NCBI RefSeq assembly: GCF_016924755.1 | Contig: NZ_JAFFJX010000010.1 | Coordinates: 1 to 64,000 of the forward strand | Direction of reading: 5' to 3' | Length of the DNA stretch: 64,000 nt | Origin: Longitalea arenae | Lineage (GTDB): Bacteria > Bacteroidota > Bacteroidia > Chitinophagales > Chitinophagaceae | Shown: in pieces, positions 1 to 64,000 of the stretch | Layout: each line of letters starts with the position of its first letter | Position numbering within the stretch: the stretch's first letter is position 1 | The notes under the pieces: model-generated | The model's input: only the letters and a program-made list of their open reading frames with translations | Database searches by the model: none | What the model was told of the DNA's origin: nothing | Translations under genes and position numbers: made by a program

Positions 1-126
1 TTAATGAAACTCCTATATCTTGCTTTTAAAGATCAATCTGTTGGATGGATCGGTCCCATACATGGATGGAAACAACTTTATGCACAATTAGCTATTATCT
101 TTGAAGACAGGATTAATCAACCGTAA
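1..126 (+). CDS. IS256-family transposase, C-terminal end (5' part outside the window)
   Basis: The frame starting at base 1 is open for 41 codons and ends in TAA at 124-126. It reads LYLAFKDQ..., then PIHGWKQLYAQLAIIFEDR close to the end. The pattern 'W-x-x-P-I-x-x-W-x-x-x-x-x-Q-x-A-I-x-F-E-x-R' just before the stop is typical of the C-terminus of IS256/Mutator-type DDE transposases, which move the element by cut-and-paste or copy-and-paste. The catalytic D, D and E residues lie upstream of the window, so intactness cannot be judged. The assignment rests on this short tail only. Confidence 0.65.
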   Translation, partial: LMKLLYLAFKDQSVGWIGPIHGWKQLYAQLAIIFEDRINQP

Positions 127-133
127 ACCCCAC

Positions 134-161
134 TGACACAGTTTATTGAATAGACCCTTTC
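134..161. repeat. Candidate right terminal inverted repeat of the IS256-like element
   Basis: Eight bases after the transposase stop there is a stretch reading actgacacagtttattgaa followed by tagaccc. Right ends of IS256-family elements usually lie 10-40 bases after the transposase stop, and outer ends of the type GGGTCTATT (inverse of this one) are plausible for Bacteroidota members. The left end and target duplication are not visible, so the boundary is an inference. Confidence 0.35.
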
Positions 162-179
162 CCAAATATGTACAGGCTT

Positions 180-430
180 TTTTCAAATTTTAAATGGTAT
201 GTTTTAAATTTTAACCGCATCGTTTGCAATTGCAAACGGGGTGTTTCAAATTTGTACGGTATGGTTTGCAATTGCAAACGGGGTGTTTCAAATTTGTACG
301 GTATCGTTTGCAATTGCAAAAGGGGTATTTCAAATTTGTACGGCATGGTTTGCAATTGCAAAAGGGGTGTTTCAAATTTGTACGGCATGGTTTGCAATTG
401 CAAACAGGGTGTTTCAAATTAAAAAATGAC
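180..430. repeat. 42-bp tandem array with a perfect 16-bp palindrome per unit
   Basis: Five copies of gtttgcaattgcaaac, a perfect palindrome in most units, start at 222, 264, 306, 348 and 390, exactly 42 bases apart. They are joined by a 26-base spacer of the type ggggtgtttcaaatttgtac plus ggtatg. Degenerate half-units precede (181-221) and follow (405-430). The third and fourth units carry a change in the right arm (aaag for aaac). Because 42 is divisible by three, all frames stay open through it, giving spurious repetitive ORFs. The period equals four turns of B-DNA, so all palindromes face the same side of the helix. Confidence 0.9.
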
Positions 431-617
431 TGTTTTAAGTTGTAAGACCAGGCCAATTGAGCTGAGATCTCCAGGACCCCTTACTTATTTCCGACCGTAT
501 ACCCAAGGACTTCGCGGCCTTTTACCAGATTCACAACTTGTCCCCATATTTTACCGCGAATAAGCCAATTTGCATATTAGCAAATTAGCACATTCACCCT
601 TTTCGTACCTTGCGCTC
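431..617. other. Upstream region of thyA
   Basis: No gene is seen. A short word-repeat segment (tattagcaaattagcacatt, about 573-593) lies just upstream of thyA. A weak -7-like box, TAccTTGc, is at 606-613, four bases before the chosen ATG at 618. Confidence 0.5.
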
Positions 618-1436
618 ATGGAGCAGTATCTGGCACTTTTAAAGCATATAAAAGAGAACGGCGTTTATAAATCTGACCGCACCGGAACCGGTACCACCAG
701 TTGTTTTGGCTACCAGCTGCGTTTTGATCTGCAACAGGGATTTCCGCTGGTAACCACCAAAAAACTGCATTTAAAAAGCATTATTCACGAGTTATTGTGG
801 TTCCTGAAAGGGGAAACCAATATCAAATACCTGAAAGATAACGGGGTTAGCATCTGGGACGAATGGGCCAATGAACAGGGCGAGTTAGGACCCGTGTATG
901 GCAAACAATGGCGCAGCTGGTCAGCAGGCGCGGGGGCAGAAACCATTGACCAGATCAGCGATGTGATCAGGCAGATCAGGACCAATCCCGATAGCCGCCG
1001 TTTGATCGTAAGCGCCTGGAATGTGGCCGACCTGCCAGCTATGGCGCTCATGCCCTGTCATGTATTGTTTCAGTTTTATGTAAGTCCGGCCCCCGATGGT
1101 ACAGGCCGCGCCCGTTTGTCCTGCCAGTTATACCAGCGGTCGGCAGACGTATTTTTAGGCGTTCCCTTCAATATTGCTTCCTACGCATTATTGACCATGA
1201 TGATCGCCCAGGTATGTGACCTGGAGCCCGGTGAATTCATTCATACCTTTGGGGATGTTCATATCTACAGCAATCATATGGAGCAGGTGAACCTGCAATT
1301 AAGCCGTACGCCCTACCCGTTGCCCACCATGCAACTTAATCCGGCGGTAAAGAACATCTTCGATTTCAAATACGAAGATTTTACCCTGCAGAATTATCAA
1401 AGCCATCCGGCCATTAAAGCGCCGGTGGCGGTGTAG
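618..1436 (+). CDS. thyA: Thymidylate synthase
   Basis: Converts dUMP and methylene-tetrahydrofolate to dTMP and dihydrofolate in the cytoplasm. The 272-residue product has the family length. Visible are the phosphate-binding Arg near R21 (SDRTGTGT), the RRLIVSAWN segment, the catalytic Cys147 in [11 protein letters not shown], and the nucleotide-binding [20 protein letters not shown]. An ATG at 570 in the same frame would add 16 residues, but these are encoded by intergenic word-repeat sequence and lie upstream of a weak -7 box at 606-613, so 618 is preferred. The next gene is dihydrofolate reductase, which recycles the dihydrofolate made here; this is a classic pairing. There are 53 bases between the two genes. 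Confidence 0.96.
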
Positions 1437-1489
1437 AAGGCGGATAAACAGTCGGGAAGTATTATTGCTCAATTCATATTTAAATAGCT

Positions 1490-2002
1490 ATGCTTTTATC
1501 TCAGGTGGTGGCAGCCGCTGACAACAATGCGATCGGGAAAAATAACCAGTTGTTGTGGACCCTGCCAAACGATATGAAATTTTTTAAGAACACTACCTGG
1601 GGTATGCCGGTGATCATGGGCCGAAAAACATATGAATCCCTGGGCAAACCATTGGCGGGCAGAACCAATATTATCATTACCCGCCAGCAGCAATGGCAAC
1701 CCGAAGGCGTAATTGTCGTTCATGATATTGAAGAAGCCAAGGCAGCAGCCGCCGCAACCGATGCCAAAGAAGCATTTATCATCGGTGGCGGAGAAATTTA
1801 CCGGCAAACACTGCCCATTACCCAGCGCGTGTATCTTACCCGTGTACATGCCAGTGTAGAAGGCGATACTTACTTTCCGGAACTAAATACAGCCGACTGG
1901 GAACTGCTTTCCCAACTCGATTTTACTGCCGATGAAAAACATGCCTACGCCTATAGCTTTCAGGTTTGGCAGCGAAAAGCAGTGAATGAAAATGACATTT
2001 GA
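1490..2002 (+). CDS. folA: Dihydrofolate reductase
   Basis: Reduces dihydrofolate to tetrahydrofolate with NADPH. The product has 170 residues, usual for bacterial chromosomal DHFR. The N-terminus shows the family pattern VVAAADNNAIGKNNQLLW, the active-site acid D28 (LPNDMKFFK), the VIMGRKTYESLGKPLAGR loop, and FIIGGGEIYRQTLP near residue 100. It follows thyA and overlaps the next gene by 17 bases, which implies one transcript and probable translational coupling. Confidence 0.96.
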   Translation: MLLSQVVAAADNNAIGKNNQLLWTLPNDMKFFKNTTWGMPVIMGRKTYESLGKPLAGRTNIIITRQQQWQPEGVIVVHDIEEAKAAAAATDAKEAFIIGGGEIYRQTLPITQRVYLTRVHASVEGDTYFPELNTADWELLSQLDFTADEKHAYAYSFQVWQRKAVNENDI

Positions 2003-2801
2003 TATGTTTTCCACCTGGCAACTCCTGAAAAAATATGCAGATTATTACCTGAGCGCTTCGAATGGAAAAGGGCATGGCATTCATTCGCCTTTTGTTTATG
2101 AATTTGTGCGGCGGGTGCTCATCGATAAGCGGAATTTCTACGCTTATAACCAGGTGGAAGCGTTGCGCAGAAAATTGTTGCAGGATGAAACGCTGTTGCA
2201 CGTGGAGGATTTTGGCGCCGGTTCTGCCATCACAAAAACCAATCAGCGGACTGTTGCTGCCATAACCCGGCATGCCGCCAAATCGAAAAAATGGGCGCAG
2301 CTGCTGTTCCGCATTGTAAATTATTATCAGCCATCAACGATCCTGGAGCTCGGCACCTCCATGGGCATTTCCACAGCTTACATGGCCCTGGCCAATCCAA
2401 AGGCGCGCATCATCACCGCCGAAGGAAGCAGCGCCATCGCAGCCCAGGCAAAAAAGAATTTTCAATCCCTCCAATTATCTTCCATTGAGCAGGTAACAGG
2501 TAATTTCGACGATACATTGCCGCGTATTCTTTCCAAGTTGCCCCGGCTCGACCTGGCCTTTATTGACGGCAATCACCGCTATGAACCCACCCTGCGGTAT
2601 TTTGACCAGTTATTGCCTTCCCTGCATGCCGGCAGCATTGTGATCTTTGATGATATTCACTGGAGCGCCGATATGGAAAAGGCCTGGCAGGCGATCAGGG
2701 AAAATTCCGCCGTGCGGCTTTCCATCGATCTGTTCTTTGTTGGACTGGTGTTCTTTAGCGACCAGTTCAAGGTGAAACAACATTTTACCATCCGGTTTTA
2801 A
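1986..2801 (+). CDS. SAM-dependent O-methyltransferase-like protein
   Basis: A 271-residue class I methyltransferase. The SAM-binding motif I reads LELGTSMGISTAYMA (about residues 119-133), followed by an acid at the end of strand 2 (ITAEGS), and later DLAFIDGNHRYEPTLRYF and IVIFDDIHWS, as in the O-methyltransferase_3/class I family. The substrate is unknown. It begins inside folA (17-base overlap); ATG codons at 1992 and 2004 are alternative starts. Its join to thyA-folA is positional only and does not show a folate role. There is no signal peptide or membrane segment. Confidence 0.8.
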   Translation: MKMTFDMFSTWQLLKKYADYYLSASNGKGHGIHSPFVYEFVRRVLIDKRNFYAYNQVEALRRKLLQDETLLHVEDFGAGSAITKTNQRTVAAITRHAAKSKKWAQLLFRIVNYYQPSTILELGTSMGISTAYMALANPKARIITAEGSSAIAAQAKKNFQSLQLSSIEQVTGNFDDTLPRILSKLPRLDLAFIDGNHRYEPTLRYFDQLLPSLHAGSIVIFDDIHWSADMEKAWQAIRENSAVRLSIDLFFVGLVFFSDQFKVKQHFTIRF

Positions 2802-2986
2802 CGATGATTTAATGTAAGTTATTCCGGACAGTAGCATGTTGCAAAATAGCCGCTGCCTATATAGTGTAGCCATACAGGCCGCCTGTTCAATATTTCAAAT
2901 GCCCCACAATAAAATGGCAATTCTGACGTAGCCATTTACATAACTCAAATTTTTCTTACCTTGAACCATATAACTACTACCTGATT

Positions 2987-4096
2987 ATGACGATTGGAGT
3001 TTTAAGAGAACCATCCGAAGAAAGCCGCGTATCATTCCTGCCTGAAGCCATCATGGCCCTTACCAAAAAAGGCATTACTGTCGTAGTTGAATCAGGCGCA
3101 GGCGAAAAAGCCTTTCATAACGACGAAGAGTACCTTAATGCCGGTGCAGCTGTTAAAAGCAGGACAGAAGTTATTCAGTCATCCGACATCCTGGCAGCCA
3201 TTCATCCTTTTCCGGAAGCGGCTGCCCTGTCATCGAAGATCATCATCGGCGTATATCAGCCTTTGTTCAATGTTTCCATAATGCAGCAATGGGCCAAACA
3301 GGGCATAACCACCTTCAGCCTCGATATGCTGCCCCGCACAACGCGGGCGCAAAGCATGGATGTGCTGAGCTCACAGGCCAATATTGCCGGTTATAAAGCC
3401 GTATTGCTGGCTGCCAATACCTATGGCCGCTATTTCCCCATGTTCATGACTGCTGCGGGCAGTATTGCGCCGGCAAAAGTGCTGATCCTGGGCGCCGGTG
3501 TGGCCGGATTGCAGGCAATTGCCACCGCACGCCGCCTGGGCGCCGTGGTAGAAGTGTTTGACACCCGCCCCGCGGTAAAAGAAGAAGTGATGAGTTTGGG
3601 CGCCAAATTCGTTGAGGTGGAAGGGGCTGCCGATGCATCCAAAGCGGGCGGTTATGCGGTTGAACAATCGGCCGATTACCAGCAACGCCAGCAGCAGCGC
3701 ATTGCAGAAAGTATTGCGAAAGCCGACATTGTGATCACCACCGCACAGATCCCCGGCAAAAAAGCCCCTGTGCTGATCACTGAAGCGATGTTGCAAAGAA
3801 TGCGTAAAGGGTCGGTGGTTATTGATCTTGCCGCTGCCACCGGTGGCAATACACCGCTTACAAAAAATAATGAAACCGTGCTGTACAATGGTGTGCACAT
3901 TGTAGGCAATAGCAACCTCGCAGCTACCATGCCTTCCGACGCCAGTAAATTGTATGGCAAGAACCTGCTGAACTTCTTACAGCTCATCATTGATAAGGAA
4001 GGCAAACTTAACCTGAACTGGAACGACGACCTGGTAAAGGGGTGTTGTATCACGTTCAATGGAGAGATCGTACATGAAAGGATGAAAGGCCAATAA
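2987..4096 (+). CDS. pntAA: NAD(P) transhydrogenase subunit alpha, part 1 (dI, NAD-binding)
   Basis: NAD(H)-binding domain I of the proton-translocating transhydrogenase, which exchanges hydride between NADH and NADP+ at the membrane. The 369 residues begin MTIGVLREPSEESRVSF, the alanine dehydrogenase/PNT N-terminal signature. They continue with the Rossmann region LILGAGVAGLQAIATARRLG (about 165-184) and the VFDTRPAVKEEV loop. The alpha subunit is split: this gene has no membrane part, which is supplied by the next gene 19 bases downstream. A TAccTTGa box at 2957-2964 is a possible -7 element. Confidence 0.95.
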   Translation: MTIGVLREPSEESRVSFLPEAIMALTKKGITVVVESGAGEKAFHNDEEYLNAGAAVKSRTEVIQSSDILAAIHPFPEAAALSSKIIIGVYQPLFNVSIMQQWAKQGITTFSLDMLPRTTRAQSMDVLSSQANIAGYKAVLLAANTYGRYFPMFMTAAGSIAPAKVLILGAGVAGLQAIATARRLGAVVEVFDTRPAVKEEVMSLGAKFVEVEGAADASKAGGYAVEQSADYQQRQQQRIAESIAKADIVITTAQIPGKKAPVLITEAMLQRMRKGSVVIDLAAATGGNTPLTKNNETVLYNGVHIVGNSNLAATMPSDASKLYGKNLLNFLQLIIDKEGKLNLNWNDDLVKGCCITFNGEIVHERMKGQ

Positions 4097-4115
4097 CAAT
4101 TTACAAACTTATTAT

Positions 4116-4436
4116 ATGGAAGCGATTCTTACCTGGATAGCAGATAATCAGCAGATGATCTACATTGTTATACTGATGATCTTCGTTGGTATTGAAGTGA
4201 TCGGGCATGTGCCCAGTGTGTTGCATACCCCGCTGATGAGTGGCGCCAATGCCATCCATGGCGTGGTGATCATCGGGGCGATCATTGTTATGGGCAAGGC
4301 GGAGCACGATAATTACGTGGCGCTCATTCTCGGTTTCCTGGCAGTGGTGCTGGGTACCCTGAATGTGGTGGGCGGATTTGTCGTTACCGACCGTATGCTG
4401 GAAATGTTCAAGGGAAAAAAGAAAAGTTCTAAGTAA
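4116..4436 (+). CDS. pntAB: NAD(P) transhydrogenase subunit alpha, part 2 (membrane dII)
   Basis: A 106-residue membrane protein with three or four hydrophobic segments (about 14-32, 45-65, 70-92). It matches the short PntA2 form found in bacteria where the alpha subunit is split in two. It reads IEVIGHVPSVLHTPLMSGAN, the conserved stretch of this subunit. With pntB it forms the proton channel. It lies 19 bases after pntAA and 10 bases before pntB, so the three genes form one operon. Confidence 0.93.
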   Translation: MEAILTWIADNQQMIYIVILMIFVGIEVIGHVPSVLHTPLMSGANAIHGVVIIGAIIVMGKAEHDNYVALILGFLAVVLGTLNVVGGFVVTDRMLEMFKGKKKSSK

Positions 4437-4446
4437 AGCAACAATT

Positions 4447-5874
4447 ATGGAATTAAGTATACTAACCCTGTGTTATCTCGTAGGTTCAGTTACGTTCATT
4501 ATAGGATTGAAGATGTTATCGAACCCGGCCACTGCCCGCAACGGGAACCTGCTGGCGGCCGCCGGTATGGCCATCGCTATCGTGGGAACGATCTTTTTGT
4601 ATGAAGAAGACGGCAAAAAGCTGGGTAACTATGCCTGGATCTTCGGTGGAATTCTCGTCGGTGGTGTTATTGGCACTCTGGCCGCCAAAAAGGTTAAAAT
4701 GACGGCCATGCCCGAGATGGTAAGTATGTTCAATGGAATGGGAGGGGCCTGTGCCGCGCTGATCTCGGCCGTTGAGTTCGATCACTTATATAAATCTTAC
4801 AAGACCATTGATAGCGCCTGGCTGGCCGATTTTGTGCCTGCCGGCATGTACCTCACCATTATTGCCGGCGCCATTATTGGTAGCGTGTCCTTCGCCGGTA
4901 GTATGATCGCCTGGGGAAAGCTGAGCGGAAAAATAAAGGATTTCTCTTTCCGCGGTCAGCATATTGTAAACCTGCTCGTTTTATTACTCGTACTGGCCGC
5001 CGCTGTGTTTACCTATCAATACAATGTAGGGCTTGCGCTCATCCTTTTTTATACAACCGTTGGGCTGGCGCTTGTCTATGGCGTATTGTTCGTAATGCCC
5101 ATTGGCGGGGCCGACATGCCGGTGGTTATTTCCTTATTGAATTCTTTTACCGGTGTTGCCGCCGCCTGTGGCGGTTTCTTATACAACAACAAGGTGATGT
5201 TAACGGGTGGCATCCTGGTGGGCGCCGCCGGTACCCTGCTCACTATTCTCATGTGTAAGGCCATGAACCGGTCGCTGAAGAATGTACTGATCGGTTCTTT
5301 TGGTGGCAGCAGTGCTGCTGCCGCCGGTAAAAAAGACCAGGGTGCTTATAAGGAGATCACGCTGAGCGATACCGCTGTGGTGATGAGCTATGCCAATAAA
5401 GTGTTCATCGTGCCGGGTTATGGACTGGCGGTAGCGCAAGCCCAGCATGCCTGTCATGAGCTGGAAAAATTACTCGAAAGCAAAGGCGTTGAAGTGAAGT
5501 ATGCCATTCACCCCGTAGCAGGCCGTATGCCGGGCCATATGAACGTATTGCTGGCGGAAGCTGATGTCAGCTATGATAAGCTGCTCGAGATGGAACAGGC
5601 CAACGACGAGTTCTCTACGACCGATGTAGTGCTGGTGCTGGGGGCTAACGATGTGGTGAATCCTGCTGCCAAAACGGATCCGGCTTCTCCTATTTACGGC
5701 ATGCCCATCCTCGATGTAGAACTGTCGAAAAACGTGATCGTGAACAAACGCAGTATGAAACCGGGTTATGCTGGTATTGAGAACGATCTTTTCTTTCAGC
5801 CAAAAACGTCGATGTTGTTCGGCGACGCCAAAAAAGTATTGCAGGACCTCATCGGCGAGATCAAAAATCTATAA
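4447..5874 (+). CDS. pntB: NAD(P) transhydrogenase subunit beta
   Basis: The 475-residue beta subunit. The N-terminal half has about eight or nine hydrophobic segments (proton channel). The C-terminal NADP-binding domain III includes VPGYGLAVAQAQHA, HPVAGRMPGHMNVLLAEA, LVLGANDVVNPAA and KRSMKPGYAGIEN. The frame is open upstream to 4363, but that extension lies inside pntAB. The ATG at 4447 gives the usual N-terminus (MELSILTLCYLVG) and is chosen. Together with the two upstream genes it makes the complete PntAB enzyme. Confidence 0.95.
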   Translation: MELSILTLCYLVGSVTFIIGLKMLSNPATARNGNLLAAAGMAIAIVGTIFLYEEDGKKLGNYAWIFGGILVGGVIGTLAAKKVKMTAMPEMVSMFNGMGGACAALISAVEFDHLYKSYKTIDSAWLADFVPAGMYLTIIAGAIIGSVSFAGSMIAWGKLSGKIKDFSFRGQHIVNLLVLLLVLAAAVFTYQYNVGLALILFYTTVGLALVYGVLFVMPIGGADMPVVISLLNSFTGVAAACGGFLYNNKVMLTGGILVGAAGTLLTILMCKAMNRSLKNVLIGSFGGSSAAAAGKKDQGAYKEITLSDTAVVMSYANKVFIVPGYGLAVAQAQHACHELEKLLESKGVEVKYAIHPVAGRMPGHMNVLLAEADVSYDKLLEMEQANDEFSTTDVVLVLGANDVVNPAAKTDPASPIYGMPILDVELSKNVIVNKRSMKPGYAGIENDLFFQPKTSMLFGDAKKVLQDLIGEIKNL

Positions 5875-6077
5875 TTCATCCCTCAAATAGTAAAGGCTCC
5901 CTCTGCGGGGGACACTAAACGCACCCGCCAGGCCGTTATAAGGGCTGCACGGCCGGGCGATTTTTGCCAATGCCGGCGTTTCAATTGTTCAAGGGATTGT
6001 AAAAGAATCATTTACAATCGTCATAAGCACATATATTTTCCACTGTATTAGTGGTAATTAATAGTTAATCGTACATT

Positions 6078-6686
6078 ATGATCACAAAAAGAGCTTATCT
6101 CGTACCCATTGTTCTTTTAATTACCTGCCAGATCGGTAAAGCGCAAGGTGGTGGTGAATTTACCAAAGTAGATGATTCTGCCGTGTCAAAGCCTAAAAGT
6201 AATCTCACCTATGAGTACCAGTACCTGAACGATGATCATACCGAGGGTATTGAAAAATCTTTCCTGTTCGGCCAACTGAAAACGGAGATCCATTTCAAGG
6301 AAAAAGGCAAATTCCAGTTTGCGAAATCATATGATACCAAAACCGGCCGCTTGATAAAAACGGATACCATTGTTAACTTCAATAAGCTGGTAGGCACTAC
6401 CACTACTTATTATCCCAATGGAAATCCCAAAGAGCAGGAGCACCGCGATACCAGTGGCGCCGTTGACCGCTACTGCTCCTATTTTCAAAACGGGGGAAAG
6501 AAGGTGATCATTCACTACAAAAACGGTAAAAGGAATGGTCTCTTAACAGAATATAACCCGAATGGCACGGTGAAAGAGACCGGAACCTATGTGAACGATA
6601 AGCGGGAAGGCACCTTCAAGTTTTATGACGTACGCGGTAACCTGATCACTTCCCGGAAATTCAAGGCCGACAAGGTCGTTAAATAA
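6078..6686 (+). CDS. Secreted MORN-repeat-like (YwqK-type) protein
   Basis: A 202-residue protein with an N-terminal signal peptide (about 1-22, cleaved after KAQ). The second half has repeated units of the form Y-x-N-G-x-x-K/E, for example YYPNGNPKE, YFQNGGKKV, YKNGKRNG, YNPNGTVKE and FYDVRGN. This is the pattern of MORN_2/YwqK-type repeats, common in Bacteroidota secreted proteins of unknown role. It stands alone between the pnt operon and rsmF and ends with a good hairpin terminator. Function unknown. Confidence 0.7.
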   Translation: MITKRAYLVPIVLLITCQIGKAQGGGEFTKVDDSAVSKPKSNLTYEYQYLNDDHTEGIEKSFLFGQLKTEIHFKEKGKFQFAKSYDTKTGRLIKTDTIVNFNKLVGTTTTYYPNGNPKEQEHRDTSGAVDRYCSYFQNGGKKVIIHYKNGKRNGLLTEYNPNGTVKETGTYVNDKREGTFKFYDVRGNLITSRKFKADKVVK

Positions 6687-6712
6687 CGAAACTTACTCAT
6701 ACTTACCTGTAA

Positions 6713-6746
6713 TGCCGTCTCATCCCGCTCATCCGGGAAGACGGTA
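6713..6746 (+). terminator. Hairpin terminator after the MORN-like gene
   Basis: tgccgtct (6713-6720) pairs with agacggta (6739-6746), and inside the loop tcccg pairs with cggga. A T-rich run (tttgcatttta) follows. It lies 27 bases past the stop. Confidence 0.65.
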
Positions 6747-6799
6747 TTTGCATTTTAGGGCCATGGAGGCCGCCAGGAACCCATTAGCGCATTATTTCA

Positions 6800-6807
6800 T
6801 AGTTTTG
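6800..6807 (+). promoter_or_regulatory. -7 box of rsmF, four bases from the start codon
   Basis: TAgtTTTG matches the Bacteroidota TAnnTTTG box exactly. Only four bases separate it from the GTG start at 6812, so transcription would begin at or within a few bases of the start codon. No clear -33 TTG is seen. Confidence 0.5.
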
Positions 6808-6811
6808 CCGG

Positions 6812-8245
6812 GTGCAAGTTCCTCAACAACTTCTTGATTCTTTAACCGGCGTAGCAGGCTTCCATAAAGAAGCATTTATTCAGGTGCATGAAAGCGGAGA
6901 GCAGGTCACTTCGATCCGGGTAAATCCAGGCAAATGGTCAATGGTGAATGGTGAATGGTCAAAAAATATTGGCCTTCCGCCCGTACCTCAGCAGTCCCTC
7001 AACCTCGCGTCTGCAACAAAGATCCCCTGGTCGTCATCCGGCTATTACCTGCCCGAAAGGCCGGCATTTATCTTCGATCCCCTCATTCATGCGGGTGCTT
7101 ATTACGTGCAGGAGGCATCCAGTATGTTCCTGGAGCAGGCAATGCTTCAAACAACGGATCTCCAGCAGCCTTTGCGCGTGCTGGATCTTTGTGCGGCGCC
7201 TGGCGGTAAATCGACCCTGCTGCAATCCCTGATCAGCGCCGGTAGTTTACTGGTGAGCAATGAAGTGATCAAATCACGGGCAGCCATACTGGAGGAGAAT
7301 TGTATCAAGTGGGGCGGGGCCAATGTGATCGTTACCAATGCAGACCCGTCGGCCTTTGAGCGGCTTCCCAATTTCTTCGATGTGATCGTTATCGATGCGC
7401 CCTGCTCGGGATCGGGTTTGTTCCGGCGTGAGCCTGAAGCGATCGGGGAGTGGAGCGAACAAAATGTAGCGCTTTGTTATCAGCGGCAGCAGCGCATTCT
7501 TGCTTCGGCGCTGCCAGCGTTGAAAGAAGGTGGCGTGCTGATCTATTCTACCTGTTCTTATTCGAAGGAAGAAGATGAAGATATAGCCGACTGGCTCATG
7601 GATACGTTTACCGTTGACAGTTTGCCTTTGCAAACAAATGCTTCCTGGGGCATTGTGGAAACGAGATCCGACAAACACCAGGCCTGCGGTTATCGCTTTT
7701 TCCCCTATAATACAAAGGGCGAAGGCTTTTTCATCAGTTGTTTCCGCAAGCAGGAAAGTGGCAGCCATAGTGCAAAACCACCTAAGAAATCTTTGTTGCA
7801 AAAGGCATCCAGGAATGAATTGGCCATTATACAACCCTGGCTGCAGCCCGGTTCACCCATGCAGTTATGGAAGCAGAAAGAAGAGCTGCTGGCTTTTCCG
7901 CAACAGCTCGAAAAGGACCTGCTCACGGTTGTAGAGCATATATATGTACGCCGCGCCGGTATCGCTTTAGGTAAAATTGCCGGGAATGACCTGTTGCCTG
8001 ATCACGCCCTGGCCTTGAGCACTATTATCAGTCCCTCAATTGTTGCAGTAACGTTAAAAAAGGACCAGGCCATCCAGTATTTGCGGCGGGAGGAGATCAG
8101 TGTGTCTGCATTACATAAGGGCTGGACCCTTGTGCAATATGAGCACTACAATGTAGGATGGATAAAGGTGCTGGCGAACAGGATCAATAATTACTATCCG
8201 CAGGAGTGGCGCATTCTAAAAAGGGCGGATGCGGGCGATGTATAA
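6812..8245 (+). CDS. rRNA (cytosine-5)-methyltransferase, RsmB/RsmF (NOL1/NOP2/Sun) family
   Basis: Methylates cytosine C5 in rRNA using SAM. The 477-residue product has the SAM motif VLDLCAAPGGKST (about residues 124-136), motif IV with the release Cys in VIDAPCSGSGLFRR, and motif VI with the catalytic Cys in YSTCSYSKEEDE. A C-terminal RsmF-type extension follows (about 330-477). The start is GTG directly behind a -7 box. Residues 41-50 (KWSMVNGEWS) are encoded by the word repeat aatggtcaatggtgaatgg, which is otherwise found in intergenic arrays; the insertion keeps frame and lies before the catalytic domain. The exact target position cannot be told from sequence. Confidence 0.9.
   Translation: MQVPQQLLDSLTGVAGFHKEAFIQVHESGEQVTSIRVNPGKWSMVNGEWSKNIGLPPVPQQSLNLASATKIPWSSSGYYLPERPAFIFDPLIHAGAYYVQEASSMFLEQAMLQTTDLQQPLRVLDLCAAPGGKSTLLQSLISAGSLLVSNEVIKSRAAILEENCIKWGGANVIVTNADPSAFERLPNFFDVIVIDAPCSGSGLFRREPEAIGEWSEQNVALCYQRQQRILASALPALKEGGVLIYSTCSYSKEEDEDIADWLMDTFTVDSLPLQTNASWGIVETRSDKHQACGYRFFPYNTKGEGFFISCFRKQESGSHSAKPPKKSLLQKASRNELAIIQPWLQPGSPMQLWKQKEELLAFPQQLEKDLLTVVEHIYVRRAGIALGKIAGNDLLPDHALALSTIISPSIVAVTLKKDQAIQYLRREEISVSALHKGWTLVQYEHYNVGWIKVLANRINNYYPQEWRILKRADAGDV
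6933..6960. repeat. Word repeat inside the rsmF coding sequence
   Basis: Four words of the aatggtc/aatggtga family lie in frame in rsmF. The same words fill the intergenic array at 26534-26790. Confidence 0.8.
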
Positions 8246-8312
8246 TTATCCCCGTTGGCGCTAATTAAAAAATATGGTGCATCTTTGCAAACGAATATGA
8301 AATGCATAGCCT

Positions 8313-9380
8313 ATGTTGAAGATTAAAGGATTATTAATATTCGCGTTTCTTATACTCACACAATCTGTATGGTCACAATCTGATATGACTGTACAGGGAA
8401 GCTCTCCTGATCTTTACCTGCTGCATACGGTTCAAGCCAAAGAAACCTGGTATGGGATAGGACGTATTTACAATATATCCCCTAAGGAAATTGCTACCCT
8501 GAGTGGTGTTACAATGGATAAACTGAGCATCGGGCAGCAACTGAAAGTGCCGCTGTCGGCTCACAATTTTACACAGGATGGAAAGAAGGGCGCCGATGAA
8601 GTATTTGTTCCCGTTTACCATATCGTACAGGAGAAAGAATGGATGTACCGTATCAGCCAGAACCATAACAAGATCCCGGTGGAAACCCTGGAAAAATGGA
8701 ACAGCGTGACCAACGATCACCTGCAGGCCGGTATGAAACTGGTGGTAGGATATCTGAAGGTTAAGACGGCGCAGTCACCACTGGCTGCCACCGGGCTGAA
8801 GAAAATAGTGATCCCTACAACGCCTCCTGCTGCCACCGGTACCAAACCAGCCACTGAAACCGTAGCCCAGGGCGGGAAACCAGCCGAACCCAAAGCGGTA
8901 GAAACAAAACAGGAAGAGCCCAAAGCGGTCGAGGCTAAAAAAGAAGAGCTGAAGAAAGAGGAAATGAAGAAAGAGGATGCCAAAAAAGAGATAGGCGCTC
9001 CGCCACCGAGCGAAGAAAAAACGTCAAAAACATCGGTGCCGGTTACACCGGCCACTGAGGCCAGCTACACCGGGGCGAAAGGCGGATATTTCAGATCGAT
9101 GTACAGCGGCGCTGGTAAATCAACGGCCGGTAATGCGGGCATCTTCAGAAGCACCAGCGGCTGGAAAGATGGAAAGTATTATGCGCTCATGAACAATGTA
9201 CCGGTGGGCACTATAGTAAAGATCTCTTACAATTCTACCAATAAATCAATTTACGCGAAAGTGCTGGGGCAATTACCCGAAATGCGCGAAAGTGTTGGAC
9301 TTACCGTTCGCCTGAGCGATGCAGCGGCTGCCGAGCTGGGCGCTGAGATGGGTAAGTTCTATGTGGATGTAACTTATTAA
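8313..9380 (+). CDS. Secreted LysM protein with C-terminal RlpA-like (double-psi barrel) domain
   Basis: A 355-residue exported protein with a signal peptide (about 1-21, ending VWSQ). Two LysM modules lie at about 35-85 (HTVQAKETWYGIGRIYNISP) and 95-145 (YHIVQEKEWMYRISQNHNKI) and should bind peptidoglycan. Residues 165-250 are a low-complexity Pro/Lys/Glu linker with repeated KAVE and KKEE words. The last 100 residues (GGYFRSMYSG ... VPVGTIVKISYNSTNKSIYAKVLGQ ... VGLTVRLSDAAAAELG) resemble the RlpA-like double-psi beta-barrel. A role in the cell wall is likely; an enzymatic activity is not shown. Confidence 0.82.
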   Translation: MLKIKGLLIFAFLILTQSVWSQSDMTVQGSSPDLYLLHTVQAKETWYGIGRIYNISPKEIATLSGVTMDKLSIGQQLKVPLSAHNFTQDGKKGADEVFVPVYHIVQEKEWMYRISQNHNKIPVETLEKWNSVTNDHLQAGMKLVVGYLKVKTAQSPLAATGLKKIVIPTTPPAATGTKPATETVAQGGKPAEPKAVETKQEEPKAVEAKKEELKKEEMKKEDAKKEIGAPPPSEEKTSKTSVPVTPATEASYTGAKGGYFRSMYSGAGKSTAGNAGIFRSTSGWKDGKYYALMNNVPVGTIVKISYNSTNKSIYAKVLGQLPEMRESVGLTVRLSDAAAAELGAEMGKFYVDVTY

Positions 9381-9424
9381 TTTCTTGTGTTCTTATTACT
9401 TGATGCTATTGTGGCTAGTTGAAA

Positions 9425-9553
9425 AAATGGGATAATTAGCCAATATGCTGATGTGCTAATGAATACAGTTGTATTTTATCAGCACATCAGCACATCAGCT
9501 AATCAGCACATCAGCCAATCAGCACATCAGCACATCAGCTAATCAGCAAATCA
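9425..9553. repeat. Word-repeat array between convergent genes (ttagc/cagcacat family)
   Basis: The left part reads ttagccaatatgctgatgtg, the centre aatacagttgtatt is a small palindrome, and the right part is many copies of cagcacat/cagctaat, the inverse of the left words. The transcript could fold on itself from either direction. The array supplies the fmt stop codon. Confidence 0.85.
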
Positions 9554-9554
9554 G

Positions 9555-10541
9555 CTAATTAGCCCTGTATCCCCTGAGAAACTCTTCCACCGTCATCTTC
9601 TTCTTTCCCTCGAGCTGCAATTCGGTAACATAGATGTAGCCGTCGGCGCCGGCGAATCTTAAAAAAGTCTTTTGATCGGTCTCGACACTGCCTGCTGTTT
9701 TGGGGGAACTATGCAGTTCCTTCTTGGCCTTATAAATTTTGAGCGTCTTATCGTTCAGGTAGGTAAAAGCTGCCGGGTAAGGGGATAAGCCCCGGATGAG
9801 ATTATAAATGGCTGCAACCGGTTGGTTCCAGTTGATCTTACAGGTTTCCGTGAAGATCTTGGGCGCATGTTTAATGGTTACACCATGGGTTGCCGCTTGT
9901 TCGCCGGTCAGGGGTAACGGGTTACAATCTTTTTGTGGTGTTCCAACCAGGGTCCCTTTTGCCAAACCCTCAACGGTTTTTACCAATAATTGTGCGCCGA
10001 TCTCTTTCATGCGGTCATGCACTTCACCGGCGGTCTCATCATCGGCGATGGGAAAGCTGGCCTGCATCAGGATGTCGCCGGTATCAATTTCATGTTGCAG
10101 TTTAAAAGTAGTAACGCCGGTCTCTTTTTCTCCATTGATCACGGCCCAGTTAATGGGTGCTGCCCCGCGGTATTGGGGCAGTAAAGAACCATGCAGGTTG
10201 ATGGTTCCCATGGGCGGCATATTCCATACCACCTCGGGCAACATGCGAAAAGCAACCACGATCTGCAGGTCGGCCTGTAAACTTTTGAGTGTTTCCAGGA
10301 AATCAGGATCTTTTAATTTCACCGGTTGCAGAACAGGTAACTGTTTTTCTACCGCATATTTCTTGACGGCGCTTTCCGTTAATTTCATGCCCCTGCCTGC
10401 CGGTTTATCGGGCGCAGTGATGACCGTTATGATATTACAACCGGCCTGTACCAATGCATCCAGGGAGGCAACGGCAAATTCAGGCGTGCCCATAAAGATA
10501 ATTCTGGGACTATTATTTGTGTATGCTTTGTTTTCTGCCAT
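9555..10541 (-). CDS. fmt: Methionyl-tRNA formyltransferase
   Basis: Formylates initiator Met-tRNA with 10-formyl-THF. The 328-residue product has the N-terminal Rossmann-type formyltransferase domain, FMGTPEFAVASLDAL, the catalytic-loop motif HGSLLPQYRGAAPINWAV, and the TGVTTFKLQHEIDTGDIL segment. A C-terminal OB-like domain follows (from about 210). The final residues and the TAG stop (A-N-stop) fall in the first words of the adjoining repeat array. There is a long word-rich region upstream (10553-10668). Confidence 0.95.
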   Translation of the reverse strand: MAENKAYTNNSPRIIFMGTPEFAVASLDALVQAGCNIITVITAPDKPAGRGMKLTESAVKKYAVEKQLPVLQPVKLKDPDFLETLKSLQADLQIVVAFRMLPEVVWNMPPMGTINLHGSLLPQYRGAAPINWAVINGEKETGVTTFKLQHEIDTGDILMQASFPIADDETAGEVHDRMKEIGAQLLVKTVEGLAKGTLVGTPQKDCNPLPLTGEQAATHGVTIKHAPKIFTETCKINWNQPVAAIYNLIRGLSPYPAAFTYLNDKTLKIYKAKKELHSSPKTAGSVETDQKTFLRFAGADGYIYVTELQLEGKKKMTVEEFLRGYRAN

Positions 10542-10552
10542 TTCTTATTTTA

Positions 10553-10670
10553 AGGTTCAGGTACAAGGTTTAAAATCAATAGGCAACGGGCAACAGGCAA
10601 GCTCGATGTTCAGCCGCTCCTGGCATTTGACAATTGGCAATGGCCAATTCATTTGCAAATGTCATTAAAA
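10553..10670. repeat. Word-repeat region upstream of fmt
   Basis: Contains ggttcaggtacaaggtttaa, ggcaacgggcaacaggcaa, and gacaattggcaatggccaatt. These are members of word families found elsewhere in the window (26560-26900, 29990-30130). Confidence 0.65.
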
Positions 10671-10830
10671 AACTTTTATTGGCTGCCCGAAATTAATCCT
10701 GTTACTTTGCAGCATAGGGAATTGGGCTTTTTTATCTGCTCGCTTCTGTTCATTTGAAAGGTCAAAAGCATGCTGCGATGTGGTTCAGACAGTTGGTTTC
10801 CTGATAAATTCTTAACACAAAAATGTTTGT

Positions 10831-11286
10831 ATGCAACAAGTAAAAAGCGGCGATACTGTAAAAGTTCATTATCATGGCCGTTTAACCGATGGCACCACCT
10901 TCGACACATCTGCCGGCCGCGAACCCCTGCAGTTTGAGGTTGGAAGCGGTATGGTGATTGCCGGTTTCGACAATGGGGTAATGGGAATGCATGTGGGTGA
11001 TAAAAAAACGATTCAAATCCCTGTAGAAGAAGCATACGGTCCTAAAAATCCAGATATGATCGTTGCCTTCCCTGTCAGCGAATTTCCCCAGGATATGGAG
11101 TTGGAAGTAGGCATGCGTTTGAATATGACCAATTCAGAAGGACATGTAATTCCTGTTGTGGTCACTGAGATCGGTCAGGAGAATGTAATGCTGGATGCTA
11201 ACCATCCCTTAGCCGGCGAAGACCTGGTATTCGATATTGAACTGGTTGAGATCGGAGCACCGCCTTCCCGCATCATTATGCCGTAA
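10831..11286 (+). CDS. slyD: FKBP-type peptidyl-prolyl isomerase, SlyD-like
   Basis: A cytoplasmic chaperone/prolyl isomerase. The 151 residues start VKSGDTVKVHYHGRLTDGTTFD, followed by PLQFEVGSGMVIAGFDNGVMGM, the FKBP core. An inserted IF (flap) domain of the SlyD type follows from about residue 70 (VEEAYGPKNPDMIVAFPVSEF to about 125), then the returning strand DLVFDIELVEI. The metal-binding His-rich tail of the E. coli protein is absent, as in many SlyD homologues. The gene is monocistronic, with a word-repeat inverted array directly behind its stop. Confidence 0.88.
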   Translation: MQQVKSGDTVKVHYHGRLTDGTTFDTSAGREPLQFEVGSGMVIAGFDNGVMGMHVGDKKTIQIPVEEAYGPKNPDMIVAFPVSEFPQDMELEVGMRLNMTNSEGHVIPVVVTEIGQENVMLDANHPLAGEDLVFDIELVEIGAPPSRIIMP

Positions 11287-11442
11287 ATACAGAAGTAAGA
11301 AATAAGCAGTAGGAAGTAAGAAGAACTTAAGTTTCTTACTTCCTATTTATTTTTTGTGCCCCTGCCTCACTTTGTTCTTCATACCTCTTGCCTCGTACAT
11401 CTTGCCTCGCAAGCCTGTAACCTCACGATATACCTGTTGCCG
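11287..11442. repeat. Word-repeat array after slyD (aagtaagaa family)
   Basis: agaagtaagaaataagcagt and aggaagtaagaag are followed by the inverse tttcttacttcctattta (hairpin 11288-11348). A second word group (cttgcctcgtacatcttgcc) runs to about 11440. The aagtaagaag words recur in frame inside prmC. Confidence 0.75.
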
Positions 11443-11530
11443 AAGTGCATCTTTACAACTATCCTTCGTAGTTTTCCTATCTTGACATGCCCGGCTTTTT
11501 TTTCTATTTTGCCGCGATAATTTATACCCT

Positions 11531-12190
11531 ATGATACAAACCACGAAACGCCTCGTTGCGTGTGCACTATTTATCTGTTTATCCGGTATCGTTCATGCCC
11601 AGGACCAAGCAGCCGCTGCTGCACCAGACCAGCCATTACCACCTTCTGATTCCGTTATTGCCGCTCAAAATGCGATACGCTTTGCCGATAGTTTGGTAAA
11701 GGCCGATTTTTACACCGACTGGAACACATACCTTAATTTAAGTATGGCCAGCGCCATTAAATATTATGGCGGAAAAGAGGGCTATAAAGAAAGCGCTGTC
11801 ATTGCCCATTACCGTAATGAACCTAAAACCGAAGAAAAGCCGCAAACACTGCGGTTGGTGTCTATGATGAACGACATTGAGACCTGGCAATGTGTAATTG
11901 AGAAATCACGTGACTGGTGGGATGAATCCCGGGGAAAGGTAAAGACCACCACCTACCTGGTTGGTGAGTCAACCGATAATGGACAAACCTGGAAATTCAT
12001 TGATGTAAGCCATAACTCGCTGCAGAACATCGTATACATTATGCCTTCTATTTTCGGTACCCTGGAAATCCCTGAAAGTAAGACCATCTATGTTGACGAA
12101 GTGGCTGCCCTCGAAGCAGCACAGGCAGCCCAGCAAGCGGCAAAACCAACGGTGAAAAAGAAACCGGTAGCTAAAAAGCCGGCTAAGTAA
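11531..12190 (+). CDS. Hypothetical secreted protein with Lys/Ala-rich tail
   Basis: I do not recognise this family. The 219-residue product has a signal peptide (about 1-23, cleaved after VHAQ). The globular middle (about 40-190) includes YYGGKEGYKESAV and a CVIEKSRDWWDESRGK stretch, and is followed by a short Ala/Lys/Pro-rich tail (KKKPVAKKPAK). No catalytic motif stands out. It lies alone, facing a convergent membrane-protein gene across a word-repeat array. Confidence 0.7.
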   Translation: MIQTTKRLVACALFICLSGIVHAQDQAAAAAPDQPLPPSDSVIAAQNAIRFADSLVKADFYTDWNTYLNLSMASAIKYYGGKEGYKESAVIAHYRNEPKTEEKPQTLRLVSMMNDIETWQCVIEKSRDWWDESRGKVKTTTYLVGESTDNGQTWKFIDVSHNSLQNIVYIMPSIFGTLEIPESKTIYVDEVAALEAAQAAQQAAKPTVKKKPVAKKPAK

Positions 12191-12194
12191 TTTG

Positions 12195-12360
12195 AGAATT
12201 CAAAGATTTAGCGATCTTGAGATTTCGGGATTTAGAGATTTTGGGATTTCGGGATTTAGAGATTTCGGGATTTTGAGATTTCGGGATTTAGAGATTTGGC
12301 GGAAAGTTCAAACCTGGGCAAATCGCAAAATCTCTAAATCTCAAAATCAGAAATCAGAAA
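12195..12360. repeat. Word-repeat array between convergent genes (gatttcgggatttag family)
   Basis: About a dozen words such as gatttcgggatttagagat run to 12300. They are answered by the inverse aaatctctaaatctcaaaat and aatcagaaatcagaaatcag. The inverse copies run into the stop codon of the minus-strand gene at 12361. Confidence 0.85.
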
Positions 12361-12912
12361 TCAGGCTTTCTTCCTTCCATAGAGCCAGCCCAGCCATATG
12401 CCCACCAGGGCCCACCCAACAATACAATCTATGAAATAGGCCATCAGGTCGAAGCCCTTGTACCAGATATGATTCGTATAAGGAATATTGAAGAAAACGA
12501 TCATGCCGACGAACAGGGCAGAAATAAAAATGGCGGTAAAGTTCAGCGCATTCATGCGGCTGATGATGGCGCAGAAAAAAGCTACGATCAACATATCTAC
12601 GATCAGCCCCCGGATCATGTTAGCGCCCATCGACATGTTGAACGACTGGTGATAGGTCACCATTGCCCAGGGCTTGCCTTCCATGGTCTTCATTAATTTT
12701 TCATGTTCTTCCATAGAAGCATCGGGTGGTAAAGAAGGCATCATGTACTGCCCTTCTTTATCGATCTGCGTGCTCAATGTGCTCATGATCGCATCCTGTT
12801 TGGGAGTATACTGGTAGGCGTTGTAATGCAGGTTCAGCACCATCCAGGAAAGAAATTGCCATATGAACAAAAGAATGCCGCCGACAAAGGCGCCAAGAAG
12901 TAATTTTTTCAT
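12361..12912 (-). CDS. Hypothetical membrane protein
   Basis: A 183-residue protein with an N-terminal hydrophobic segment (about 4-28), a hydrophilic stretch with a Met/Pro-rich loop (about 45-85), and three more likely membrane segments (about 100-120, 126-147, 155-178). It ends GRKKA. I do not recognise the family. The TGA stop lies inside the word ctgatttctga of the adjoining array. It is followed on the same strand, 59 bases upstream, by a CPBP-family protease gene, so the two may be co-transcribed. Confidence 0.65.
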   Translation of the reverse strand: MKKLLLGAFVGGILLFIWQFLSWMVLNLHYNAYQYTPKQDAIMSTLSTQIDKEGQYMMPSLPPDASMEEHEKLMKTMEGKPWAMVTYHQSFNMSMGANMIRGLIVDMLIVAFFCAIISRMNALNFTAIFISALFVGMIVFFNIPYTNHIWYKGFDLMAYFIDCIVGWALVGIWLGWLYGRKKA

Positions 12913-12971
12913 AAATGGGCCAGCTTTAGTTTGGAATAAGGTAGAAAGATTTATCCGATTTTACAAATATG

Positions 12972-13862
12972 TTATGCGCTGGTGCTAACGGTATTTACAT
13001 ATGCTTTTTCATACACAGTATAGAACAGCAACAACGTAAGCGCAAACAGCACGGTGGCAATGAATGAACCTTCCAGGCCAAAGGCGCCGCCCGTTAACCA
13101 CCAGGGTCCATGTAAGGCTGGTTGTAATATACCCTGTAAGGGCAGCCCGCTGACTTCATAGCCCAGTACCGGGCCCTGAAAAAAGTTCCAGCTGAAATGA
13201 AAGCAGATCGCAAACCAGAGATTGCGGGTATAGATGAAGTTGATGCCCAGCAGCGCACCGGCTAATAACAAATTAACAGTTGCTATGGAAGTGATACCCG
13301 GATTGCCTGTATGCGCCAGCATAAATAATGCCGCGGATATGAACAAGGCAGCCCACTTGTTCATCGATTCCATCAGGTTATTGAGGATATAACCGCGGAA
13401 TACCATTTCTTCCGTAAGGGCGATCAATGCCATTAAGATAAGTCCCATAAAAAGGTCGCTGCCATGAACATGTGCTGCCGTCCACGCCAGCTTATCCGTG
13501 GCGGCCAGCAGCAGGGTGGCGCTGCCGGTTAAAACAATGCCGAGGCTGAAACCGGTCAGGGCATCGCCTTTGTACCCCAACCAGGAGAAACCGAGGCTGT
13601 TCACCGGTTTGCGGTCGATATAGCGCCGGAAGATCACCGTTAGTGTAATGGAAAGTGCGGCGGTGATAATAAGTGAAAGGATCACCAATTGCCCCTTGAG
13701 CTCGTTCACTGGCGTTTTAGGCTGATCAGTGGCGGCGGGCACTATGACAATAAACCCGGCCAGCACTCCTGCAAGTATTGAGCAAAGCAGAAACACGAAC
13801 AGGAGCAGGAGGGCGCGTATCCAGCCTTGTTTTATTGCGGGGGCCAAACTGCCGCTAGCCAT
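12972..13862 (-). CDS. CPBP-family intramembrane glutamic endopeptidase (Abi domain)
   Basis: A multi-pass membrane protein of 296 residues with about eight hydrophobic segments. The CPBP motifs are present: motif 1 E151-E152-x-x-x-R156 in LTEEMVFRGYIL, motif 2 His184 in ALFMLAHTGNPG, and motif 3 H222-x-x-x-N226 in CFHFSWNFFQG. In this family these residues form the intramembrane protease site (CAAX-prenyl protease/Rce1-like). The substrate is unknown. It is divergent from pepT with 53 bases between the starts. Confidence 0.88.
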   Translation of the reverse strand: MASGSLAPAIKQGWIRALLLLFVFLLCSILAGVLAGFIVIVPAATDQPKTPVNELKGQLVILSLIITAALSITLTVIFRRYIDRKPVNSLGFSWLGYKGDALTGFSLGIVLTGSATLLLAATDKLAWTAAHVHGSDLFMGLILMALIALTEEMVFRGYILNNLMESMNKWAALFISAALFMLAHTGNPGITSIATVNLLLAGALLGINFIYTRNLWFAICFHFSWNFFQGPVLGYEVSGLPLQGILQPALHGPWWLTGGAFGLEGSFIATVLFALTLLLFYTVYEKAYVNTVSTSA

Positions 13863-13915
13863 AGGCTCATAAGTTGAAGCGATAATTGAGTTATCTTGCC
13901 AAAAATACAGCTTAC

Positions 13916-15160
13916 ATGTTTACCAATTATAGTTTTACCGTACGGGAAAGGTTTTTGCGATATGTACAGATAGACACGCAAAGTGATCCGCAATCTGCTT
14001 CCTGTCCCTCTACCGAAAAGCAAAAGGACCTGAGCCGTTTGCTGGTGCAGGAATTAAAGGCCATGGGGGTTGCCGATGCGGAGCTCGATGAGCATGGTTA
14101 TGTGTATGCCACCATTCCGGCAAATACGGCAAAGCAGGTGCCTGTTATTTGTTATTGCGCGCATGTTGATACGGCGCCTGATTGTACTGGACAGGGCGTA
14201 AAACCGATCGTACATTCCAATTATGATGGCGGCGATATTGTATTGCCCGACGACCCTTCGCAGGTTATTTCGCCCACGGATCATCCGTATTTGGGGAAGA
14301 AGAGAGGGGAGGATATTATTACCGCCAGCGGCACCACCCTGTTGGGCGCTGATGATAAGGCGGGTGTTGCGGTGATCATGGATATGGCACATTTTTTTAT
14401 GACCAACCCCGGCATTCCGCATGGCGCCATCAAGATCCTGTTCACACCTGATGAGGAAATAGGCCGCGGTGTAGATAAGGTTGATCTCAAAAAACTGGGT
14501 GCGCAGTTTGCATATACCCTCGATGCCGGCGAACGCGGCGCGTACGAAGATGAAACTTTTTCCGCCGATGGCGTTACGATCACCTTTCATGGAATAAGCG
14601 CCCATCCCGGGTATGCCAAGGATAAACTGGTGAATGCGATGAAAGTGGCGGCTGCTTTCCTGGAGTCATTACCAAAAGAGCTGTCGCCCGAAACAACGGA
14701 AAAACGCCAGGGCTTTGTGCACCCCGTTCGCATAAATGGCATTGCCGAGAAAGTGACGCTGGAATTCATCATCCGCGATTTTATTACCGCTAAACTCGCC
14801 GGCTATGAAGATCTGTTAAAGGAAAAGCTGGCATCGACCCTCCAACGTTTCCCCGGCGCAAAAGCCGATTTTGCGGTGAAAGAGCAATACCGTAATATGA
14901 AAGAAGTGCTGGATAAACATCCGCAGGTTTCAGCTTATGCAAAAGAAGCCATAAAACGGGCCGGTGTGCCATTGATCGAAATGAGCGCCCGGGGTGGAAC
15001 GGATGGATCGCGCCTGTCGTTTATGGGATTGCCCTGTCCGAACATTTTTACCGGTGAAATGGCTTTTCATGGCAAGCATGAATACGTGAGCGTTCAGGAC
15101 ATGCAGAAAAGTGTTGAGACGATCGTGCACCTGGCTTGTATCTGGGAGGAAACAACCTAG
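13916..15160 (+). CDS. pepT: Peptidase T (tripeptide aminopeptidase)
   Basis: A cytoplasmic M20 zinc aminopeptidase that removes the N-terminal residue of tripeptides. The 414 residues have the M20 ligand motif H83-x-D85 in YCAHVDTAPDCTG, the bridging Asp in LLGADDKAGVAV, and the catalytic Glu pair in FTPDEEIGRGVDK. Later ligands lie in DAGERGAYEDE, and the last His is in AFHGKHEYV. The frame is open upstream to a TTG at 13886. The ATG at 13916 gives the standard N-terminus and lies after a TAtcTTGc box at 13892-13899. Confidence 0.93.
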   Translation: MFTNYSFTVRERFLRYVQIDTQSDPQSASCPSTEKQKDLSRLLVQELKAMGVADAELDEHGYVYATIPANTAKQVPVICYCAHVDTAPDCTGQGVKPIVHSNYDGGDIVLPDDPSQVISPTDHPYLGKKRGEDIITASGTTLLGADDKAGVAVIMDMAHFFMTNPGIPHGAIKILFTPDEEIGRGVDKVDLKKLGAQFAYTLDAGERGAYEDETFSADGVTITFHGISAHPGYAKDKLVNAMKVAAAFLESLPKELSPETTEKRQGFVHPVRINGIAEKVTLEFIIRDFITAKLAGYEDLLKEKLASTLQRFPGAKADFAVKEQYRNMKEVLDKHPQVSAYAKEAIKRAGVPLIEMSARGGTDGSRLSFMGLPCPNIFTGEMAFHGKHEYVSVQDMQKSVETIVHLACIWEETT

Positions 15161-15248
15161 GATTTTGGGATTGCGGGATTTAGAGATTTCAGGATTGGAG
15201 GATTGCGGACAAAATCTCAAAATCTCGAAATCGGGAAATCGGGAATTT
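15160..15248. repeat. Word-repeat array between pepT and the OmpA-family gene
   Basis: gattttgggattgcgggatt and similar words are followed by the inverse aaatctcaaaatctcgaaat. This is the same family as 12195-12360. It starts one base after the pepT stop. Confidence 0.8.
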
Positions 15249-15253
15249 TGTTT

Positions 15254-16393
15254 ATGAGGGTCTTAGTTGCATATAGTATCTTATTCTTCTGTTACGAAGC
15301 TGCCATTGGTCAAAATTTGTTGGCAAACGGCGGTTTTGAAGATGAGAACATTTGCGTTGAATATATCAAGAACTGTGCGCCGGAAGCCTGGATAGGAACT
15401 TCATTAACTGCCAACTATTATTTCGACGCCACGCAAAAAGGCGCCGTCAAAGCCCATACCGGCATTCACTACATTGGCCTTACGGCCGGCAGCCTGGCGA
15501 TGGAGGGCATCCGCAATTTTATAAGGACCCGTTTGTTATGCGGTCTGCGGGCCGGGCAACAATATAAGCTGAAAATGTATGTGCGCTCCCCGCATCATAT
15601 CCTCGATAGTATCGGCATCTATTTCTCGGCGCAGGATTATTTATTCGAGAAAAGACATTTCAGGTTCATTAAGCCGCAGTTGTGGAGCATCAACGGAATG
15701 GACACAACGAAGAACCCCGCAGTCTGGCAAAAAGTGGAATTATTATACACCGCCGATGGTACCGAGGGATATATTGCCATCGGCAACTTTAAACGGATCG
15801 ACTATGCCGGTATTCAACACGCTGAATACCGCCATGATTATTATATTTTTTTAGATGATATTTCTCTAACGCCGGTTGATGCCAATGAGAAATTATGCTT
15901 TCAGGCCGATAGTGTGCGGCGTGCCATTTATGAAGAGAACGAACGGCACAGCTACCTGGTGCGAAAAGTGTATGAATACCGCCGTAATCCACCACCGGTA
16001 CTGCCATTGCCGAAGACTGCCCAAAAAAAAGTGCAACATATCGACACCCTTGTAATTCCTGATATCTTTTTTGCTACCGGCAGTTATGAATTGTCACCGC
16101 TGAGTTTTCATTTGCTCGACAGCTTTGCCAGTAAGTTATCCCTGCCCGTGATCGATTCAATGATCGTGGAGGGACATACAGACAGCACCGGCAAACTCGC
16201 GCTTAATGAAGCCTTGTCGTTGAAGCGCGCCGAATCGGTCAAAAAATACCTGGCCGGCAAAGTGGCGGGGCTCGATGCCAGGACCATCACCCGGGGTTTT
16301 GCTTACTGGCGGCCGGTGCGGAGTAACAAAACACCTAAGGGAAGACAGCTTAACAGGCGGGTAGAGATCTTTCTTTATAAAGATGAACGGTGA
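15254..16393 (+). CDS. OmpA-family protein with N-terminal carbohydrate-binding-like domain
   Basis: A 379-residue exported protein with a signal peptide (about 1-20, ending AIGQ). Residues 21-215 start NLLANGGFEDENICVEY, a beginning seen in galactose-binding/CBM-like jelly-roll domains of Bacteroidota. The C-terminal 110 residues are an OmpA domain (PDIFFATGSYELSP ... VEGHTDSTGKLALNEALSLK ... GRQLNRRVEIFLYK), expected to bind peptidoglycan. The frame is open upstream to 15203, but that stretch is word-repeat DNA; the ATG at 15254 opens the signal peptide. A degraded paralogue of its N-terminus lies at 18176-18311. Confidence 0.85.
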   Translation: MRVLVAYSILFFCYEAAIGQNLLANGGFEDENICVEYIKNCAPEAWIGTSLTANYYFDATQKGAVKAHTGIHYIGLTAGSLAMEGIRNFIRTRLLCGLRAGQQYKLKMYVRSPHHILDSIGIYFSAQDYLFEKRHFRFIKPQLWSINGMDTTKNPAVWQKVELLYTADGTEGYIAIGNFKRIDYAGIQHAEYRHDYYIFLDDISLTPVDANEKLCFQADSVRRAIYEENERHSYLVRKVYEYRRNPPPVLPLPKTAQKKVQHIDTLVIPDIFFATGSYELSPLSFHLLDSFASKLSLPVIDSMIVEGHTDSTGKLALNEALSLKRAESVKKYLAGKVAGLDARTITRGFAYWRPVRSNKTPKGRQLNRRVEIFLYKDER

Positions 16394-16407
16394 GTGACCG
16401 GTTGGTA

Positions 16408-16500
16408 GCGAGCCCATTGCCCATTGCCCATTGCCCATTGCCTATTGCTCATTGCCCATTGCCCATTGCTCATTGCCTATTGCCCATTCACCATTCACCA
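16408..16500. repeat. Word-repeat array (attgcccattgcc family)
   Basis: Roughly ten copies of ttgcccattgcccattgc-type words with c/t changes, ending in cattcaccattcacc, the inverse of the ggtgaatgg words seen at 26534. It lies between convergent genes. Confidence 0.85.
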
Positions 16501-16505
16501 AAAAA

Positions 16506-16529
16506 GCCACCGAATTTTACTCCGATGGC
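16506..16529 (-). terminator. Hairpin terminator of the T9SS cargo gene
   Basis: gccaccg pairs with cgatggc (one mismatch). On the minus strand the hairpin is followed by six T residues. Confidence 0.5.
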
Positions 16530-16557
16530 TTCTTTCATCCCACATGGTGGTACGGTT

Positions 16558-17859
16558 TTACTGCTTTATTACAGTCTTACTAAACATATCAGCCCCGCTC
16601 TTGAAAACAATATGATACAGCCCGCTGGTTAAACCACTCATATCTACATTTGAAATAACCGCATTGGCGAATAATTTTATGTCTCTCACCAACTGACCAT
16701 TGGCATTCACAATTTGAATAAGACCATTGGTGCCTACTTTCGGGTGCTGGATCATCAACACATTTTTAACCGGGTTGGGCGACAAGCTGATATTCATCGT
16801 GAGTTTGCTTTTTAAACTGATGATATAGCTCAGTTTGAAGCTGCCGTCTGTTTCGATCATTTTCAGCCTGTAATAGCCCTGCACGGAAACCGGTTGATGA
16901 TCGGTAAAACTGTAGGTTTTCTGGTTGGCAGCTTTCACGGAACCGATAGCGCTAAAGGTTCTGCCATCCGTACTTCTTTCAATGACATAGCTGGTGATGC
17001 CGTGTTCGTCAACCGTATTCCAGATCAGTTTTGTGCTTAATCCTTCTTCGCTGGCATTGAAGCTGGTGAGCCGAACAGGCAGGGGAGCGCCGGCAGGGCT
17101 TAAGGTAACCCATGCTTCGGCAGAGTTTGCACCTGCAGCAACCCGGAAACCATCATATTCGGCATCAGGAGAATTATCATCATCGCTTTGAGAGACTTTC
17201 AGGGCATTCAGCAGGCTGCCATAGGCAACTTCGCCCGTATTCAATTGCGAAACTTCAGCAGTATCAATGGAAGGCTCCTGCGTTAATGAAGGGTTGACCC
17301 ATAAATATACGTCGTCATTGCCGCCACCTGGTACCACATCATAACGCATCACGATCAGGTAGGTAGTACCATACATGTAGCCCGTAGACGTATAATTCGG
17401 GTTTGCGCTGCCTACCGCTACGCCAAATTCAATAGCGGTGCTCGATCCATTTCTTTCACCTATATAGAACTGTGCCGGAAAAGCGTTGGCAGCGGTATCG
17501 GCAAGCGCAATGGAGTACTCAGGCCCGCCATTGAATTGGCTGGCGTAGGATACCCGTACTAAAAACGACATGAAAATTGTTTTCGCGGAACTTGTATTTA
17601 TGCCAACAGAGAAAGGTTTGTGTGGGTCGGTTCCGTTCACTGAAGCCACTGACATATATTGGCCGCCGCTTGTATAACCGGGTAGGGTAAGCGGATTAAA
17701 GTTGTTTACCTGTACGTCGAAACCACTTCCTTTTTGTACCCAGCCATTCTGGTTTCCCAACGGGTTGGTGTAACCGGTGAAGTTTTCGTTGATAACCAAT
17801 TGTGCTTTTGAAGCCAGGGCAATAGCAGATACCATGAGCAAAGAGTAGATCTTTTTCAT
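16558..17859 (-). CDS. Secreted protein with type A T9SS C-terminal sorting domain
   Basis: A 433-residue protein. It has a signal peptide (about 1-19, MKKIYSLLMVSAIALASKAQ) and an N-terminal region (20-245) starting VINENFTGYTNPLGNQNG, of the kind found in beta-sandwich (LamG-like) domains. An Fn3-like/Ig-like segment follows (about 255-345, PLPVRLTSFNASEEG). The last 80 residues form a type A sorting domain (LSPNPVKNVLMIQHPKVG ... GLTSGLYHIVFKSG ... KTVIKQ). It should be exported through the Sec system and then by T9SS, and be either surface-anchored or released. Its ligand is unknown. Confidence 0.85.
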   Translation of the reverse strand: MKKIYSLLMVSAIALASKAQLVINENFTGYTNPLGNQNGWVQKGSGFDVQVNNFNPLTLPGYTSGGQYMSVASVNGTDPHKPFSVGINTSSAKTIFMSFLVRVSYASQFNGGPEYSIALADTAANAFPAQFYIGERNGSSTAIEFGVAVGSANPNYTSTGYMYGTTYLIVMRYDVVPGGGNDDVYLWVNPSLTQEPSIDTAEVSQLNTGEVAYGSLLNALKVSQSDDDNSPDAEYDGFRVAAGANSAEAWVTLSPAGAPLPVRLTSFNASEEGLSTKLIWNTVDEHGITSYVIERSTDGRTFSAIGSVKAANQKTYSFTDHQPVSVQGYYRLKMIETDGSFKLSYIISLKSKLTMNISLSPNPVKNVLMIQHPKVGTNGLIQIVNANGQLVRDIKLFANAVISNVDMSGLTSGLYHIVFKSGADMFSKTVIKQ

Positions 17860-18175
17860 TTCAGTTGATTTTGGATGAATTAAAATTAGGGATGGCCCCA
17901 GAGGAATTGGAGGAAACGCTTTTCTGCTACATGTTTGTAGAAAAGACTAATCGGAGGTCTTCAAAAGGATTAATGAAAAGAAATATCCCGGATGGTTTTG
18001 ATTATTATGGTGCTGGAGTTTCGAAAGGATCTGTGGTAGAAGTAAGCTGATGTAAAAATATATTGCCTTTTTTTAAGATGCAATAGGATGCCGGCTTTCT
18101 TGACATTGATCAAACCCGCAGTACATGGGAATCGAAATTTGCTTACATTACGATCATGCCATTGTCAACCTGTCT

Positions 18176-18311
18176 ATGAAACAGGTTACACCATTCGTTC
18201 CCGCCTTTACCCACATGCTGTGCGCACCCCTGGCCGGGTATTCACAAAAACCTGGTCGCCAATGGCAGTTTTGAAGACGCCAACCTCTGCGCCGAATTCC
18301 ATAAGTATTGA
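18176..18311 (+). pseudogene. Broken paralogue of the OmpA-family gene (N-terminal remnant)
   Basis: From ATG 18176 the frame gives a signal-peptide-like start (MKQVTPFVPAFTHML...GYSQK). After a run of five A residues the reading continues one frame over as NLVANGSFEDANLCAEFHKY and stops at TGA 18309-18311. This matches NLLANGGFEDENICVEYIKN at the mature start of the gene at 15254. One extra A in the run would restore the frame. The TGA stands where the intact gene has a Cys codon (TGT). Nothing of the rest of the gene remains before the ypdA stop at 18339. Confidence 0.7.
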
Positions 18312-18338
18312 GCTAAAAGGAACTGAAGAACTGACTAA

Positions 18339-19322
18339 CTATTCATTAAGCAACTTCTTTCGTATAGACCTGATGATGAGTTCGGCATGCTCACGGCTGT
18401 TCTCAATAAACCAAACATGCGTTTTCATACCACCGCATACCACGCCGGCCAGGTAAATATTCGGCATATTCGTTTCCATGCTCTCAGGATTATAAACAGG
18501 CTGCATCACTTCATCGTCCGATAATTGAATACCTACCTGCTGCAGGAACGCACAGTTCGGCTGGTAACCGGTCATAGCGATCACATAGTCATTTTCAATA
18601 GTGACCGTTCCTTCCGGTGTAAGAATATCTACCTCTTTTTCGCGGATGGCCACTAAGGAGGAATGCGTATACGCTTTAATGCTGCCTTCTTTGATGCGGT
18701 TCTCGATATCGGGTTTAACCCAGTATTTCACCCGCTTGCCAATGCCTTCATGGCGGATGACCATACTTACTTCAGCACCCTTGCGCCAGGTTTCCAGGGC
18801 AGCGTCTACCGCCGAGTTGCTGGCGCCCACCACCACCACTTTGTGCATGGCATAAAAATGCGGGTCCTTATAATAGTGAACCACCTTCGGCAGGTCTTCG
18901 CCGGGGATATTCATCTTAACAGGGATATCATAAAAACCGGTCGCGATCACCACAAAAGTGGCGAGATAGTTTTGTTTGCTGGTAACCACCTGGTATTTGC
19001 CATTGCTGCCGGTAATTTCTTTCACTTCTTCCTGCAGGTGAATGTTGAGCTTATTGCTGGTGGCTACCCTGCGGTAATATTCCAATGCCTCCGGACGGGT
19101 AGGTTTGATGTTGCTGCTTACGAAAGGGATGCCGCCTATTTCCAGCTTATCGGAAGTAGAGAAAAAGGTCATATTCATGGGATAATTGTACAGCGAGTTC
19201 ACCAGGCAGCCTTTTTCCAGGATGCAATAATGTAAACCGGCTTTTTTCGCTTCCAGGCCACAGGCCAAACCTATAGGGCCGCCGCCCACGATGATGATGT
19301 CGAATTGATTGGTTGGATTCAT
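18339..19322 (-). CDS. ypdA: YpdA-family putative bacillithiol disulfide reductase
   Basis: A flavin-dependent pyridine nucleotide disulfide reductase of 327 residues. The FAD motif is IIIVGGGPIGLACG (about 8-21), the second Rossmann motif is KVVVVGASNSAVDAAL (about 160-175), and the family stretch FFSTSDKLEIGGIPF is present near residue 55. YpdA reduces bacillithiol disulfide with NADPH; Bacteroidota make bacillithiol, so the role fits. The CxxC pair of thioredoxin reductases is absent, as expected for YpdA. A TAacTTTG box ends five bases before the start codon. Confidence 0.9.
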   Translation of the reverse strand: MNPTNQFDIIIVGGGPIGLACGLEAKKAGLHYCILEKGCLVNSLYNYPMNMTFFSTSDKLEIGGIPFVSSNIKPTRPEALEYYRRVATSNKLNIHLQEEVKEITGSNGKYQVVTSKQNYLATFVVIATGFYDIPVKMNIPGEDLPKVVHYYKDPHFYAMHKVVVVGASNSAVDAALETWRKGAEVSMVIRHEGIGKRVKYWVKPDIENRIKEGSIKAYTHSSLVAIREKEVDILTPEGTVTIENDYVIAMTGYQPNCAFLQQVGIQLSDDEVMQPVYNPESMETNMPNIYLAGVVCGGMKTHVWFIENSREHAELIIRSIRKKLLNE

Positions 19323-19327
19323 TATGC

Positions 19328-19335
19328 CAAAGTTA
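19328..19335 (-). promoter_or_regulatory. -7 box of ypdA, five bases from the start codon
   Basis: On the minus strand TAacTTTG is followed by gcata and the ATG. The arrangement points to a leaderless mRNA. No convincing -33 TTG is visible. Confidence 0.5.
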
Positions 19336-19384
19336 ATTCTTAGTCTTTTAGTTGCGTTTGTCTTAGTTCAGGGCCCAGTCTCCT

Positions 19385-19560
19385 GAGGTAAGTTACCTGT
19401 CGCCGGTTACCGGTTGCCAGTCGCCGGAAAAGCCGGCTACGACTGAAAAAAGCTACCTTGTAAAACCAAAAGAACCATGCCATGGTTCAGGCTTTCATTG
19501 TTTGGGCGGCGATTGGCAAAGCGCCGGTAACCGGAAACCGGCAACCGGCGGCTTTTTATA
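19385..19560. repeat. Word-repeat array (accggttgcc family) between divergent genes
   Basis: cgccggttaccggttgccag is on the left and gccggtaaccggaaaccggc on the right, inverse to each other, with a loop containing aaagctaccttgtaaaacc. It lies upstream of both ypdA and the SPFH gene. Confidence 0.8.
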
Positions 19561-19612
19561 ATTTGCAAATCTTCCCTTTTCACGCTACTTTCATTAATTA
19601 AAATTTAATCTT

Positions 19613-20554
19613 ATGGATTTGTTAGCGTCCTATTGGTATGTCATTGTGATCATACTCTTTTTATTTGCCGGTTTGAAGACCATCAACCAGGGCTTTGTTG
19701 GGGTAGTGACCATGTTTGGAAAATACCGCCGGGTACTAAACCCTGGCCTGAATTTTTTAATACCCTTCCTGGAACAGATCAGCCGCCGGGTAAGTATCCA
19801 GAACCGTTCCGTGGAGATGGAGTTCCAGGCAGTGACTTCCGACCAGGCCAATGTGTATTTTAAAAGCATGTTGCTGTACTCGGTGCAGAATGCCGATGAA
19901 GAAACCATAAAAAAAGTTGCCTTCAAATTCCTGAGCGAGCGCGACCTTATGCAGGCGCTCACCCGCACCATTGAAGGTACCATCAGGTCATTTGTGGCCA
20001 CCAAACGCCAGGCCGAGATCCTGGGCCTGCGCAAGGAGATCGTAGAGTATGTTAAAGAGCAAATAGACCATCTGCTGGAAGAATGGGGATATCACCTGCT
20101 CGACCTGCAGATCAACGATATTACATTCGATAAAGCGATTATGGACAGTATGAGCAAGGTGGTGGCCAGTAATAACCTTAAAGCCGCGGCAGAGAATGAA
20201 GGCCAGGCCCTGCTGATCACTAAAACAAAATCGGCTGAAGCAGAAGGTAATGCCATCAAAATTGCGGCTGAGGCTGAACGTACAGCTGCCCAGTTACGCG
20301 GTCAGGGGGTAGCGTTGTTCCGTGAAGAAGTAGCCCGCGGTATGAGCCAGGCAGCCGAACAAATGAAACAGGCAAACCTCGATACGAATGTGATCCTGTT
20401 CAGTATGTGGACGGAAGCCATTAAGAATTTTGCCGAAGTTGGCAAGGGTAATATCATTTTCCTCGATGGCAGCAGTGAAAGCATGCAGCGCAATATGCAG
20501 CAGATCATGGCGATGATGCAAATGAAGGGCGATCCGGATCAGCGCCGGAATTAA
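19613..20554 (+). CDS. SPFH/Band 7 (stomatin-like) membrane protein
   Basis: A 313-residue protein with one N-terminal membrane segment (about 6-24), then an SPFH/PHB domain (about 25-190: INQGFVGVVTMFGKYRRVLN, NPGLNFLIPFLEQISRRV, SERDLMQALTRTIEGTIRSF). An Ala/Glu-rich coiled coil follows (about 195-250, AAENEGQALLITKTKSAEAE). Stomatin-like proteins form oligomers at the membrane and often partner with proteases; no NfeD-like partner is adjacent here. The function in this organism is unknown. The gene is monocistronic, with ExbB/ExbD genes downstream on the same strand after 136 bases. Confidence 0.88.
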   Translation: MDLLASYWYVIVIILFLFAGLKTINQGFVGVVTMFGKYRRVLNPGLNFLIPFLEQISRRVSIQNRSVEMEFQAVTSDQANVYFKSMLLYSVQNADEETIKKVAFKFLSERDLMQALTRTIEGTIRSFVATKRQAEILGLRKEIVEYVKEQIDHLLEEWGYHLLDLQINDITFDKAIMDSMSKVVASNNLKAAAENEGQALLITKTKSAEAEGNAIKIAAEAERTAAQLRGQGVALFREEVARGMSQAAEQMKQANLDTNVILFSMWTEAIKNFAEVGKGNIIFLDGSSESMQRNMQQIMAMMQMKGDPDQRRN

Positions 20555-20690
20555 CGATTTATTGGCTGTACAATTATGACTATCAGGTAATTCAATTAGC
20601 AAACTTTTAAGAAATATTAAATCGTTCGATTCGTTTTAGGCACACATTTGCCTACATTTACACCATTGTTGATTTTAAAAAAATATCTGG

Positions 20691-21404
20691 ATGAATTGGT
20701 TTTTTTTACAAGTTACCAATCCCGCTACCACTTCCGTCGCCGATTCTTTGACAAGAGCCACTCCAGCTGGCGCCCAGGACGCCCAAACCATGAATGTTAT
20801 GGAGCTTCTGGCAAATGGCGGTCCCCTCATGATACCCCTGGGATTGTTGTTCGTACTGGCTGTCTTCTTCTTTTTTGAAAGGCTCATTGCCATCCGCAAG
20901 GCCAGTAAGATCGATCCCAACTTCATGTACATTATACGGGATAATATTTTAAGTGGAAATGTATCAGCAGCCCGGTCAATGGCCAAGAATACCTCAAACC
21001 CTGTTGCCCGCATTATCGATAAAGGCTTGCAACGGATCGGTAAACCCATCGATGCCATTGAAAAGAGCATGGAAAATGTAGGCGTTCTCGAAGTGTATAA
21101 AATGGAGCGTAACCTGTCAGTCTTATCGCTGGTTTACGGTATTGCGCCTATGTTCGGGTTCCTCGGAACCATCTTTGGTATGTTGCAATTGTTCTATAAT
21201 ATCAATGCATCGGGTGAGTTTACACCAGCCCAGATCGCAGGTGGTATCTATACAAAAATGATCACGTCTGCAGCCGGGTTGATCATCGGTCTGCTCGCTT
21301 ATGTGGCTTATAACTTCCTGAATGCGCAGATCGATAAAACGGTGAACCGCATGGAAGTGGCCAAAGCCGAGTTCATGGATATTTTGCAGGAGCCAACGAG
21401 ATAG
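20691..21404 (+). CDS. exbB: MotA/TolQ/ExbB proton channel family protein
   Basis: A 237-residue inner-membrane protein with three segments: about 45-65, and the pair at 140-165 and 185-210. It has the family core GIAPMFGFLGTIFGMLQLF and the segment AGGIYTKMITSAAGLIIGLL. With ExbD it converts proton motive force into movement, normally for TonB-dependent transport; a SusC receptor is encoded further on. A stretch of about 40 polar residues precedes the first segment. exbD follows 48 bases later. Confidence 0.9.
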   Translation: MNWFFLQVTNPATTSVADSLTRATPAGAQDAQTMNVMELLANGGPLMIPLGLLFVLAVFFFFERLIAIRKASKIDPNFMYIIRDNILSGNVSAARSMAKNTSNPVARIIDKGLQRIGKPIDAIEKSMENVGVLEVYKMERNLSVLSLVYGIAPMFGFLGTIFGMLQLFYNINASGEFTPAQIAGGIYTKMITSAAGLIIGLLAYVAYNFLNAQIDKTVNRMEVAKAEFMDILQEPTR

Positions 21405-21452
21405 TTGATGCAATCTTCATCCTTATACATTATACCTTAAACGTTTCAAAAA

Positions 21453-21854
21453 ATGAGTATAAGAAGAAGACTTAGAACACATGGAGAGATGCATGCAGGA
21501 GCCTTGAATGATATCCTGTTCATCCTGTTGTTCTTCTTCCTTATTGTATCAACCCTGGCCAATCCGAATGTGATCAAGCTGTCGCAGCCAAAGGCCAAAA
21601 GTGATACAAAAGCCAAACAAACGGTAATCGTGAATATAAAACCTACCGGGGAATATATCATCAACGGTAAACAGATCAGTATTGAAGAAATGAGGACCTT
21701 CATTCAGCCTTATGTGCAGAAAGATTCAACGCAGGCAACAATAGCGATCAATGCCGATAAAACCGTTCCGCTCGAGAATGTAGTGGCGGTGATGCGCGTA
21801 GCCCGCGATCTCGGTGCACGATCAACGCTGCTGGTAGACACGAAGGTCAATTAG
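21453..21854 (+). CDS. exbD: ExbD/TolR-family biopolymer transport protein
   Basis: A 133-residue protein with one N-terminal membrane segment (about 20-40). The conserved Asp is in LNDILFILLFFFLIVS; this is the proton-carrying residue of the family. A periplasmic domain follows (KLSQPKAKSDTKAKQTVIVN ... INADKTVPLENVVAVMRVAR). It is co-transcribed with exbB. The last codon and the TAG stop (N-stop) are the first bases of a 49-bp tandem word array. No TonB gene is adjacent. Confidence 0.88.
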   Translation: MSIRRRLRTHGEMHAGALNDILFILLFFFLIVSTLANPNVIKLSQPKAKSDTKAKQTVIVNIKPTGEYIINGKQISIEEMRTFIQPYVQKDSTQATIAINADKTVPLENVVAVMRVARDLGARSTLLVDTKVN

Positions 21855-22067
21855 CTGATTAGCTGATGTGCTGATTTGCTAATGAATACAAAAACAGAAT
21901 TAGCTGATTAGCTGATGTGCTGATTTGCTAATGAATACAAAAACAGAATTAGCTGATTTGCTGATGTGCTGATTTGCTAATGAATGCAAAAAACATAACT
22001 AAATGATGCTCGATTATCGGAACTGTATTTCCATTAGCACATTAGCATATTAGCAAATTAGCACATT
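21851..22067. repeat. 49-bp tandem word array plus inverse partner between exbD and prmC
   Basis: Units starting ttagctga lie at 21851, 21900 and 21949, exactly 49 bases apart, and end gctaatgaatacaaaaacag (the third is a variant). After a spacer the inverse words ccattagcacattagcatat and tagcaaattagcacatt run to 22067. The right part encodes the last five residues and the stop of prmC. Confidence 0.9.
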
Positions 22068-23012
22068 GGTTTTCATTATCACATTGATCATCCTGTCTTT
22101 CCCCTGAAAATCCTTCTTCACTTCAGCCACAAAGCCTTTCGATTCAAACAAGGTTTTTGTGCGTTCGCCCAGATCTTCGTGAATTTCGGCGAAGAGGGCG
22201 CCGCCGGGTAATAGATACTGTTGCGCAAAGCAGGCCATGGCATCATAGAATACCAGCGGATCTTCATTGGGCACGAATAGAGCCAGGTGTGGCTCATAGG
22301 CCAGCACATGCTGCAACATGCTGCTTTGATCGCTATGCGGTATATAAGGCGGGTTGCTTACAATGATATCGACTGCGGGCAGGCCAGGCCAGGTCCTGGG
22401 ATCCAGGAAATCGGCCTGCAAAAAATGAACATCGGCGCCATGGGTGCTTGCATTACGGGCAGCTACCGCCAGCGCAGCTGCGCTCACATCACAGGAATAC
22501 ACTTCTGCCTGAGGAATTTTCTTTTTAAGCGCCACGGGAATACAACCGCTTCCTGTGCCTATATCGAGGATGCTGAGGGAAGAAGATCCATTGGCTTTCG
22601 CAACTTCGTCATTCGGTTTCAGGCTTTTATTTCCAGGTTCTGCGTTTCTTGCTTCGTACTTCTTACTTCTTACTTCGTATAGTTGGGCTTCCGAAACAAC
22701 CCACTCCACCAATTCTTCCGTTTCAGGACGCGGTATCAACACGTTTTCATCAACATAAAAAGGCAAACCGCAAAACCAGGCCTCGTGCAGCACGTATTGC
22801 ACCGGTTTATGCGACAGCAGTTCGCTGGTATATTGCTGCAGCCTGCTGATCTGTTCAGGCGGCAAAAGCGACTGTTTATGCATAATACGGTCAATTTTAC
22901 GCATGCCGGTCACATGTTCCATAACCCAGCCGGCTATATTCGCAGCCTCGCGGTTATCGTACAAGGTGTATAGGGATGTTTGCAACTGCTGTTGTGCTTC
23001 GTGAACGGTCAT
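22050..23012 (-). CDS. prmC: Peptide chain release factor N5-glutamine methyltransferase
   Basis: Methylates the Gln of the GGQ motif of release factors. The 320-residue product has the N-terminal helical domain (1-95), IPRPETEELVEWVV, the SAM motif ILDIGTGSGCIPVAL (148-162), and the catalytic NPPY in IIVSNPPYIPHS. Between the two domains is an insertion of about 40 residues (108-147), absent from typical PrmC. Its core, residues 111-121 (LYEVRSKKYEA), is encoded by gaagtaagaagtaagaag-type word repeats. The last residues NVLIC and the stop are likewise encoded by an intergenic word array. A CAtcTTTG box ends five bases before the ATG. Confidence 0.93.
   Translation of the reverse strand: MTVHEAQQQLQTSLYTLYDNREAANIAGWVMEHVTGMRKIDRIMHKQSLLPPEQISRLQQYTSELLSHKPVQYVLHEAWFCGLPFYVDENVLIPRPETEELVEWVVSEAQLYEVRSKKYEARNAEPGNKSLKPNDEVAKANGSSSLSILDIGTGSGCIPVALKKKIPQAEVYSCDVSAAALAVAARNASTHGADVHFLQADFLDPRTWPGLPAVDIIVSNPPYIPHSDQSSMLQHVLAYEPHLALFVPNEDPLVFYDAMACFAQQYLLPGGALFAEIHEDLGERTKTLFESKGFVAEVKKDFQGKDRMINVIMKTNVLIC
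22651..22680. repeat. Word repeat inside the prmC coding sequence
   Basis: gcttcgtacttcttacttct and tacttcgtat on the plus strand. The same family (aagtaagaag) forms the intergenic array at 11288-11348. The copy is in frame in the linker between the two PrmC domains. Confidence 0.8.
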
Positions 23013-23017
23013 AAGGG

Positions 23018-23047
23018 CAAAGATGAGGGTATTTTAGTGTATATTTG
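23018..23047. promoter_or_regulatory. Back-to-back -7 boxes for prmC (minus) and ribD (plus)
   Basis: On the minus strand CAtcTTTG is at 23018-23025, five bases from the prmC ATG. On the plus strand TAtaTTTG is at 23040-23047, eight bases from the ribD TTG. The boxes are 14 bases apart, so each promoter's -33 region would overlap the other's -7 region. -33 TTG elements are not clear. Confidence 0.45.
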
Positions 23048-23055
23048 CGGCTTTC

Positions 23056-24114
23056 TTGAACACCCACGAAACATACATGCAACGGTGTATCGAGCTGGCC
23101 AGCAGGGCAGCAGGATACGTGGCGCCCAACCCCATGGTAGGCGCCGTGCTGGTGCATGAAGGCCGCATCATCGGCGAGGGTTATCACCAGTTATATGGCG
23201 GTCCGCACGCGGAAGTGTTTTGCGTGAACTCGGTAAAAGCGGAAGACCGGCATCTGATCCCGCTGTCGACGATATATGTATCGCTCGAGCCCTGTGCGCA
23301 TTTTGGCAAAACACCGCCCTGCGCCGATCTGATCATTGAAAATAAGATCCCGCAGGTAGTGATCGGTGTACGCGATCCTTTTAAACAGGTGGATGGTAAA
23401 GGCGTGGAAAAATTGCAGGCTGCCGGTGTTCAGGTTACCATGGGCGTGCTGGAGCGCGAATGCAAAACGCTTAATAAACGGTTCATTACATTTCATACAC
23501 AGCATCGCCCCTATATCATTTTAAAATGGGCGCAAACGGCCAATGGTAAGATGGCAGGAGAGGCCGGTACAGAACGGCTGTTGATCAGCAATGAATTCAC
23601 CAACCGGCTGGTGCATAAATGGCGCAGTGAAGAAGCGGCGATCCTGGTAGGCACCAATACCGCTCTCTTCGATGATCCGGCCCTCACAACCCGTTTGTGG
23701 CAGGGACCTGACCCGCTGCGGCTGGTAGTGGATATGCATTTGCGCCTGCCGTCCTCCTTACAATTATTCAACCGCCAGGTGCGAACGATCGTATTTAACG
23801 CCCTGCAGCATGAACAGATGGATAACCTGATGTATTACCAGCTTACGCAGGATGTAAACCTGGTTCACCAGATCGTACATGCGCTTTATCAGTTAAAGAT
23901 CCAGAGTGTGCTGGTGGAAGGCGGTGCCCAATTGCTGCAGTCTTTCATCGATGAAGGATTGTGGGATGAAATACGGCTGATCACCAATCATGAGCTCGTT
24001 GTTCCGCAGGGATTGCCTGCTCCGCGTTTGCATTCCGGCCAGCTGCTGCAACAGGAAACCTTGTTTTCAGATACCCTCCAATATTTTGTGAACCCGCAAA
24101 CCCTGGTACAGTGA
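23056..24114 (+). CDS. ribD: Bifunctional riboflavin biosynthesis deaminase/reductase RibD
   Basis: Performs the second and third steps after GTP cyclohydrolase II in riboflavin synthesis. The 352-residue product has an N-terminal cytidine-deaminase-like zinc site with H51-A-E53, C80 and C89 (PHAEVF ... SLEPCAHFGKTPPC). The C-terminal NADPH reductase domain runs from about residue 148 (YIILKWAQTANGKMAGEAGT ... SVLVEGGAQLLQSFI). The start is TTG at 23056, giving MNTHETYMQRCIELA; a HExYMxRC beginning is usual for this group. An ATG at 23077 is possible but would remove it. The gene overlaps the next by four bases (GTGA). Confidence 0.92.
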   Translation: MNTHETYMQRCIELASRAAGYVAPNPMVGAVLVHEGRIIGEGYHQLYGGPHAEVFCVNSVKAEDRHLIPLSTIYVSLEPCAHFGKTPPCADLIIENKIPQVVIGVRDPFKQVDGKGVEKLQAAGVQVTMGVLERECKTLNKRFITFHTQHRPYIILKWAQTANGKMAGEAGTERLLISNEFTNRLVHKWRSEEAAILVGTNTALFDDPALTTRLWQGPDPLRLVVDMHLRLPSSLQLFNRQVRTIVFNALQHEQMDNLMYYQLTQDVNLVHQIVHALYQLKIQSVLVEGGAQLLQSFIDEGLWDEIRLITNHELVVPQGLPAPRLHSGQLLQQETLFSDTLQYFVNPQTLVQ

Positions 24115-24995
24115 GCAGTTTATTATTTCTCATTGCCAGTATCATACTCACTGCCTGGTTGACCATTTCCTTTAAAATAATTGAGCGGTTAGGCATTAAT
24201 AACCTGCAGGCGATTGTGTTTAACTATACGGTTTGCGTAATTACCGGCAGTGTTGTGAACGGAAGTTTTCCCGTGAACGCTTCCCTGGTTCAGCAGCCCT
24301 GGTTTAGCTGGGCATTGGTGATGGGCGCCTGTTTTATTTCCATGTTTAACCTGGCGGCTTTTACGGTGCAGAAAATAGGGGTGGCTGCGGCAACGGTCGC
24401 CTATAAGTTATCAATGGTAATACCCTTTGTATTCTCCCTGTACCTGTATAACGAAGCGGCTACCGGTTTGAAGATCGCAGGGGTGGTGCTGGCCTTACTG
24501 GCTGTCTGGTTCACCACAAGGCCCCATCGGCACGACGGTAAAGGGAAAAGATTATCCTGGGTATTGTGGGCGATGCCCTTATTGTTGTTTGTGGGCAGCG
24601 GCCTGCTCGATACCATGATCAAGTATGTGGAACAGGCATTTATAAACCCTGGTAACCAGGATGCCTACCTGATCACCGCTTTTTGTGTGGCAGCCGGGAT
24701 AGGATTGATCATATTATCATTCCTGTTTATAACGCGAAGGCAACAACTTTCCGGCAGGGCGATGGTGGCAGGAATTTGTATCGGTGTGCCGAACTATTTT
24801 TCCATCTGGTGTTTGCTGGGCGCGTTGAAAGGTTATGCAGGCAACAGTTCGGCCGTTATTCCCATTAATAACATGGGAATTGTATTGTTCACGGCGATCG
24901 TAGCCTGGCTCGTCTTTAAGGAAAAGCTATCGGCTATCAATTGGCTGGGAATTGTATTATCACTGGGTGCCATTGCTTTGATCGCCTATGGATAG
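24111..24995 (+). CDS. EamA/DMT-family transporter
   Basis: A 294-residue inner-membrane protein with about ten hydrophobic segments in two five-helix halves, the layout of the drug/metabolite transporter superfamily (EamA). Typical stretches are VAAATVAYKLSMVIPFVFSL and INNMGIVLFTAIVAWLVFKE near the end. It starts with GTG overlapping the ribD stop (GTGA), so translation is probably coupled. The substrate cannot be read from sequence. The tie to ribD makes a flavin or pteridine-related metabolite worth testing. Confidence 0.82.
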   Translation: MSSLLFLIASIILTAWLTISFKIIERLGINNLQAIVFNYTVCVITGSVVNGSFPVNASLVQQPWFSWALVMGACFISMFNLAAFTVQKIGVAAATVAYKLSMVIPFVFSLYLYNEAATGLKIAGVVLALLAVWFTTRPHRHDGKGKRLSWVLWAMPLLLFVGSGLLDTMIKYVEQAFINPGNQDAYLITAFCVAAGIGLIILSFLFITRRQQLSGRAMVAGICIGVPNYFSIWCLLGALKGYAGNSSAVIPINNMGIVLFTAIVAWLVFKEKLSAINWLGIVLSLGAIALIAYG

Positions 24996-25010
24996 CCGTA
25001 CCCCAAGCCA

Positions 25011-25041
25011 GGTGTGTCACACTTCAAAAGCGTGGTACACC
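25011..25041 (+). terminator. Imperfect hairpin after the ribD-transporter pair
   Basis: ggtgtgtcac pairs with gtggtacacc (two mismatches) around an 11-base loop. A weak T run follows (cgcatctttaat). Confidence 0.35.
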
Positions 25042-25064
25042 CGCATCTTTAATAAGAATCATTT

Positions 25065-25676
25065 ATGAGCGACCCCGAATTTTTCTATACGATCGATAAA
25101 ACCGCTACTGCCGAGTTTAAGGACCGTGGCAGCAAATTCATAGCTTATACGTTTCCCATCCAATCAGTGGAGGATTTTAAGAAGAACCTGGAAGCGATCA
25201 AAAAAGAACATCCCAAGGCCACGCATCATTGCTTTGCGTATCGCCTGGGCCTTGATAATAACACCTTCCGCGTAAGCGATGATGGTGAACCTTCGGGTAC
25301 GGCGGGAAAACCCATCCTGGGCCAGATCGATAGTAAAAAGCTTACGAACATCCTGGTAGTGGTGGTGCGGTATTTTGGCGGCACCCTGCTGGGGGTGCCC
25401 GGACTGATCAATGCCTATAAATCGGCGGCCTCGCTGGCCCTCCAGGTTACGCCGATCATTCAAAAGCCGATAGAAGTAGCTTATACCCTCCAGTTCGATT
25501 ATACGCAAATGAACGAGATCATGATGCTGGTGAAGCAGCTTAACTGCCAGGTGCTGGAAAAAGAAATGAACCTTTTTTGCCGGATCGTGGTAGGCATTCC
25601 TAAAGGACGGCTGGAAGAAGCATTGTACAAGTTCAGTGAAATAAGGAATGTGGAGGTAATGAAGAAAAATTTGTAG
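25065..25676 (+). CDS. YigZ/IMPACT-family protein (UPF0029)
   Basis: A 203-residue protein of the IMPACT family. The signature DDGEPSGTAGKPILGQI is at about residues 71-87, followed by NILVVVVRYFGGTLLGVPGL. The C-terminal DUF1949-like ferredoxin-fold domain starts at about 135 (AYTLQFDYTQMNEIMMLV). Eukaryotic IMPACT modulates Gcn2; the bacterial role is unclear. It is cytoplasmic with no membrane segment. Thirty-one bases separate it from the next gene, a lipoprotein with no evident link. Confidence 0.88.
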   Translation: MSDPEFFYTIDKTATAEFKDRGSKFIAYTFPIQSVEDFKKNLEAIKKEHPKATHHCFAYRLGLDNNTFRVSDDGEPSGTAGKPILGQIDSKKLTNILVVVVRYFGGTLLGVPGLINAYKSAASLALQVTPIIQKPIEVAYTLQFDYTQMNEIMMLVKQLNCQVLEKEMNLFCRIVVGIPKGRLEEALYKFSEIRNVEVMKKNL

Positions 25677-25707
25677 TATCTTTCTGCTCACTGAGGTCTG
25701 ACAGCGT

Positions 25708-26538
25708 ATGGGTCGGTTTATTATAATAATATTCCTTCATATCATATTGCTCATAGCCTGTAAGCAGGGAAATGGACCATGGGGCAAGAGCAAAACAAAA
25801 GATACATTATCAGTACACACCGTTCCTTATGAAGTGTTGCGAAGTAAGGCGATGGATAGTGCTGAACAAATGTCTTTTTTCACAGATTACTGCATCCGAA
25901 AACTCGAAAGCCATAAAGGGAGCGACCGCTTTTATACCTTAGCCGTTTTTGACGGTGATACCACCAAAGTACAATTCTGCAGAGGAAATATCTGTAGCAG
26001 TCAAAAGCAGCATGCCATAGTTGGTTTTGCCAATAAGAACCTTTTTTTCTTCTTTCTTAAAAATGATAGCTGGACTTTACGGCAGGTTATGCATGGTTTT
26101 GGTGTCATTAAAGACAGCGCCCTGCAATTTGCAGATGTCAATTTTGATGGCTATAAAGATCTTTCCATCGTCTGGAATTATTCTGCAGGCTCCTGTAGTT
26201 GCACGGCGCCCGGTTGCAGGGATCTGTATTTATACAACAGTGAAAGAGACAAGCTGGTACATATACCCGAAATAAGATCTTACTTTGACTTCGGGTTTTC
26301 CGCAGAAGAGCAGTCGATTTACCTGGGCGAGCATTGCAAAGGTTTTTATGGAAAATTCATCTGGCAGGATGGGCGATTACAGATCCAGGAAGAATACATT
26401 TCCAATCAATATGGTGAAGCCGATAGCAGCCGCTGGCACCTGGAACATTTTATCTATTGCAATGGTGAACGGGTTCCGGCCTATACAATCCCCAATTTAC
26501 CCCTGCCGGAAAAATGGCAAAGACAGTTTGGATGGTGA
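25708..26538 (+). CDS. Hypothetical lipoprotein with FG-GAP/XAC2610-like repeat motif
   Basis: A 276-residue protein with a lipoprotein signal (lipobox LIAC, Cys18). Residues about 140-160 read FADVNFDGYKDLSIVWNYS, an Asp-rich calcium-binding turn as in FG-GAP and XAC2610-like proteins. A Cys-rich stretch (SCSCTAPGC) follows, then a region SIYLGEHCKGFYGKFIWQDG. The function is not known. The TGA stop is embedded in the first word (ggatggtgaatgg) of a long repeat array. Confidence 0.65.
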   Translation: MGRFIIIIFLHIILLIACKQGNGPWGKSKTKDTLSVHTVPYEVLRSKAMDSAEQMSFFTDYCIRKLESHKGSDRFYTLAVFDGDTTKVQFCRGNICSSQKQHAIVGFANKNLFFFFLKNDSWTLRQVMHGFGVIKDSALQFADVNFDGYKDLSIVWNYSAGSCSCTAPGCRDLYLYNSERDKLVHIPEIRSYFDFGFSAEEQSIYLGEHCKGFYGKFIWQDGRLQIQEEYISNQYGEADSSRWHLEHFIYCNGERVPAYTIPNLPLPEKWQRQFGW

Positions 26539-26985
26539 ATGGTCAATGGTGAATGGTGGGTTGTGCGTGTTGCAAGTTCCAGGTTGCAGGTTACAGGGCC
26601 TGCGCGGCAACCGGTGACTGGTGAATGGTCAATGGTGAATGGTCAATGGTGAATGGTGAAAAGGGATCGCTCTATTGTAAGTTGTGCTTGTTTCAAGTTG
26701 CAGGTTACAGGGCCTGTGCGGCAACCGGTGACTGGTGAATGGTCAATGGTGAATGGTCAATGGTGAATGGTCAATGGTGAATACAGATGCCTCTGTTGTG
26801 CGTTGTGCGTGTTGCAAGTTCGTTACAGAGCCTGTGCGGCAACCGCTAGCCGGTAACTAACCTTGTAACCTGTAACATGTAACCTGTAACATGTAACCTG
26901 TAACCTGTATTCTGTATTTCCCGGCAACCGGTAACCGGTAACTGGTAACCGGCAACCGGTAACTAACCATGTACCTGTAACCATC
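26534..26985. repeat. Composite word-repeat array with a higher-order period of about 114-118 bp
   Basis: A block made of ttgcaagtt/ggttgcaggttacag, then ggcctgcgcggcaaccggtg, then several aatggtgaatggtc words occurs three times; the ttacag landmark lies at 26591, 26705 and 26823. After it come tgtaacatgtaacctgtaac words and accggtaaccggcaacc words to 26970. It fills the gap between the convergent lipoprotein and hydroxyacyl-CoA dehydrogenase genes. Confidence 0.9.
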
Positions 26986-27868
26986 AAAGAAACCGCTCAC
27001 TCACAACCAGGTCCTTACTACCTGCCGAGTACTTATAAAACCCTTCACCACTCTTTACCCCCAGATAACCGGCCGTAACCATATTGGTGAGCAGGGGACA
27101 GGGCGCATATTTCTGATTACCGAACCCTTCATACAACACGTTTAAGATGGCATGACAGGTGTCGAGCCCAATGAAATCGGCCAGTTGCAGCGGACCCATC
27201 GGGTGGGCCATACCCAGTTTCATGATGGTGTCAATTTCCTGCACGCCGGCAATGCCTTCATACAAACTGTAGATCGCTTCATTGATCATCGGCATCAGGA
27301 TGCGGTTGGCTATAAAGCCGGGATAATCGTTTACCACGCAGGGCACTTTACCCAGTTGTTTACTCAATGCCACAATGGTGTCGGTAACTGTTTGGGAGGT
27401 GGCATAACCGTTAATGATCTCTACCAGTTTCATCACCGGCACCGGGTTCATGAAATGCATGCCGATCACCTGACCGGGCCTTTTGGTAACCGCTGCAATG
27501 CGGGTAATGGAAATAGAGGAGGTATTGGTTGCAAGCACTGCCTGTGCGGGCGCCAGCGCATCGAGCTGTTTAAAGATGTTTAGTTTGAGCTCGATATTTT
27601 CAGTAGCTGCTTCAACGATCAGTTCAGCTTCCTTTACACCCTGCACCAGGTCGGTATAGGTGGTCAGCTGTGCAAGGGCTTTGTTCTTTTGTTCCTCTGT
27701 AGCTGCGCCTTTGGCGATCTGGCGGTCGAAATTCTTTTGAATGGTTTGAATGGCTTTTTCCAGTTGAGCGGCATGTACGTCAATAAGATTTACGGTAAAA
27801 CCATTCTGTGCAAAAACGTGCGCAATACCATTGCCCATAGTACCCGCCCCAATGACAGCAATATTCAT
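26984..27868 (-). CDS. 3-hydroxybutyryl-CoA (3-hydroxyacyl-CoA) dehydrogenase
   Basis: Oxidises 3-hydroxyacyl-CoA with NAD(P)+. The 294-residue single-domain type has IAVIGAGTMGNGIAHVFAQ at the N-terminus, the serine and catalytic-His region NTSSISITRIA and GMHFMNPVPVMKLVEII, and the C-terminal dimer domain with ANRILMPMINEAIYSLYEG. The length matches stand-alone Hbd/PaaH enzymes. The region immediately before the ATG is a word array (ttagcatattagcaaatt, tatcacatt), so its promoter must lie in or beyond repeat DNA. It could act with the glutaryl-CoA-type dehydrogenase at 54324. Confidence 0.9.
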   Translation of the reverse strand: MNIAVIGAGTMGNGIAHVFAQNGFTVNLIDVHAAQLEKAIQTIQKNFDRQIAKGAATEEQKNKALAQLTTYTDLVQGVKEAELIVEAATENIELKLNIFKQLDALAPAQAVLATNTSSISITRIAAVTKRPGQVIGMHFMNPVPVMKLVEIINGYATSQTVTDTIVALSKQLGKVPCVVNDYPGFIANRILMPMINEAIYSLYEGIAGVQEIDTIMKLGMAHPMGPLQLADFIGLDTCHAILNVLYEGFGNQKYAPCPLLTNMVTAGYLGVKSGEGFYKYSAGSKDLVVSERFL

Positions 27869-27905
27869 AATGTGATAATTTGCTAATATGCTAATTTGCT
27901 AATCA
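27869..27905. repeat. Word-repeat stretch abutting the hydroxyacyl-CoA dehydrogenase start
   Basis: taatttgctaatatgctaat words begin within a base of the ATG complement at 27866-27868. This is the same family as 21851-22067. Confidence 0.75.
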
Positions 27906-28089
27906 AAAACAATTACTCATTAGGCTAAAGATAATGTACTTACACGAAAACTAACAAATGTTTGCCTGTATAACAAAACCTGTACACGAGAAATTATGAG
28001 CGGCGGTATAGCTGGCATCGCCCTGCGTTAGCAAGGGCTAAGTTTATGCCTGATAAATAAGGCTGCTGAAATTGATCGCACGTCTAGAA

Positions 28090-28141
28090 ATGGAGCCATC
28101 AGCACATCAGCAAATCAGCACATTAGCAAATCAGCAAATTG
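28090..28141. repeat. Word-repeat stretch after the regulatory-domain gene
   Basis: cagcacatcagcaaatcagc and cattagcaaatcagcaaatt run up to the stop codon of the minus-strand gene at 28142. Confidence 0.75.
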
Positions 28142-28792
28142 TCAATTCTGATTTTTAAAATCTCCCCTTTTCCAGGCCTTGATGAATTCTGCCCAGGCGG
28201 CGGGGTTGAAGATGTTTTGTGGAGGCGCTTGTCCGCTATAATAGTACCGTTGTGCATTGTTACGCAGGAACATATTGGAGCTTTCGGTACCATCGCGGGG
28301 TAATGTACGGGCCAGTACCCGGCGTTTTGATTCGTCGGTATTCTTGCGGGCAATTTCTATATCGTCGTCGGGAATGGATACATTCACAAAATCCCGCTCA
28401 AATTGTTCCTTGGTGGGGCGCGGTTTAATAACAGTAGCAGGCAGATACATGGTGTCGGTAACCATCAATTGCAGCAGGCTGTACTGGTTGCCTTCCAGGT
28501 CGCGGGGAATGGTAGCCAGTTTGGGTTTATAACCGATAGACGTGAACTCAACTATATCTCCCTTCATTACCACAATGCTGAAAACACCCTGCTCATTGGT
28601 GATGGTACCCCGGTTCTGGCCTTTGATCATGACGGTCACAGCGGGTATCGCTTTCAGGCTGTCGGCGGTCATTACAACACCGTACAACTGAATTACGGAA
28701 TCTTTCAGTTTCTCAAATTGAGCGTTAGCGGCAAAGGGGATGGCAATCGCCAGGAAAATAAGAAAAAGTAAACGTCTTTTCATGCCCGTCAA
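28142..28792 (-). CDS. Secreted carboxypeptidase-regulatory-like domain protein
   Basis: A 216-residue protein with a signal peptide (about 1-24, ending ANAQ). One CarboxypepD_reg-like beta-sandwich follows (about 35-110: QLYGVVMTADSLKAIPAVTV, GTITNEQGVFSIVVMKGDIV, FTSIGYKPKLATIP), the same fold that opens SusC proteins. The rest (FERDFVNVSIPDDDIEIAR ... YYSGQAPPQNIFNPAAWAEF) has the look of a small Bacteroidota family of unknown role. It is divergent from the Mrp ATPase gene. Confidence 0.75.
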   Translation of the reverse strand: MTGMKRRLLFLIFLAIAIPFAANAQFEKLKDSVIQLYGVVMTADSLKAIPAVTVMIKGQNRGTITNEQGVFSIVVMKGDIVEFTSIGYKPKLATIPRDLEGNQYSLLQLMVTDTMYLPATVIKPRPTKEQFERDFVNVSIPDDDIEIARKNTDESKRRVLARTLPRDGTESSNMFLRNNAQRYYYSGQAPPQNIFNPAAWAEFIKAWKRGDFKNQN

Positions 28793-28842
28793 ATATATAC
28801 ATAATGCCTAAAATACTTCAACAAAATACTAAGGTCAATGGT

Positions 28843-28850
28843 TAATTTTG
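28843..28850 (+). promoter_or_regulatory. -7 box of the Mrp ATPase gene
   Basis: TAatTTTG matches TAnnTTTG, 36 bases before the ATG at 28887. The short leader is A/T-rich. Confidence 0.45.
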
Positions 28851-28886
28851 TGGCAAATAAATCTTTTTAACAAAACACTTAGATGA

Positions 28887-29984
28887 ATGACCCCTGAGAA
28901 AGTTTTAGATGCATTGAGGAACGTTCAGGAACCTGATTTGGGTAAGGATATAGTTACGTTGAACATGGTAAAAGATATAGCGATTAGCGGTAATACGGTG
29001 TCTTTCACTGTAGTGCTTACCACACCCGCTTGTCCGATGAAAGATATGATGGCGAAGGCCAGTGAGAACGCTATTAAATCGCTGGTTAACAAAGAAGCAG
29101 TTGTAAGAGTGAACTTCACGGCCAACACCAGCACTAACCGGCAGGATCCAGGGTCGGTTCTGCCAAAAGTTAAAAATATCATAGCTGTAATAAGTGGAAA
29201 AGGCGGCGTTGGAAAAAGTACCGTATCCGCCAACCTGGCATTGGCACTCGCGCAGGGCGGTGCAAAAGTGGGGCTGATGGACGCGGATATTTATGGTCCC
29301 AGCGTACCGATCATGTTTGGGGTGCGCGGAGAGCGGCCAATGATGAAAAGTATGGGCGAAGGGCAGAAAGGTATGATCGTTCCGCTCGAGCGGTTTGGCA
29401 TAAAACTCATGAGTATCGGTTTACTGGTTGATGAAAAAAGTGCGGTGATCTGGCGCGGTCCCATGGCCAGCAGCGCCATTCGCCAGTTTGTGACCGATGT
29501 GCTCTGGGATGAACTCGATTACCTGGTCATTGATATGCCCCCCGGCACCGGAGATATTCATTTGACCCTGGTGCAAACAGTGCCGGTTACCGGCGCCGTG
29601 ATCGTCACAACACCGCAGGACGTAGCCCTGGCCGATGCTAAAAAGGCCATCGGTATGTTTAGCCAGGCCCAGCTTAAAGTACCCATCATCGGGCTTGTTG
29701 AGAATATGAGTTATTTTACACCTGCTGAATTACCTGATAATAAGTACTATATCTTTGGCAAAGAAGGCGGGAAGCGCCTGGCCGAAGAATATGATCTGCC
29801 ATTCCTGGGACAAATTCCCCTGGTGCAGGGCATCCGGGAAGGCGGGGACCTGGGAATTCCCATTATGATGAGTGATGATATGATCTCGCGCAAAGCATTT
29901 GAAGAGTTTGCCGCCAATGCTACCCGCAGTATTTCCATGCGCAATGCGCAGGTAAGCTCCGCCAGGGTGGCGGAAGTTATTTAG
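28887..29984 (+). CDS. Mrp/NBP35 (ApbC-type) iron-sulfur carrier ATPase
   Basis: Carries and inserts Fe-S clusters. The 365 residues comprise an N-terminal MIP18 domain (about 1-80: VLDALRNVQEPDLGKDIV, TTPACPMKDMM) and a P-loop ATPase with the deviant Walker A SGKGGVGKST (103-112), GLMDADIYGPSVP, and VIDMPPGTGDIHLTLVQ. The C-terminal CxxC that binds the cluster in the ApbC archetype is not present: the place reads NMSYFTPAELPDNKYY. Homologues with this substitution appear usual in Bacteroidota, so loss of function should not be assumed. Confidence 0.9.
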   Translation: MTPEKVLDALRNVQEPDLGKDIVTLNMVKDIAISGNTVSFTVVLTTPACPMKDMMAKASENAIKSLVNKEAVVRVNFTANTSTNRQDPGSVLPKVKNIIAVISGKGGVGKSTVSANLALALAQGGAKVGLMDADIYGPSVPIMFGVRGERPMMKSMGEGQKGMIVPLERFGIKLMSIGLLVDEKSAVIWRGPMASSAIRQFVTDVLWDELDYLVIDMPPGTGDIHLTLVQTVPVTGAVIVTTPQDVALADAKKAIGMFSQAQLKVPIIGLVENMSYFTPAELPDNKYYIFGKEGGKRLAEEYDLPFLGQIPLVQGIREGGDLGIPIMMSDDMISRKAFEEFAANATRSISMRNAQVSSARVAEVI

Positions 29985-29989
29985 CCGAT

Positions 29990-30132
29990 ATGCAACAAGC
30001 AATAGACAATTGGCAATGCGATGAAAGCCTTCTCATTGCCGATTGTCTATCCCTAAAAATTAAAGTAACCTGCAATTAACAGTTAAGCATGAATTTTGGT
30101 ATTTGCCAATTGCTATTGTCAATTGCCAATTG
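29990..30132. repeat. Word-repeat array (caattggcaat family) between mrp and the phosphodiesterase
   Basis: gcaatagacaattggcaatg is answered by the inverse cattgccgattgtctat; further on tttgccaattgctattgtca and attgccaattg. This is the same family as 10620-10665. Confidence 0.75.
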
Positions 30133-30173
30133 TGTCGGTGCTCCAATATCCTTCCTGATCATCACTGTAAAAA

Positions 30174-31091
30174 ATGTATATGTTTAAATTTAGGGAAGTA
30201 ACAGAGCTCCTTGTACTGGTTGCACTTATATTTGCTTGTCACGCTTCAAAAAAAGTTACTGATCCGTTGTTACCTGCATTTGATATCGAAGGCCATCGCG
30301 GCTGCCGGGGCCTGATGCCCGAAAATACCATTCCGGCCATGATGAAGGCGCTGGAGCTGGGCGTTACCACCCTTGAGATGGATGCAGTGATCACTAAAGA
30401 CAAAGAGGTGATCTTATCGCATGAACCTTTTTTTAATCATGAGATCACGACCGGTCCCGATGGCAAGCCTGTCACGGAACAGGATGAGCGCAGCCTGAAC
30501 ATTTACCATATGACCTATGCGCAAACGCAGGCCTATGATGTGGGATTGAAACCGCATCCGCGTTTTCCGAACCAGCGTCGCCTGAAAGCTACCAAGCCCT
30601 TACTGCGCGAAGTGATCGATCATGTAGAAGCCTATCATAAATTAAAAGGCGGCCGGCCGGTTTTCTATAATATTGAAACCAAATCACAACCGGCCACAGA
30701 TAACAAGTATCACCCGGCGCCCGAAGAGTTCGTAAGACGGATTATGGAAGTGATCAACTCGGCGAAGATCAGTGACCGCGTGATCATTCAGTCATTCGAT
30801 TTTCGCACCTTGCAGGTCGTGCATAAAAGATATCCCGCGATAAGAACAGCTGCCCTCATTGAGGATTTTGATAAACGCAACCTGGAAGAACACCTGAAAG
30901 CACTGGGGTTCAACCCAACGATCTATAGTCCGGCCTACAGCCTGGTGACCAAAGAACTGGTAACAAAATGCCACGACCGGCAGATCAAGGTCATTCCCTG
31001 GACGGTGAATGACAAGGAGGCGATTGAAAAGCTGAAGCAGCTTGGCGTGGATGGCATTATATCAGATTACCCGGATCTGTTGACTCAGTAG
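30174..31091 (+). CDS. Glycerophosphodiester phosphodiesterase family lipoprotein
   Basis: Hydrolyses glycerophosphodiesters to glycerol 3-phosphate and an alcohol. The 305-residue product has a lipobox (IFAC, Cys22). The GDPD signature is IEGHRGCRGLMPENTIPAM, then LEMDAVITKDKEVILSHEPF, giving the His and Glu/Asp metal and acid-base residues, and the TIM-barrel end TVNDKEAIEKLKQLGVDGII. An ATG at 30180 is an alternative start. The lipoprotein signal places it in the periplasm or outer membrane. Confidence 0.88.
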   Translation: MYMFKFREVTELLVLVALIFACHASKKVTDPLLPAFDIEGHRGCRGLMPENTIPAMMKALELGVTTLEMDAVITKDKEVILSHEPFFNHEITTGPDGKPVTEQDERSLNIYHMTYAQTQAYDVGLKPHPRFPNQRRLKATKPLLREVIDHVEAYHKLKGGRPVFYNIETKSQPATDNKYHPAPEEFVRRIMEVINSAKISDRVIIQSFDFRTLQVVHKRYPAIRTAALIEDFDKRNLEEHLKALGFNPTIYSPAYSLVTKELVTKCHDRQIKVIPWTVNDKEAIEKLKQLGVDGIISDYPDLLTQ

Positions 31092-31193
31092 TTAATAAAG
31101 TGCATAAGTTGATATAGCTTACCTGGTTGATGAGTCGATTAGTTTACGGTTGGCAAGCTATGCTATCTTAAACAATAGAATAATCTTAAAATG

Positions 31194-31211
31194 CTCCGCC
31201 AGCTGGCGGAG
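31194..31211. repeat. Perfect 18-bp palindrome ctccgccagctggcggag
   Basis: It lies 18 bases upstream of the preferred SDR start. A related G+C palindrome is at 63857-63872. Confidence 0.7.
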
Positions 31212-31229
31212 GTAAGGGAGTTAAAGGCT

Positions 31230-32015
31230 ATGAATTTATCATTAGAAGGAAAGAACGCAGTGATCTGCGGAAGCACCCAGGGAATTGGACTGGCCATTGC
31301 CGAAGAACTGGCCTTACAGGGAGCGAATTGTACCTTACTCGCCAGAAATGAAGAAGCATTGCAGACAGCCGTAAAAAGCCTTGATATTGCCCTTCGCCAG
31401 CAGCACAGCTACCTGGTAGCCAATTTCAGCAAACCCGAACAGGTAAAACATGTCATCCAACAGCATGTGCAGCTAAACCCGGTGCATATCCTGATCAATA
31501 ATACCGGCGGGCCACCACCCGGATCGGTGCTCGATGCCACAGAAGAAGCATTCCTGGAGGCATTCAATCAGCACCTGATCGTAAATCAACTGCTGGCCCA
31601 GGCAGTGATTCCCACCATGAAGCAGGCGAATTATGGCCGCATCATCAATATCATTTCTACGTCTATCCGTATTCCCATTACCAACCTGGCGGTATCAGGC
31701 ACCGTACGCGGTGCTGTAGCCTTGTGGTCAAAGATCCTGGCCAATGAGGTGGGACAATTCAATATAACGGTGAACAATATCTTGCCTGGTTTAACCAAGA
31801 CCCAACGCCTTGAGAGCCTTATTAAGAACAATGCGCAAAAGCGCGGGCTACCAACCGAGGTAATTGAACAGGAAATGAAACAGGAGATCCCCATGAAGCG
31901 TTTTGGTGAAGCGGCCGAACTGGCTGCTGTAGCCGCTTTCCTGGCCTCACCCGCCGCATCCTATGTCAATGGGGTAAGCATACCGGTTGATGGGGGAAAA
32001 ACGGGGGCACTATAA
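31230..32015 (+). CDS. Atypical short-chain dehydrogenase/reductase (SDR) lacking Tyr-x3-Lys
   Basis: A 261-residue SDR. The cofactor motif is CGSTQGIGLAIAEEL (13-27), then HILINNTGGPPPGS (87-100) and IINIISTSIRIPI (138-150). Where classical SDRs have the catalytic Tyr and Lys, this protein has S156 and R160 (NLAVSGTVRGAVA). A known SDR subgroup has this S-N/G-x-x-R pattern, so it may be active by another route or not a dehydrogenase. The C-terminus has the usual FGEAAELAAVAAFLASPAAS. An ATG at 31191 precedes, but it overlaps the palindrome at 31194-31211; 31230 (MNLSLEGKNAV) is chosen. Confidence 0.85.
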   Translation: MNLSLEGKNAVICGSTQGIGLAIAEELALQGANCTLLARNEEALQTAVKSLDIALRQQHSYLVANFSKPEQVKHVIQQHVQLNPVHILINNTGGPPPGSVLDATEEAFLEAFNQHLIVNQLLAQAVIPTMKQANYGRIINIISTSIRIPITNLAVSGTVRGAVALWSKILANEVGQFNITVNNILPGLTKTQRLESLIKNNAQKRGLPTEVIEQEMKQEIPMKRFGEAAELAAVAAFLASPAASYVNGVSIPVDGGKTGAL

Positions 32016-32017
32016 CT

Positions 32018-32085
32018 TAGTTTAAGTTCACAGTTCATAGTTCAAAGTTCATTAGTTATTAAGTGCATAAGTTCTTAAGTTAAAT
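32018..32085. repeat. Word-repeat stretch (agttcatagttc family)
   Basis: agttcacagttcatagttca, aagttcattagttatt and aagtgcataagttcttaagt. The inverse of the same words occurs at 51812-51840. Confidence 0.65.
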
Positions 32086-32124
32086 ACAGTCGCGAGGCTG
32101 AATATATCAAGCAAACAAAACTAC

Positions 32125-33411
32125 ATGCAATTTGAGAATACGGAAGCATTCGCCTGCCAGCTCGATCAGCAGGATGAGCTGCGTTCATTCCGTGATCAGT
32201 TCATCATACCGGTTATCGATGGCCGGCAGCAGATCTACTTTCTCGGAAACTCACTGGGCCTGCAGCCGGTGCGCACCGCAGCCTACATGCAGCAGGTAAT
32301 GAACAAATGGGCCAATTACGGGGTGGAAGGCTTTTTTATGGGCGAGGAACCCTGGCTGCAATACCATGACCGGCTCATTCAACCCCTGGCACACATTGTA
32401 GGCGCCTTACCACAGGAAGTAGTGGTGATGAACCAGCTCACGGTGAACCTGCACTTACTCCTGGTATCATTTTATCAACCCGATCAAAAACGGAACAAGA
32501 TCATCTGTGAGGCGAAAGCATTTCCCAGCGATCAGTATATGCTGGAAACGCATGTGAAATATTGCGGTTTCAATCCCGGTGACGTGATCATTGAAGTAGC
32601 GCCCCGGCCCGGCGAACATATCATTAGGCAGGAAGACATTTTACAGACAATAGAAGAACACAAAGATGAGCTCGCCCTGGTATTGTGGGGTGGATTGAAT
32701 TATTACACCGGTCAGCTCTTCGATATGGCTGCCATCACCAAAGCCGCGCAGGCGGTAGGCGCCAAAGTGGGGTTCGACCTGGCGCATGCGGCCGGCAATA
32801 TTCCCTTACAGCTGCACGACTGGCACGTTGATTTTGCAGCCTGGTGCAGTTATAAATATCTGAATTCGGGCCCCGGCGGAATTGGCGGCGCCTATATTCA
32901 CGAAAGATATCATAACGATACCAGCTTACCACGTTTTGCCGGTTGGTGGGGTTACGATAAAGCCACGCGGTTCCTAATGCAGAAAGGATTCAACCCAACC
33001 CGTTCGGCGGAGGGCTGGCAGCTTAGTACGCCGGCTCCCTTATTGTATGCTGCACACCGCGCTGCGCTCGAGATCTTTATGGAAGCGGGGTTTGACCGCC
33101 TGCAAAAGAAAAGGCAATTACTCAATAACTGGTTATGGTTCCTGCTCGATGAGCTGAACCAGCAGCAACAGGAACCCGTTATTGAATTCATAACACCCCG
33201 CCCCGAAAATGAAAGAGGATGCCAGGTGTCTATGTTGATGTTACAAAACGGTAAACAGGTATTTGACGAACTGGCGAAGGCCGGTGTGATCGTCGACTGG
33301 CGCGAACCAAATGTGATCAGGCTGGCCCCTGTGCCTTTATACAATACTTTTGAGGAAGTATGGCAATTCACCAATATCTTGCGGCAAATATTACAACTCC
33401 AACTCGTATGA
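32125..33411 (+). CDS. kynU: Kynureninase
   Basis: A PLP enzyme that cleaves kynurenine or 3-hydroxykynurenine to anthranilate (or its 3-hydroxy form) and alanine in tryptophan breakdown. The 428 residues have the family start IYFLGNSLGLQP, then NQLTVNLHLLLVSFYQP, ALVLWGGLNYYTGQLFDM, and HAAGNIPLQLHDWHVDFA. The PLP lysine K244 is in AAWCSYKYLNSGPGG. No kynurenine monooxygenase or tryptophan dioxygenase gene is adjacent. The stop overlaps the pyrF start (ATGA). Confidence 0.95.
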   Translation: MQFENTEAFACQLDQQDELRSFRDQFIIPVIDGRQQIYFLGNSLGLQPVRTAAYMQQVMNKWANYGVEGFFMGEEPWLQYHDRLIQPLAHIVGALPQEVVVMNQLTVNLHLLLVSFYQPDQKRNKIICEAKAFPSDQYMLETHVKYCGFNPGDVIIEVAPRPGEHIIRQEDILQTIEEHKDELALVLWGGLNYYTGQLFDMAAITKAAQAVGAKVGFDLAHAAGNIPLQLHDWHVDFAAWCSYKYLNSGPGGIGGAYIHERYHNDTSLPRFAGWWGYDKATRFLMQKGFNPTRSAEGWQLSTPAPLLYAAHRAALEIFMEAGFDRLQKKRQLLNNWLWFLLDELNQQQQEPVIEFITPRPENERGCQVSMLMLQNGKQVFDELAKAGVIVDWREPNVIRLAPVPLYNTFEEVWQFTNILRQILQLQLV

Positions 33412-34208
33412 CAAGGCAGCAACTGGTTGAACAGATACGCAGTAAAAAGACATACCTCATAGTAGGGCTCGATACAGATCTTACCAGGATCCCCAAACAC
33501 CTCTTGTCAAAGGCCGATCCCGTATTTGAGTTTAATAAACAGATCATCGATGCTACCAAAGATTATTGTGTGGGCTATAAGATCAATACGGCTTTTTATG
33601 AAGCATTGGGTTTGCCAGGCTGGGAAGCCATGCAAAAAACAGCTGCATATATTCCGGATAGCCATTTTAAAATAGCCGATGCCAAACGCGGCGACATCGG
33701 CAATACTTCTTCTCAATACGCCAAAGCATTCTTTGAGGCCATACCATTTGATGCCATTACTGTAGCGCCTTATATGGGCGCCGACAGCGTATTGCCTTTC
33801 CTGGAATACAGGGATAAATGGACCATCGTACTGGGTCTTACTTCCAATAGCGGTGCCCGTGATTTTGAACTGCAAAAAGCAGGTGATGAATTGTTGTACG
33901 AAAAAGTCTTACGCACGGCAGCACAATGGGGAACAGCCGATCAGCTCATGTTTGTGGTGGGCGCCACCCAGGCTGCTGAGTTCACGAATATCCGCGCCAT
34001 TACACCCCATCATTTTTACCTTGTGCCCGGGGTAGGAGCGCAGGGGGGCAGTCTGAAAGAGATCTCGGAAAAAGCCATGAATAAAGATGTAGGCCTGTTG
34101 GTGAATGCCAGCCGGGCTATCATTTATGCGTCGGACAAGGAAGATTTTGCTGCCAGGGCAATGCTGGTTGCCAAAGAATATCAGCAGGAAATGGCCGCTT
34201 ACCTGTAA
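33408..34208 (+). CDS. pyrF: Orotidine 5'-phosphate decarboxylase
   Basis: Last step of UMP synthesis. The 266-residue long form (type 2 PyrF) has the active-site motif DAKRGDIGNTSSQYA with the catalytic K93, LIVGLDTDLTRIP near the start, and the phosphate-binding end LVNASRAIIYAS. The frame is open upstream to 33360, but that part is the end of kynU. The ATG at 33408 overlaps the kynU TGA as ATGA and gives the expected N-terminus. The coupling of a pyrimidine gene to kynureninase is unusual and may be only positional. Confidence 0.94.
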   Translation: MTRQQLVEQIRSKKTYLIVGLDTDLTRIPKHLLSKADPVFEFNKQIIDATKDYCVGYKINTAFYEALGLPGWEAMQKTAAYIPDSHFKIADAKRGDIGNTSSQYAKAFFEAIPFDAITVAPYMGADSVLPFLEYRDKWTIVLGLTSNSGARDFELQKAGDELLYEKVLRTAAQWGTADQLMFVVGATQAAEFTNIRAITPHHFYLVPGVGAQGGSLKEISEKAMNKDVGLLVNASRAIIYASDKEDFAARAMLVAKEYQQEMAAYL

Positions 34209-34638
34209 AAGAAAGATAACGCAGTAACAGCGTTCTACAGCTATTGTTGTACAAAACTATATTTGGTAAGCGCAGGCTTTACAAAATTTCTACTCATTTT
34301 TAAGTACATAAGGGGCTTACTTTCACACAGTTCTATTTAAAAAATGTGTATTATTTTTTCACTAACAGGAAGGGCTGCACACAATTGCCGGCAGTAAAAA
34401 GCGTTTTAGATATTCTAAGGCGTAAAGATACCAAATGTCTTTTCCGAAAGCGTTATAGGTGATTTGAAGGGAAGAGCGAAGATACACTAAGTGGCGGATC
34501 GTAATAATACGTTTTATCGGTTATCAGGCAGGGTATTTTAACGGCGAAGCACTAACAAACCAAACTTCCTTAACTCCGTATACCCCTGTATGAATGGTAC
34601 ATTCTTACATGGGTTATGCTGTTAAAGGAACAACCATT

Positions 34639-34672
34639 AACCAATAATCAATAGCGATTGTGGTCATTGGTT
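34639..34672 (+). terminator. Hairpin with T tail upstream of the beta-helix gene
   Basis: aaccaat pairs with attggtt around a 20-base loop, followed by tttttaag. It may end upstream transcripts and shield the adhesin promoter, whose box follows at once. Confidence 0.35.
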
Positions 34673-34674
34673 TT

Positions 34675-34682
34675 TAAGTTTG
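34675..34682 (+). promoter_or_regulatory. -7 box of the T9SS surface cassette
   Basis: TAagTTTG matches TAnnTTTG; the leader to the ATG at 34746 would be about 60 bases. The -33 element is unclear. Confidence 0.4.
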
Positions 34683-34745
34683 GAATAATTCATCAGATAA
34701 ATATTATCCGATATCCTATAGAAATTTAAAATCCAATCATCGGCT

Positions 34746-37700
34746 ATGCGAAAAATTTTACGCGGGCACGTAATTAATAAAATATTTCTGTTTACCCTTT
34801 GTTTAGGTTCTTCATTTTTATTTGAAGCTCACGCACAGGTGTCCGGTACATTTACCATCGATGCCGGCGCAGCAGCCAGCGCCACAAATTTCCAGACATT
34901 TTCTGCCGCCGTTGCCTTTCTTACTACCAATGGTGTCAATGGCGCCGTAACTTTTAATGTACAGCCAGGCAGCGGACCTTATAATGAACAGGTGCTTATC
35001 AATACCATTGCCGGCACGTCAGCTGCCAATACCATTACCTTCAACGGTAATGGAGAAACAATTACCTGTCTGGCCACCGATGACAACCAGCGTGCCTGTA
35101 TAAAACTGAATAATGCTGATTATATAACTTTCAATAACCTGGTGGTTGAACCCCAGGGTATCAATTTTGGCGAATACGGTTATGGATTTCACCTCGTGAA
35201 TGATGCCGACCATAACACCATCAGGAATTGCCGCATCAGGGTAAATCATCACAATGACATTCCCGAATTCAATGAAGGTATTGTGATCAATGGTAATGAC
35301 CGCAACTCCATAGATCCGGGCGCCAGCAACTGTGACCATAACCTCATTGAGGGAAACACCATTAGCGGTGGCAGTGTAGGTATCACGCTGTCATCGTCGC
35401 CGGCTTTTGGTGACCCCGACCGCTTTATGTCAGGCAACCGGATCGTTAACAACACCATCAGTGATTTCTGGTATTATGGCATGCAGCTCTATTACAATGA
35501 AGGCACCCAGATAGATGGCAATGAAATAACCGGCGGACCCTTTATATACTACTCTTCGGGCATCTTCATGTCGGCTAAAAACCAAAGCGTTTCCATCATC
35601 AACAACCGCATCCATGATTTCTGGGTAGATGAATCAGTAACAGACAGTGAAGTGGCGGGTATTGTGATCCAGTCTGAAAGTGTAGCTGGTAAAGAATGTC
35701 TTATTGCCAATAACCTCATTTATAATTTTTCAACCGGGGGTATGCAAATGGGAATTGCCTGCAGAAGCAATCCCAGTTCCTATTTGAATATATATAATAA
35801 TACCCTGTCCTTCGACGATCAGGCAAGCATAGGAACATACACCTATGCGATCTTCTTTGATGCCGACATTTCGAATGTGAACGTAAAGAACAATATCATA
35901 ACCGTTACGCGCAACACGAATGTTGAGAACTATGGGTTTTATATAAACAACGATCCCATTGCCCTGGCCAGTGAGCATAATGTCTTTTATATCCAGGCTG
36001 CAAAGGCGCCATTGTGTGCCGTAGGATTTTATGGGGGAAATAACATCAATTCATTATCCACCTGGCGCGACATTACAAAATTTGACCTTTTTTCAACCGA
36101 TATCAATCCGGCTTACACCAACCTGGCTGGTTTCGATTTCAGGCCTACCGCGGGCGCTGTAGATAATATGGCTGCAGTGATCGGTGCTGTGAATACTGAT
36201 ATTACAAAGGCCAACCGCAATGCTACCAATCCCGACCCCGGTTGTTATGAGTTCACTTCCACGGCCTGTGCCGGACCTGTTACGCCGGGTTCGGCCTTCG
36301 TAACCCCTGATTCGGTTATGTGTTTAGGTCCGAAGATCAGTCTTGGTTTAAGAGGCAATTCTGCCGGAAGCGGCCAAACCTATACCTGGCAAACAGCCAC
36401 CTCGGCAACGGGCACTTATACCAATGCCACTGCTGCGCTCGGCTATCCGCTTTATGAAATTACGCCCACCACCACACTGTACTACCGCGTAGCCCTCACT
36501 TGCGGTGGAGTTACTGCATATTCTTCACCGGTCAGGGTAATGGTCACTTCCGCGCTTAATGCAGGTACCTACACGATCAACAGTGCCCTGCCTACCAGTG
36601 GGGTTAACTTTAACTCTTTCGCTGATGCAGCCCGCGCGCTGCAATGTGGAATCAATGGTTCTGTGATATTTAATGTTGCCAGTAATAATGGACCCTATAA
36701 TGAACAGCTGATCTTGCCTGCGGTCGCCACATCGCCTGCCAAAACGATCACCTTTCATGGAAATGGCGCTACCATTGCCTTCAAACCAGGCAATGTTGAC
36801 CAGGCAGTGATCAAACTGAATGATGCGGATTATATTACCATCGACAGCCTTAATGTAGAATTGCTGCCCTCGGCTACATTCGGCATGGGCATACAACTGA
36901 TAAACAATGCCGATCACAATACCATAAAACGTTGTAACGTCACGGTAACCAAATCTTCTACCGGTAAATTTTTTGCCGGTATTGTGATCAATGGCCATGC
37001 AAGTGACCCGGGCAGTATCGTAGATGCGAGCCTTTGCGATAGTAACCTCGTAACAGGCAATACAGTAACCGGTGGTTATTATGGCATTACCTGTACATCA
37101 GAATCAAGTATAACCCACACGGTATACGCATTCGGAAATAGCATCACCAAAAATAAATTGCTCGATAACTGCACCCACGGTATTTATATTGCCGGCCAGG
37201 AAAATGTGTTGGTCGACAGCAATGATATCAGCCACCCCAGCCGCACCATATTTTCTACCGAACCGTTTGTAGGCATCAAGGTGGAAAATACCAATATGGG
37301 CCTTACCGTTACAAGGAACAGGATCCATAACCTTTTGGAGAAAGTCAGGAGCTCTGTTGTTCAGGTGGAGGGTATTGTGTTTGATGAAGTGAACACTGTT
37401 CCCACTAAGCCCAGTATTATTACCAATAATGTGATCTATCAATTTAAAGGCAATGGACAGCAGCATGGTATCTATGCCCTGCTCTCGAATTACCTGAAAA
37501 TTTATCACAATACCATTTCTCTCGATGACACAGCCAGTAAACCTTTTGCCGGTGTTATAACCCGCGGCATCGCTTTGTTTGGTGCAGTTCAACCCGGAAA
37601 TATCATTAAAGACAATATCATTACCGTAAAACGCGGTGGCCTTGCCAACAAGTTTGGGATATATTTCTTTGCTGCAGATAACATCACTCCCTCAGATTAC

Positions 37701-38522
37701 AACAATATATACGTATCCTCCAATGGTACCGGCGGTGCTTATACCGGTTTTATGGCTGGTACGAATTATGCTACGCTGGCCGACTGGCTGGTTGCCCGTA
37801 AAGACACCAATTCAATTGCCATGGACCCTGTTTATCACGACCTGGCCAACGGTGATCTTACACCTACCAAAATACCATTCGAGAACCGCGGAACCAATGT
37901 GGGTATTGCCAAAGATATTGTGGATGTTGCCAGGGATGTAGCTAGGCCCGATATTGGCGCCATTGAATTCACCATCTGCCGCCAGCTTACCAATCCCGTA
38001 CTTCGGGCAGATTCCTCAGGCGTAAATGCCGTCCGGTTCAGCTGGCCTTCCGTGCAAAATACGACTGGTTACCGCGTATCGCGCGATGGTATCAACTGGA
38101 CAATACCTTCTTCCGGCGCCATGGGACTTACGCATACCATAAGCGGACTGAAACCTTCGGATACCGTTGGACTGATGGTAAAAGCCCTTGGCTCCCGGGT
38201 AGATTGCCCCGAATATGTTTCACAACGGGTGATCGATACGGCGCTTGCAGATGGCATCTATGTGCCCAATACATTTACCCCCAATGGAAATAACAGGAAC
38301 GATGTGTTCAAGGTGTATAGCAATACCATGCGGTCAATTCGCTGGATGGTGTTCAACCAGTGGGGTGAAAAAGTTTTTGAAACCACCGACCTGCAGGGCG
38401 AATGGGATGGCCAGTACAAAGGCAAACCACAGCCAATAGGCGTATACGTATTTGTTCTGTCAGGTATCCGCTCAGATGGGTCACGGGTAAATCAAAAAGG
38501 AACATTCAATCTTGTCCGGTAA
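34746..38522 (+). CDS. Large right-handed beta-helix protein with type B (gliding-type) T9SS sorting domain
   Basis: A 1258-residue exported protein with a signal peptide (about 1-30, ending AHAQ). Two homologous beta-helix units follow. The first begins GTFTIDAGAAASATNFQTFS near residue 34, the second GTYTINSALPTSGVNFNSF near 606; both continue to a PYNEQ motif and an N-x-x-D-Y-I-T turn. Between them lies an Ig-like domain (about 505-600, Cys/Pro-rich). After the second unit is an Fn3-like domain (about 1075-1170). The last 85 residues are the gliding-motility-type sorting domain: YVPNTFTPNGNNRNDVFKVY ... NQWGEKVFETTD ... PIGVYVFVLSG. It is probably a surface adhesin or glycan-binding protein exported with the help of the next gene's product. 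Confidence 0.88.
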   Translation: MRKILRGHVINKIFLFTLCLGSSFLFEAHAQVSGTFTIDAGAAASATNFQTFSAAVAFLTTNGVNGAVTFNVQPGSGPYNEQVLINTIAGTSAANTITFNGNGETITCLATDDNQRACIKLNNADYITFNNLVVEPQGINFGEYGYGFHLVNDADHNTIRNCRIRVNHHNDIPEFNEGIVINGNDRNSIDPGASNCDHNLIEGNTISGGSVGITLSSSPAFGDPDRFMSGNRIVNNTISDFWYYGMQLYYNEGTQIDGNEITGGPFIYYSSGIFMSAKNQSVSIINNRIHDFWVDESVTDSEVAGIVIQSESVAGKECLIANNLIYNFSTGGMQMGIACRSNPSSYLNIYNNTLSFDDQASIGTYTYAIFFDADISNVNVKNNIITVTRNTNVENYGFYINNDPIALASEHNVFYIQAAKAPLCAVGFYGGNNINSLSTWRDITKFDLFSTDINPAYTNLAGFDFRPTAGAVDNMAAVIGAVNTDITKANRNATNPDPGCYEFTSTACAGPVTPGSAFVTPDSVMCLGPKISLGLRGNSAGSGQTYTWQTATSATGTYTNATAALGYPLYEITPTTTLYYRVALTCGGVTAYSSPVRVMVTSALNAGTYTINSALPTSGVNFNSFADAARALQCGINGSVIFNVASNNGPYNEQLILPAVATSPAKTITFHGNGATIAFKPGNVDQAVIKLNDADYITIDSLNVELLPSATFGMGIQLINNADHNTIKRCNVTVTKSSTGKFFAGIVINGHASDPGSIVDASLCDSNLVTGNTVTGGYYGITCTSESSITHTVYAFGNSITKNKLLDNCTHGIYIAGQENVLVDSNDISHPSRTIFSTEPFVGIKVENTNMGLTVTRNRIHNLLEKVRSSVVQVEGIVFDEVNTVPTKPSIITNNVIYQFKGNGQQHGIYALLSNYLKIYHNTISLDDTASKPFAGVITRGIALFGAVQPGNIIKDNIITVKRGGLANKFGIYFFAADNITPSDYNNIYVSSNGTGGAYTGFMAGTNYATLADWLVARKDTNSIAMDPVYHDLANGDLTPTKIPFENRGTNVGIAKDIVDVARDVARPDIGAIEFTICRQLTNPVLRADSSGVNAVRFSWPSVQNTTGYRVSRDGINWTIPSSGAMGLTHTISGLKPSDTVGLMVKALGSRVDCPEYVSQRVIDTALADGIYVPNTFTPNGNNRNDVFKVYSNTMRSIRWMVFNQWGEKVFETTDLQGEWDGQYKGKPQPIGVYVFVLSGIRSDGSRVNQKGTFNLVR

Positions 38523-38545
38523 TAAAATCCAAAAAACTGTTTGTA

Positions 38546-39541
38546 ATGCAATATCTTAGAAAAACCGGTTTGTTACTGTTGATCCTGATTACAGGAATAG
38601 CAGGTTACTCTCAAACAGATCCTCATTATTCCCAATACTATGCCTACCCCGTTTGGCTGAACCCTGCATTAACAGGCGCCATCGACGGTAATTACCGGGT
38701 TACGGCCATGTACCGCAGCCAATGGGGTGGTATCAGTAATCCCTTTGCAACGCCCGGGATTTCAGCAGACATTGTAACCAATAAAAATGTAAGCCTTGGT
38801 GTTAACCTGATGAACCAGCGGGCCGGCACTATTGGCTACAGCTATATGACCGGCTATGCTACCATGTCTTATAACGGCGTACGCTTTGGTTATCACCAGA
38901 TCTCTATGGGTATGGCCTTTGGTGTATTGAACCGCCGTTTCGATCCGTCTAAGTTCAGAACCGGCGACATGTGGAATCCTTACACAGGCTTCGATCCTAC
39001 CCAGGGGGGTACTGAAGTATTGAATAAAACATCCGCTATTGCATTTGATGCCGGCGTAGGTGCGGTGTACTTTGATGGAACGCCGGGCAAAAAGGCCAAC
39101 TGGTTTGGCGGTATTTCAGCCTATCATTTAACACAACCACAGGATCCCTTTCTGGCCGGCGAGCATGAAAAAATGCCGATGCGCCTCACTTTCCATGGTG
39201 GTTTTAAATATAATGTGAATGAAAATGTAAGCATTACACCTAACCTCCTGTATATGCGCCAGGGCAACAGCGAAGAGAAAATGGCAGGCGCTTATGCCCA
39301 GATGCGGGTAAACGAGGCCACCGACTTTTTACTGGGCGCCAATTACCGGTTCAAAGATGCGGTATCGCCTTATGTGGGTGTTTACTATAAGAACTATATG
39401 ATCAGTGTGAGCTATGATGTAAATATGAGCGATCTCGGAAAAGTGGCCGGTAATGCCAATAATTTCGAAATTTCGCTCACCCTCATCGGCCGCAAAGCGG
39501 TTAAACAGGATGCCGTTCCATTCGTGTGTCCGAGGTTGTAA
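38546..39541 (+). CDS. PorP/SprF-family type IX secretion outer-membrane protein
   Basis: A 331-residue outer-membrane beta-barrel protein with a signal peptide (about 1-21, ending GYSQ) and the family start TDPHYSQYYAYPVWLNPALT. PorP/SprF paralogues are usually encoded beside the type B sorting-domain protein whose export or anchoring they assist, as here. The frame is open back to 38402 inside the upstream gene; the ATG at 38546 opens the signal peptide and is chosen. It lies 23 bases after the adhesin stop and 34 bases before the next gene, so the three genes probably form one operon. Confidence 0.9.
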   Translation: MQYLRKTGLLLLILITGIAGYSQTDPHYSQYYAYPVWLNPALTGAIDGNYRVTAMYRSQWGGISNPFATPGISADIVTNKNVSLGVNLMNQRAGTIGYSYMTGYATMSYNGVRFGYHQISMGMAFGVLNRRFDPSKFRTGDMWNPYTGFDPTQGGTEVLNKTSAIAFDAGVGAVYFDGTPGKKANWFGGISAYHLTQPQDPFLAGEHEKMPMRLTFHGGFKYNVNENVSITPNLLYMRQGNSEEKMAGAYAQMRVNEATDFLLGANYRFKDAVSPYVGVYYKNYMISVSYDVNMSDLGKVAGNANNFEISLTLIGRKAVKQDAVPFVCPRL

Positions 39542-39575
39542 TAAACAAATTATCACGTTAGCAAATTGATTATAC

Positions 39576-41588
39576 ATGATCAAGCATATTATTATAATAG
39601 CCGGTCTGGGTTTGAGTGCGGTTGCGGTACATGCGCAGGCAAGCAACTTTAAGCGGGTAGCCGAACAGTTTTATGCCAAAGGCGATTATTATTCTGCGGC
39701 ACACTATTATGAGAAGTATTTAAGTGGAAAAACACCCAGCCATTCAGGCTATAATGCCTATGTGGTACAAAAGCAGGGCGCAACCCTGATCAATACCAGT
39801 GATCTGGGCGGTCTCGACGGCAACCTCTTATACAAAATGGGCGACTGCTATTATAACCTGAATGATTATATACATGCAGAGCAATGGTATAAACTGTTAT
39901 TGAAAAAAGACTCCGCTTCTTTTCCCATGGCGCGTTACTATTATGGCATTTGTTTGCGCGCCAATGGTAACTACAATATTGCGCAGCATGAGCTGGCCCG
40001 GTTCATCCAGGAAAACGCAGCCGGCGAACAATACAACAAAAAGGCGCAGCAGGAGATCGATAATTGTGCTTTCATTCAGCAGCAATTGACGAATGGCCCC
40101 ACCGGTATCAAAATAGAAAGGCTCAACAACAACATCAATAAAGAAGGCGCTAACTATGCTGCCAGCTGGCTCAACAGCAATACCCTGGCCTTTACATCAA
40201 CCCGGGCCGAGGGTTATAGCAATGCGCTGTACAGCGCTGCTTTCAATAACGGCGGTTTTGGCAAGGTGGAAAAAATAAACGTGGCAGCGCCCCGGAATAC
40301 CCATCTGGGAACACCCACATTTACCCCGGATGGCTCCAAAATGTTTTTCACCGGCTGGATCCTGAAGAATGGGAAAAAACTGTCAGCCATCTATATGAGC
40401 GAGCGCAGTGGCGACCGGTGGAGCGAGCCGGTGCTGATCGATGGCAAGCTGAGTGAGCAGTCATTCAACTCCCGCCAGCCGCAGGTAACGCCGGACGGCA
40501 AATACCTCTTATTCGCCAGCGACCGTTCCGACGGTATTGGCGGTTTTGACATCTGGTCGGCCACCCTCGATGCTAAGGGAATGCCCGAAAAGATCACCAA
40601 TTTAGGACCCGCCATCAATACCACAGGCGATGAAGAAGCGCCGTTTTACCATGGCGGCAGCCAGTCCCTCGTATTTGCCTCCAACGGCAGAACCGGTATG
40701 GGCGGCTTTGACCTCTATTCTTCCAATGGCTATTTTAACGGCTCATGGACGGTGGCATTGAACCTGGGTTACCCGGTAAATTCAGAAAAGGATGATATTT
40801 ATTTTGTAGGCCGCGGAAAGGGATTGCTCGAAGATGCGATCATCAGCAGCGACCGGGCTTCTTTATGCTGCCTGGAACTGTTCTCGGTGCATAAGAACTA
40901 TAACCAGGTATTTACCGGGGTGGTGCTCGATTGCGATACCAAACAACCGCTCGAAGGCGCTATTGTAACAGCCAAAGACCCGCGTGGTAACGAGATCGCT
41001 ACCATCAAGACCCAGGCTGGCGGCCGGTACACCATTCAAACAGATGCGGGGCTGGCCCTGCAGATCAGTGGCCGCCAGGACGAATACAACGATGGCCTGC
41101 TCACGGCCTATCCCTCCAAAGGCGACACCGTGTATGCCCAGGAGTTATGTTTAGCCAAAAAGCCCGATCCGTTCAAGAACAAGACCGAGGTTACCTACCA
41201 GATCGTGTTCGAGTTAAAAACAGAGATCGCCAAAGAATCATATCCATATCTTGACCTGATCGCCAGCTACCTGAAGGCCAATCCAACCGTGGTGCTGGAG
41301 ATAGACGTGCATACCGATGGTCTGGGATCGGTTAAGTCGAACGAGTTCCTATCGAAAGGCCGGGCCAATGCCTGCGCCGAGTATCTGATCAACAGCGGCG
41401 TGTCGCCCAATCAGCTGTTGCCAAGAGGATTTGGCGAGTGTTGCCCGATCGAGAAAGAGACCACGCCAGATGGAAAAGATATCCCGGCGGCGCGTGAGAA
41501 GAACAGGCGCGTGGTGTTCAAGATGATCAATAACGGCACCCCCGTCAATAACGGCATCCCGATCAATGGCACGCAAACAACCAACTAA
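39576..41588 (+). CDS. PorE-like OmpA-family lipoprotein/secretion protein (TPR-PD40-CarboxypepD_reg-OmpA)
   Basis: A 670-residue exported protein with a signal peptide (about 1-21). Residues 25-175 are TPR-like (FYAKGDYYSAAHYYEKYL, LYKMGDCYYNLNDYIHAEQW). About 185-440 are PD40 beta-propeller blades (HLGTPTFTPDGSKMFFTGW, QPQVTPDGKYLLFASDRSDG, GRTGMGGFDLYSS). About 447-520 is a carboxypeptidase-regulatory-like domain (FTGVVLDCDTKQPLEGAIVT). From about 545 there is an OmpA domain (LEIDVHTDGLGSVKSNEFLS). This order is that of PorE, a periplasmic T9SS component that binds peptidoglycan. It ends the surface cassette. Confidence 0.88.
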   Translation: MIKHIIIIAGLGLSAVAVHAQASNFKRVAEQFYAKGDYYSAAHYYEKYLSGKTPSHSGYNAYVVQKQGATLINTSDLGGLDGNLLYKMGDCYYNLNDYIHAEQWYKLLLKKDSASFPMARYYYGICLRANGNYNIAQHELARFIQENAAGEQYNKKAQQEIDNCAFIQQQLTNGPTGIKIERLNNNINKEGANYAASWLNSNTLAFTSTRAEGYSNALYSAAFNNGGFGKVEKINVAAPRNTHLGTPTFTPDGSKMFFTGWILKNGKKLSAIYMSERSGDRWSEPVLIDGKLSEQSFNSRQPQVTPDGKYLLFASDRSDGIGGFDIWSATLDAKGMPEKITNLGPAINTTGDEEAPFYHGGSQSLVFASNGRTGMGGFDLYSSNGYFNGSWTVALNLGYPVNSEKDDIYFVGRGKGLLEDAIISSDRASLCCLELFSVHKNYNQVFTGVVLDCDTKQPLEGAIVTAKDPRGNEIATIKTQAGGRYTIQTDAGLALQISGRQDEYNDGLLTAYPSKGDTVYAQELCLAKKPDPFKNKTEVTYQIVFELKTEIAKESYPYLDLIASYLKANPTVVLEIDVHTDGLGSVKSNEFLSKGRANACAEYLINSGVSPNQLLPRGFGECCPIEKETTPDGKDIPAAREKNRRVVFKMINNGTPVNNGIPINGTQTTN

Positions 41589-41729
41589 AACCGACAAACG
41601 CTCACAGGCTATCGACAAAAGAACCTGTTTGATCTGTGAACAACAGTTATAATAACGGTTCGGTAGCCCCACGCTGAACACCATAGATCCCCTCTCAACA
41701 GGGATGGCGGAAAAGTACTATAACAAAAA

Positions 41730-41775
41730 GCCCCCGGAATTCGGCTTGATCGAATAGACCGGGGGCTTTATTTTT
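41730..41775. terminator. Bidirectional hairpin terminator
   Basis: gcccccgg pairs with ccgggggc, and attcg with cgaat inside. On the plus strand it is followed by tttatttttg, on the minus strand by tttttgttat. It can end the PorE-like transcript and the small minus-strand gene. Confidence 0.75.
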
Positions 41776-41923
41776 GTCCGAAATCCCGGATTTTCCCGTT
41801 AAATTTATTACTGTCATTTTGCTCAACGCCACGCTGACCGCTTTTTGAATGCACCAGCACCTGGAAATTATTGCCATTTGCCAGGAATATTCCCTTTTGC
41901 GGGTGTTTCAGATTAAGATACAT
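41768..41923 (-). CDS. Possible small gene (51 residues), function unknown
   Basis: A minus-strand frame starting MYLNLKHPQKGIFLANGN and ending DFGQK. The case for it is position: its TAA touches the base of a strong hairpin that is followed by a T run on the minus strand, the usual end of a transcript. The product is hydrophilic and slightly basic. There is no recognised family, no clear TAnnTTTG box and no supporting neighbour. It may be a chance frame. Confidence 0.3.
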   Translation of the reverse strand: MYLNLKHPQKGIFLANGNNFQVLVHSKSGQRGVEQNDSNKFNGKIRDFGQK

Positions 41924-42019
41924 AGCACTAAAAAACCTTAAATTGCAATAATACCCAGCCTTTAAGGGCTTTTTTACGTAAAGAGCATAGATCATCTACA
42001 TAATCAAAATTTACAATTT

Positions 42020-42562
42020 ATGAAACACGTTTTCTCAGTCCTCTCAGTTGCCTGTGTTGCGTTTTTTACAATTTTATTATCCTCGACCAGTACTGGCTGT
42101 AAAAAAGGCGATGATGGCGCCAAAGGGGATACTGGAACGGCTAATGTTATCTATTCGCCCTGGCTGGATGTAAATTATGACGCAGTTACCAATACCGCAG
42201 GAGATACAGTTTATTACTATCAAGCAACCATTGCGGCTCCAAAATTAACGAAGGCGATAATAGATTCAGGAACTGTGAAAGTGTATCTTAACCTGGGTAG
42301 TGCGGCCAGTCCGGAGGTTTGGCCTTTGCCAATTACTGATCTGTTTCAATTTACGGGAATTACCGAGTTAGGTCTGTATTACACTGTAGGTAATATTAAC
42401 CTATTCTGCGATCTTGATGCCAGCACATTTACATCAAGCGGTACGAAACATGCTCAATATCGCTATATACTCATTCCTGGCGGTGTGCCTACCGGCAGAT
42501 CGGCCGTTGTTGACTGGAATAATTATGAAGCAGTAAAAAGGCAATTCAACCTTACTGACTGA
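42020..42562 (+). CDS. Small lipoprotein with collagen-like Gly-x-x start
   Basis: A 180-residue protein with a lipoprotein signal (STGC, Cys27), then KKGDDGAKGDTGTANV, a short collagen-like segment common at the N-terminus of Bacteroidota surface lipoproteins. A compact domain follows (IYSPWLDVNYDAVT ... YRYILIPGGVPTGRSAVVDW), probably beta-rich. Function unknown. A weak hairpin (aacagca/tgctgtt, 42581-42597) follows the stop. Confidence 0.75.
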   Translation: MKHVFSVLSVACVAFFTILLSSTSTGCKKGDDGAKGDTGTANVIYSPWLDVNYDAVTNTAGDTVYYYQATIAAPKLTKAIIDSGTVKVYLNLGSAASPEVWPLPITDLFQFTGITELGLYYTVGNINLFCDLDASTFTSSGTKHAQYRYILIPGGVPTGRSAVVDWNNYEAVKRQFNLTD

Positions 42563-42692
42563 GAAAATCATTAAAGAACAAACAGCATCCTGCTGTTACC
42601 TGATGATCCTATAAGAATCCGTTCTTTCCGGGAAACCGGGCATCCAGAATAAACGTATTTATTCAGATCAGTTGTTTTTTGAAATAGTTACT

Positions 42693-42729
42693 TGTCGGGC
42701 CTGTGCATGAACTATGCGCTGGCCCGACA
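42693..42729 (+). promoter_or_regulatory. Hairpin in the leader region of the SusC gene
   Basis: tgtcgggcc (42693-42701) pairs perfectly with ggcccgaca (42721-42729), with gcat/atgc pairing inside the loop. It lies 69 bases before the SusC ATG. There is no T tail, so it may be a leader structure rather than a terminator. Confidence 0.45.
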
Positions 42730-42797
42730 GGTTAAATGGATATCCTGCAGAGGATATGATATTAACCCAATCTTCAGTTAATCAAAAACTAATTGCT

Positions 42798-45700
42798 ATG
42801 CGTTTTATGCAAAACGCTTTTGAGGCAAAGGCAGTACAAACAGGGTGTAAGAGATTGTTGATGGTGGTAGTTGTAGCTGGTTGTTTGCCGTTAATTACCC
42901 ACGCATCCGATTTTCCCGATCATATAAATAACACCCGATTTTTCCAGGATACCACGCTGGTACGAGGTAAGGTCTCAGGTACTGAAGAAGGTGGCGTATT
43001 GCCACAGGTATCTGTACAGAACCTGGTTTCAGGCAGGGGTACCTTTACCAATACACAGGGTGAGTTTGCCATTGGCGTGCGCCGGGGCGATAGCATCCGG
43101 TTCTCCTATACAGGCAAAGCTCCCCAAACCATTATTTACCGGGGCGAAAGGTTTATGGAGGTATTTATGTCGGAAGGTGGAAAAGCATTGTCAGAAGTGA
43201 TCGTGACCGGTTTTCAGACCATCGAGAAAAAGAAGTTTGCCGGTGCGGCCGCGACTGTAAAAATGGATGACGCCAAACTGAGCGGCCAAACGGATATCAG
43301 CCGGATGCTCGAAGGCCGGGCTGCCGGGGTATCTGTTCAGAACGTCTCGGGCACTTTCGGTACCGCGCCCAAAGTGCGGGTACGCGGCGCTACTTCCATC
43401 AACGGTGATAATAAACCTTTATGGGTGGTAGATGGGGTGGTGCTTGAAGACATCGTAAACATTTCGAACGACCAGTTGTCGAGCGGCGATCCTACCACTT
43501 TGCTGGGTTCTGCTGTAGCCGGTCTGAATGCCAATGATATTGAAAGCTTCGACATCCTGAAGGACGCATCCGCTGCGGCCCTCTATGGCGCCAGGGCCAT
43601 GAATGGGGTAGTGGTGATCACAACGAAAAGAGGAAGGGCCGGAAAGCCCAACGTAAACTATATCGGTAATTTCAGTACTTACCTGAAACCGAATTACCGC
43701 GATTTCAATATCATGAATTCTGCGCAGCAAATGTCGGTACTGGCTGAGCTGGAACGCAAAGGCATGTTGAACGCCAATATCCTCGACCGGGGCGATAACG
43801 GCGTTTATGGTAAAATGTATGAACTGCTCAATGAGCCTCTGCCCGATGGCAGTGGTTTTGTATTGCCCAATACCCAAGCTTCCCGCAAAGCATTTTTAAC
43901 CCGCTATGCCCAGGCGAATACCGACTGGTTCGACCTGCTCTTCCGTAATAACTTCACGCAGGAGCACTCCCTGAGTATCTCTGCAGGAACCGATCGTTCC
44001 CAATCTTATTTTTCGACCAGTTATTATGGCGATAACGGGTGGACCATTGCCGATAAAGTAAGCCGTTACACCCTCAACTTCCGCAACAATTACAAATTCA
44101 ATGATAAGCTTTCGGCCGATTTCACGACCGTAGGGTCCATGCGCAGCCAGAAAGCGCCCGGCGCCCTGTCGCGCAACAGCAACCCCGTGGATGGTAGTTA
44201 TGACCGTGATTTTGACATTAATCCTTTCAGTTACGCCCTTAACTCGAGCCGCACCTTAACGGCTTTCGATGGGAACGGCAACCGCGAATATTTCCGGCGC
44301 AATTTTGCTCCGTTCAATATTCTCACCGAACTGGAGAACAATTATATGGATCTGAAAGTGTATGACCTGCGGTTACAGGGTAGCTTAAACTACAAGATCA
44401 CGCCTGAACTGCGCTATGAATTTGTGGGCGCCCTGCGTTTCGTAAAATCGAGCCGCGAACACCAGATCACCGAGTCGTCGAACATGGCCAATGCCTACCG
44501 CTCTGCAAAAACATCCACCATCAGGGCCAATAACAGGTTCCTGTACCGCGATCCGGAGAACCCCAATGCAGAACCGGTAGTGGTGCTGCCTTATGGAGGT
44601 TTTTATAACCGCGTGGAAGACCAGCTCCTGAACTACGATTTCCGCAACAGCCTTAATTATAATAAAACATTCAATGATGTACATACCATCACCGCGCTGG
44701 TAGGGCAGCAGGTGAAATACGCCGATCGCCAGCAATTCAACAATACCGGTTATGGTTACCAGTATGAGAACGGCGGTGTTCCTTTTATTGATTACCGCAT
44801 TCTGAAGCAAACCATCGAATTGAACTTCCCTTATTATGGTATGTCGAAAGATTATGACCGCTTCGTGGCCTTTTACGGATCGGGTACCTATACCTATAAT
44901 TCCAGGTATAATTTAACCGCTACCGTACGCTACGACGGATCGAACAGATTGGGTAAATCGAGAAATGCCCGCTGGTTGCCTACCTGGAGTGTGGCCGGTT
45001 CATGGAACGTAGAGCAGGAACGCTTTATGGAGAACCTGGCCTGGGTAGACGCCCTCACGGTGCGCGCCAGCTATGGCCTGACCGCCAGTATGGGGCCTGC
45101 TACCAACTCGAGCATTGTATTGAAGAACATCAATACCAACAGAACCTATTTAACAGAAAGAGAATCGGTGATCCAGCTGGCCAACCTCGAGAACAGCGAG
45201 CTTACCTGGGAAAAATTGTATACGACCAACCTGGGCGTGGATGCAACGATGCTGAACAGGCGCCTCAATGTCAGCGTAGACGTATACAACCGCAACAGCT
45301 TCGACCTTATAAGCCTGGTGAAAACCTCCGGTGTAGGCGGGGAGCCCTATAAAGCAGCCAACTATGCCGATATGGAATCGCAGGGCGTTGAATTACTGGT
45401 GGGCTATTTGGTATTGAACAATAAGAATTTTAAATGGCGCACCAACCTCACCGCCGGTTACAATACCAATAAAATTACCAATGCCCGTAATGAACCGCTT
45501 ATCTGGGACCTGGTAGCAGCGGAAGGCGGCAATAAACAGGGATACCCCGTACGCAGCCTGTTCTCGATCGACTTCAAGGGACTGGAACATTTCACGGGTA
45601 CACCCCAGTTTGTTGATGAAACCGGTAAAGTGGGCAATAATGTGTACCTGCAGGATCAGAATACCAACTTCCTCGTATATGAAGGCCCGGTTGACCCCCG

Positions 45701-46208
45701 CCTTACCGGTGGTTGGTTGAACAGCTTCAGCTACAAGGATTTCACCCTGAGCGTATTCATTACGTACCAGGCTGGTAATAAGATCAGGTTATATCCTGCC
45801 TTTAGGAATAGCTATTCAGACCTGGATGCCATGCCCAAAGAGTTTTATGACCGGTGGACCATGCCCGGCGATGAGCAATTCACTACGGTTCCTTCGATCC
45901 TGGGTGCTTTCGAGCAGTCGAAACTGGGAGGTTCTACCCCTTATAACAACTACAACTATTCAACCGCGCGCGTGGCCAATGGCGATATGATCCGGTTAAA
46001 GAATGTGTCGTTCACCTGGCAGGTGCCTATCAGAATAATCAAGAAGATCGGCCTCAATAGCCTGGCTTTGCAGGCGGTGTCGAATAACCCCTGGCTGATC
46101 TATTCTGATAAAAAGTTAAAGGGACAGGATCCTGAATTTTTCAATACCGGTGGTATTGCCCAGCCCGTTCAGAAACAGTTTACGTTCTCATTAAAACTGG
46201 GAGTATAG
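42798..46208 (+). CDS. SusC/RagA-family TonB-linked outer-membrane receptor
   Basis: A 1136-residue outer-membrane transporter that imports a ligand captured by its SusD partner, using TonB energy. It has a signal peptide (ending about residue 38, ITHAS) and a CarboxypepD_reg-like domain (about 50-125: VRGKVSGTEEGGVLPQVSVQ). The plug follows (about 135-250: SEVIVTGFQTIEKKKFAGAA, SRMLEGRAAGVSVQN, ASAAALYGARAMNGVVVITT), then the barrel to the end (KQFTFSLKLGV). The CarboxypepD_reg domain is degenerate compared with typical SusC proteins. The frame is open to 42714, but that region overlaps a hairpin; ATG 42798 is chosen. It is the first gene of a four-gene operon. Confidence 0.92.
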   Translation: MRFMQNAFEAKAVQTGCKRLLMVVVVAGCLPLITHASDFPDHINNTRFFQDTTLVRGKVSGTEEGGVLPQVSVQNLVSGRGTFTNTQGEFAIGVRRGDSIRFSYTGKAPQTIIYRGERFMEVFMSEGGKALSEVIVTGFQTIEKKKFAGAAATVKMDDAKLSGQTDISRMLEGRAAGVSVQNVSGTFGTAPKVRVRGATSINGDNKPLWVVDGVVLEDIVNISNDQLSSGDPTTLLGSAVAGLNANDIESFDILKDASAAALYGARAMNGVVVITTKRGRAGKPNVNYIGNFSTYLKPNYRDFNIMNSAQQMSVLAELERKGMLNANILDRGDNGVYGKMYELLNEPLPDGSGFVLPNTQASRKAFLTRYAQANTDWFDLLFRNNFTQEHSLSISAGTDRSQSYFSTSYYGDNGWTIADKVSRYTLNFRNNYKFNDKLSADFTTVGSMRSQKAPGALSRNSNPVDGSYDRDFDINPFSYALNSSRTLTAFDGNGNREYFRRNFAPFNILTELENNYMDLKVYDLRLQGSLNYKITPELRYEFVGALRFVKSSREHQITESSNMANAYRSAKTSTIRANNRFLYRDPENPNAEPVVVLPYGGFYNRVEDQLLNYDFRNSLNYNKTFNDVHTITALVGQQVKYADRQQFNNTGYGYQYENGGVPFIDYRILKQTIELNFPYYGMSKDYDRFVAFYGSGTYTYNSRYNLTATVRYDGSNRLGKSRNARWLPTWSVAGSWNVEQERFMENLAWVDALTVRASYGLTASMGPATNSSIVLKNINTNRTYLTERESVIQLANLENSELTWEKLYTTNLGVDATMLNRRLNVSVDVYNRNSFDLISLVKTSGVGGEPYKAANYADMESQGVELLVGYLVLNNKNFKWRTNLTAGYNTNKITNARNEPLIWDLVAAEGGNKQGYPVRSLFSIDFKGLEHFTGTPQFVDETGKVGNNVYLQDQNTNFLVYEGPVDPRLTGGWLNSFSYKDFTLSVFITYQAGNKIRLYPAFRNSYSDLDAMPKEFYDRWTMPGDEQFTTVPSILGAFEQSKLGGSTPYNNYNYSTARVANGDMIRLKNVSFTWQVPIRIIKKIGLNSLALQAVSNNPWLIYSDKKLKGQDPEFFNTGGIAQPVQKQFTFSLKLGV

Positions 46209-46296
46209 TTCATTAGTTCATAAGTTAATAAGTTAATGAGTTAAAATGACTAAGGAACTGAATAACTAAAGGACTTAATTAACTAAATAACCGAAT
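46206..46296. repeat. Word-repeat array between SusC and SusD genes
   Basis: The words ttcattagttcataagttaa and aagttaatgagtt are followed by partly inverse aactgaataactaaaggact and taattaactaaataacc. The SusC stop TAG is in the first word. Confidence 0.75.
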
Positions 46297-46302
46297 TACC
46301 AG

Positions 46303-47766
46303 ATGTCTAGAAAAATAATAAATATCTTTTTTTACACTTTGCTGTTGACGACAGCAGGTTGTAAAAAGTTTCTCGAAAAGAACCCTGATAACAGGGCCGC
46401 TGTAAGTTCACCCAGCCAGGTATCGCAATTGTTGGGAACAGCTTATCCGCAGGGAAACTATATGGCCTTTACGGAATCCATTTCAGACAATGCAGCCGAT
46501 AAAGGAAGAGGCGGGCAGGAAAGGACCAATGTTGATCCCTACTTCTTTCGCGATGTGGCCGATAACCAGCAGGATTCGCCAGAGAATTACTGGAATGCCT
46601 GTTATACCGCCATTGCAGCTGCTAACCAGGCATTGGAAACCATCAAGAATGCAGCTGATACCAGCTTGTACAGTGCCCAGAAAGGCGAGGCGCTGGTTTG
46701 CCGCGCCTATGCACATTTTATGCTGGTCACCTTGTTCGCAAAAGTGTACGACCCCGCTACAGCTGCACAGGACATGGGTATTCCATATGTTACCACACCC
46801 GAGAATGTGGTGTTCAAAAATTACGACCGCAGAACGGTAGCTTATGTATACCAGATGATAGAGCAGGACCTGGTGCAGGGCCTGCCATTGATCGATGATA
46901 CCAAATACACCATTCCCCGCTACCATTTTACCAAAGCAGCCGCCAATGCGTTTGCTGCCCGCTTCTATCTCTTCAAGCAGGATTACGCCAAAGTAGTTAC
47001 CCATGCCAATGCCGTATTTGCGGCCGGCAATATCACTTCTTTGCTGCGGCCCTGGAATACAACTTACCGCACCATGACGCCGCAGGAGCTGTTTGCCATC
47101 TATCAGAAAGCAACGGAGCCGGCTAACCTCCTGCTGGTGGAGACTGTCTCTAACTGGGGACGTGATTATTACAGCGTGCGTTATGGCATGAATTCCGCAA
47201 AACGTGATGAAGTGTTTGCCTCCGAGCAATTATTCAGCGATACTTCCGAATGGGCTTTCAGGTACCAGACCTATACACTCGGCACGAACAACTATCTGAT
47301 CCCAAAGATCAATGAATACTTTGTGCGCAACTCCGTAAATGCCAATATCGGCTTACCCTATGTGATGGTGCCTTTATTCACTACGGAAGAAGTATTGTTC
47401 AACAGGGCAGAAGCCTACATTTACCTGAATAACGTCAATGCCACCCTGCAGGACCTGGATACTTATGCCAGCACACGCATCGTCGGGTACGATGCTGCGA
47501 ATCATAAGATCACCCCGCAAAAACTGCAGGACATGTACGGTTCAACCAATGTTCGCCTCAATGCATTGAACGCATTGCTTAGTTTTAAACGGGCTGAATA
47601 TGTGCAGGAAGGAATGCGCTGGTTCGATCTCTTACGCTATGATATCGAAGTTAAACATACAACAACAGATGGACAAACACTGGTCCTGGAGGCAGGATCG
47701 CCCATGCGGGTCTTCCAGTTGCCCGAGTCGGTGAGGTTATCAGGCATGCCTTTGAACCCGAGATAA
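46303..47766 (+). CDS. SusD/RagB-family nutrient-binding outer-membrane lipoprotein
   Basis: A 487-residue surface lipoprotein that forms the lid of the SusC channel. Its lipobox is TAGC (Cys20), followed by KKFLEKNPDNRAAV, the standard SusD start. TPR-like helices bear QALETIKNAADTSLYSAQKG and EALVCRAYAHFMLVTLFAKV (the RA-x-A/Y-x-x-x-x-L motif). Near the end is LLSFKRAEYVQEGMRWFDL, the conserved R-x-E/x-x-x-EGxRWFDLxR box. It pairs with the preceding SusC gene. Confidence 0.93.
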   Translation: MSRKIINIFFYTLLLTTAGCKKFLEKNPDNRAAVSSPSQVSQLLGTAYPQGNYMAFTESISDNAADKGRGGQERTNVDPYFFRDVADNQQDSPENYWNACYTAIAAANQALETIKNAADTSLYSAQKGEALVCRAYAHFMLVTLFAKVYDPATAAQDMGIPYVTTPENVVFKNYDRRTVAYVYQMIEQDLVQGLPLIDDTKYTIPRYHFTKAAANAFAARFYLFKQDYAKVVTHANAVFAAGNITSLLRPWNTTYRTMTPQELFAIYQKATEPANLLLVETVSNWGRDYYSVRYGMNSAKRDEVFASEQLFSDTSEWAFRYQTYTLGTNNYLIPKINEYFVRNSVNANIGLPYVMVPLFTTEEVLFNRAEAYIYLNNVNATLQDLDTYASTRIVGYDAANHKITPQKLQDMYGSTNVRLNALNALLSFKRAEYVQEGMRWFDLLRYDIEVKHTTTDGQTLVLEAGSPMRVFQLPESVRLSGMPLNPR

Positions 47767-47808
47767 GTTATAAGTAAAAAGTACGATAAACAATAAACAG
47801 CATCTGAT

Positions 47809-48690
47809 ATGTTCAAACATAAAATATACCTTGTCATGCTGGCGCTGGTGGTTTTTGCGTCGTGTAAAAAGGAAGATGACCTCGGCGATGTGAGCAATAT
47901 TCCCGGCCTCGGCGGCGATACCTGGGCTACTACGCCGATCGATACGTATATCATGAACAATTTTACCACCCCTTTTAATGTGTCGGCCAAATATAAGTAT
48001 GACCAGGGCGAACTCGATTTTGATAAGACCCTCACGCCGCCCCGCGAGGAAAAGATCATCCCGGTGCTCAGCGCTATAAAAAGAGTGTGGATCGATAATT
48101 ATGTGGCGGAAGCCGGCAAGCTGTTCATGCAAAGATACATTCCCAAATTCTTTGTACTGGTAGGCAGCGCCAACTGGAATATCGATGGAACCATCACGCT
48201 GGGTACAGCGGAAGGCGGCCGCCGGATCGTATTGTATGTGCTGAACGATTTCAGGGTAAAAGGCGATCCTGGTTACAGGGCCGGCGATACCACGAATATC
48301 AAAATGATGTTCCATACCATCGAACATGAGTTTGCGCATATCCTGCATCAAACGGTTATGTATCCCGAAGATTTCAAGCGTATTTCGGTAGGTGACTATA
48401 CTTCCAACTGGAACAATATTGCCGATTCGGAGGCAAATGAGAAAGGATTTATCAGCGCCTATGCGCAAAGCGCCCCTGATGAAGATTTTGTTGAAATGAT
48501 CTCTTTGATGCTTGCCGAAGGCAAAGCCGGGTATGAAGCATTCGTGGCCGGCATAAACAATGCAAGCGCCAGGGATAAACTGCGCCAGAAGGAAGTGATC
48601 GTCGTAAATTATTTCAAAGATGTGTGGGGGATCAACTTCTATAGCCTGCAAACCCGTACCCGTAATTCGATCAATGCGTTGATGTATTAG
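47809..48690 (+). CDS. Substrate import-associated zinc metallohydrolase lipoprotein
   Basis: A 293-residue lipoprotein (lipobox FASC, Cys19). The zinc site is H173-E-F-A-H177 in HTIEHEFAHILHQTV, with a probable third ligand region in APDEDFVEMISLML. The family is known from SusC/SusD operons and is likely to cleave a substrate, perhaps a peptide, at the cell surface before import. It lies 42 bases after SusD and 41 bases before the DUF4302 gene, in one operon. The substrate is unknown. Confidence 0.88.
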   Translation: MFKHKIYLVMLALVVFASCKKEDDLGDVSNIPGLGGDTWATTPIDTYIMNNFTTPFNVSAKYKYDQGELDFDKTLTPPREEKIIPVLSAIKRVWIDNYVAEAGKLFMQRYIPKFFVLVGSANWNIDGTITLGTAEGGRRIVLYVLNDFRVKGDPGYRAGDTTNIKMMFHTIEHEFAHILHQTVMYPEDFKRISVGDYTSNWNNIADSEANEKGFISAYAQSAPDEDFVEMISLMLAEGKAGYEAFVAGINNASARDKLRQKEVIVVNYFKDVWGINFYSLQTRTRNSINALMY

Positions 48691-48731
48691 GGCGGGCAAG
48701 CGACCGATCAATCACCAATAAAGAAACAGGT

Positions 48732-50057
48732 ATGAACAAAAACCTTTTATATATTTTTCTCGCTATAACCCTGATGGCCTCCTCCTGCCGGAAAGACGAT
48801 GATTATGTATTTGACAGATCATCTGATGAGCGGCTCAATGAAACCCTTGGCAATTATCAGAAGGCGCTTAGCAGTTCACAATACGGATGGAATGGTAATC
48901 TTACCACCGGCGATGGCGGTACCTATCGCTTCTATTTCAGCTTCAACGACAGCAACCGGGTGGTTATGTTCAGTGATTTCGACAGCACCACCGCTACCGT
49001 GCTCAGGGAAAGCAGTTACCGGTTAAAAGCTTTACAACAACCCAGTCTCATCTTCGACACCTATTCATATTTGCATATCCTCAGCGATCCGGATGCTGCT
49101 GTAAACAATGGCACCTATGGCCAGGGGCTGAAAGGCGACTTTGAATTCCGGGTAGATACTGTTACCGCAGACAGCATCAGCTTAACCGGCCGCTTCAACG
49201 GCAGCAGGCTCAGCCTGCGCAAGGCAGCGCAGTTTGACCGCACGGTATGGGTGAACAAACAGGTAACCAATGGGGTCGTAAAATTCAAGGACTACTGGAA
49301 GTTCCTGTCGTACTTCAAACGGCTGAACTATGCCGGCACCCAATACGAATTACAGTTCGATACCACATTGAAGAAAGTAACTGTATCCTGGATGGTTGGC
49401 AGCCAGGCGCAAACGGTTACCCGGGGATATTATTTCTGGGCAAATGGTGTATATTTCACCGATCCTATTGTGAACGGTGCAGCCACAATACCCGGGTTCT
49501 CTATTAACAGTTTCGATATGGGTGCGCAGGTAATGAGTGTAGGGGTGAATGCCGCTGCGGCTACCATCACCAGCGCTACCGCGCCCATCAATCCCGATGT
49601 AAAGAATGCGGTCAACCGCTGGTGGAGCAGGGGGGCTACCAGTGATAATTTCTGGGTATCGTACACCGGCTTTCATATTAACGGCGTAGATGATGCTTAT
49701 AACATCAGATCGCTCAGGAACGATACGGCCAAATTCGAATTCCTGTTGTATAAAAATAATACGGATGGAGCCGATGCTTTCTTTACCATTTACAGTGATA
49801 CCGCCGACAATTCATTTGCGGTGGTATCTGGCTCATGGGTGAACATGACGGTGACCGCTTCTTCGGGCCGCGCCCGTTTCAATGAACTTGAAGTACGCGC
49901 CAATTCTCCATGGCCGGCGGGGCCGGCGGATAATACCCGCCAGCAATTGTATAATCCGGCCGGTTATTATTTCGTACAAAGCAGTGACCGCACATTCGAT
50001 ATGGTAAGTATTGCCGATCCGAAGATCTGGATCTCCTGGATCTGGGAGTTTGATTAA
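48732..50057 (+). CDS. DUF4302 lipoprotein of the SusCD operon
   Basis: A 441-residue lipoprotein (MASSC, Cys19) beginning CRKDDDYVFDRSSDERLNE, followed by SSQYGWNGNLTTGDGGTYRF, as in DUF4302 proteins. These recur next to the zinc metallohydrolase in Bacteroidota SusCD operons. It is probably an extra surface-exposed binding protein. It ends the operon, with a 17-base-pair perfect hairpin 13 bases downstream. Confidence 0.82.
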   Translation: MNKNLLYIFLAITLMASSCRKDDDYVFDRSSDERLNETLGNYQKALSSSQYGWNGNLTTGDGGTYRFYFSFNDSNRVVMFSDFDSTTATVLRESSYRLKALQQPSLIFDTYSYLHILSDPDAAVNNGTYGQGLKGDFEFRVDTVTADSISLTGRFNGSRLSLRKAAQFDRTVWVNKQVTNGVVKFKDYWKFLSYFKRLNYAGTQYELQFDTTLKKVTVSWMVGSQAQTVTRGYYFWANGVYFTDPIVNGAATIPGFSINSFDMGAQVMSVGVNAAAATITSATAPINPDVKNAVNRWWSRGATSDNFWVSYTGFHINGVDDAYNIRSLRNDTAKFEFLLYKNNTDGADAFFTIYSDTADNSFAVVSGSWVNMTVTASSGRARFNELEVRANSPWPAGPADNTRQQLYNPAGYYFVQSSDRTFDMVSIADPKIWISWIWEFD

Positions 50058-50070
50058 TAAAGCACCTGAA

Positions 50071-50108
50071 TAGCAAAGGCCCCGGCGAAACCGCCGGGGC
50101 CTTTGCTA
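50071..50108 (+). terminator. Perfect 17-bp hairpin terminating the SusCD operon
   Basis: tagcaaaggccccggcg pairs with cgccggggcctttgcta around the loop aaac. The downstream tail is only weakly T-rich (tctatctat). Confidence 0.8.
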
Positions 50109-50128
50109 TCTATCTATACCCGGCAAGA

Positions 50129-50245
50129 GTGTTACGTTCGATACGGAATTTGCCAGACTTAGCCCTGGTTATATTGCTTGGTGTCGAAACGGCATACGGC
50201 CAGATATTGGATACTGTCGTGGACAACTTTAACGATGGTACGTGA
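50129..50245 (+). pseudogene. Possible N-terminal remnant of a secreted protein
   Basis: A 38-codon frame from GTG reads a hydrophobic export-like stretch (LALVILLGVETAYGQ), then ILDTVVDNFNDGT, and stops in TGA TGA. A mature start of the form D-N-F-N-D-G is common in secreted beta-sandwich proteins of this phylum. The rest of such a gene is absent. It could be chance. Confidence 0.3.
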
Positions 50246-50432
50246 TGACCATTTTAAATGCGACTCAACTTTCCAAATATTCACACATTGACACGGTTTC
50301 CAATTTTAAATTTTTTCGCATAAAGATATTAGTTACCTTTACAAAGCTATTGTAGAGCGCTCTATAAATCCGTTACTTAATTAAAAATGGTCAACAATAA
50401 ACCGGCCATTTATTAAACCTTATAATCATATT
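50246..50432. other. Gap before the Fn3-type secreted protein
   Basis: Strongly A+T-rich; no gene, terminator or clear TAnnTTTG box seen. The drop in G+C starts here and continues through the next gene. Confidence 0.4.
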
Positions 50433-51653
50433 ATGAAAAAAATTACATTTCTTGCTTTTTTACTATTTTGTGGCACTACGTATGCTCAAGATTATGTTTA
50501 TACAATTGATTTATCTTATGACCAGTCTTTAAGCACTACTGCCTGTAATGTGTTTGCAACCACCACGAAAGTTGATAATTTAAATCATAAAACGACGATC
50601 GGATTTCCAACGTTTGTTGGTAATCCTGATTACTACATTAATCTTCCATGTCGGCAGATTTCTTCTACAGTAGCTGTAGGGACAGAGTACCAGATTTTGT
50701 TCCCATTTAAGGCTGGTAATACCTATGAGATAACAGCACTTTATAGAGGAGTTCGAGCTGGTAATGAAATTTTTCCAAACCTGGCGTTTGGTTTTAATGA
50801 AACAGAAAAAACACATAATACTTCTACTTCTTGTACTGGACCTCAAGCAGTAAACTTAGCTGACTATAATTTTATAGCAGCTTCAGGAGCCTCCTTTTCG
50901 TGGTTAGCAGATGATAGAACTTGCAAAACGGGTGTACTTACTAAAAGTTATGCATCTTTATCTGTCGCAGCGGTGCCTTTCAGCTTAAGTCCTAGTGCTG
51001 CTTCAGTTCAGGTCAGGACCATCCAAATAAGAGAATGGTGTAATCAGCCTGCGCTTGGAGCCGCTTCGGGTTTAACTGGCACGTTGACTGTCACAACGCC
51101 ACCCGCTTACGGTTATACATTAAATTTTAACCCTGTTCCTGGTGCTGAAGAATACTTAGTTGAATGGTATGATGTTACGAACAGTGCATTGGCCGGTACA
51201 TTTACTATTAGTGGACCTGGTTATTTAAATACAGCTAATATTATATCAGGGCATACCTATAGATACAGAGTACAAGCCAAAGCCCATTGCCGGTCGACCG
51301 CCGCTTTTTCTGATTGGTCACCAGAACTCCCTCCTCTTGGAGCTACCTGCGAATATGGACCCTTACCTAGTACCCTCGGGTTTACATTGCAGTGTTATGG
51401 TTGTACAACATTTAATTTGCATTGGCCTGCTGTACCGGGAGCTGTGAATTATAAAGTTGAATATACTGTTTTTCAACCATCAGGGATTCTAAAACACCCA
51501 GCGACTGTCTACACCACTGGCACATCAATTAATGCTTCGACGACTATCTTACTAGGTTCAAATTGGCACATGATTTACAGAGTAGCGGTGGATTGTGGTT
51601 CCGGATTCGGTAGTTTCAGTGATTACTCTCCAACCTACCTTCTGAAACCTTAA
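50433..51653 (+). CDS. Secreted protein with two Fn3-type domains, A+T-rich
   Basis: A 406-residue protein with a signal peptide (about 1-18, ending TYAQ). The N-terminal domain (20-205) is unrecognised, beta-rich and contains several Cys. Two fibronectin type III-like domains follow (about 215-305: YGYTLNFNPVPGAEEYLVEW ... TYRYRVQAKAHC; about 310-406: FNLHWPAVPGAVNYKVEYTV ... YRVAVDCGSGFGSFSDYSP). No T9SS sorting domain follows; the protein stops at the last strand. The codon third positions are much richer in A/T than in the neighbours, which suggests later acquisition. It has its own terminator. Confidence 0.78.
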   Translation: MKKITFLAFLLFCGTTYAQDYVYTIDLSYDQSLSTTACNVFATTTKVDNLNHKTTIGFPTFVGNPDYYINLPCRQISSTVAVGTEYQILFPFKAGNTYEITALYRGVRAGNEIFPNLAFGFNETEKTHNTSTSCTGPQAVNLADYNFIAASGASFSWLADDRTCKTGVLTKSYASLSVAAVPFSLSPSAASVQVRTIQIREWCNQPALGAASGLTGTLTVTTPPAYGYTLNFNPVPGAEEYLVEWYDVTNSALAGTFTISGPGYLNTANIISGHTYRYRVQAKAHCRSTAAFSDWSPELPPLGATCEYGPLPSTLGFTLQCYGCTTFNLHWPAVPGAVNYKVEYTVFQPSGILKHPATVYTTGTSINASTTILLGSNWHMIYRVAVDCGSGFGSFSDYSPTYLLKP

Positions 51654-51692
51654 GGTTCTTTTGTTACTTTAATATTAATAATGTTATTTGAT

Positions 51693-51726
51693 ATAAAGGC
51701 TCCAAGCAAGGAGCCTTTATTTTTTA
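51693..51726 (+). terminator. Intrinsic terminator of the Fn3-type gene
   Basis: ataaaggctcc pairs perfectly with ggagcctttat around aagcaa, followed by tttttt. Confidence 0.85.
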
Positions 51727-51811
51727 AGAACGGGCCCCTGTTCAGGCGAACCCGACCAGGAGGCACCGTTGTAGAGAGTCTCGACTCTGCTGACTGCAGC
51801 TTTGATTAATT

Positions 51812-51840
51812 TAAGAACTATGAACTTTGAAATATGAACT
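51812..51840. repeat. Short word stretch (gaactatgaac family)
   Basis: agaactatgaactttgaaat and atgaact are the inverse of the agttcatagttcaaagttc words at 32026-32052. Confidence 0.6.
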
Positions 51841-52846
51841 AAATTCTAACAGTCCCTTTTTTGCTTTTGTCTTTGTCCTTATCCTTCTTATCGTCCTTGT
51901 TCATATTAATGTTCAGGTTATGGCCGATGGTGATCTTACCGAATTCTGATTTGATCTTCATGGCCATATTACCACTGCCTGCTTTGCCAATGTATTTTTT
52001 ATCGAAGCGCGGGCCATGGTCATCATTGTCTTCATTCTCTTCTTTTATCTCGAAGCTTGTTTGATTTTTAAGGTCGCCGAAATGCGTGCGGATATCAAAG
52101 TTGGCAGAAATATTATTCTCTACGTCAAGGTAGAGATTCGAAAAGCTGTTCTTTACCGTAAGGGTTTTGGTATCGTTGGCTACGCCCAGTTTAACCACAT
52201 CACAATGTTCAAATACTGCATTTACTGCGCCGTCGAGATTGTCGATACTGACCTTGGAGAATTTAACTACAAGACTACCGCTGCTGATACTGCCGATAGT
52301 GCCTTTGCCAAATTCAATTTCCACTTTCTTTACATGGGCCAGCTTGCCGGCGGTTAAGCTGCCAAACTTGCTTTCAAGCGATATTTCACCTTGATAGTCG
52401 CCGATACTCATGGGGCCAAACTGGTTCTCTGCCACCAGGGCGTTCCGTGCCGGCACATAGATGACATAGTCAATATGAAAGCTTTGTTTTTCGCCTTTGC
52501 TCCATTTGGCGTCTTTCTTTTTATCGAATTTTGTTTCAAAGTATACGCCGCCGCTGTTTTTACCATCTTCGATGCTGATATGATCGAGGATCGCCTGTGC
52601 CTTTTCATCGGTGCTGGCTTCGGCGGTGATGTTCACTGTAGCTTTTACTTCATTTTTATCCCAGGTATTTATCTGCATTTCGCCGAACTGGTTCTTGAAA
52701 GAGATCTTATCGCTGCCGCTTACGTTATAGGATTTGGTATAGGTTTTCTTTTTTTCTACCAAAGGGTCTCCTGCAAATAACTGTACCGTTGGTATCAGGC
52801 AGGTAATGAGTAAAAGGGTGCTATATCTTTTTAAATTGGCTGTCAT
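51839..52846 (-). CDS. Exported DUF4097-like (putative adhesin-type) beta-strand protein
   Basis: A 335-residue protein with a signal peptide (about 1-26, ending LFAG). The body is regular short beta repeats (SLESKFGSLTAGKLAHVKKV, KFSKVSIDNLDGAVNAVF, MKIKSEFGKITIGHNL), the look of DUF4097/head GIN-domain solenoids. The C-terminal tail is Lys/Asp-rich (NKDDKKDKDKDKSKKG). The ATG at 52846 is chosen over a GTG at 52855. It overlaps the upstream anti-sigma candidate by 26 bases, so the ECF sigma, anti-sigma and this gene form one operon. Role unknown, possibly the output or sensor of the envelope-stress circuit. Confidence 0.75.
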   Translation of the reverse strand: MTANLKRYSTLLLITCLIPTVQLFAGDPLVEKKKTYTKSYNVSGSDKISFKNQFGEMQINTWDKNEVKATVNITAEASTDEKAQAILDHISIEDGKNSGGVYFETKFDKKKDAKWSKGEKQSFHIDYVIYVPARNALVAENQFGPMSIGDYQGEISLESKFGSLTAGKLAHVKKVEIEFGKGTIGSISSGSLVVKFSKVSIDNLDGAVNAVFEHCDVVKLGVANDTKTLTVKNSFSNLYLDVENNISANFDIRTHFGDLKNQTSFEIKEENEDNDDHGPRFDKKYIGKAGSGNMAMKIKSEFGKITIGHNLNINMNKDDKKDKDKDKSKKGTVRI

Positions 52847-53453
52847 GATTGTCACTTTTTGATGCTTTGATTTGATTAATAATACTTAGTTGCTGATTGA
52901 GGATCTCGGTCTGCAGCCTCAGGTTCTCAATCATGGCTTCCAGTAATTGTTCCCGGTTGGGATTGGCCGGTAGTTCTTTTTTCAACGCGTTATAAGAGCT
53001 ATCGAGTTTATTGATATCCGAAACAAACTTTCTGTATAAAGTGGGGTTCTCTTTTTCAATGGCCTTCAGTTCATTTTGCTTGTCTTCAATAAGCCGGGTG
53101 AACTGGTATACTTCCTGCGCATAGTTGGGATTGATCTCTTTGAGCAGGGGGTCGTTGCTTACCGGCGTATCGGAGCGATCCCCTTTTTGTACTACGCCCG
53201 TATTGTTGCTGGTATGACGGTTGGTTAATAAGCTAAAGATACCTATGCCGGCCAGTACGAGGATGGCGGCGGCGGCGGTCCAGCGAAGCAGGTTGAGTAC
53301 AATTAATTTCCGGCTTTTAGAAGTTTGTGTTTGTGCGGTGGGTTTCTGTTCAGTTAATTGTTGCTCCAGTTTTTGCCATACCTGTTCACCGGGTTCATCT
53401 GTATCGAACTGGTCGCGATTGTCACGAATAAATTGTTCTAAACCTTTACTCAT
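52821..53453 (-). CDS. Candidate membrane anti-sigma factor
   Basis: A 210-residue protein with a cytoplasmic N-terminus (1-52; LEQFIRDNRDQFDTDEPGEQ), one membrane segment (about 53-75, LLRWTAAAAILVLAGIGIFS), and a periplasmic part that is helical and probably coiled coil (about 105-205). The location directly after an ECF sigma gene with a four-base ATGA overlap, and the single-span layout, fit an anti-sigma factor. A zinc-type HxxxCxxC anti-sigma motif is absent, so the assignment is by context. Confidence 0.68.
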   Translation of the reverse strand: MSKGLEQFIRDNRDQFDTDEPGEQVWQKLEQQLTEQKPTAQTQTSKSRKLIVLNLLRWTAAAAILVLAGIGIFSLLTNRHTSNNTGVVQKGDRSDTPVSNDPLLKEINPNYAQEVYQFTRLIEDKQNELKAIEKENPTLYRKFVSDINKLDSSYNALKKELPANPNREQLLEAMIENLRLQTEILNQQLSIINQIKASKSDNHDSQFKKI

Positions 53454-54007
53454 TGTCCAACTCCTTGTTTAATTAATGTCAGCAGTTTTTGTTTGGCGCG
53501 TACATACTGCGTACGTACGGTATTATGCGAAATATTCAGTATTTGTGCTATTTCTTCATGATCATAACCTTCCAGCAGGTATAAGCTCAGCACCGTTCTA
53601 TAGCCATCGGGCAGCCGGGTGATCGTTTTTTTAACTTCATCCACCCGGTACTGCATCTCTTCTTCGTTTACCGGTTCTTCATCAGCAACAGCCTGCAGTT
53701 CGGAGCTTTCCAGGTCAACCAGGTAATTCCTGCGTTTGCGCAGGATATTGATCGATTTATTGATAACGATCTTTTTCAACCAGGCGCCAAAGGTGCTGCG
53801 GTAGTGAAAATCATGCAGCGAGCGGAATGCGTCCAGAAAGGATTCCTGCAACACATCCTCCGCATCGGCGCTATTGTTTACAATACGTAAACTGGTGTTA
53901 TACATCGCTTTGGAATATTGCCGGTACAGCGCCTGATAGGCTTTGCCATCGCCCAGCCTGCAGCGTTCTACCAGTTCATCCCGGATAATGTTTGCAGTCA
54001 GCTCCAA
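53450..54007 (-). CDS. ECF-type RNA polymerase sigma-70 factor
   Basis: A 185-residue sigma factor. Region 2 is at about residues 20-90 (YRQYSKAMYNTSLRIVNNSA, DAEDVLQESFLDAFRSL, TFGAWLKKIVINKSINIL). Region 4 is at about 120-180 (ITRLPDGYRTVLSLYLLEGY, DHEEIAQILNISHNTVRTQY, RAKQKLLTLIKQG). It leads a three-gene operon with the membrane protein and the DUF4097-like protein. ECF factors in this phylum commonly answer envelope signals. The upstream gap is filled with word repeats. Confidence 0.93.
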   Translation of the reverse strand: MELTANIIRDELVERCRLGDGKAYQALYRQYSKAMYNTSLRIVNNSADAEDVLQESFLDAFRSLHDFHYRSTFGAWLKKIVINKSINILRKRRNYLVDLESSELQAVADEEPVNEEEMQYRVDEVKKTITRLPDGYRTVLSLYLLEGYDHEEIAQILNISHNTVRTQYVRAKQKLLTLIKQGVGQ

Positions 54008-54054
54008 AATGATCTGTTTAGATTGTTTTATATAGAGACATACGATTTAGCCAC

Positions 54055-54290
54055 ATGTTGCATGGCAAACCATGTTTGTTTGTGGTTTGTGGTTTACGGG
54101 TTTATGGTTGCTGCCGCGCTGTGAAGCGGTTGACCGGTTTCAAAATACTGGTTATCAGCCGAGGAGCTGGTGCCGGAAAATGAGGGGTGACGAATGAAAT
54201 AACCACAAACAACAAACTACAAACCATAAACCTGCCCCCTTTTTCATTAGCAAATCAGCACATTAGCGTATTAGCAAATTAGTTTTTCTT
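54055..54290. repeat. Word-repeat array (gtttgtggtttatgg family) between divergent genes
   Basis: catgtttgtttgtggtttgt and ggtttacgggtttatggtt are answered by aaccacaaacaacaaactac and aaaccataaacc. Next come ttagcaaatcagcacattag words to 54285. No gene in the gap. Confidence 0.8.
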
Positions 54291-54323
54291 ACTTTTAGCT
54301 TAATATCGAAAATCAGTTTAGTC

Positions 54324-55508
54324 ATGGGTACCAGAACCGATTTGTTCACCAGCCCGGATTACTTCTTATTGGATGAGCTTTTGAGCGACGAACAGAAACT
54401 TGTCAGAGAATCTGTTCGTAATTACGTAAAAAAAGAAATATCCCCCATCATTGAAGAGTTTGCACAGAAAGCAGAGTTCCCCGAACAGATCGTTCAGCAA
54501 ATGGGTGAGCTCGGTTGTTTTGGCCCTACCATTCCCGTGGAGTACGGCGGCGGCGGGCTCGATTATATCAGCTATGGCCTCATGATGCAGGAGCTGGAGC
54601 GGGGCGATAGCGGCGTACGGTCAACCGCTTCTGTGCAGGGATCCCTTGTCATGTTCCCCATCTTTGAATACGGCAGTGAAGACCAGCGGCGGAAATACCT
54701 GCCCAAACTGGCCAATGGTGAATGGTTGGGTTGTTTCGGCCTTACCGAGCCCGATCATGGATCAGACCCGGCCGGTATGACCACCCATTTTACCGATGCC
54801 GGCGACCATGTGATATTGAATGGCGCTAAAATGTGGATCAGCAATGCCCCCTATGCCAAAGTGGCCGTCGTATGGGCCAAGGATGAACAGGGCGAGGTGC
54901 ATGGCCTGATCCTGGAACGTGGCATGAAAGGGTTTACAGCCCCCTTGACCCATAACAAGTGGAGCTTGCGGGCTTCCGCAACCGGCGAACTGGTCTTTGA
55001 TAATGTAAAAGTGCCCAAAGAGAATATATTGCCGAATATAAAAGGATTGAAAGGACCGCTGAGCTGCCTTACCAAAGCGCGGTATGGCATTGCCTGGGGC
55101 GCTGTAGGGGCGGCCATGGATTGTTATGATACCGCGCTGCGTTATTCGAAAGAGCGCCTGCAGTTCGACAAACCGATAGGTTCTTTCCAGCTGCAGCAAA
55201 AAAAGCTGGCCGAAATGATCACCGAGATCACGAAAGCCCAATTGCTGAACTGGCGCCTGGGTGTATTGATGAATGAAGAAAAAGCTACGCCCCAGCAGGT
55301 AAGTATGGCCAAACGTAACGCCTGCGAAATAGCCGCCCATATTGCCCGCGATGCGCGGCAGATCCTGGGTGGCAGTGGGATCACCGGTGAATATTCCGTG
55401 ATGCGGCATATGATGAATATGGAAAGTGTGATCACCTACGAAGGCACACATGATATACATTTGCTGATTACTGGTATGGATGTTACCGGTTTCAATGCTT
55501 TTAAATAA
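54324..55508 (+). CDS. Acyl-CoA dehydrogenase, glutaryl-CoA dehydrogenase-like
   Basis: An FAD enzyme; the glutaryl-CoA type oxidises and decarboxylates glutaryl-CoA to crotonyl-CoA in lysine and tryptophan breakdown. The 394 residues match the family: DSGVRSTASVQGSLVMFPI, GCFGLTEPDHGSDPAGM, KMWISNAPYAKVAVVWAK, and the catalytic Glu E373 in VITYEGTHDIHLLITG, the form usual in glutaryl-CoA dehydrogenases. Kynureninase and a hydroxybutyryl-CoA dehydrogenase elsewhere in the window fit the same catabolic direction. The gene is followed after 11 bases by aroK. Confidence 0.88.
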   Translation: MGTRTDLFTSPDYFLLDELLSDEQKLVRESVRNYVKKEISPIIEEFAQKAEFPEQIVQQMGELGCFGPTIPVEYGGGGLDYISYGLMMQELERGDSGVRSTASVQGSLVMFPIFEYGSEDQRRKYLPKLANGEWLGCFGLTEPDHGSDPAGMTTHFTDAGDHVILNGAKMWISNAPYAKVAVVWAKDEQGEVHGLILERGMKGFTAPLTHNKWSLRASATGELVFDNVKVPKENILPNIKGLKGPLSCLTKARYGIAWGAVGAAMDCYDTALRYSKERLQFDKPIGSFQLQQKKLAEMITEITKAQLLNWRLGVLMNEEKATPQQVSMAKRNACEIAAHIARDARQILGGSGITGEYSVMRHMMNMESVITYEGTHDIHLLITGMDVTGFNAFK

Positions 55509-55519
55509 CTTGCGACGTA

Positions 55520-56029
55520 ATGAGGATTTTTTTGATCGGTTTCATGGGTTCCGGAAAAACACATTGGGGCAAACAGGTAGCGCAAAGGCTGAGTTTACCA
55601 TTTTATGATCTTGATGAAGTGATAGTGCAGGAAGAAAAACGGAGTATTCCGGAGATCTTCGGCGAATCGGGTGAAGAGTATTTTCGCAACCGGGAAAAAG
55701 AGGTGCTGGAAAAGATCGTTGATGAGAACAGCAATATGGTTTTATCCTGTGGCGGCGGCACGCCCTGCTTTTTCAATAATATTGAATTCATGAAAAAGTA
55801 TGGCACGGTAGTATGGCTCAATACACAGGTAGATGTACTGCTGCACCGGTTGATGCGCGAGCGTATGCAAAGGCCCCTGCTGAAAGATATTCAGGACGAA
55901 GACCTGAAACATTTTATCATCCGCAAACTGAATGAACGGCGGATGTATTATGAACAGGCGGATGTGATCATCGATAAGGAAGACGCAATATCTATGAATG
56001 ACTTTATTCAAACCGTATTACATGCATAA
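55520..56029 (+). CDS. aroK: Shikimate kinase
   Basis: Phosphorylates shikimate in the aromatic amino acid pathway. The 169-residue product has the P-loop GFMGSGKTHWG (7-17), the shikimate-binding Asp in FYDLDEVIV, FGESGEEYFRNREKEVL, and the Gly loop LSCGGGTPCF. The start lies 11 bases after the dehydrogenase stop; a TAacTTGc box overlaps that stop (55506-55513). The gene overlaps the next by eight bases. Confidence 0.93.
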   Translation: MRIFLIGFMGSGKTHWGKQVAQRLSLPFYDLDEVIVQEEKRSIPEIFGESGEEYFRNREKEVLEKIVDENSNMVLSCGGGTPCFFNNIEFMKKYGTVVWLNTQVDVLLHRLMRERMQRPLLKDIQDEDLKHFIIRKLNERRMYYEQADVIIDKEDAISMNDFIQTVLHA

Positions 56030-56417
56030 AGGTTTTTTACTAACGGCCGCCATCCTGGGTGCACTGGCCGTAGCCCTTGGCGCTTTTGGCGCACATGGCT
56101 TAAAGAAAATTGTTCCGCCCGAAACCGTTACTACCTTTGAAACCGGGGTGCGTTATCAATTCTACCATGTATTTGCATTATTGGCCGTAGCTATCTTATT
56201 TGGAAGCTTCCCCGGCAAGAATCTGCAATACGCAGGCATCTGCTTCATCGTTGGAATAATATTGTTCTCAGGCTCTTTATATGTGTTAACCGCATTACAG
56301 GCTACAAAAACAGTGGGCCTGCGCGGCATAGGCGCCATCACGCCTATTGGGGGGGTATTCTTTATTGTAGGCTGGATCTTTCTGTTCCTGGCAATTCTAA
56401 AGAAAGGCAGTGTATAG
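56022..56417 (+). CDS. DUF423 membrane protein
   Basis: A 131-residue protein with four hydrophobic segments and the DUF423 signature at the start: LGALAVALGAFGAHGLKKI, then FETGVRYQFYHVFALLAVA, and GLRGIGAITPIGGVFFIVGW. Homologues are small inner-membrane proteins (YgdD-like) of unknown function. The frame is open to 55998, but the ATG at 56022, overlapping the aroK stop by eight bases, gives the family start. The TAG stop begins the word tatagtttatcgtttgtgg. Confidence 0.85.
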   Translation: MHKGFLLTAAILGALAVALGAFGAHGLKKIVPPETVTTFETGVRYQFYHVFALLAVAILFGSFPGKNLQYAGICFIVGIILFSGSLYVLTALQATKTVGLRGIGAITPIGGVFFIVGWIFLFLAILKKGSV

Positions 56418-56562
56418 TTTATCGTTTGTGGTTTATCGTTTATGGTTCTTAAACGCCGTTGGCTAATTTCTTAAGAATCCTGGGAATTGCTGAGGCCGGC
56501 AACTAATAGTGAAGCCCGAACGCCGGCCTAACCACAAACCACAAACAATAAACCACAAACCT
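56415..56562. repeat. Word-repeat array (gtttgtggtttatcg family) between convergent genes
   Basis: tttatcgtttgtggtttatc on the left, the inverse aaccacaaaccacaaacaat and aaaccacaaacc on the right, with a G+C-richer loop between. It abuts both stop codons. Confidence 0.85.
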
Positions 56563-58546
56563 AGATCGGGGCTTCGAATGTAAGAACACAATTCTTATCA
56601 GACTCTATCTTGAACGACCCGTCGATACTTTCCATACGGCGGCGCATATTGCTGAGGCCATTGCCAAAACGGCGCAACTTGTCGGCATCGATGCCCACCC
56701 CGTTATCAGCCACCTTTATCATCAGCCATTTATCACTGGTTGAAATAATGATCTGGATTTGCGTGGCCTGGGAGTGTTTCATGGCATTGTTCAGCGCCTC
56801 TTTAATGCTCAGGAAAATGTTCCTTCTTTTTTCCCCGCTTACTTCTGCCTGCGGGATCAGGGGGGGCAGCTGTACCTTACATTCAATAGGGGTTGAGTCG
56901 AAGTATTCGATCGCATGCGCCCTGATGTAAGCGATCAGGCTTTCCAGGGTGTCGTTGCTGCTTTTCATGGTCCAGATGATGGTATTCATCTTGCCCAGCA
57001 ATTCATTGGCTGAGTTGGAGATCTTTTCCAGCTCAGGCACCACATCGCCTTTCAACCGGCTTTTCATGATCTCGCTCATGAGGCGGATGGCCGTAACGCC
57101 CGATCCCAGTTCATCGTGCATGTCGGCCGAAATGCGGTTACGTTCTTCCTGCTTGGCGGCCATTACTGCCATTTGTTTATCGAATTCTTTGCGTTCATTT
57201 TCCAGTTTCAGGCGCTCGCGCTCTTTTACCCGCTCAATGATATCGCGCCGGTTCTTATAGGCCAGGCCCGATAAAAAGAAACCCAGTTCTAATACCAGTC
57301 CGAATTCGTAATAGAAGAGGGCGCGGTTGAATACAGAAGTAATATCGTCTTTAACCAGCTTCCAGCCAGTAGTAATGATGATATACGAAATAACGGAAAA
57401 CACGACCAGCGAAAAATTACCGGCTGCCAGGTAATTGAGCAGCGTATTTTTCTTTTTAATGCTATACACGATAAAGAACACACCCGTTAAGAAGAAAACC
57501 TGTTTTATGATGAAGTTCTCCATGATGTTCAACAGGATGTATTTGTCTGTCAAAAAATACACAATGGAGAACACAATACAGGCGCCGATCAGCAACAGGG
57601 AGAAAAAATGCAGGCATTTATCTAACAGCGGGTAATTCTCTTTACTGTTAATGAATTTACGGATGAATATCTGGTACATCACTACGCTGCCCGTCATGAT
57701 CATAAAGTCGAGGTATTCCTCATAAAAGTAATTGAAGGGTGTAGCGCTGTAATTGAGATATGATTTCAGGAAGAGCAGGGAACAGGTAAGAAAGGTATAC
57801 CCTGCATAAAAAATAAATTCTTTATTACGGCTTTGAATATACACCGCGAGCGAATAAAAGATCATGAAGAGCAATATGCCTGAGACCGTATAGGTGAATA
57901 CATCGAGCATATGATCGCGGTCGCGCTGGCTCATATTCCACTGCGGCAGGTAATCGTACCTGATGATGCGCGGGGTAAGCGAGTTGATGTTGGTGCGCAC
58001 GAAATTGAAGCGGCAGTAATAGACAGCCGTTTCATGCGGCTGCAGGGTGATCTGTTTTACCCCGTGTGACCGGTCATCAGTTGTAAGGCTGTCGGGTAAA
58101 CGCGTAAAGCTGCCGCTTATATCATCGGGCCGGGCTTTGAAAAGAATAAAGCTCCGGCAAAAATAGGCGGGCGTAAAACAAACCGTAATGGCCGTATCGT
58201 GGGTGTTTTTCAGAAAGAATTGTAAGAAGCAATCGCGTTCTATGAGTTTTCCCGGCAGGTCATGGGGCAGGTAATTACCGGGGTTATGGTTGAAAGGCAG
58301 TTTATAGATGTCGGCATCCGGAATTTGATGTTTGGGTTGTGAACTGAACAGGGAGTATTTCCCAATAGGCTTATGATAACGGATAGCGGCCACATCAATG
58401 ATCATGGAGTCGGCCCATTGTGAATAACTATTGGTCGTAAAACAAAAAAGCAGGATATAAAAACATGTATGTTTGATGGCCTTGTGAAAAGGATGATGGC
58501 GTGTAGCGTTTGTGGATACAAATCCAGGATGGCGATTAGTGCTCAT
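56561..58546 (-). CDS. Sensor histidine kinase with 7TM-DISM sensor region
   Basis: A 661-residue kinase with an N-terminal export/anchor region, then an extracytoplasmic beta-domain of the DISMED2 type (about 40-200, ending in RIIRYDYLPQWN). Seven hydrophobic segments follow (about 210-420). The dimerisation box ERNRISADMHDELGSGVTAI carries the phospho-accepting H477 (HisKA_3/NarX-like). The ATPase domain has the N box SIKEALNNAMKHS and G boxes VADNGVGID and FGNGLSNMRRRME. The usual LuxR-type response regulator is not adjacent, so it is an orphan in this window. 7TM-DISM kinases often sense small molecules such as sugars. Confidence 0.9.
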   Translation of the reverse strand: MSTNRHPGFVSTNATRHHPFHKAIKHTCFYILLFCFTTNSYSQWADSMIIDVAAIRYHKPIGKYSLFSSQPKHQIPDADIYKLPFNHNPGNYLPHDLPGKLIERDCFLQFFLKNTHDTAITVCFTPAYFCRSFILFKARPDDISGSFTRLPDSLTTDDRSHGVKQITLQPHETAVYYCRFNFVRTNINSLTPRIIRYDYLPQWNMSQRDRDHMLDVFTYTVSGILLFMIFYSLAVYIQSRNKEFIFYAGYTFLTCSLLFLKSYLNYSATPFNYFYEEYLDFMIMTGSVVMYQIFIRKFINSKENYPLLDKCLHFFSLLLIGACIVFSIVYFLTDKYILLNIMENFIIKQVFFLTGVFFIVYSIKKKNTLLNYLAAGNFSLVVFSVISYIIITTGWKLVKDDITSVFNRALFYYEFGLVLELGFFLSGLAYKNRRDIIERVKERERLKLENERKEFDKQMAVMAAKQEERNRISADMHDELGSGVTAIRLMSEIMKSRLKGDVVPELEKISNSANELLGKMNTIIWTMKSSNDTLESLIAYIRAHAIEYFDSTPIECKVQLPPLIPQAEVSGEKRRNIFLSIKEALNNAMKHSQATQIQIIISTSDKWLMIKVADNGVGIDADKLRRFGNGLSNMRRRMESIDGSFKIESDKNCVLTFEAPI

Positions 58547-58616
58547 AAAGTGCCCCGGTTTGCACCGGGAAGCGTTAGTTTCGAAGGGTGAATGTACGAA
58601 AAAAGCACAATGTGCT

Positions 58617-58760
58617 CATGTGATAATTAGCTAATGGGCTGATCCGGCTGCCGGTTATCAGTTGCCGGGAACACAGGTTCAGGATCAGCGATGTTGAAAT
58701 ACTTAGTGGTTTCGGTTTTAAGGTCCGGTAACCGGGGGCCGGTAACCGGTAACCTCTTCG
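58617..58760. repeat. Mixed word-repeat region upstream of ftsK
   Basis: ttagctaatgggctgatcc, ccggttatcagttgccggga and ggtaaccgggggccggtaac with ggtaacc. It combines the ttagc and accggt families. Confidence 0.7.
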
Positions 58761-58800
58761 AAACTTAACAATTCTCATAGGTGTGAACCCATCTTATACT

Positions 58801-58832
58801 TTGATCCTTATTCCCTAAACTACTTATCTTTG
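58801..58832 (+). promoter_or_regulatory. ftsK promoter with box five bases from the start codon
   Basis: TTG at 58801-58803, then 21 bases, then TAtcTTTG at 58825-58832; the ATG is at 58838. Both elements fit the Bacteroidota consensus and predict a transcript starting at or near the ATG. Confidence 0.65.
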
Positions 58833-58837
58833 CGAAC

Positions 58838-61393
58838 ATGGCCAACCGCTTAAAAGCAGATAAAGCAGAAAAGAAAAAGCCAGCTAATCCGGAAAAATTC
58901 AAACCTGAAAAGGAAGCTCAGGTTACGGTAAAACAATTGGTAAAAGACGAACGTACCCATAAAATTGCTGGTGCTTTCGCCTTATTGATCAGCCTTTTTT
59001 TATTCATCGCCTTTGCATCTTACCTGTTCACCTGGAAGGAAGACCAGGATAAGGTATTCCGGGGCGCTGCCATCCTCTTGCCGGGTGAAGAAGTAAAGAC
59101 CACCAACCTGTTGGGAAACCTCGGTGCGTATATCTCACACCTGTTCTTTTTTAAAGGTTTCGGCGCTGCTTCCTTTATGTTCTGCAGCCTTTTTTTCGTA
59201 ATTGGCGTAAATGCCTTACTCGGTTCCAAAATATTTTCGCTGGGGCGCAATCTGCGCTATGTGATAGTAAGCCTGGTATTTTTCAGTGTTGTATTTTCCT
59301 TTATTTTCAGCAGCAGCGCTTTCGCCTGGGGTGGGGCAGTTGGTGATATGTGCCGCGACTGGCTGGTTCGGATGATCGGCAGTGTTGGTACCGCTGCCTT
59401 GTTACTGGTAGCCGGACTGGCGTATATCATTTGGCGTTTCAACCCTGTGTTCAAAGCACCGGCTTTAACCAGGCCTAAAACGGAAGAACCTGCGAAAGTG
59501 GTAGCTCCGGTGCTGGCGAAAACGGAAGATACTGCAATGCCTGAGGTAAAAACTGCAGGTAATAAACTGAAAGACGGGGTAGGAGTGCTTAAAAAGTTAC
59601 CTGAGACCGATACCGTGGAAGAAGAACCGCTGGATATACAACTGGTGGAAAAACAAACGCCGGTTCCTCAGCCCGCACTCGAAGAAGAAGAGCTTGAAGA
59701 AGAACTCGAAGAAGAAGAATTGCCGGAGCTTCCGGTGCAGGCAGAAATACCACCCGTGGTTGCACAAAAAGGCAAAGGTAAAAAGCCCGGTCCCGACCTG
59801 GAGCTGGAAATTAAGTCCTACCCGGAAGTGGATCAACCCGAGCCGCCTGTGGAAGAACCCAAAGTGGAACAAAAGGTCATTACCCAGGAACCCTATGATC
59901 CATCCCTTGAATTGCGCGATTATAAATTCCCTGGTCTCGAATTGCTGGAGCTGCATGGCAGTGAACGCATTATTCAGGATCCCGCCGAGCTGGAGACCAA
60001 CAAGAACCAGATCATCAGTACGCTGAAGAACTACGACATCGATATTCAGAAGATCAGTGCTACGGTAGGACCAACGGTAACCCTGTATGAAATAGTACCC
60101 GCGGCAGGTGTGCGCATCTCACGTATCAAGAACCTGGAAGATGATATCGCCCTGAGCCTTGCGGCCCTGGGTATCCGTATTATTGCGCCTATACCCGGTA
60201 AAGGAACCATTGGTATCGAAGTGCCGAATGTAAAGAAAACGGTGGTGAGCATGCGCAGTATGCTCTCGTCGGAAAAATTCCAGCACAACAGTTTCAGTTT
60301 ACCGGTGGCCATTGGTAAAAAGATCGATAATGAGAACTTCATTGTAGATCTCACCACCATGCCGCACCTGTTGATGGCCGGTGCTACCGGTCAGGGTAAA
60401 TCGGTTGGTTTGAACGCTATCCTGGTCTCGCTCCTGTATAAAAAACATCCCTCGCAGCTGAAGCTGGTGCTGGTTGACCCCAAGAAAGTGGAGCTGAGTT
60501 TGTACCGCAATATTGAGACCCATTTCCTGGCGAAACTGCCAGGGGAAGAAGAAGCCATTATCACCGATACCAAAAAAGTTATTCATACCCTGAATGCCCT
60601 TTGTATTGAAATGGATAACCGGTACGATCTGCTGAAAGAAGCGGGCGCCCGTAACATTCGTGAATACAACGAGAAATTTATAAAACGGCGCCTGAACCCG
60701 CAGAAAGGGCACCAGTTCCTGCCATTCATTGTACTGGTGGTGGATGAGTTTGCCGACCTCATCATGACAGCCGGCAAAGAAGTGGAAATGCCTATAGCGC
60801 GTCTCGCGCAGCTGGCCCGCGCGGTGGGTATCCATTTGATCATTGCCACCCAGCGTCCATCGGTGAATATCATTACCGGTACCATCAAGGCCAACTTCCC
60901 GGTGCGTATCGCGTTTAAAGTTTCTTCAAAAGTCGACTCGCGGACCATCCTCGACACGGGCGGCGCAGAACAATTGATCGGTAAGGGCGACATGCTTATT
61001 TCCTATAACGGGGAAATCACGCGCCTGCAGTGCGCATTTGTTGACACACCCGAGGTAGACAGTATCTGTGATTTCATCGGTACCCAGGAAGGCTATCCTC
61101 AGGCATTCCTTTTGCCGGAATATGTTGATGAGAAACAGTTCGAAGGCAAGGACCTTGACCTGGATGACCGGGATTCCCTGTTCGAGGATGCAGCACGTAT
61201 GATCGTACAAAGCCAGATGGGATCTACCTCATTGTTGCAACGGAGAATGAAGCTGGGTTATAACCGGGCCGGGCGCCTGATGGATCAATTGGAAGCGGCC
61301 GGTATTGTAGGCCCCAGCCAGGGCAGCAAGGCCCGCGATGTACTGGTTAAAACCGAGGCTGATCTGGAAAGGCTTCTGTCGGATCTGATCTAG
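58838..61393 (+). CDS. ftsK: DNA translocase FtsK
   Basis: Pumps DNA at the division septum to separate chromosomes. The 851-residue product has four membrane segments (about 48-68, 103-127, 140-165, 172-195) and an acidic linker (about 200-350, runs of Glu such as EEEELEEELEEEELPELP). The motor starts from about 355, with Walker A GATGQGKS near residue 516 and Walker B VLVVDEFADLI near 632. The C-terminal winged-helix gamma domain (about 785-851, LLQRRMKLGYNRAGRLMDQL) reads orientation sequences. The linker is short compared with E. coli FtsK, as is normal in this phylum. Confidence 0.96.
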   Translation: MANRLKADKAEKKKPANPEKFKPEKEAQVTVKQLVKDERTHKIAGAFALLISLFLFIAFASYLFTWKEDQDKVFRGAAILLPGEEVKTTNLLGNLGAYISHLFFFKGFGAASFMFCSLFFVIGVNALLGSKIFSLGRNLRYVIVSLVFFSVVFSFIFSSSAFAWGGAVGDMCRDWLVRMIGSVGTAALLLVAGLAYIIWRFNPVFKAPALTRPKTEEPAKVVAPVLAKTEDTAMPEVKTAGNKLKDGVGVLKKLPETDTVEEEPLDIQLVEKQTPVPQPALEEEELEEELEEEELPELPVQAEIPPVVAQKGKGKKPGPDLELEIKSYPEVDQPEPPVEEPKVEQKVITQEPYDPSLELRDYKFPGLELLELHGSERIIQDPAELETNKNQIISTLKNYDIDIQKISATVGPTVTLYEIVPAAGVRISRIKNLEDDIALSLAALGIRIIAPIPGKGTIGIEVPNVKKTVVSMRSMLSSEKFQHNSFSLPVAIGKKIDNENFIVDLTTMPHLLMAGATGQGKSVGLNAILVSLLYKKHPSQLKLVLVDPKKVELSLYRNIETHFLAKLPGEEEAIITDTKKVIHTLNALCIEMDNRYDLLKEAGARNIREYNEKFIKRRLNPQKGHQFLPFIVLVVDEFADLIMTAGKEVEMPIARLAQLARAVGIHLIIATQRPSVNIITGTIKANFPVRIAFKVSSKVDSRTILDTGGAEQLIGKGDMLISYNGEITRLQCAFVDTPEVDSICDFIGTQEGYPQAFLLPEYVDEKQFEGKDLDLDDRDSLFEDAARMIVQSQMGSTSLLQRRMKLGYNRAGRLMDQLEAAGIVGPSQGSKARDVLVKTEADLERLLSDLI

Positions 61394-61455
61394 GGTTACA
61401 GTTTTGTTAATATAGCGCTGATTTACAACCCGGGGTAACATTTCGCGTCTTATTA

Positions 61456-61486
61456 TTGCCGCTAAAGCTTATAACTAATATCTTTG
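61456..61486 (+). promoter_or_regulatory. lolA promoter
   Basis: TTG at 61456-61458, then 20 bases, then TAtcTTTG at 61479-61486, the best match to the Bacteroidota consensus in the window. Predicted transcription starts near 61493. This rules out the in-frame start at 61456. Confidence 0.7.
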
Positions 61487-61515
61487 CGGCCTTTACCCAA
61501 AGAATAATGCATATA

Positions 61516-62169
61516 ATGAAAAGCCTAATTGTATTTATAACTACTTTTTTTATAGCTACTATAAGTTTTAGTCAACAAAGCGATCCCGCTGCCAAAAAAG
61601 TACTGGATGCAGTAAGCGCCAAGTTCAAAACGTTTAAATCGGTTCAGGCCAGCTTTACCCTGCGTAATGAGGATAGTAAGGGCACTTTGCTCGGAACTAA
61701 AAAAGGTACTGCTTCGCTGAAAGGCGCCCGCTACCGGGTTAGCATTGCGGGAACCGGTCAGGAAGTTTTCTGTGATGGCGCCAATATCTGGACCTACGAT
61801 AAATCAGCCAATGAAGTAACGATCACCAAACCCGATAATTCTGCCAATACCATCACCATGCAGAAGCTGTTCACCAATTTTTATGATAAGGATTTCCTGT
61901 ACAAGCTGAATGGCGACAAAAAGGTGAACAACAAATCGGTTCAGGAAATTGAAATGACGCCGGTTGATAAAACCAAGCCTTTTCATAAAGTGTATCTGCT
62001 GGTTGACAAGAACAGCAAGACCATCTACAGCACGCGCATTCTCGATAAATCAGGCGCCGTAATGGTATATACCGTAAATACCATGAATGGTACTGCCAAC
62101 CTGCCCGATAATCTCTTTGTATTTGATAAAAGCAAATACCCGGGGGTAGAGGTCATTGATTTAAGATAG
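61516..62169 (+). CDS. lolA: Outer-membrane lipoprotein carrier protein LolA-like
   Basis: A periplasmic carrier that ferries lipoproteins from the inner to the outer membrane. The product has 217 residues from ATG 61516, with a signal peptide (MKSLIVFITTFFIATISFSQ). The LolA fold is seen in FKTFKSVQASFTLRNEDSKG, GTASLKGARYRVSIAGTGQE, VFCDGANIWTYDKSANEVTI, and YSTRILDKSGAVMVYTVNT. The frame is open to 61456, but the promoter occupies that stretch. An ATG at 61507 would add three residues. It is separate from ftsK, with its own promoter. Confidence 0.88.
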   Translation: MKSLIVFITTFFIATISFSQQSDPAAKKVLDAVSAKFKTFKSVQASFTLRNEDSKGTLLGTKKGTASLKGARYRVSIAGTGQEVFCDGANIWTYDKSANEVTITKPDNSANTITMQKLFTNFYDKDFLYKLNGDKKVNNKSVQEIEMTPVDKTKPFHKVYLLVDKNSKTIYSTRILDKSGAVMVYTVNTMNGTANLPDNLFVFDKSKYPGVEVIDLR

Positions 62170-62194
62170 AAACTGATAGCGATACTGCTTACGG

Positions 62195-62508
62195 TTTAAT
62201 TTATAAGTTACAGGTTACAGGTTCCAGGTTACAAGGGTATAACACCCTGCAACTTGCAACTTGTAACCTGTAACGTTTAACGCAGATTTCAGGTTCAGGT
62301 TACAAGGGTCAAAGCTCCGCAACCTGAAACTTGTAACACTTTACACCAATCCTTATTACAGGAACTGTATTTCATTATCAAATTATCGAATTATCACATT
62401 ATCACATTAGCTACAGGAACCGTATTGCATTATCAAATTATCGAATTATCACATTAGCTACAGGAACTGTATTTCATTATCACATTATCGAATTATCACA
62501 TTATCACA
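62195..62508. repeat. Long mixed word-repeat array between lolA and ubiX
   Basis: aagttacaggttacaggttcc is answered by acttgcaacttgtaacctgt (62205-62340). Then three composite units start acaggaac at 62358, 62413 and 62460 and continue gtatttcattatcaaattatc, with cgaattatcacatt words to the ubiX stop. Confidence 0.9.
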
Positions 62509-63069
62509 TTATTTTCCGCCCCACCGGTATGTCGTGATATCCAGTCCGGCAAGATCGAGCACCCGGTCGGTAACGGTGGCCACAGCTTCTTCGATGGTTT
62601 GCGGGCGGCTATAAAAGGAAGGAGTAGCAGGGCAGATGATGCCACCGGCCAGGGTAAGGGTCTCCATATTCCGGATATGCACCAGGTTATAGGGCGTATC
62701 GCGTACAACGCAAATGAGCCTGCGCCTTTCTTTCAGCACCACATCGGCAGCCCGGGAAATGAGGTCGCTCGAAACGCCGGATGCAATGCGGCCCAGGGTG
62801 CCCATCGAGCAGGGGGCGATGATCATGGTATTATACCTGCCCGAACCGGAGGCAAAAGGCGCGGTGAAATCTTTGGTCGTATAAAAAGAAACGGGGTATT
62901 GGGTGTAGTTGCTATTACCAAGTTCGGTTTCCCAAACCTGTTTGGCATTGTCGGTCATTACCACGGCAAGATCCTGCCATTGTTCTTTAATGGTGAGCAG
63001 TTTTTCTATCAGTAAACGGGCATAGATACTGCCACTGGCGCCGGTAATGGCCAACACTATTTTATGCAT
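62509..63069 (-). CDS. ubiX: Flavin prenyltransferase UbiX
   Basis: Attaches a dimethylallyl group to FMN to make the prenylated-FMN cofactor of UbiD-type decarboxylases. The 186-residue product has the start KIVLAITGASGSIYARLLIE, the conserved SMGTLGRIASGVSSDLISRA, and KERRRLICVVRDTPYNLVHI (the phosphate and prenyl site). No ubiD gene is in the window. The TAA stop is the first word of the adjoining repeat array (taatgtgataatgtg). Confidence 0.94.
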   Translation of the reverse strand: MHKIVLAITGASGSIYARLLIEKLLTIKEQWQDLAVVMTDNAKQVWETELGNSNYTQYPVSFYTTKDFTAPFASGSGRYNTMIIAPCSMGTLGRIASGVSSDLISRAADVVLKERRRLICVVRDTPYNLVHIRNMETLTLAGGIICPATPSFYSRPQTIEEAVATVTDRVLDLAGLDITTYRWGGK

Positions 63070-63108
63070 GGAAAAGACTTACATTTATGATGTTAAACAA
63101 AAATACAG

Positions 63109-63678
63109 ATGCAAACATTGAAAATGTCGGTTTTGTTTTGCTGGTTAGCTGTTTTTTCATGTGCCGAAAAGCCGGCCATCAAGGCTGATGAGGGGAACCT
63201 GACAGGGCGCGGAAAGGAACTGAGCGCAGAAAAACTGCAGTGGATGACGCTGGATGATGTGGCCAATGGTTTGAAAAAAGAAAAGCGGCCTGTGCTGATC
63301 GATCTGTATACCGACTGGTGTGGCTGGTGTAAGACCATGGATAGGAAAACCTATGCGAATAAAGAGGTGAGCAGTTACGTGCAGGAAAAATTCTATCCGG
63401 TAAAATTCGATGCCGAAGGGCGCAAAAGCATTCAATGGAATGGCAAGACCTATCATTTCAATCCAGGACATAAAACCCATGATTTTGCCATCTACCTCAC
63501 CAATGGCCAACTCTCATATCCTACTACCGTGATCATTCCGGTAAATGGTGAACCCCAGGCCATACCCGGTTACCTGGCGCCCAATGAGTTTGAGCTCATC
63601 GCTAAATATTTCGGGGAAGGAAAGTATGGAAAAGTATCTTTTGATGACTATCAGCGGAGTTTCAAATCAAGCTGGTAA
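63109..63678 (+). CDS. Thioredoxin-like lipoprotein (CGWC)
   Basis: A 189-residue protein with a lipobox (VFSC, Cys18). A thioredoxin fold with the redox motif C71-G-W-C74 lies in PVLIDLYTDWCGWCKTMDRK, followed by the cis-Pro region QLSYPTTVIIPVNGEPQAIP (P at TYPT-like SYPT). This is the Thioredoxin_7/DsbD-gamma type. It is probably a periplasmic disulfide reductase attached to a membrane. The ATG at 63124 is an alternative start. The gene is divergent from ubiX. Confidence 0.85.
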   Translation: MQTLKMSVLFCWLAVFSCAEKPAIKADEGNLTGRGKELSAEKLQWMTLDDVANGLKKEKRPVLIDLYTDWCGWCKTMDRKTYANKEVSSYVQEKFYPVKFDAEGRKSIQWNGKTYHFNPGHKTHDFAIYLTNGQLSYPTTVIIPVNGEPQAIPGYLAPNEFELIAKYFGEGKYGKVSFDDYQRSFKSSW

Positions 63679-64000
63679 AGAAACTATGAGGAATAAATGT
63701 AATAGGTGAAAGTGTGAGGGCGCTCATTCTTCTTTCCCGCGTTCAAGATCGTGGCGGGTAATGGAACCTGCCATGTAATATATAAAACGAAGAATCGCTA
63801 TCTGTTTTATAATCAATTTGTAAACATGTGTTCTGTTTAAAATGTCTGACTGTTGTCGCCTGCTGGCAGGCGGGTAGATCACTTTATTAAATGAAAGAAT
63901 ATAAATAAATAATATGTCAGTGCAAACGGTTGCGTAGGTTATCCAGATTGGAAAAGGACTCAATTATTTAGTTTATTTTTGTGTTGATTTAGATCAACTA
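63679..64000. other. Terminal intergenic region
   Basis: No convincing gene. A 7-bp-stem palindrome cgcctgctggcaggcg lies at 63857-63872. The final 100 bases are A+T-rich and may be the upstream region of a gene beyond the window. Confidence 0.45.
63857..63872. repeat. G+C palindrome cgcctgctggcaggcg
   Basis: cgcctgc pairs with gcaggcg around two bases. It resembles the palindrome at 31194-31211. Confidence 0.6.

Follow-up and report, generated by a model that had tools for sequence, protein, structure and literature searches.

What occupies the gaps between the genes of Longitalea arenae, a soil bacterium of the Chitinophagaceae, and what keeps it there? The gaps hold families of short repeats whose G-rich strand usually points gap-inward. 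We followed these arrays from a window of 64,000 nucleotides, the whole stretch of DNA that was analysed, for which an initial annotation had described irregular strings of short words in nearly all intergenic space, often as inverted arms. The features of the window, gap by gap, are as follows.

9432..9461 (+), read by eye: G-rich arm of GCTGATGT/GCTAATG words, 8-nt, after the LysM-protein gene in the convergent gap 9381-9554
9477..9562 (+): C-rich arm of ATCAGCAC/ATCAGCTA/ATCAGCAA words, 8-nt, extending into the 3' end of the formyltransferase (Fmt-like) gene
12204..12297 (+): G-rich arm of GATTTAGA/GATTTCGG words, 8-nt, in the convergent gap 12191-12360
12320..12364 (+): C-rich arm, AAATCTCA (8-nt) and then AAATCAG (7-nt)
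15160..15208 (+): G-rich array of GGATTTAG/GGATTGCG words in a tandem gap, beginning at the stop codon
16412..16500 (+): C-rich array of GCCCATT, 7-nt, its last words CACCATT, in the convergent gap 16394-16557
about 16500-16535: ordinary hairpin after the C-rich GCCCATT array
19323..19612 (.): divergent gap with CCGGTTGC/GGCAACCGG words
21849..21992 (+): G-rich arm, a 49-bp higher-order unit repeated 2.9 times, GCTGATTA/GCTGATGT words with ATGAATACAAAAACAG links, from the stop codon of the ExbD-family gene
22032..22067 (+): C-rich arm of CATTAGCA words, adjoining the 3' end of the PrmC-like gene
26532..26845 (+): G-rich arrays of GGTGAAT/GGTCAAT and GTTRCAG, 7-nt, with a 114-bp higher-order repeat, in the convergent gap 26539-26983
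26858..26963 (+): C-rich arrays of TAACCTG and CCGGTAA/CCGGCAA, 7-nt
27868..28139 (+): tandem gap, left G-rich GATAATTTGCTAATATGC (8-nt), right C-rich ATCAGCAC/ATCAGCAA
32023..32081 (+): AAGTTCA/TAAGTTCA array, 7/8-nt, in a tandem gap
46207..46244 (+): AGTTAATA array, 8-nt, in a tandem gap, beginning at the stop codon
51654..51838 (.): convergent gap; ordinary terminator at about 51695-51726, short GAACTAT array near 51815-51841
54074..54282 (+): divergent gap, GTTTGTGG words and then C-rich AACCACA (7-nt) and ATTAGCAA (8-nt) arrays
56413..56447 (+): G-rich arm of GTTTATGG/GTTTATCG words, 7-nt, from the stop of the DUF423 gene
56530..56561 (+): C-rich arm of AACCACA, 7-nt
62207..62237 (+): G-rich arm of GTTACAG, 7-nt, after the LolA-family gene
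62245..62274 (+): C-rich partner arm of CTTGCAA/CTTGTAA/CCTGTAA
62357..62511 (+): C-rich arrays of ATTATCAA/ATTATCAC, 8-nt, with a 47-bp higher-order repeat and TACAGGAACTGTATTTC links, before the 3' end of the flavoprotein (UbiX-like) gene

The inverted arms ascribed to six convergent gaps could all be read by eye, and we agree that the array at 16408-16500 is mostly one-directional; the terminator and the short words of the 51654 gap were both seen, although that array passes only the looser threshold, with 22 array bases. At this threshold an array was detected in 19 of the 43 window gaps of at least 20 bases, covering 1,403 of 9,359 gap bases, and the claim that nearly all intergenic space is filled was thus overstated, even though degenerate sub-threshold words such as those at 11291-11346 would push the coverage above this figure. 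The arrays themselves stand far above a shuffled background. Over 305 gaps (the window plus 400 kb of contig C22) we counted 16.1 near-matches per kb of gap at lag 7 and 10.6 at lag 8, whereas two dinucleotide shuffles gave 0.07-0.15 and 0-0.03, ruling out chance or composition as their source, and coding DNA gave 0.26 and 0.06 per kb. In a lag-spectrum scan of 1.264 Mb of the 7.28-Mb genome, array density reached 1182 per Mb of gap at lag 7 and 748 at lag 8, compared with 67-98 at each of the remaining lags between 4 and 12, seven in all; these densities are 12 and 8 times that of the next commonest lag, and 38 and 21 times those of coding DNA. The same step recurs at 80 loci of related genomes, where 1717 positions at lag 7 and 475 at lag 8 compare with 20-112 at lags 5, 6 and 9-12. 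Of the word lengths first proposed, 7 to 12 bases, only 7 and 8 and their multiples are therefore borne out. Genes were taken from our own small hexamer-based caller, with one missed window gene added by hand and some starts trimmed; a rerun without runs of N left the array gap counts the same and shifted the word-identity means by at most 0.02.

The words are more diverse than the roughly eight families first noticed: in the 1.264 Mb there were 35 clusters among 229 lag-7 arrays and 27 among 145 lag-8 arrays, and 12 of these 62 clusters hold at least nine of the 374 arrays each. Near-perfect head-to-tail copies of one word were not found, since the words alternate and mutate. Identical words do occur at many loci, as one 14-mer with 150 exact, partly overlapping genome matches illustrates, and across the class ATCAGCACATCAGC was found in 21 of 149 genomes (own included) against 2 for the backward control, with 28 copies in one of them, G074. 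Recurrence across the class was weak for TGTAACCTGTAACC (8 against 5 in the control) and AATGGTGAATGGTC (15 against 8). Just 37 of the 351 arrays examined for an AATACAG/CTGTATT junction motif have it nearby, counted as AATACA at their inner edge. A known RNA family was rejected, as the window gave 0 Rfam matches at the curated gathering score.

The arrays prefer particular gaps. At the stricter score the occupied window gaps are 7 of the 8 convergent, 5 of the 28 tandem and 2 of the 8 divergent ones, where shuffles expect 0-0.1; seven of eight convergent gaps is also what had been reported, and the looser threshold raises this to all eight. The order is the same in the larger set of gaps (convergent 154/262, tandem 340/976, divergent 79/287) and at 77 other loci (42/137, 105/498 and 23/214). 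An array touches the stop region of 339 of 1842 genes, and in 277 of these it is G-rich on the coding strand. The stop codon is in phase with the words in 22 of 130 cases against 4% expected; stop triplets within gaps that precede arrays give 207 of 644, and the in-phase stop codon is therefore not special. Among 35 window gaps compared across six genomes, the 8 that were never occupied are of near-constant length (median CV 0.07), whereas those occupied in at least three of the six vary (median CV 0.29), implying that arrays sit where gap length is free.

Strand polarity is strong. Opposed arrays stand in simple order in 192 gaps of the own genome and five congeners, and in 176 of these the G-rich arm comes first, 5' of the C-rich arm. 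For such simple-order gaps the G-first ratio is 40:5 in the own genome alone, 39:2 at 77 other loci and 11:0 in 19 stretches of further genomes in the class, 14 of them chosen by word match. Adjacent pairs are G-first whether of the same family (107:11), of different families (69:15) or intermediate (19:6). Among lone arrays, those left of the gap centre tend to be G-rich and those right of it C-rich, and an inverted partner stands on the inner side of 77 of 230 single arrays compared with the outer side of 14 of 138. The inward-running G-rich strand is C-poor (28% G, 12% C), and it runs inward from both edges in every gap type, whatever the direction of transcription or the replication strand. 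Several ordinary sources of such a bias were rejected. The plus strand carries 492 G-rich and 487 C-rich arrays whatever the contig skew, with no net replication-strand bias. A general hairpin polarity (stems of at least 7, loops of 3-12) would run the other way, because the short hairpins of array-free convergent gaps are C-first in 24 cases and G-first in 9, opposite to the arrays, and those of coding DNA are balanced at 268:263. General gap skew changes from +0.07 to -0.06 in array-free convergent gaps against +0.30 to -0.25 in array gaps; a skew of the same sign, about 0.1, is present in divergent gaps free of arrays and beside the start codon in tandem gaps, and may contribute there.

The gaps that carry arrays tend to be shared among congeners, while the family changes with divergence. 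With gap length held fixed, all 15 species pairs show conserved occupancy, at p-values between 0 (2000 permutations) and 0.02. The family at co-occupied gaps was the same as in the own genome in 46 of 60 cases for G007, 23 of 52 for G003, 11 of 30 for G002, 7 of 30 for G004 and 6 of 14 for G006. When related-family gaps were removed, observed co-occupancy still exceeded expectation in all 15 pairs, 8 of them with p<0.05, the pairs not being independent. Arrays identical across relatives, which would have spoken against the first reading, are thus not the pattern found: position tends to be kept, and sequence much less so.

A role for the arrays at 3' ends is plausible, and the terminator evidence is mixed. 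The paired arms 62207..62237 and 62245..62274 are predicted to fold into a hairpin of -39 kcal/mol, and in the same lolA-ubiX gap four congeners have array hairpins of -38 to -44 kcal/mol; by eye, the intrinsic terminator of this gap is absent in those four congeners and present in the other six. The word hairpins of that gap are long mixed stems without a U run. Within orthologous gaps, loss or replacement of terminators was not supported, with terminators less frequent in the array-bearing species in 13 gaps, more frequent in 10 and tied in 55 (p=0.68), and the lolA-ubiX replacement may therefore be a single case. Between gaps, the terminator association in tandem gaps (22/249 vs 72/352, p=9e-5) could reflect constraint on terminator-bearing gaps, and it is weak for convergent gaps (26/146 vs 29/103, p=0.06; at 100-400 bases, 21/122 vs 14/49, p=0.14). 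Array-free convergent gaps also fold nearly as strongly (median z of -2.7 vs -3.2 and -3.8, with at most 22 gaps per class). A 3'-end role does not apply to divergent gaps, and their G-first polarity (22:0) therefore counts against the 3'-end explanation.

Growth appears slippage-like, because words resemble their neighbours more than words farther away: in arrays of at least five units mean neighbour-word identity is 0.85 for 7-nt and 0.83 for 8-nt words, and it drops with distance to 0.79 and 0.66, respectively. The local, self-templated growth suggested by the initial annotation holds in this respect, but purely local growth was not supported, since the same words recur at many loci. Nor are the two arms of a gap specially alike, though mostly of one family: among 96 two-armed gaps, only 15 had the partner arm as best match, where 3 were expected, and for the median gap 12% of other gaps match equally well. 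Fold-back copying of the whole arm region was judged unlikely, as the inner flanks are not clearly mirrored (p=0.25, 146 elements); for the 81 elements with same-family arms the corresponding p was 0.03.

For the demonstrated unit length, gap-type preference, polarity, kept position with word turnover and neighbour likeness, the best explanation, which we hold tentatively, is a set of dispersed 7/8-base arrays in many interchangeable families, with growth by slippage and retention driven by layout. Arrays would grow and shrink through DNA slippage in steps of about 7-8 bases, new families would come from point mutations that are then re-amplified, and copies would spread from gap to gap via ectopic copying. 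They would persist where the gap is otherwise unconstrained, above all directly after stop codons. The usual layout, G-rich 5' and C-rich 3' and often of one family, would give long hairpins at transcript ends, and this hairpin-forming layout is most likely why arrays are retained in the same gap despite the change of words, the paired arms probably mattering more than the words themselves. Termination, 3'-end protection or only the insulation of converging transcription are candidate roles for such hairpins.

A quite possible alternative is neutral or mildly selfish slippage, a mutational bias of replication or repair that fills unconstrained gaps, with hairpins and gap preference as by-products of tolerance. 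The occurrence of arrays where length is free, the balance between replication strands, the lack of within-gap terminator loss and the similarity of neighbouring words all agree with it; alone, it yields neither the G-first polarity nor the reversal of that polarity relative to ordinary hairpins, and the same gaps are re-occupied by different families beyond what length predicts. A further rival is a mechanism acting on DNA ends: at intergenic breaks or collapsed forks, G/T-rich 3' strands would be extended into arrays by telomere-like addition, or by RecA using about 8 nt of microhomology to copy other arrays, and the ends would then be joined. RecA prefers GT-rich DNA and 8-nt microhomology, and a G-rich, C-poor strand entering from both edges in all gap types, even with arms of different families and independently of transcription direction and replication strand, fits this proposal. 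We nonetheless consider it unlikely: no enzyme was identified and no break junctions were seen, slippage explains the higher-order repeats and neighbour similarity, and many families would require many templates or donors. It is likewise unlikely that the polarity is the footprint of breaks or forks extended by irregular 7-8-nt words and rejoined, with gene ends repeatedly capped; such a process, which we liken to yeast-type telomere repeats or RecA-driven copying, is to our knowledge not known in bacteria.

Movement of a REP/REPIN- or MITE-type element by a Y1 (RAYT) transposase is very unlikely. In each of ten genus genomes, own included, 1-3 Y1_Tnp matches occur, of which one is strong; directly upstream of the strong match in the own genome there is a two-arm array. 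So few genes are set against many unrelated families, in line with the earlier remark that this variety is unlike one REP/BIME family. Moreover, genome G017 has a two-arm array and no Y1 match at E<=0.001, and no target-site duplication was noticed by eye in the 23 presence/absence gap pairs inspected of 29 between the own genome and G007 (the 6 long pairs were left out, and intergenic alignment is poor at this distance). A single RAYT as driver is thereby made unlikely. Spread by viruses is likewise made unlikely, as far as one word can tell: a viral contig collection gave 0 exact matches to a 22-base array of ATCAGCAC. Binding arrays for sequence-specific regulators, a role proposed for similar arrays of Geobacter metallireducens and for the TAACTGA repeats of Beggiatoaceae (in the accessible parts of PMC2700814 and PMC4679880), also seem improbable here, given that word families differ at the same gap between congeners, that the 3' end is preferred over the promoter side and that divergent gaps are least occupied.

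Several known systems invite comparison. Tandem 7-nt units are over-represented in intergenic DNA, as in heptameric (5-11 nt) simple sequence repeats, and a sharp 8-nt class exists besides. REP, BIME and REPIN elements have a conserved palindromic sequence tied to its transposase. Longitalea shares with them dispersed extragenic repeats that often alternate or are inverted (PMC2817692, PMC3116915, in part) but has many short-word arrays without a clear transposase link, and its 62 clusters among 374 arrays contain no one conserved palindromic unit. The families GTTGCTYN, TWGTTGAY and MTYCTGA of G. metallireducens, 7 and 8 nt long, are similar in that several occur per genome with arrays paired on opposite strands, and different in being small (for example, 48 and 16 aligned sequences) and in part read as regulator sites; the polarity, site-conservation and gap-type analysis given here for Longitalea did not appear in the portion of that report available (PMC2700814). 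TAACTGA direct repeats have a patchy phylogenetic distribution over Beggiatoaceae, cyanobacteria and some Bacteroidetes, and they too are mostly intergenic heptamer arrays, with relatives lacking the array at the same neighbourhood and two Bacteroidetes carrying other heptamer repeats in the same gaps; in BOGUAY, however, there is one word, mostly directly upstream of start codons and in one orientation, with one inverted case (PMC4679880).

A close likeness is with the heptameric repeats GGGAATC and GGGGA(T/C)T of Xanthomonas and Nostoc, which, in the available text of PMC4692102, form 70 and 75 convergent opposite-strand array pairs and lie between convergent genes in 16% and divergent genes in 7-8% of repeats; the same text cites several tandem heptanucleotides in one genome of the cyanobacterium Calothrix. 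Common to these repeats and the Longitalea arrays are 7-nt units, an intergenic, dispersed distribution and variation in length and sequence among close relatives, and the pair order is the same if the G-rich strands face each other, converging G-rich strands being what we found in the 176 of 192 gaps. The Xanthomonas/Nostoc study concerns one G-quadruplex-type word, whereas the 12 larger Longitalea clusters are of 7 and 8 nt and mostly without G-runs: judged by G-runs alone, the leading clusters contain no G-tract quadruplex word, a run of four G being absent from all and a run of three from most. Family replacement at the same gap between species likewise sets the Longitalea group apart from that study, as far as its accessible text extends. 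We found no description of a multi-family array layer or of its polarity in Chitinophagaceae in the open-access literature, itself available in part. Such a layer can confound intergenic comparison and promoter or terminator prediction in these genomes, and it raises the testable questions of where a 7-8 base step in bacterial repeat growth originates and whether gene ends are served by a sequence-exchangeable structure. Published heptamer repeats, in the portions of the reports at hand, are mostly one word in one genome; the present group of genomes shows a general system, in which the step is fixed at 7 or 8, words are many, polarity is strong and a gap can carry one set of words in one species and another set in the next.

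FtsK from the window genome shares 92% identity with that of Longitalea luteola and 86-88% with five Niastella records, which places the genome in the Longitalea/Niastella group of Chitinophagaceae. The window covers the first 64,000 of the 206,917 bases of contig C40 in a genome of 7.28 Mb, and most of its gaps were inspected by eye. We further sampled 1.2 Mb from other contigs plus the remainder of C40, 1.0 Mb of syntenic stretches from five congeners, and a wider set made up of 80 named ftsK-region loci together with 19 stretches of less closely related class genomes. Genes were called with a small purpose-written hexamer-based caller that trimmed some starts, and one missed window gene was added by hand.

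Near-matches (10 of 12 bases) within gaps are most frequent at lags 7 and 8, with further peaks at multiples of these. Lags 7 and 8 give 16.1 and 10.6 per kb of gap, whereas shuffles give no more than 0.15 per kb, which bears out the irregular intergenic word arrays described in the initial annotation. Its word length of 7-12 bases holds for 7 and 8 and fails for 9 and 10, since lags 6, 9 and 10 each give fewer than 0.6 near-matches per kb of gap. In 1.264 Mb we counted 229 gap arrays at lag 7 and 145 at lag 8. Expressed as density, this is 1182 and 748 arrays for every Mb of gap, whereas coding DNA has 31 and 36 per Mb at these lags and the seven other lags within 4-12 reach 67-98 per Mb in gaps. 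The arrays are genuine and keep to a fixed step. Those at lag 7 comprise 80 distinct units in 35 clusters, led by AACCTGT/AACCGGT, AATGGTG/C, AATGGGC, AAACCAC and AAAGTTC; those at lag 8 comprise 55 units in 27 clusters, led by ACATCAGC/ACATTAGC and GAGATTTT, and the leading families in part intergrade via single changes. The same lags dominate the 80 related-genome loci (1717 and 475 positions, compared with 20-112 at lags 5, 6 and 9-12), indicating that the phenomenon is at least family-wide; its distribution is patchy, some of these loci having no arrays. Window positions 200-420 hold a repeat of a different kind, 5.3 copies of a 42-bp tandem unit, TGTTTCAAATTTGTACGGCATGGTTTGCAATTGCAAACGGGG, with a GTTTGCAATTGCAAAC palindrome.

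In the own genome and five congeners, arrays occupy 154/262 convergent, 340/976 tandem and 79/287 divergent gaps, and the ranking is identical (42/137, 105/498 and 23/214) in 77 other loci, a set from which three loci duplicating congeners G007, G003 and G004 were removed and in which a few other Niastella records remain. An array touches the stop-codon region of 339 of 1842 genes, the coding strand being G-rich at 277, C-rich at 52 and neither at 10; for 107 of the 339 the stop codon itself lies inside the array.

Each array was scored for polarity by subtracting C from G on the plus strand. Where a gap has two opposed blocks, the G-rich one precedes the C-rich one in 95 tandem, 59 convergent and 22 divergent cases, and the C-rich one comes first in 10, 6 and 0, a count that omits 11 gaps of more complex order and includes congeners of shared ancestry; occupancy and polarity counts were both repeated with N runs excluded. 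This order, which is identical whichever strand is read, prevails 40:5 among simple-pattern gaps of the own genome and 39:2 in the 77 other loci, and the 19 class-genome stretches, 14 of them located via a word match, gave 7 GC and 4 GCGC patterns against 0 CG. Adjacent arrays are G-first whether of the same family (107:11), different families (69:15) or intermediate (19:6). Single arrays in the left half of a gap are G- or C-rich in 57 and 39 tandem, 30 and 7 convergent, and 13 and 6 divergent cases, and in the right half in 11 and 71, 8 and 25, and 7 and 15; a strong inverted partner lies on the inner side for 77/230 and on the outer side for 14/138. Short hairpins in array-free convergent gaps lean the opposite way (24 C-first, 9 G-first), coding hairpins show no polarity (268:263), array-free convergent gaps are only slightly skewed, and no net replication-strand bias was found (492 arrays are G-rich and 487 C-rich on the plus strand, over contigs of either skew). 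Thus, polarity is a property of the arrays themselves.

Where the window has convergent gaps, congeners carry an array, related or not, a plain terminator or nearly no gap. The gap at 26539 carries GGTGAAT, GTTACAG and CCGGTAA words in the own genome, GTTGTTCA words in G006 and short AACTCAAT/AACTGAAC words under the detection threshold in G002; in G004 it is just 4 bases long. Across up to 147 orthologous gaps, co-occupancy exceeded the equal-gap-length expectation in 15/15 species pairs (own-G004, 30 against 20.4), and the excess persisted in 15/15 when related-family gaps were dropped (p<0.05 in 8; the pairs are not independent). The same-family share with the own genome drops as divergence grows, from 46/60 in G007 to 23/52 in G003 and 11/30 in G002; it is 7/30 in G004 and 6/14 in G006. 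Arrays are not identical across these congeners: co-occupancy is kept and the family changes with divergence. Eight of 35 window gaps compared across all six genomes were never occupied, and their low length variation (median CV 0.07, versus 0.29 for those holding an array in at least three genomes) indicates that constraint is part of the story. In the window, a convergent gap bearing an ordinary terminator adjoins a 406-aa ORF (50433-51653) that has no Pfam match at E<=1e-5 and no ortholog in the syntenic stretches of the five congeners. In G006 the lolA-ubiX gap holds, in place of word arrays, about 9 copies of a CATATGA-centred palindromic unit at ~20-base spacing.

Within arrays, word identity declines with distance from 0.85 to 0.79 (7-nt) and from 0.83 to 0.66 (8-nt), which is what slippage predicts. 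This gradient supports slippage-like growth, named initially within one explanation, but the same words recur genome-wide and arms sharing a gap, mostly of one family, are mutual best matches in just 15/96 gaps, so that purely local self-templating is not supported. ATCAGCACATCAGC has 150 exact, partly overlapping matches across the own genome and occurs in 21/149 class genomes (own included) against 2 for a backward control, with 28 copies in the distant genome G074, where two arrays inspected by eye place words beside gene ends; two other words were little above their controls across class genomes. Sequence just inside the arms showed no clear mirroring. We infer that copying between sites must contribute. 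AATACAG/CTGTATT links join arms or arrays of different families (e.g. 9460-9477, 21880-21895 and 62357-62385), and 37/351 arrays have AATACA no more than 50 bases away on their inner side. Outside the window, C40:99265-99693 encodes a 142-aa Y1_Tnp (RAYT-like) protein, preceded in the own genome by a gap filled with a two-arm AATGGTC/CACCATT array. Each of ten genus genomes has one strong Y1_Tnp match. In seven of them this match and the ubiX-like gene share a contig and lie 37-41 kb apart; in G001, G008 and G009 the match is on another contig.

We tentatively favor a reading in which the arrays are exchangeable 3'-end hairpins produced by slippage and dispersal; neutral slippage is a close rival. 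In the own genome, G007, G001 and G002, the lolA-ubiX gap contains a GTTACAG hairpin with a folding energy of -38 to -44 kcal/mol; inspected by eye, it lacks the intrinsic terminator present in the other six of ten genomes. Terminators are rarer in tandem gaps of 100-400 bases with arrays (22/249) than without (72/352, p=9e-5), and weakly so in convergent gaps (26/146 against 29/103, p=0.06). Weighed against these observations, and leaving room for neutral slippage, are the flat comparison within orthologous gaps, where species with the array had fewer terminators in 13, more in 10 and ties in 55, and the strong folding of convergent gaps both with and without arrays. On balance the 3'-end hairpin reading may be the better one.

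A survey of prokaryotic genome repeats (PMC4060949) has, in the portions consulted, nothing specific to word arrays. The nearest relatives, so far as the excerpts consulted describe them, are heptamer arrays built from one word, inverted in some cases, together with small families of paired 7/8-mers (PMC4692102, PMC2700814, PMC4679880), unlike the arrays here, in which the 7/8 step is fixed over many families. Heptamer and paired 7/8-mer arrays are thus already known; apparently new, there being no description in the open-access literature searched, are the fixed step shared by multiple families, the polarity, and the replacement of words at sites that are themselves kept.
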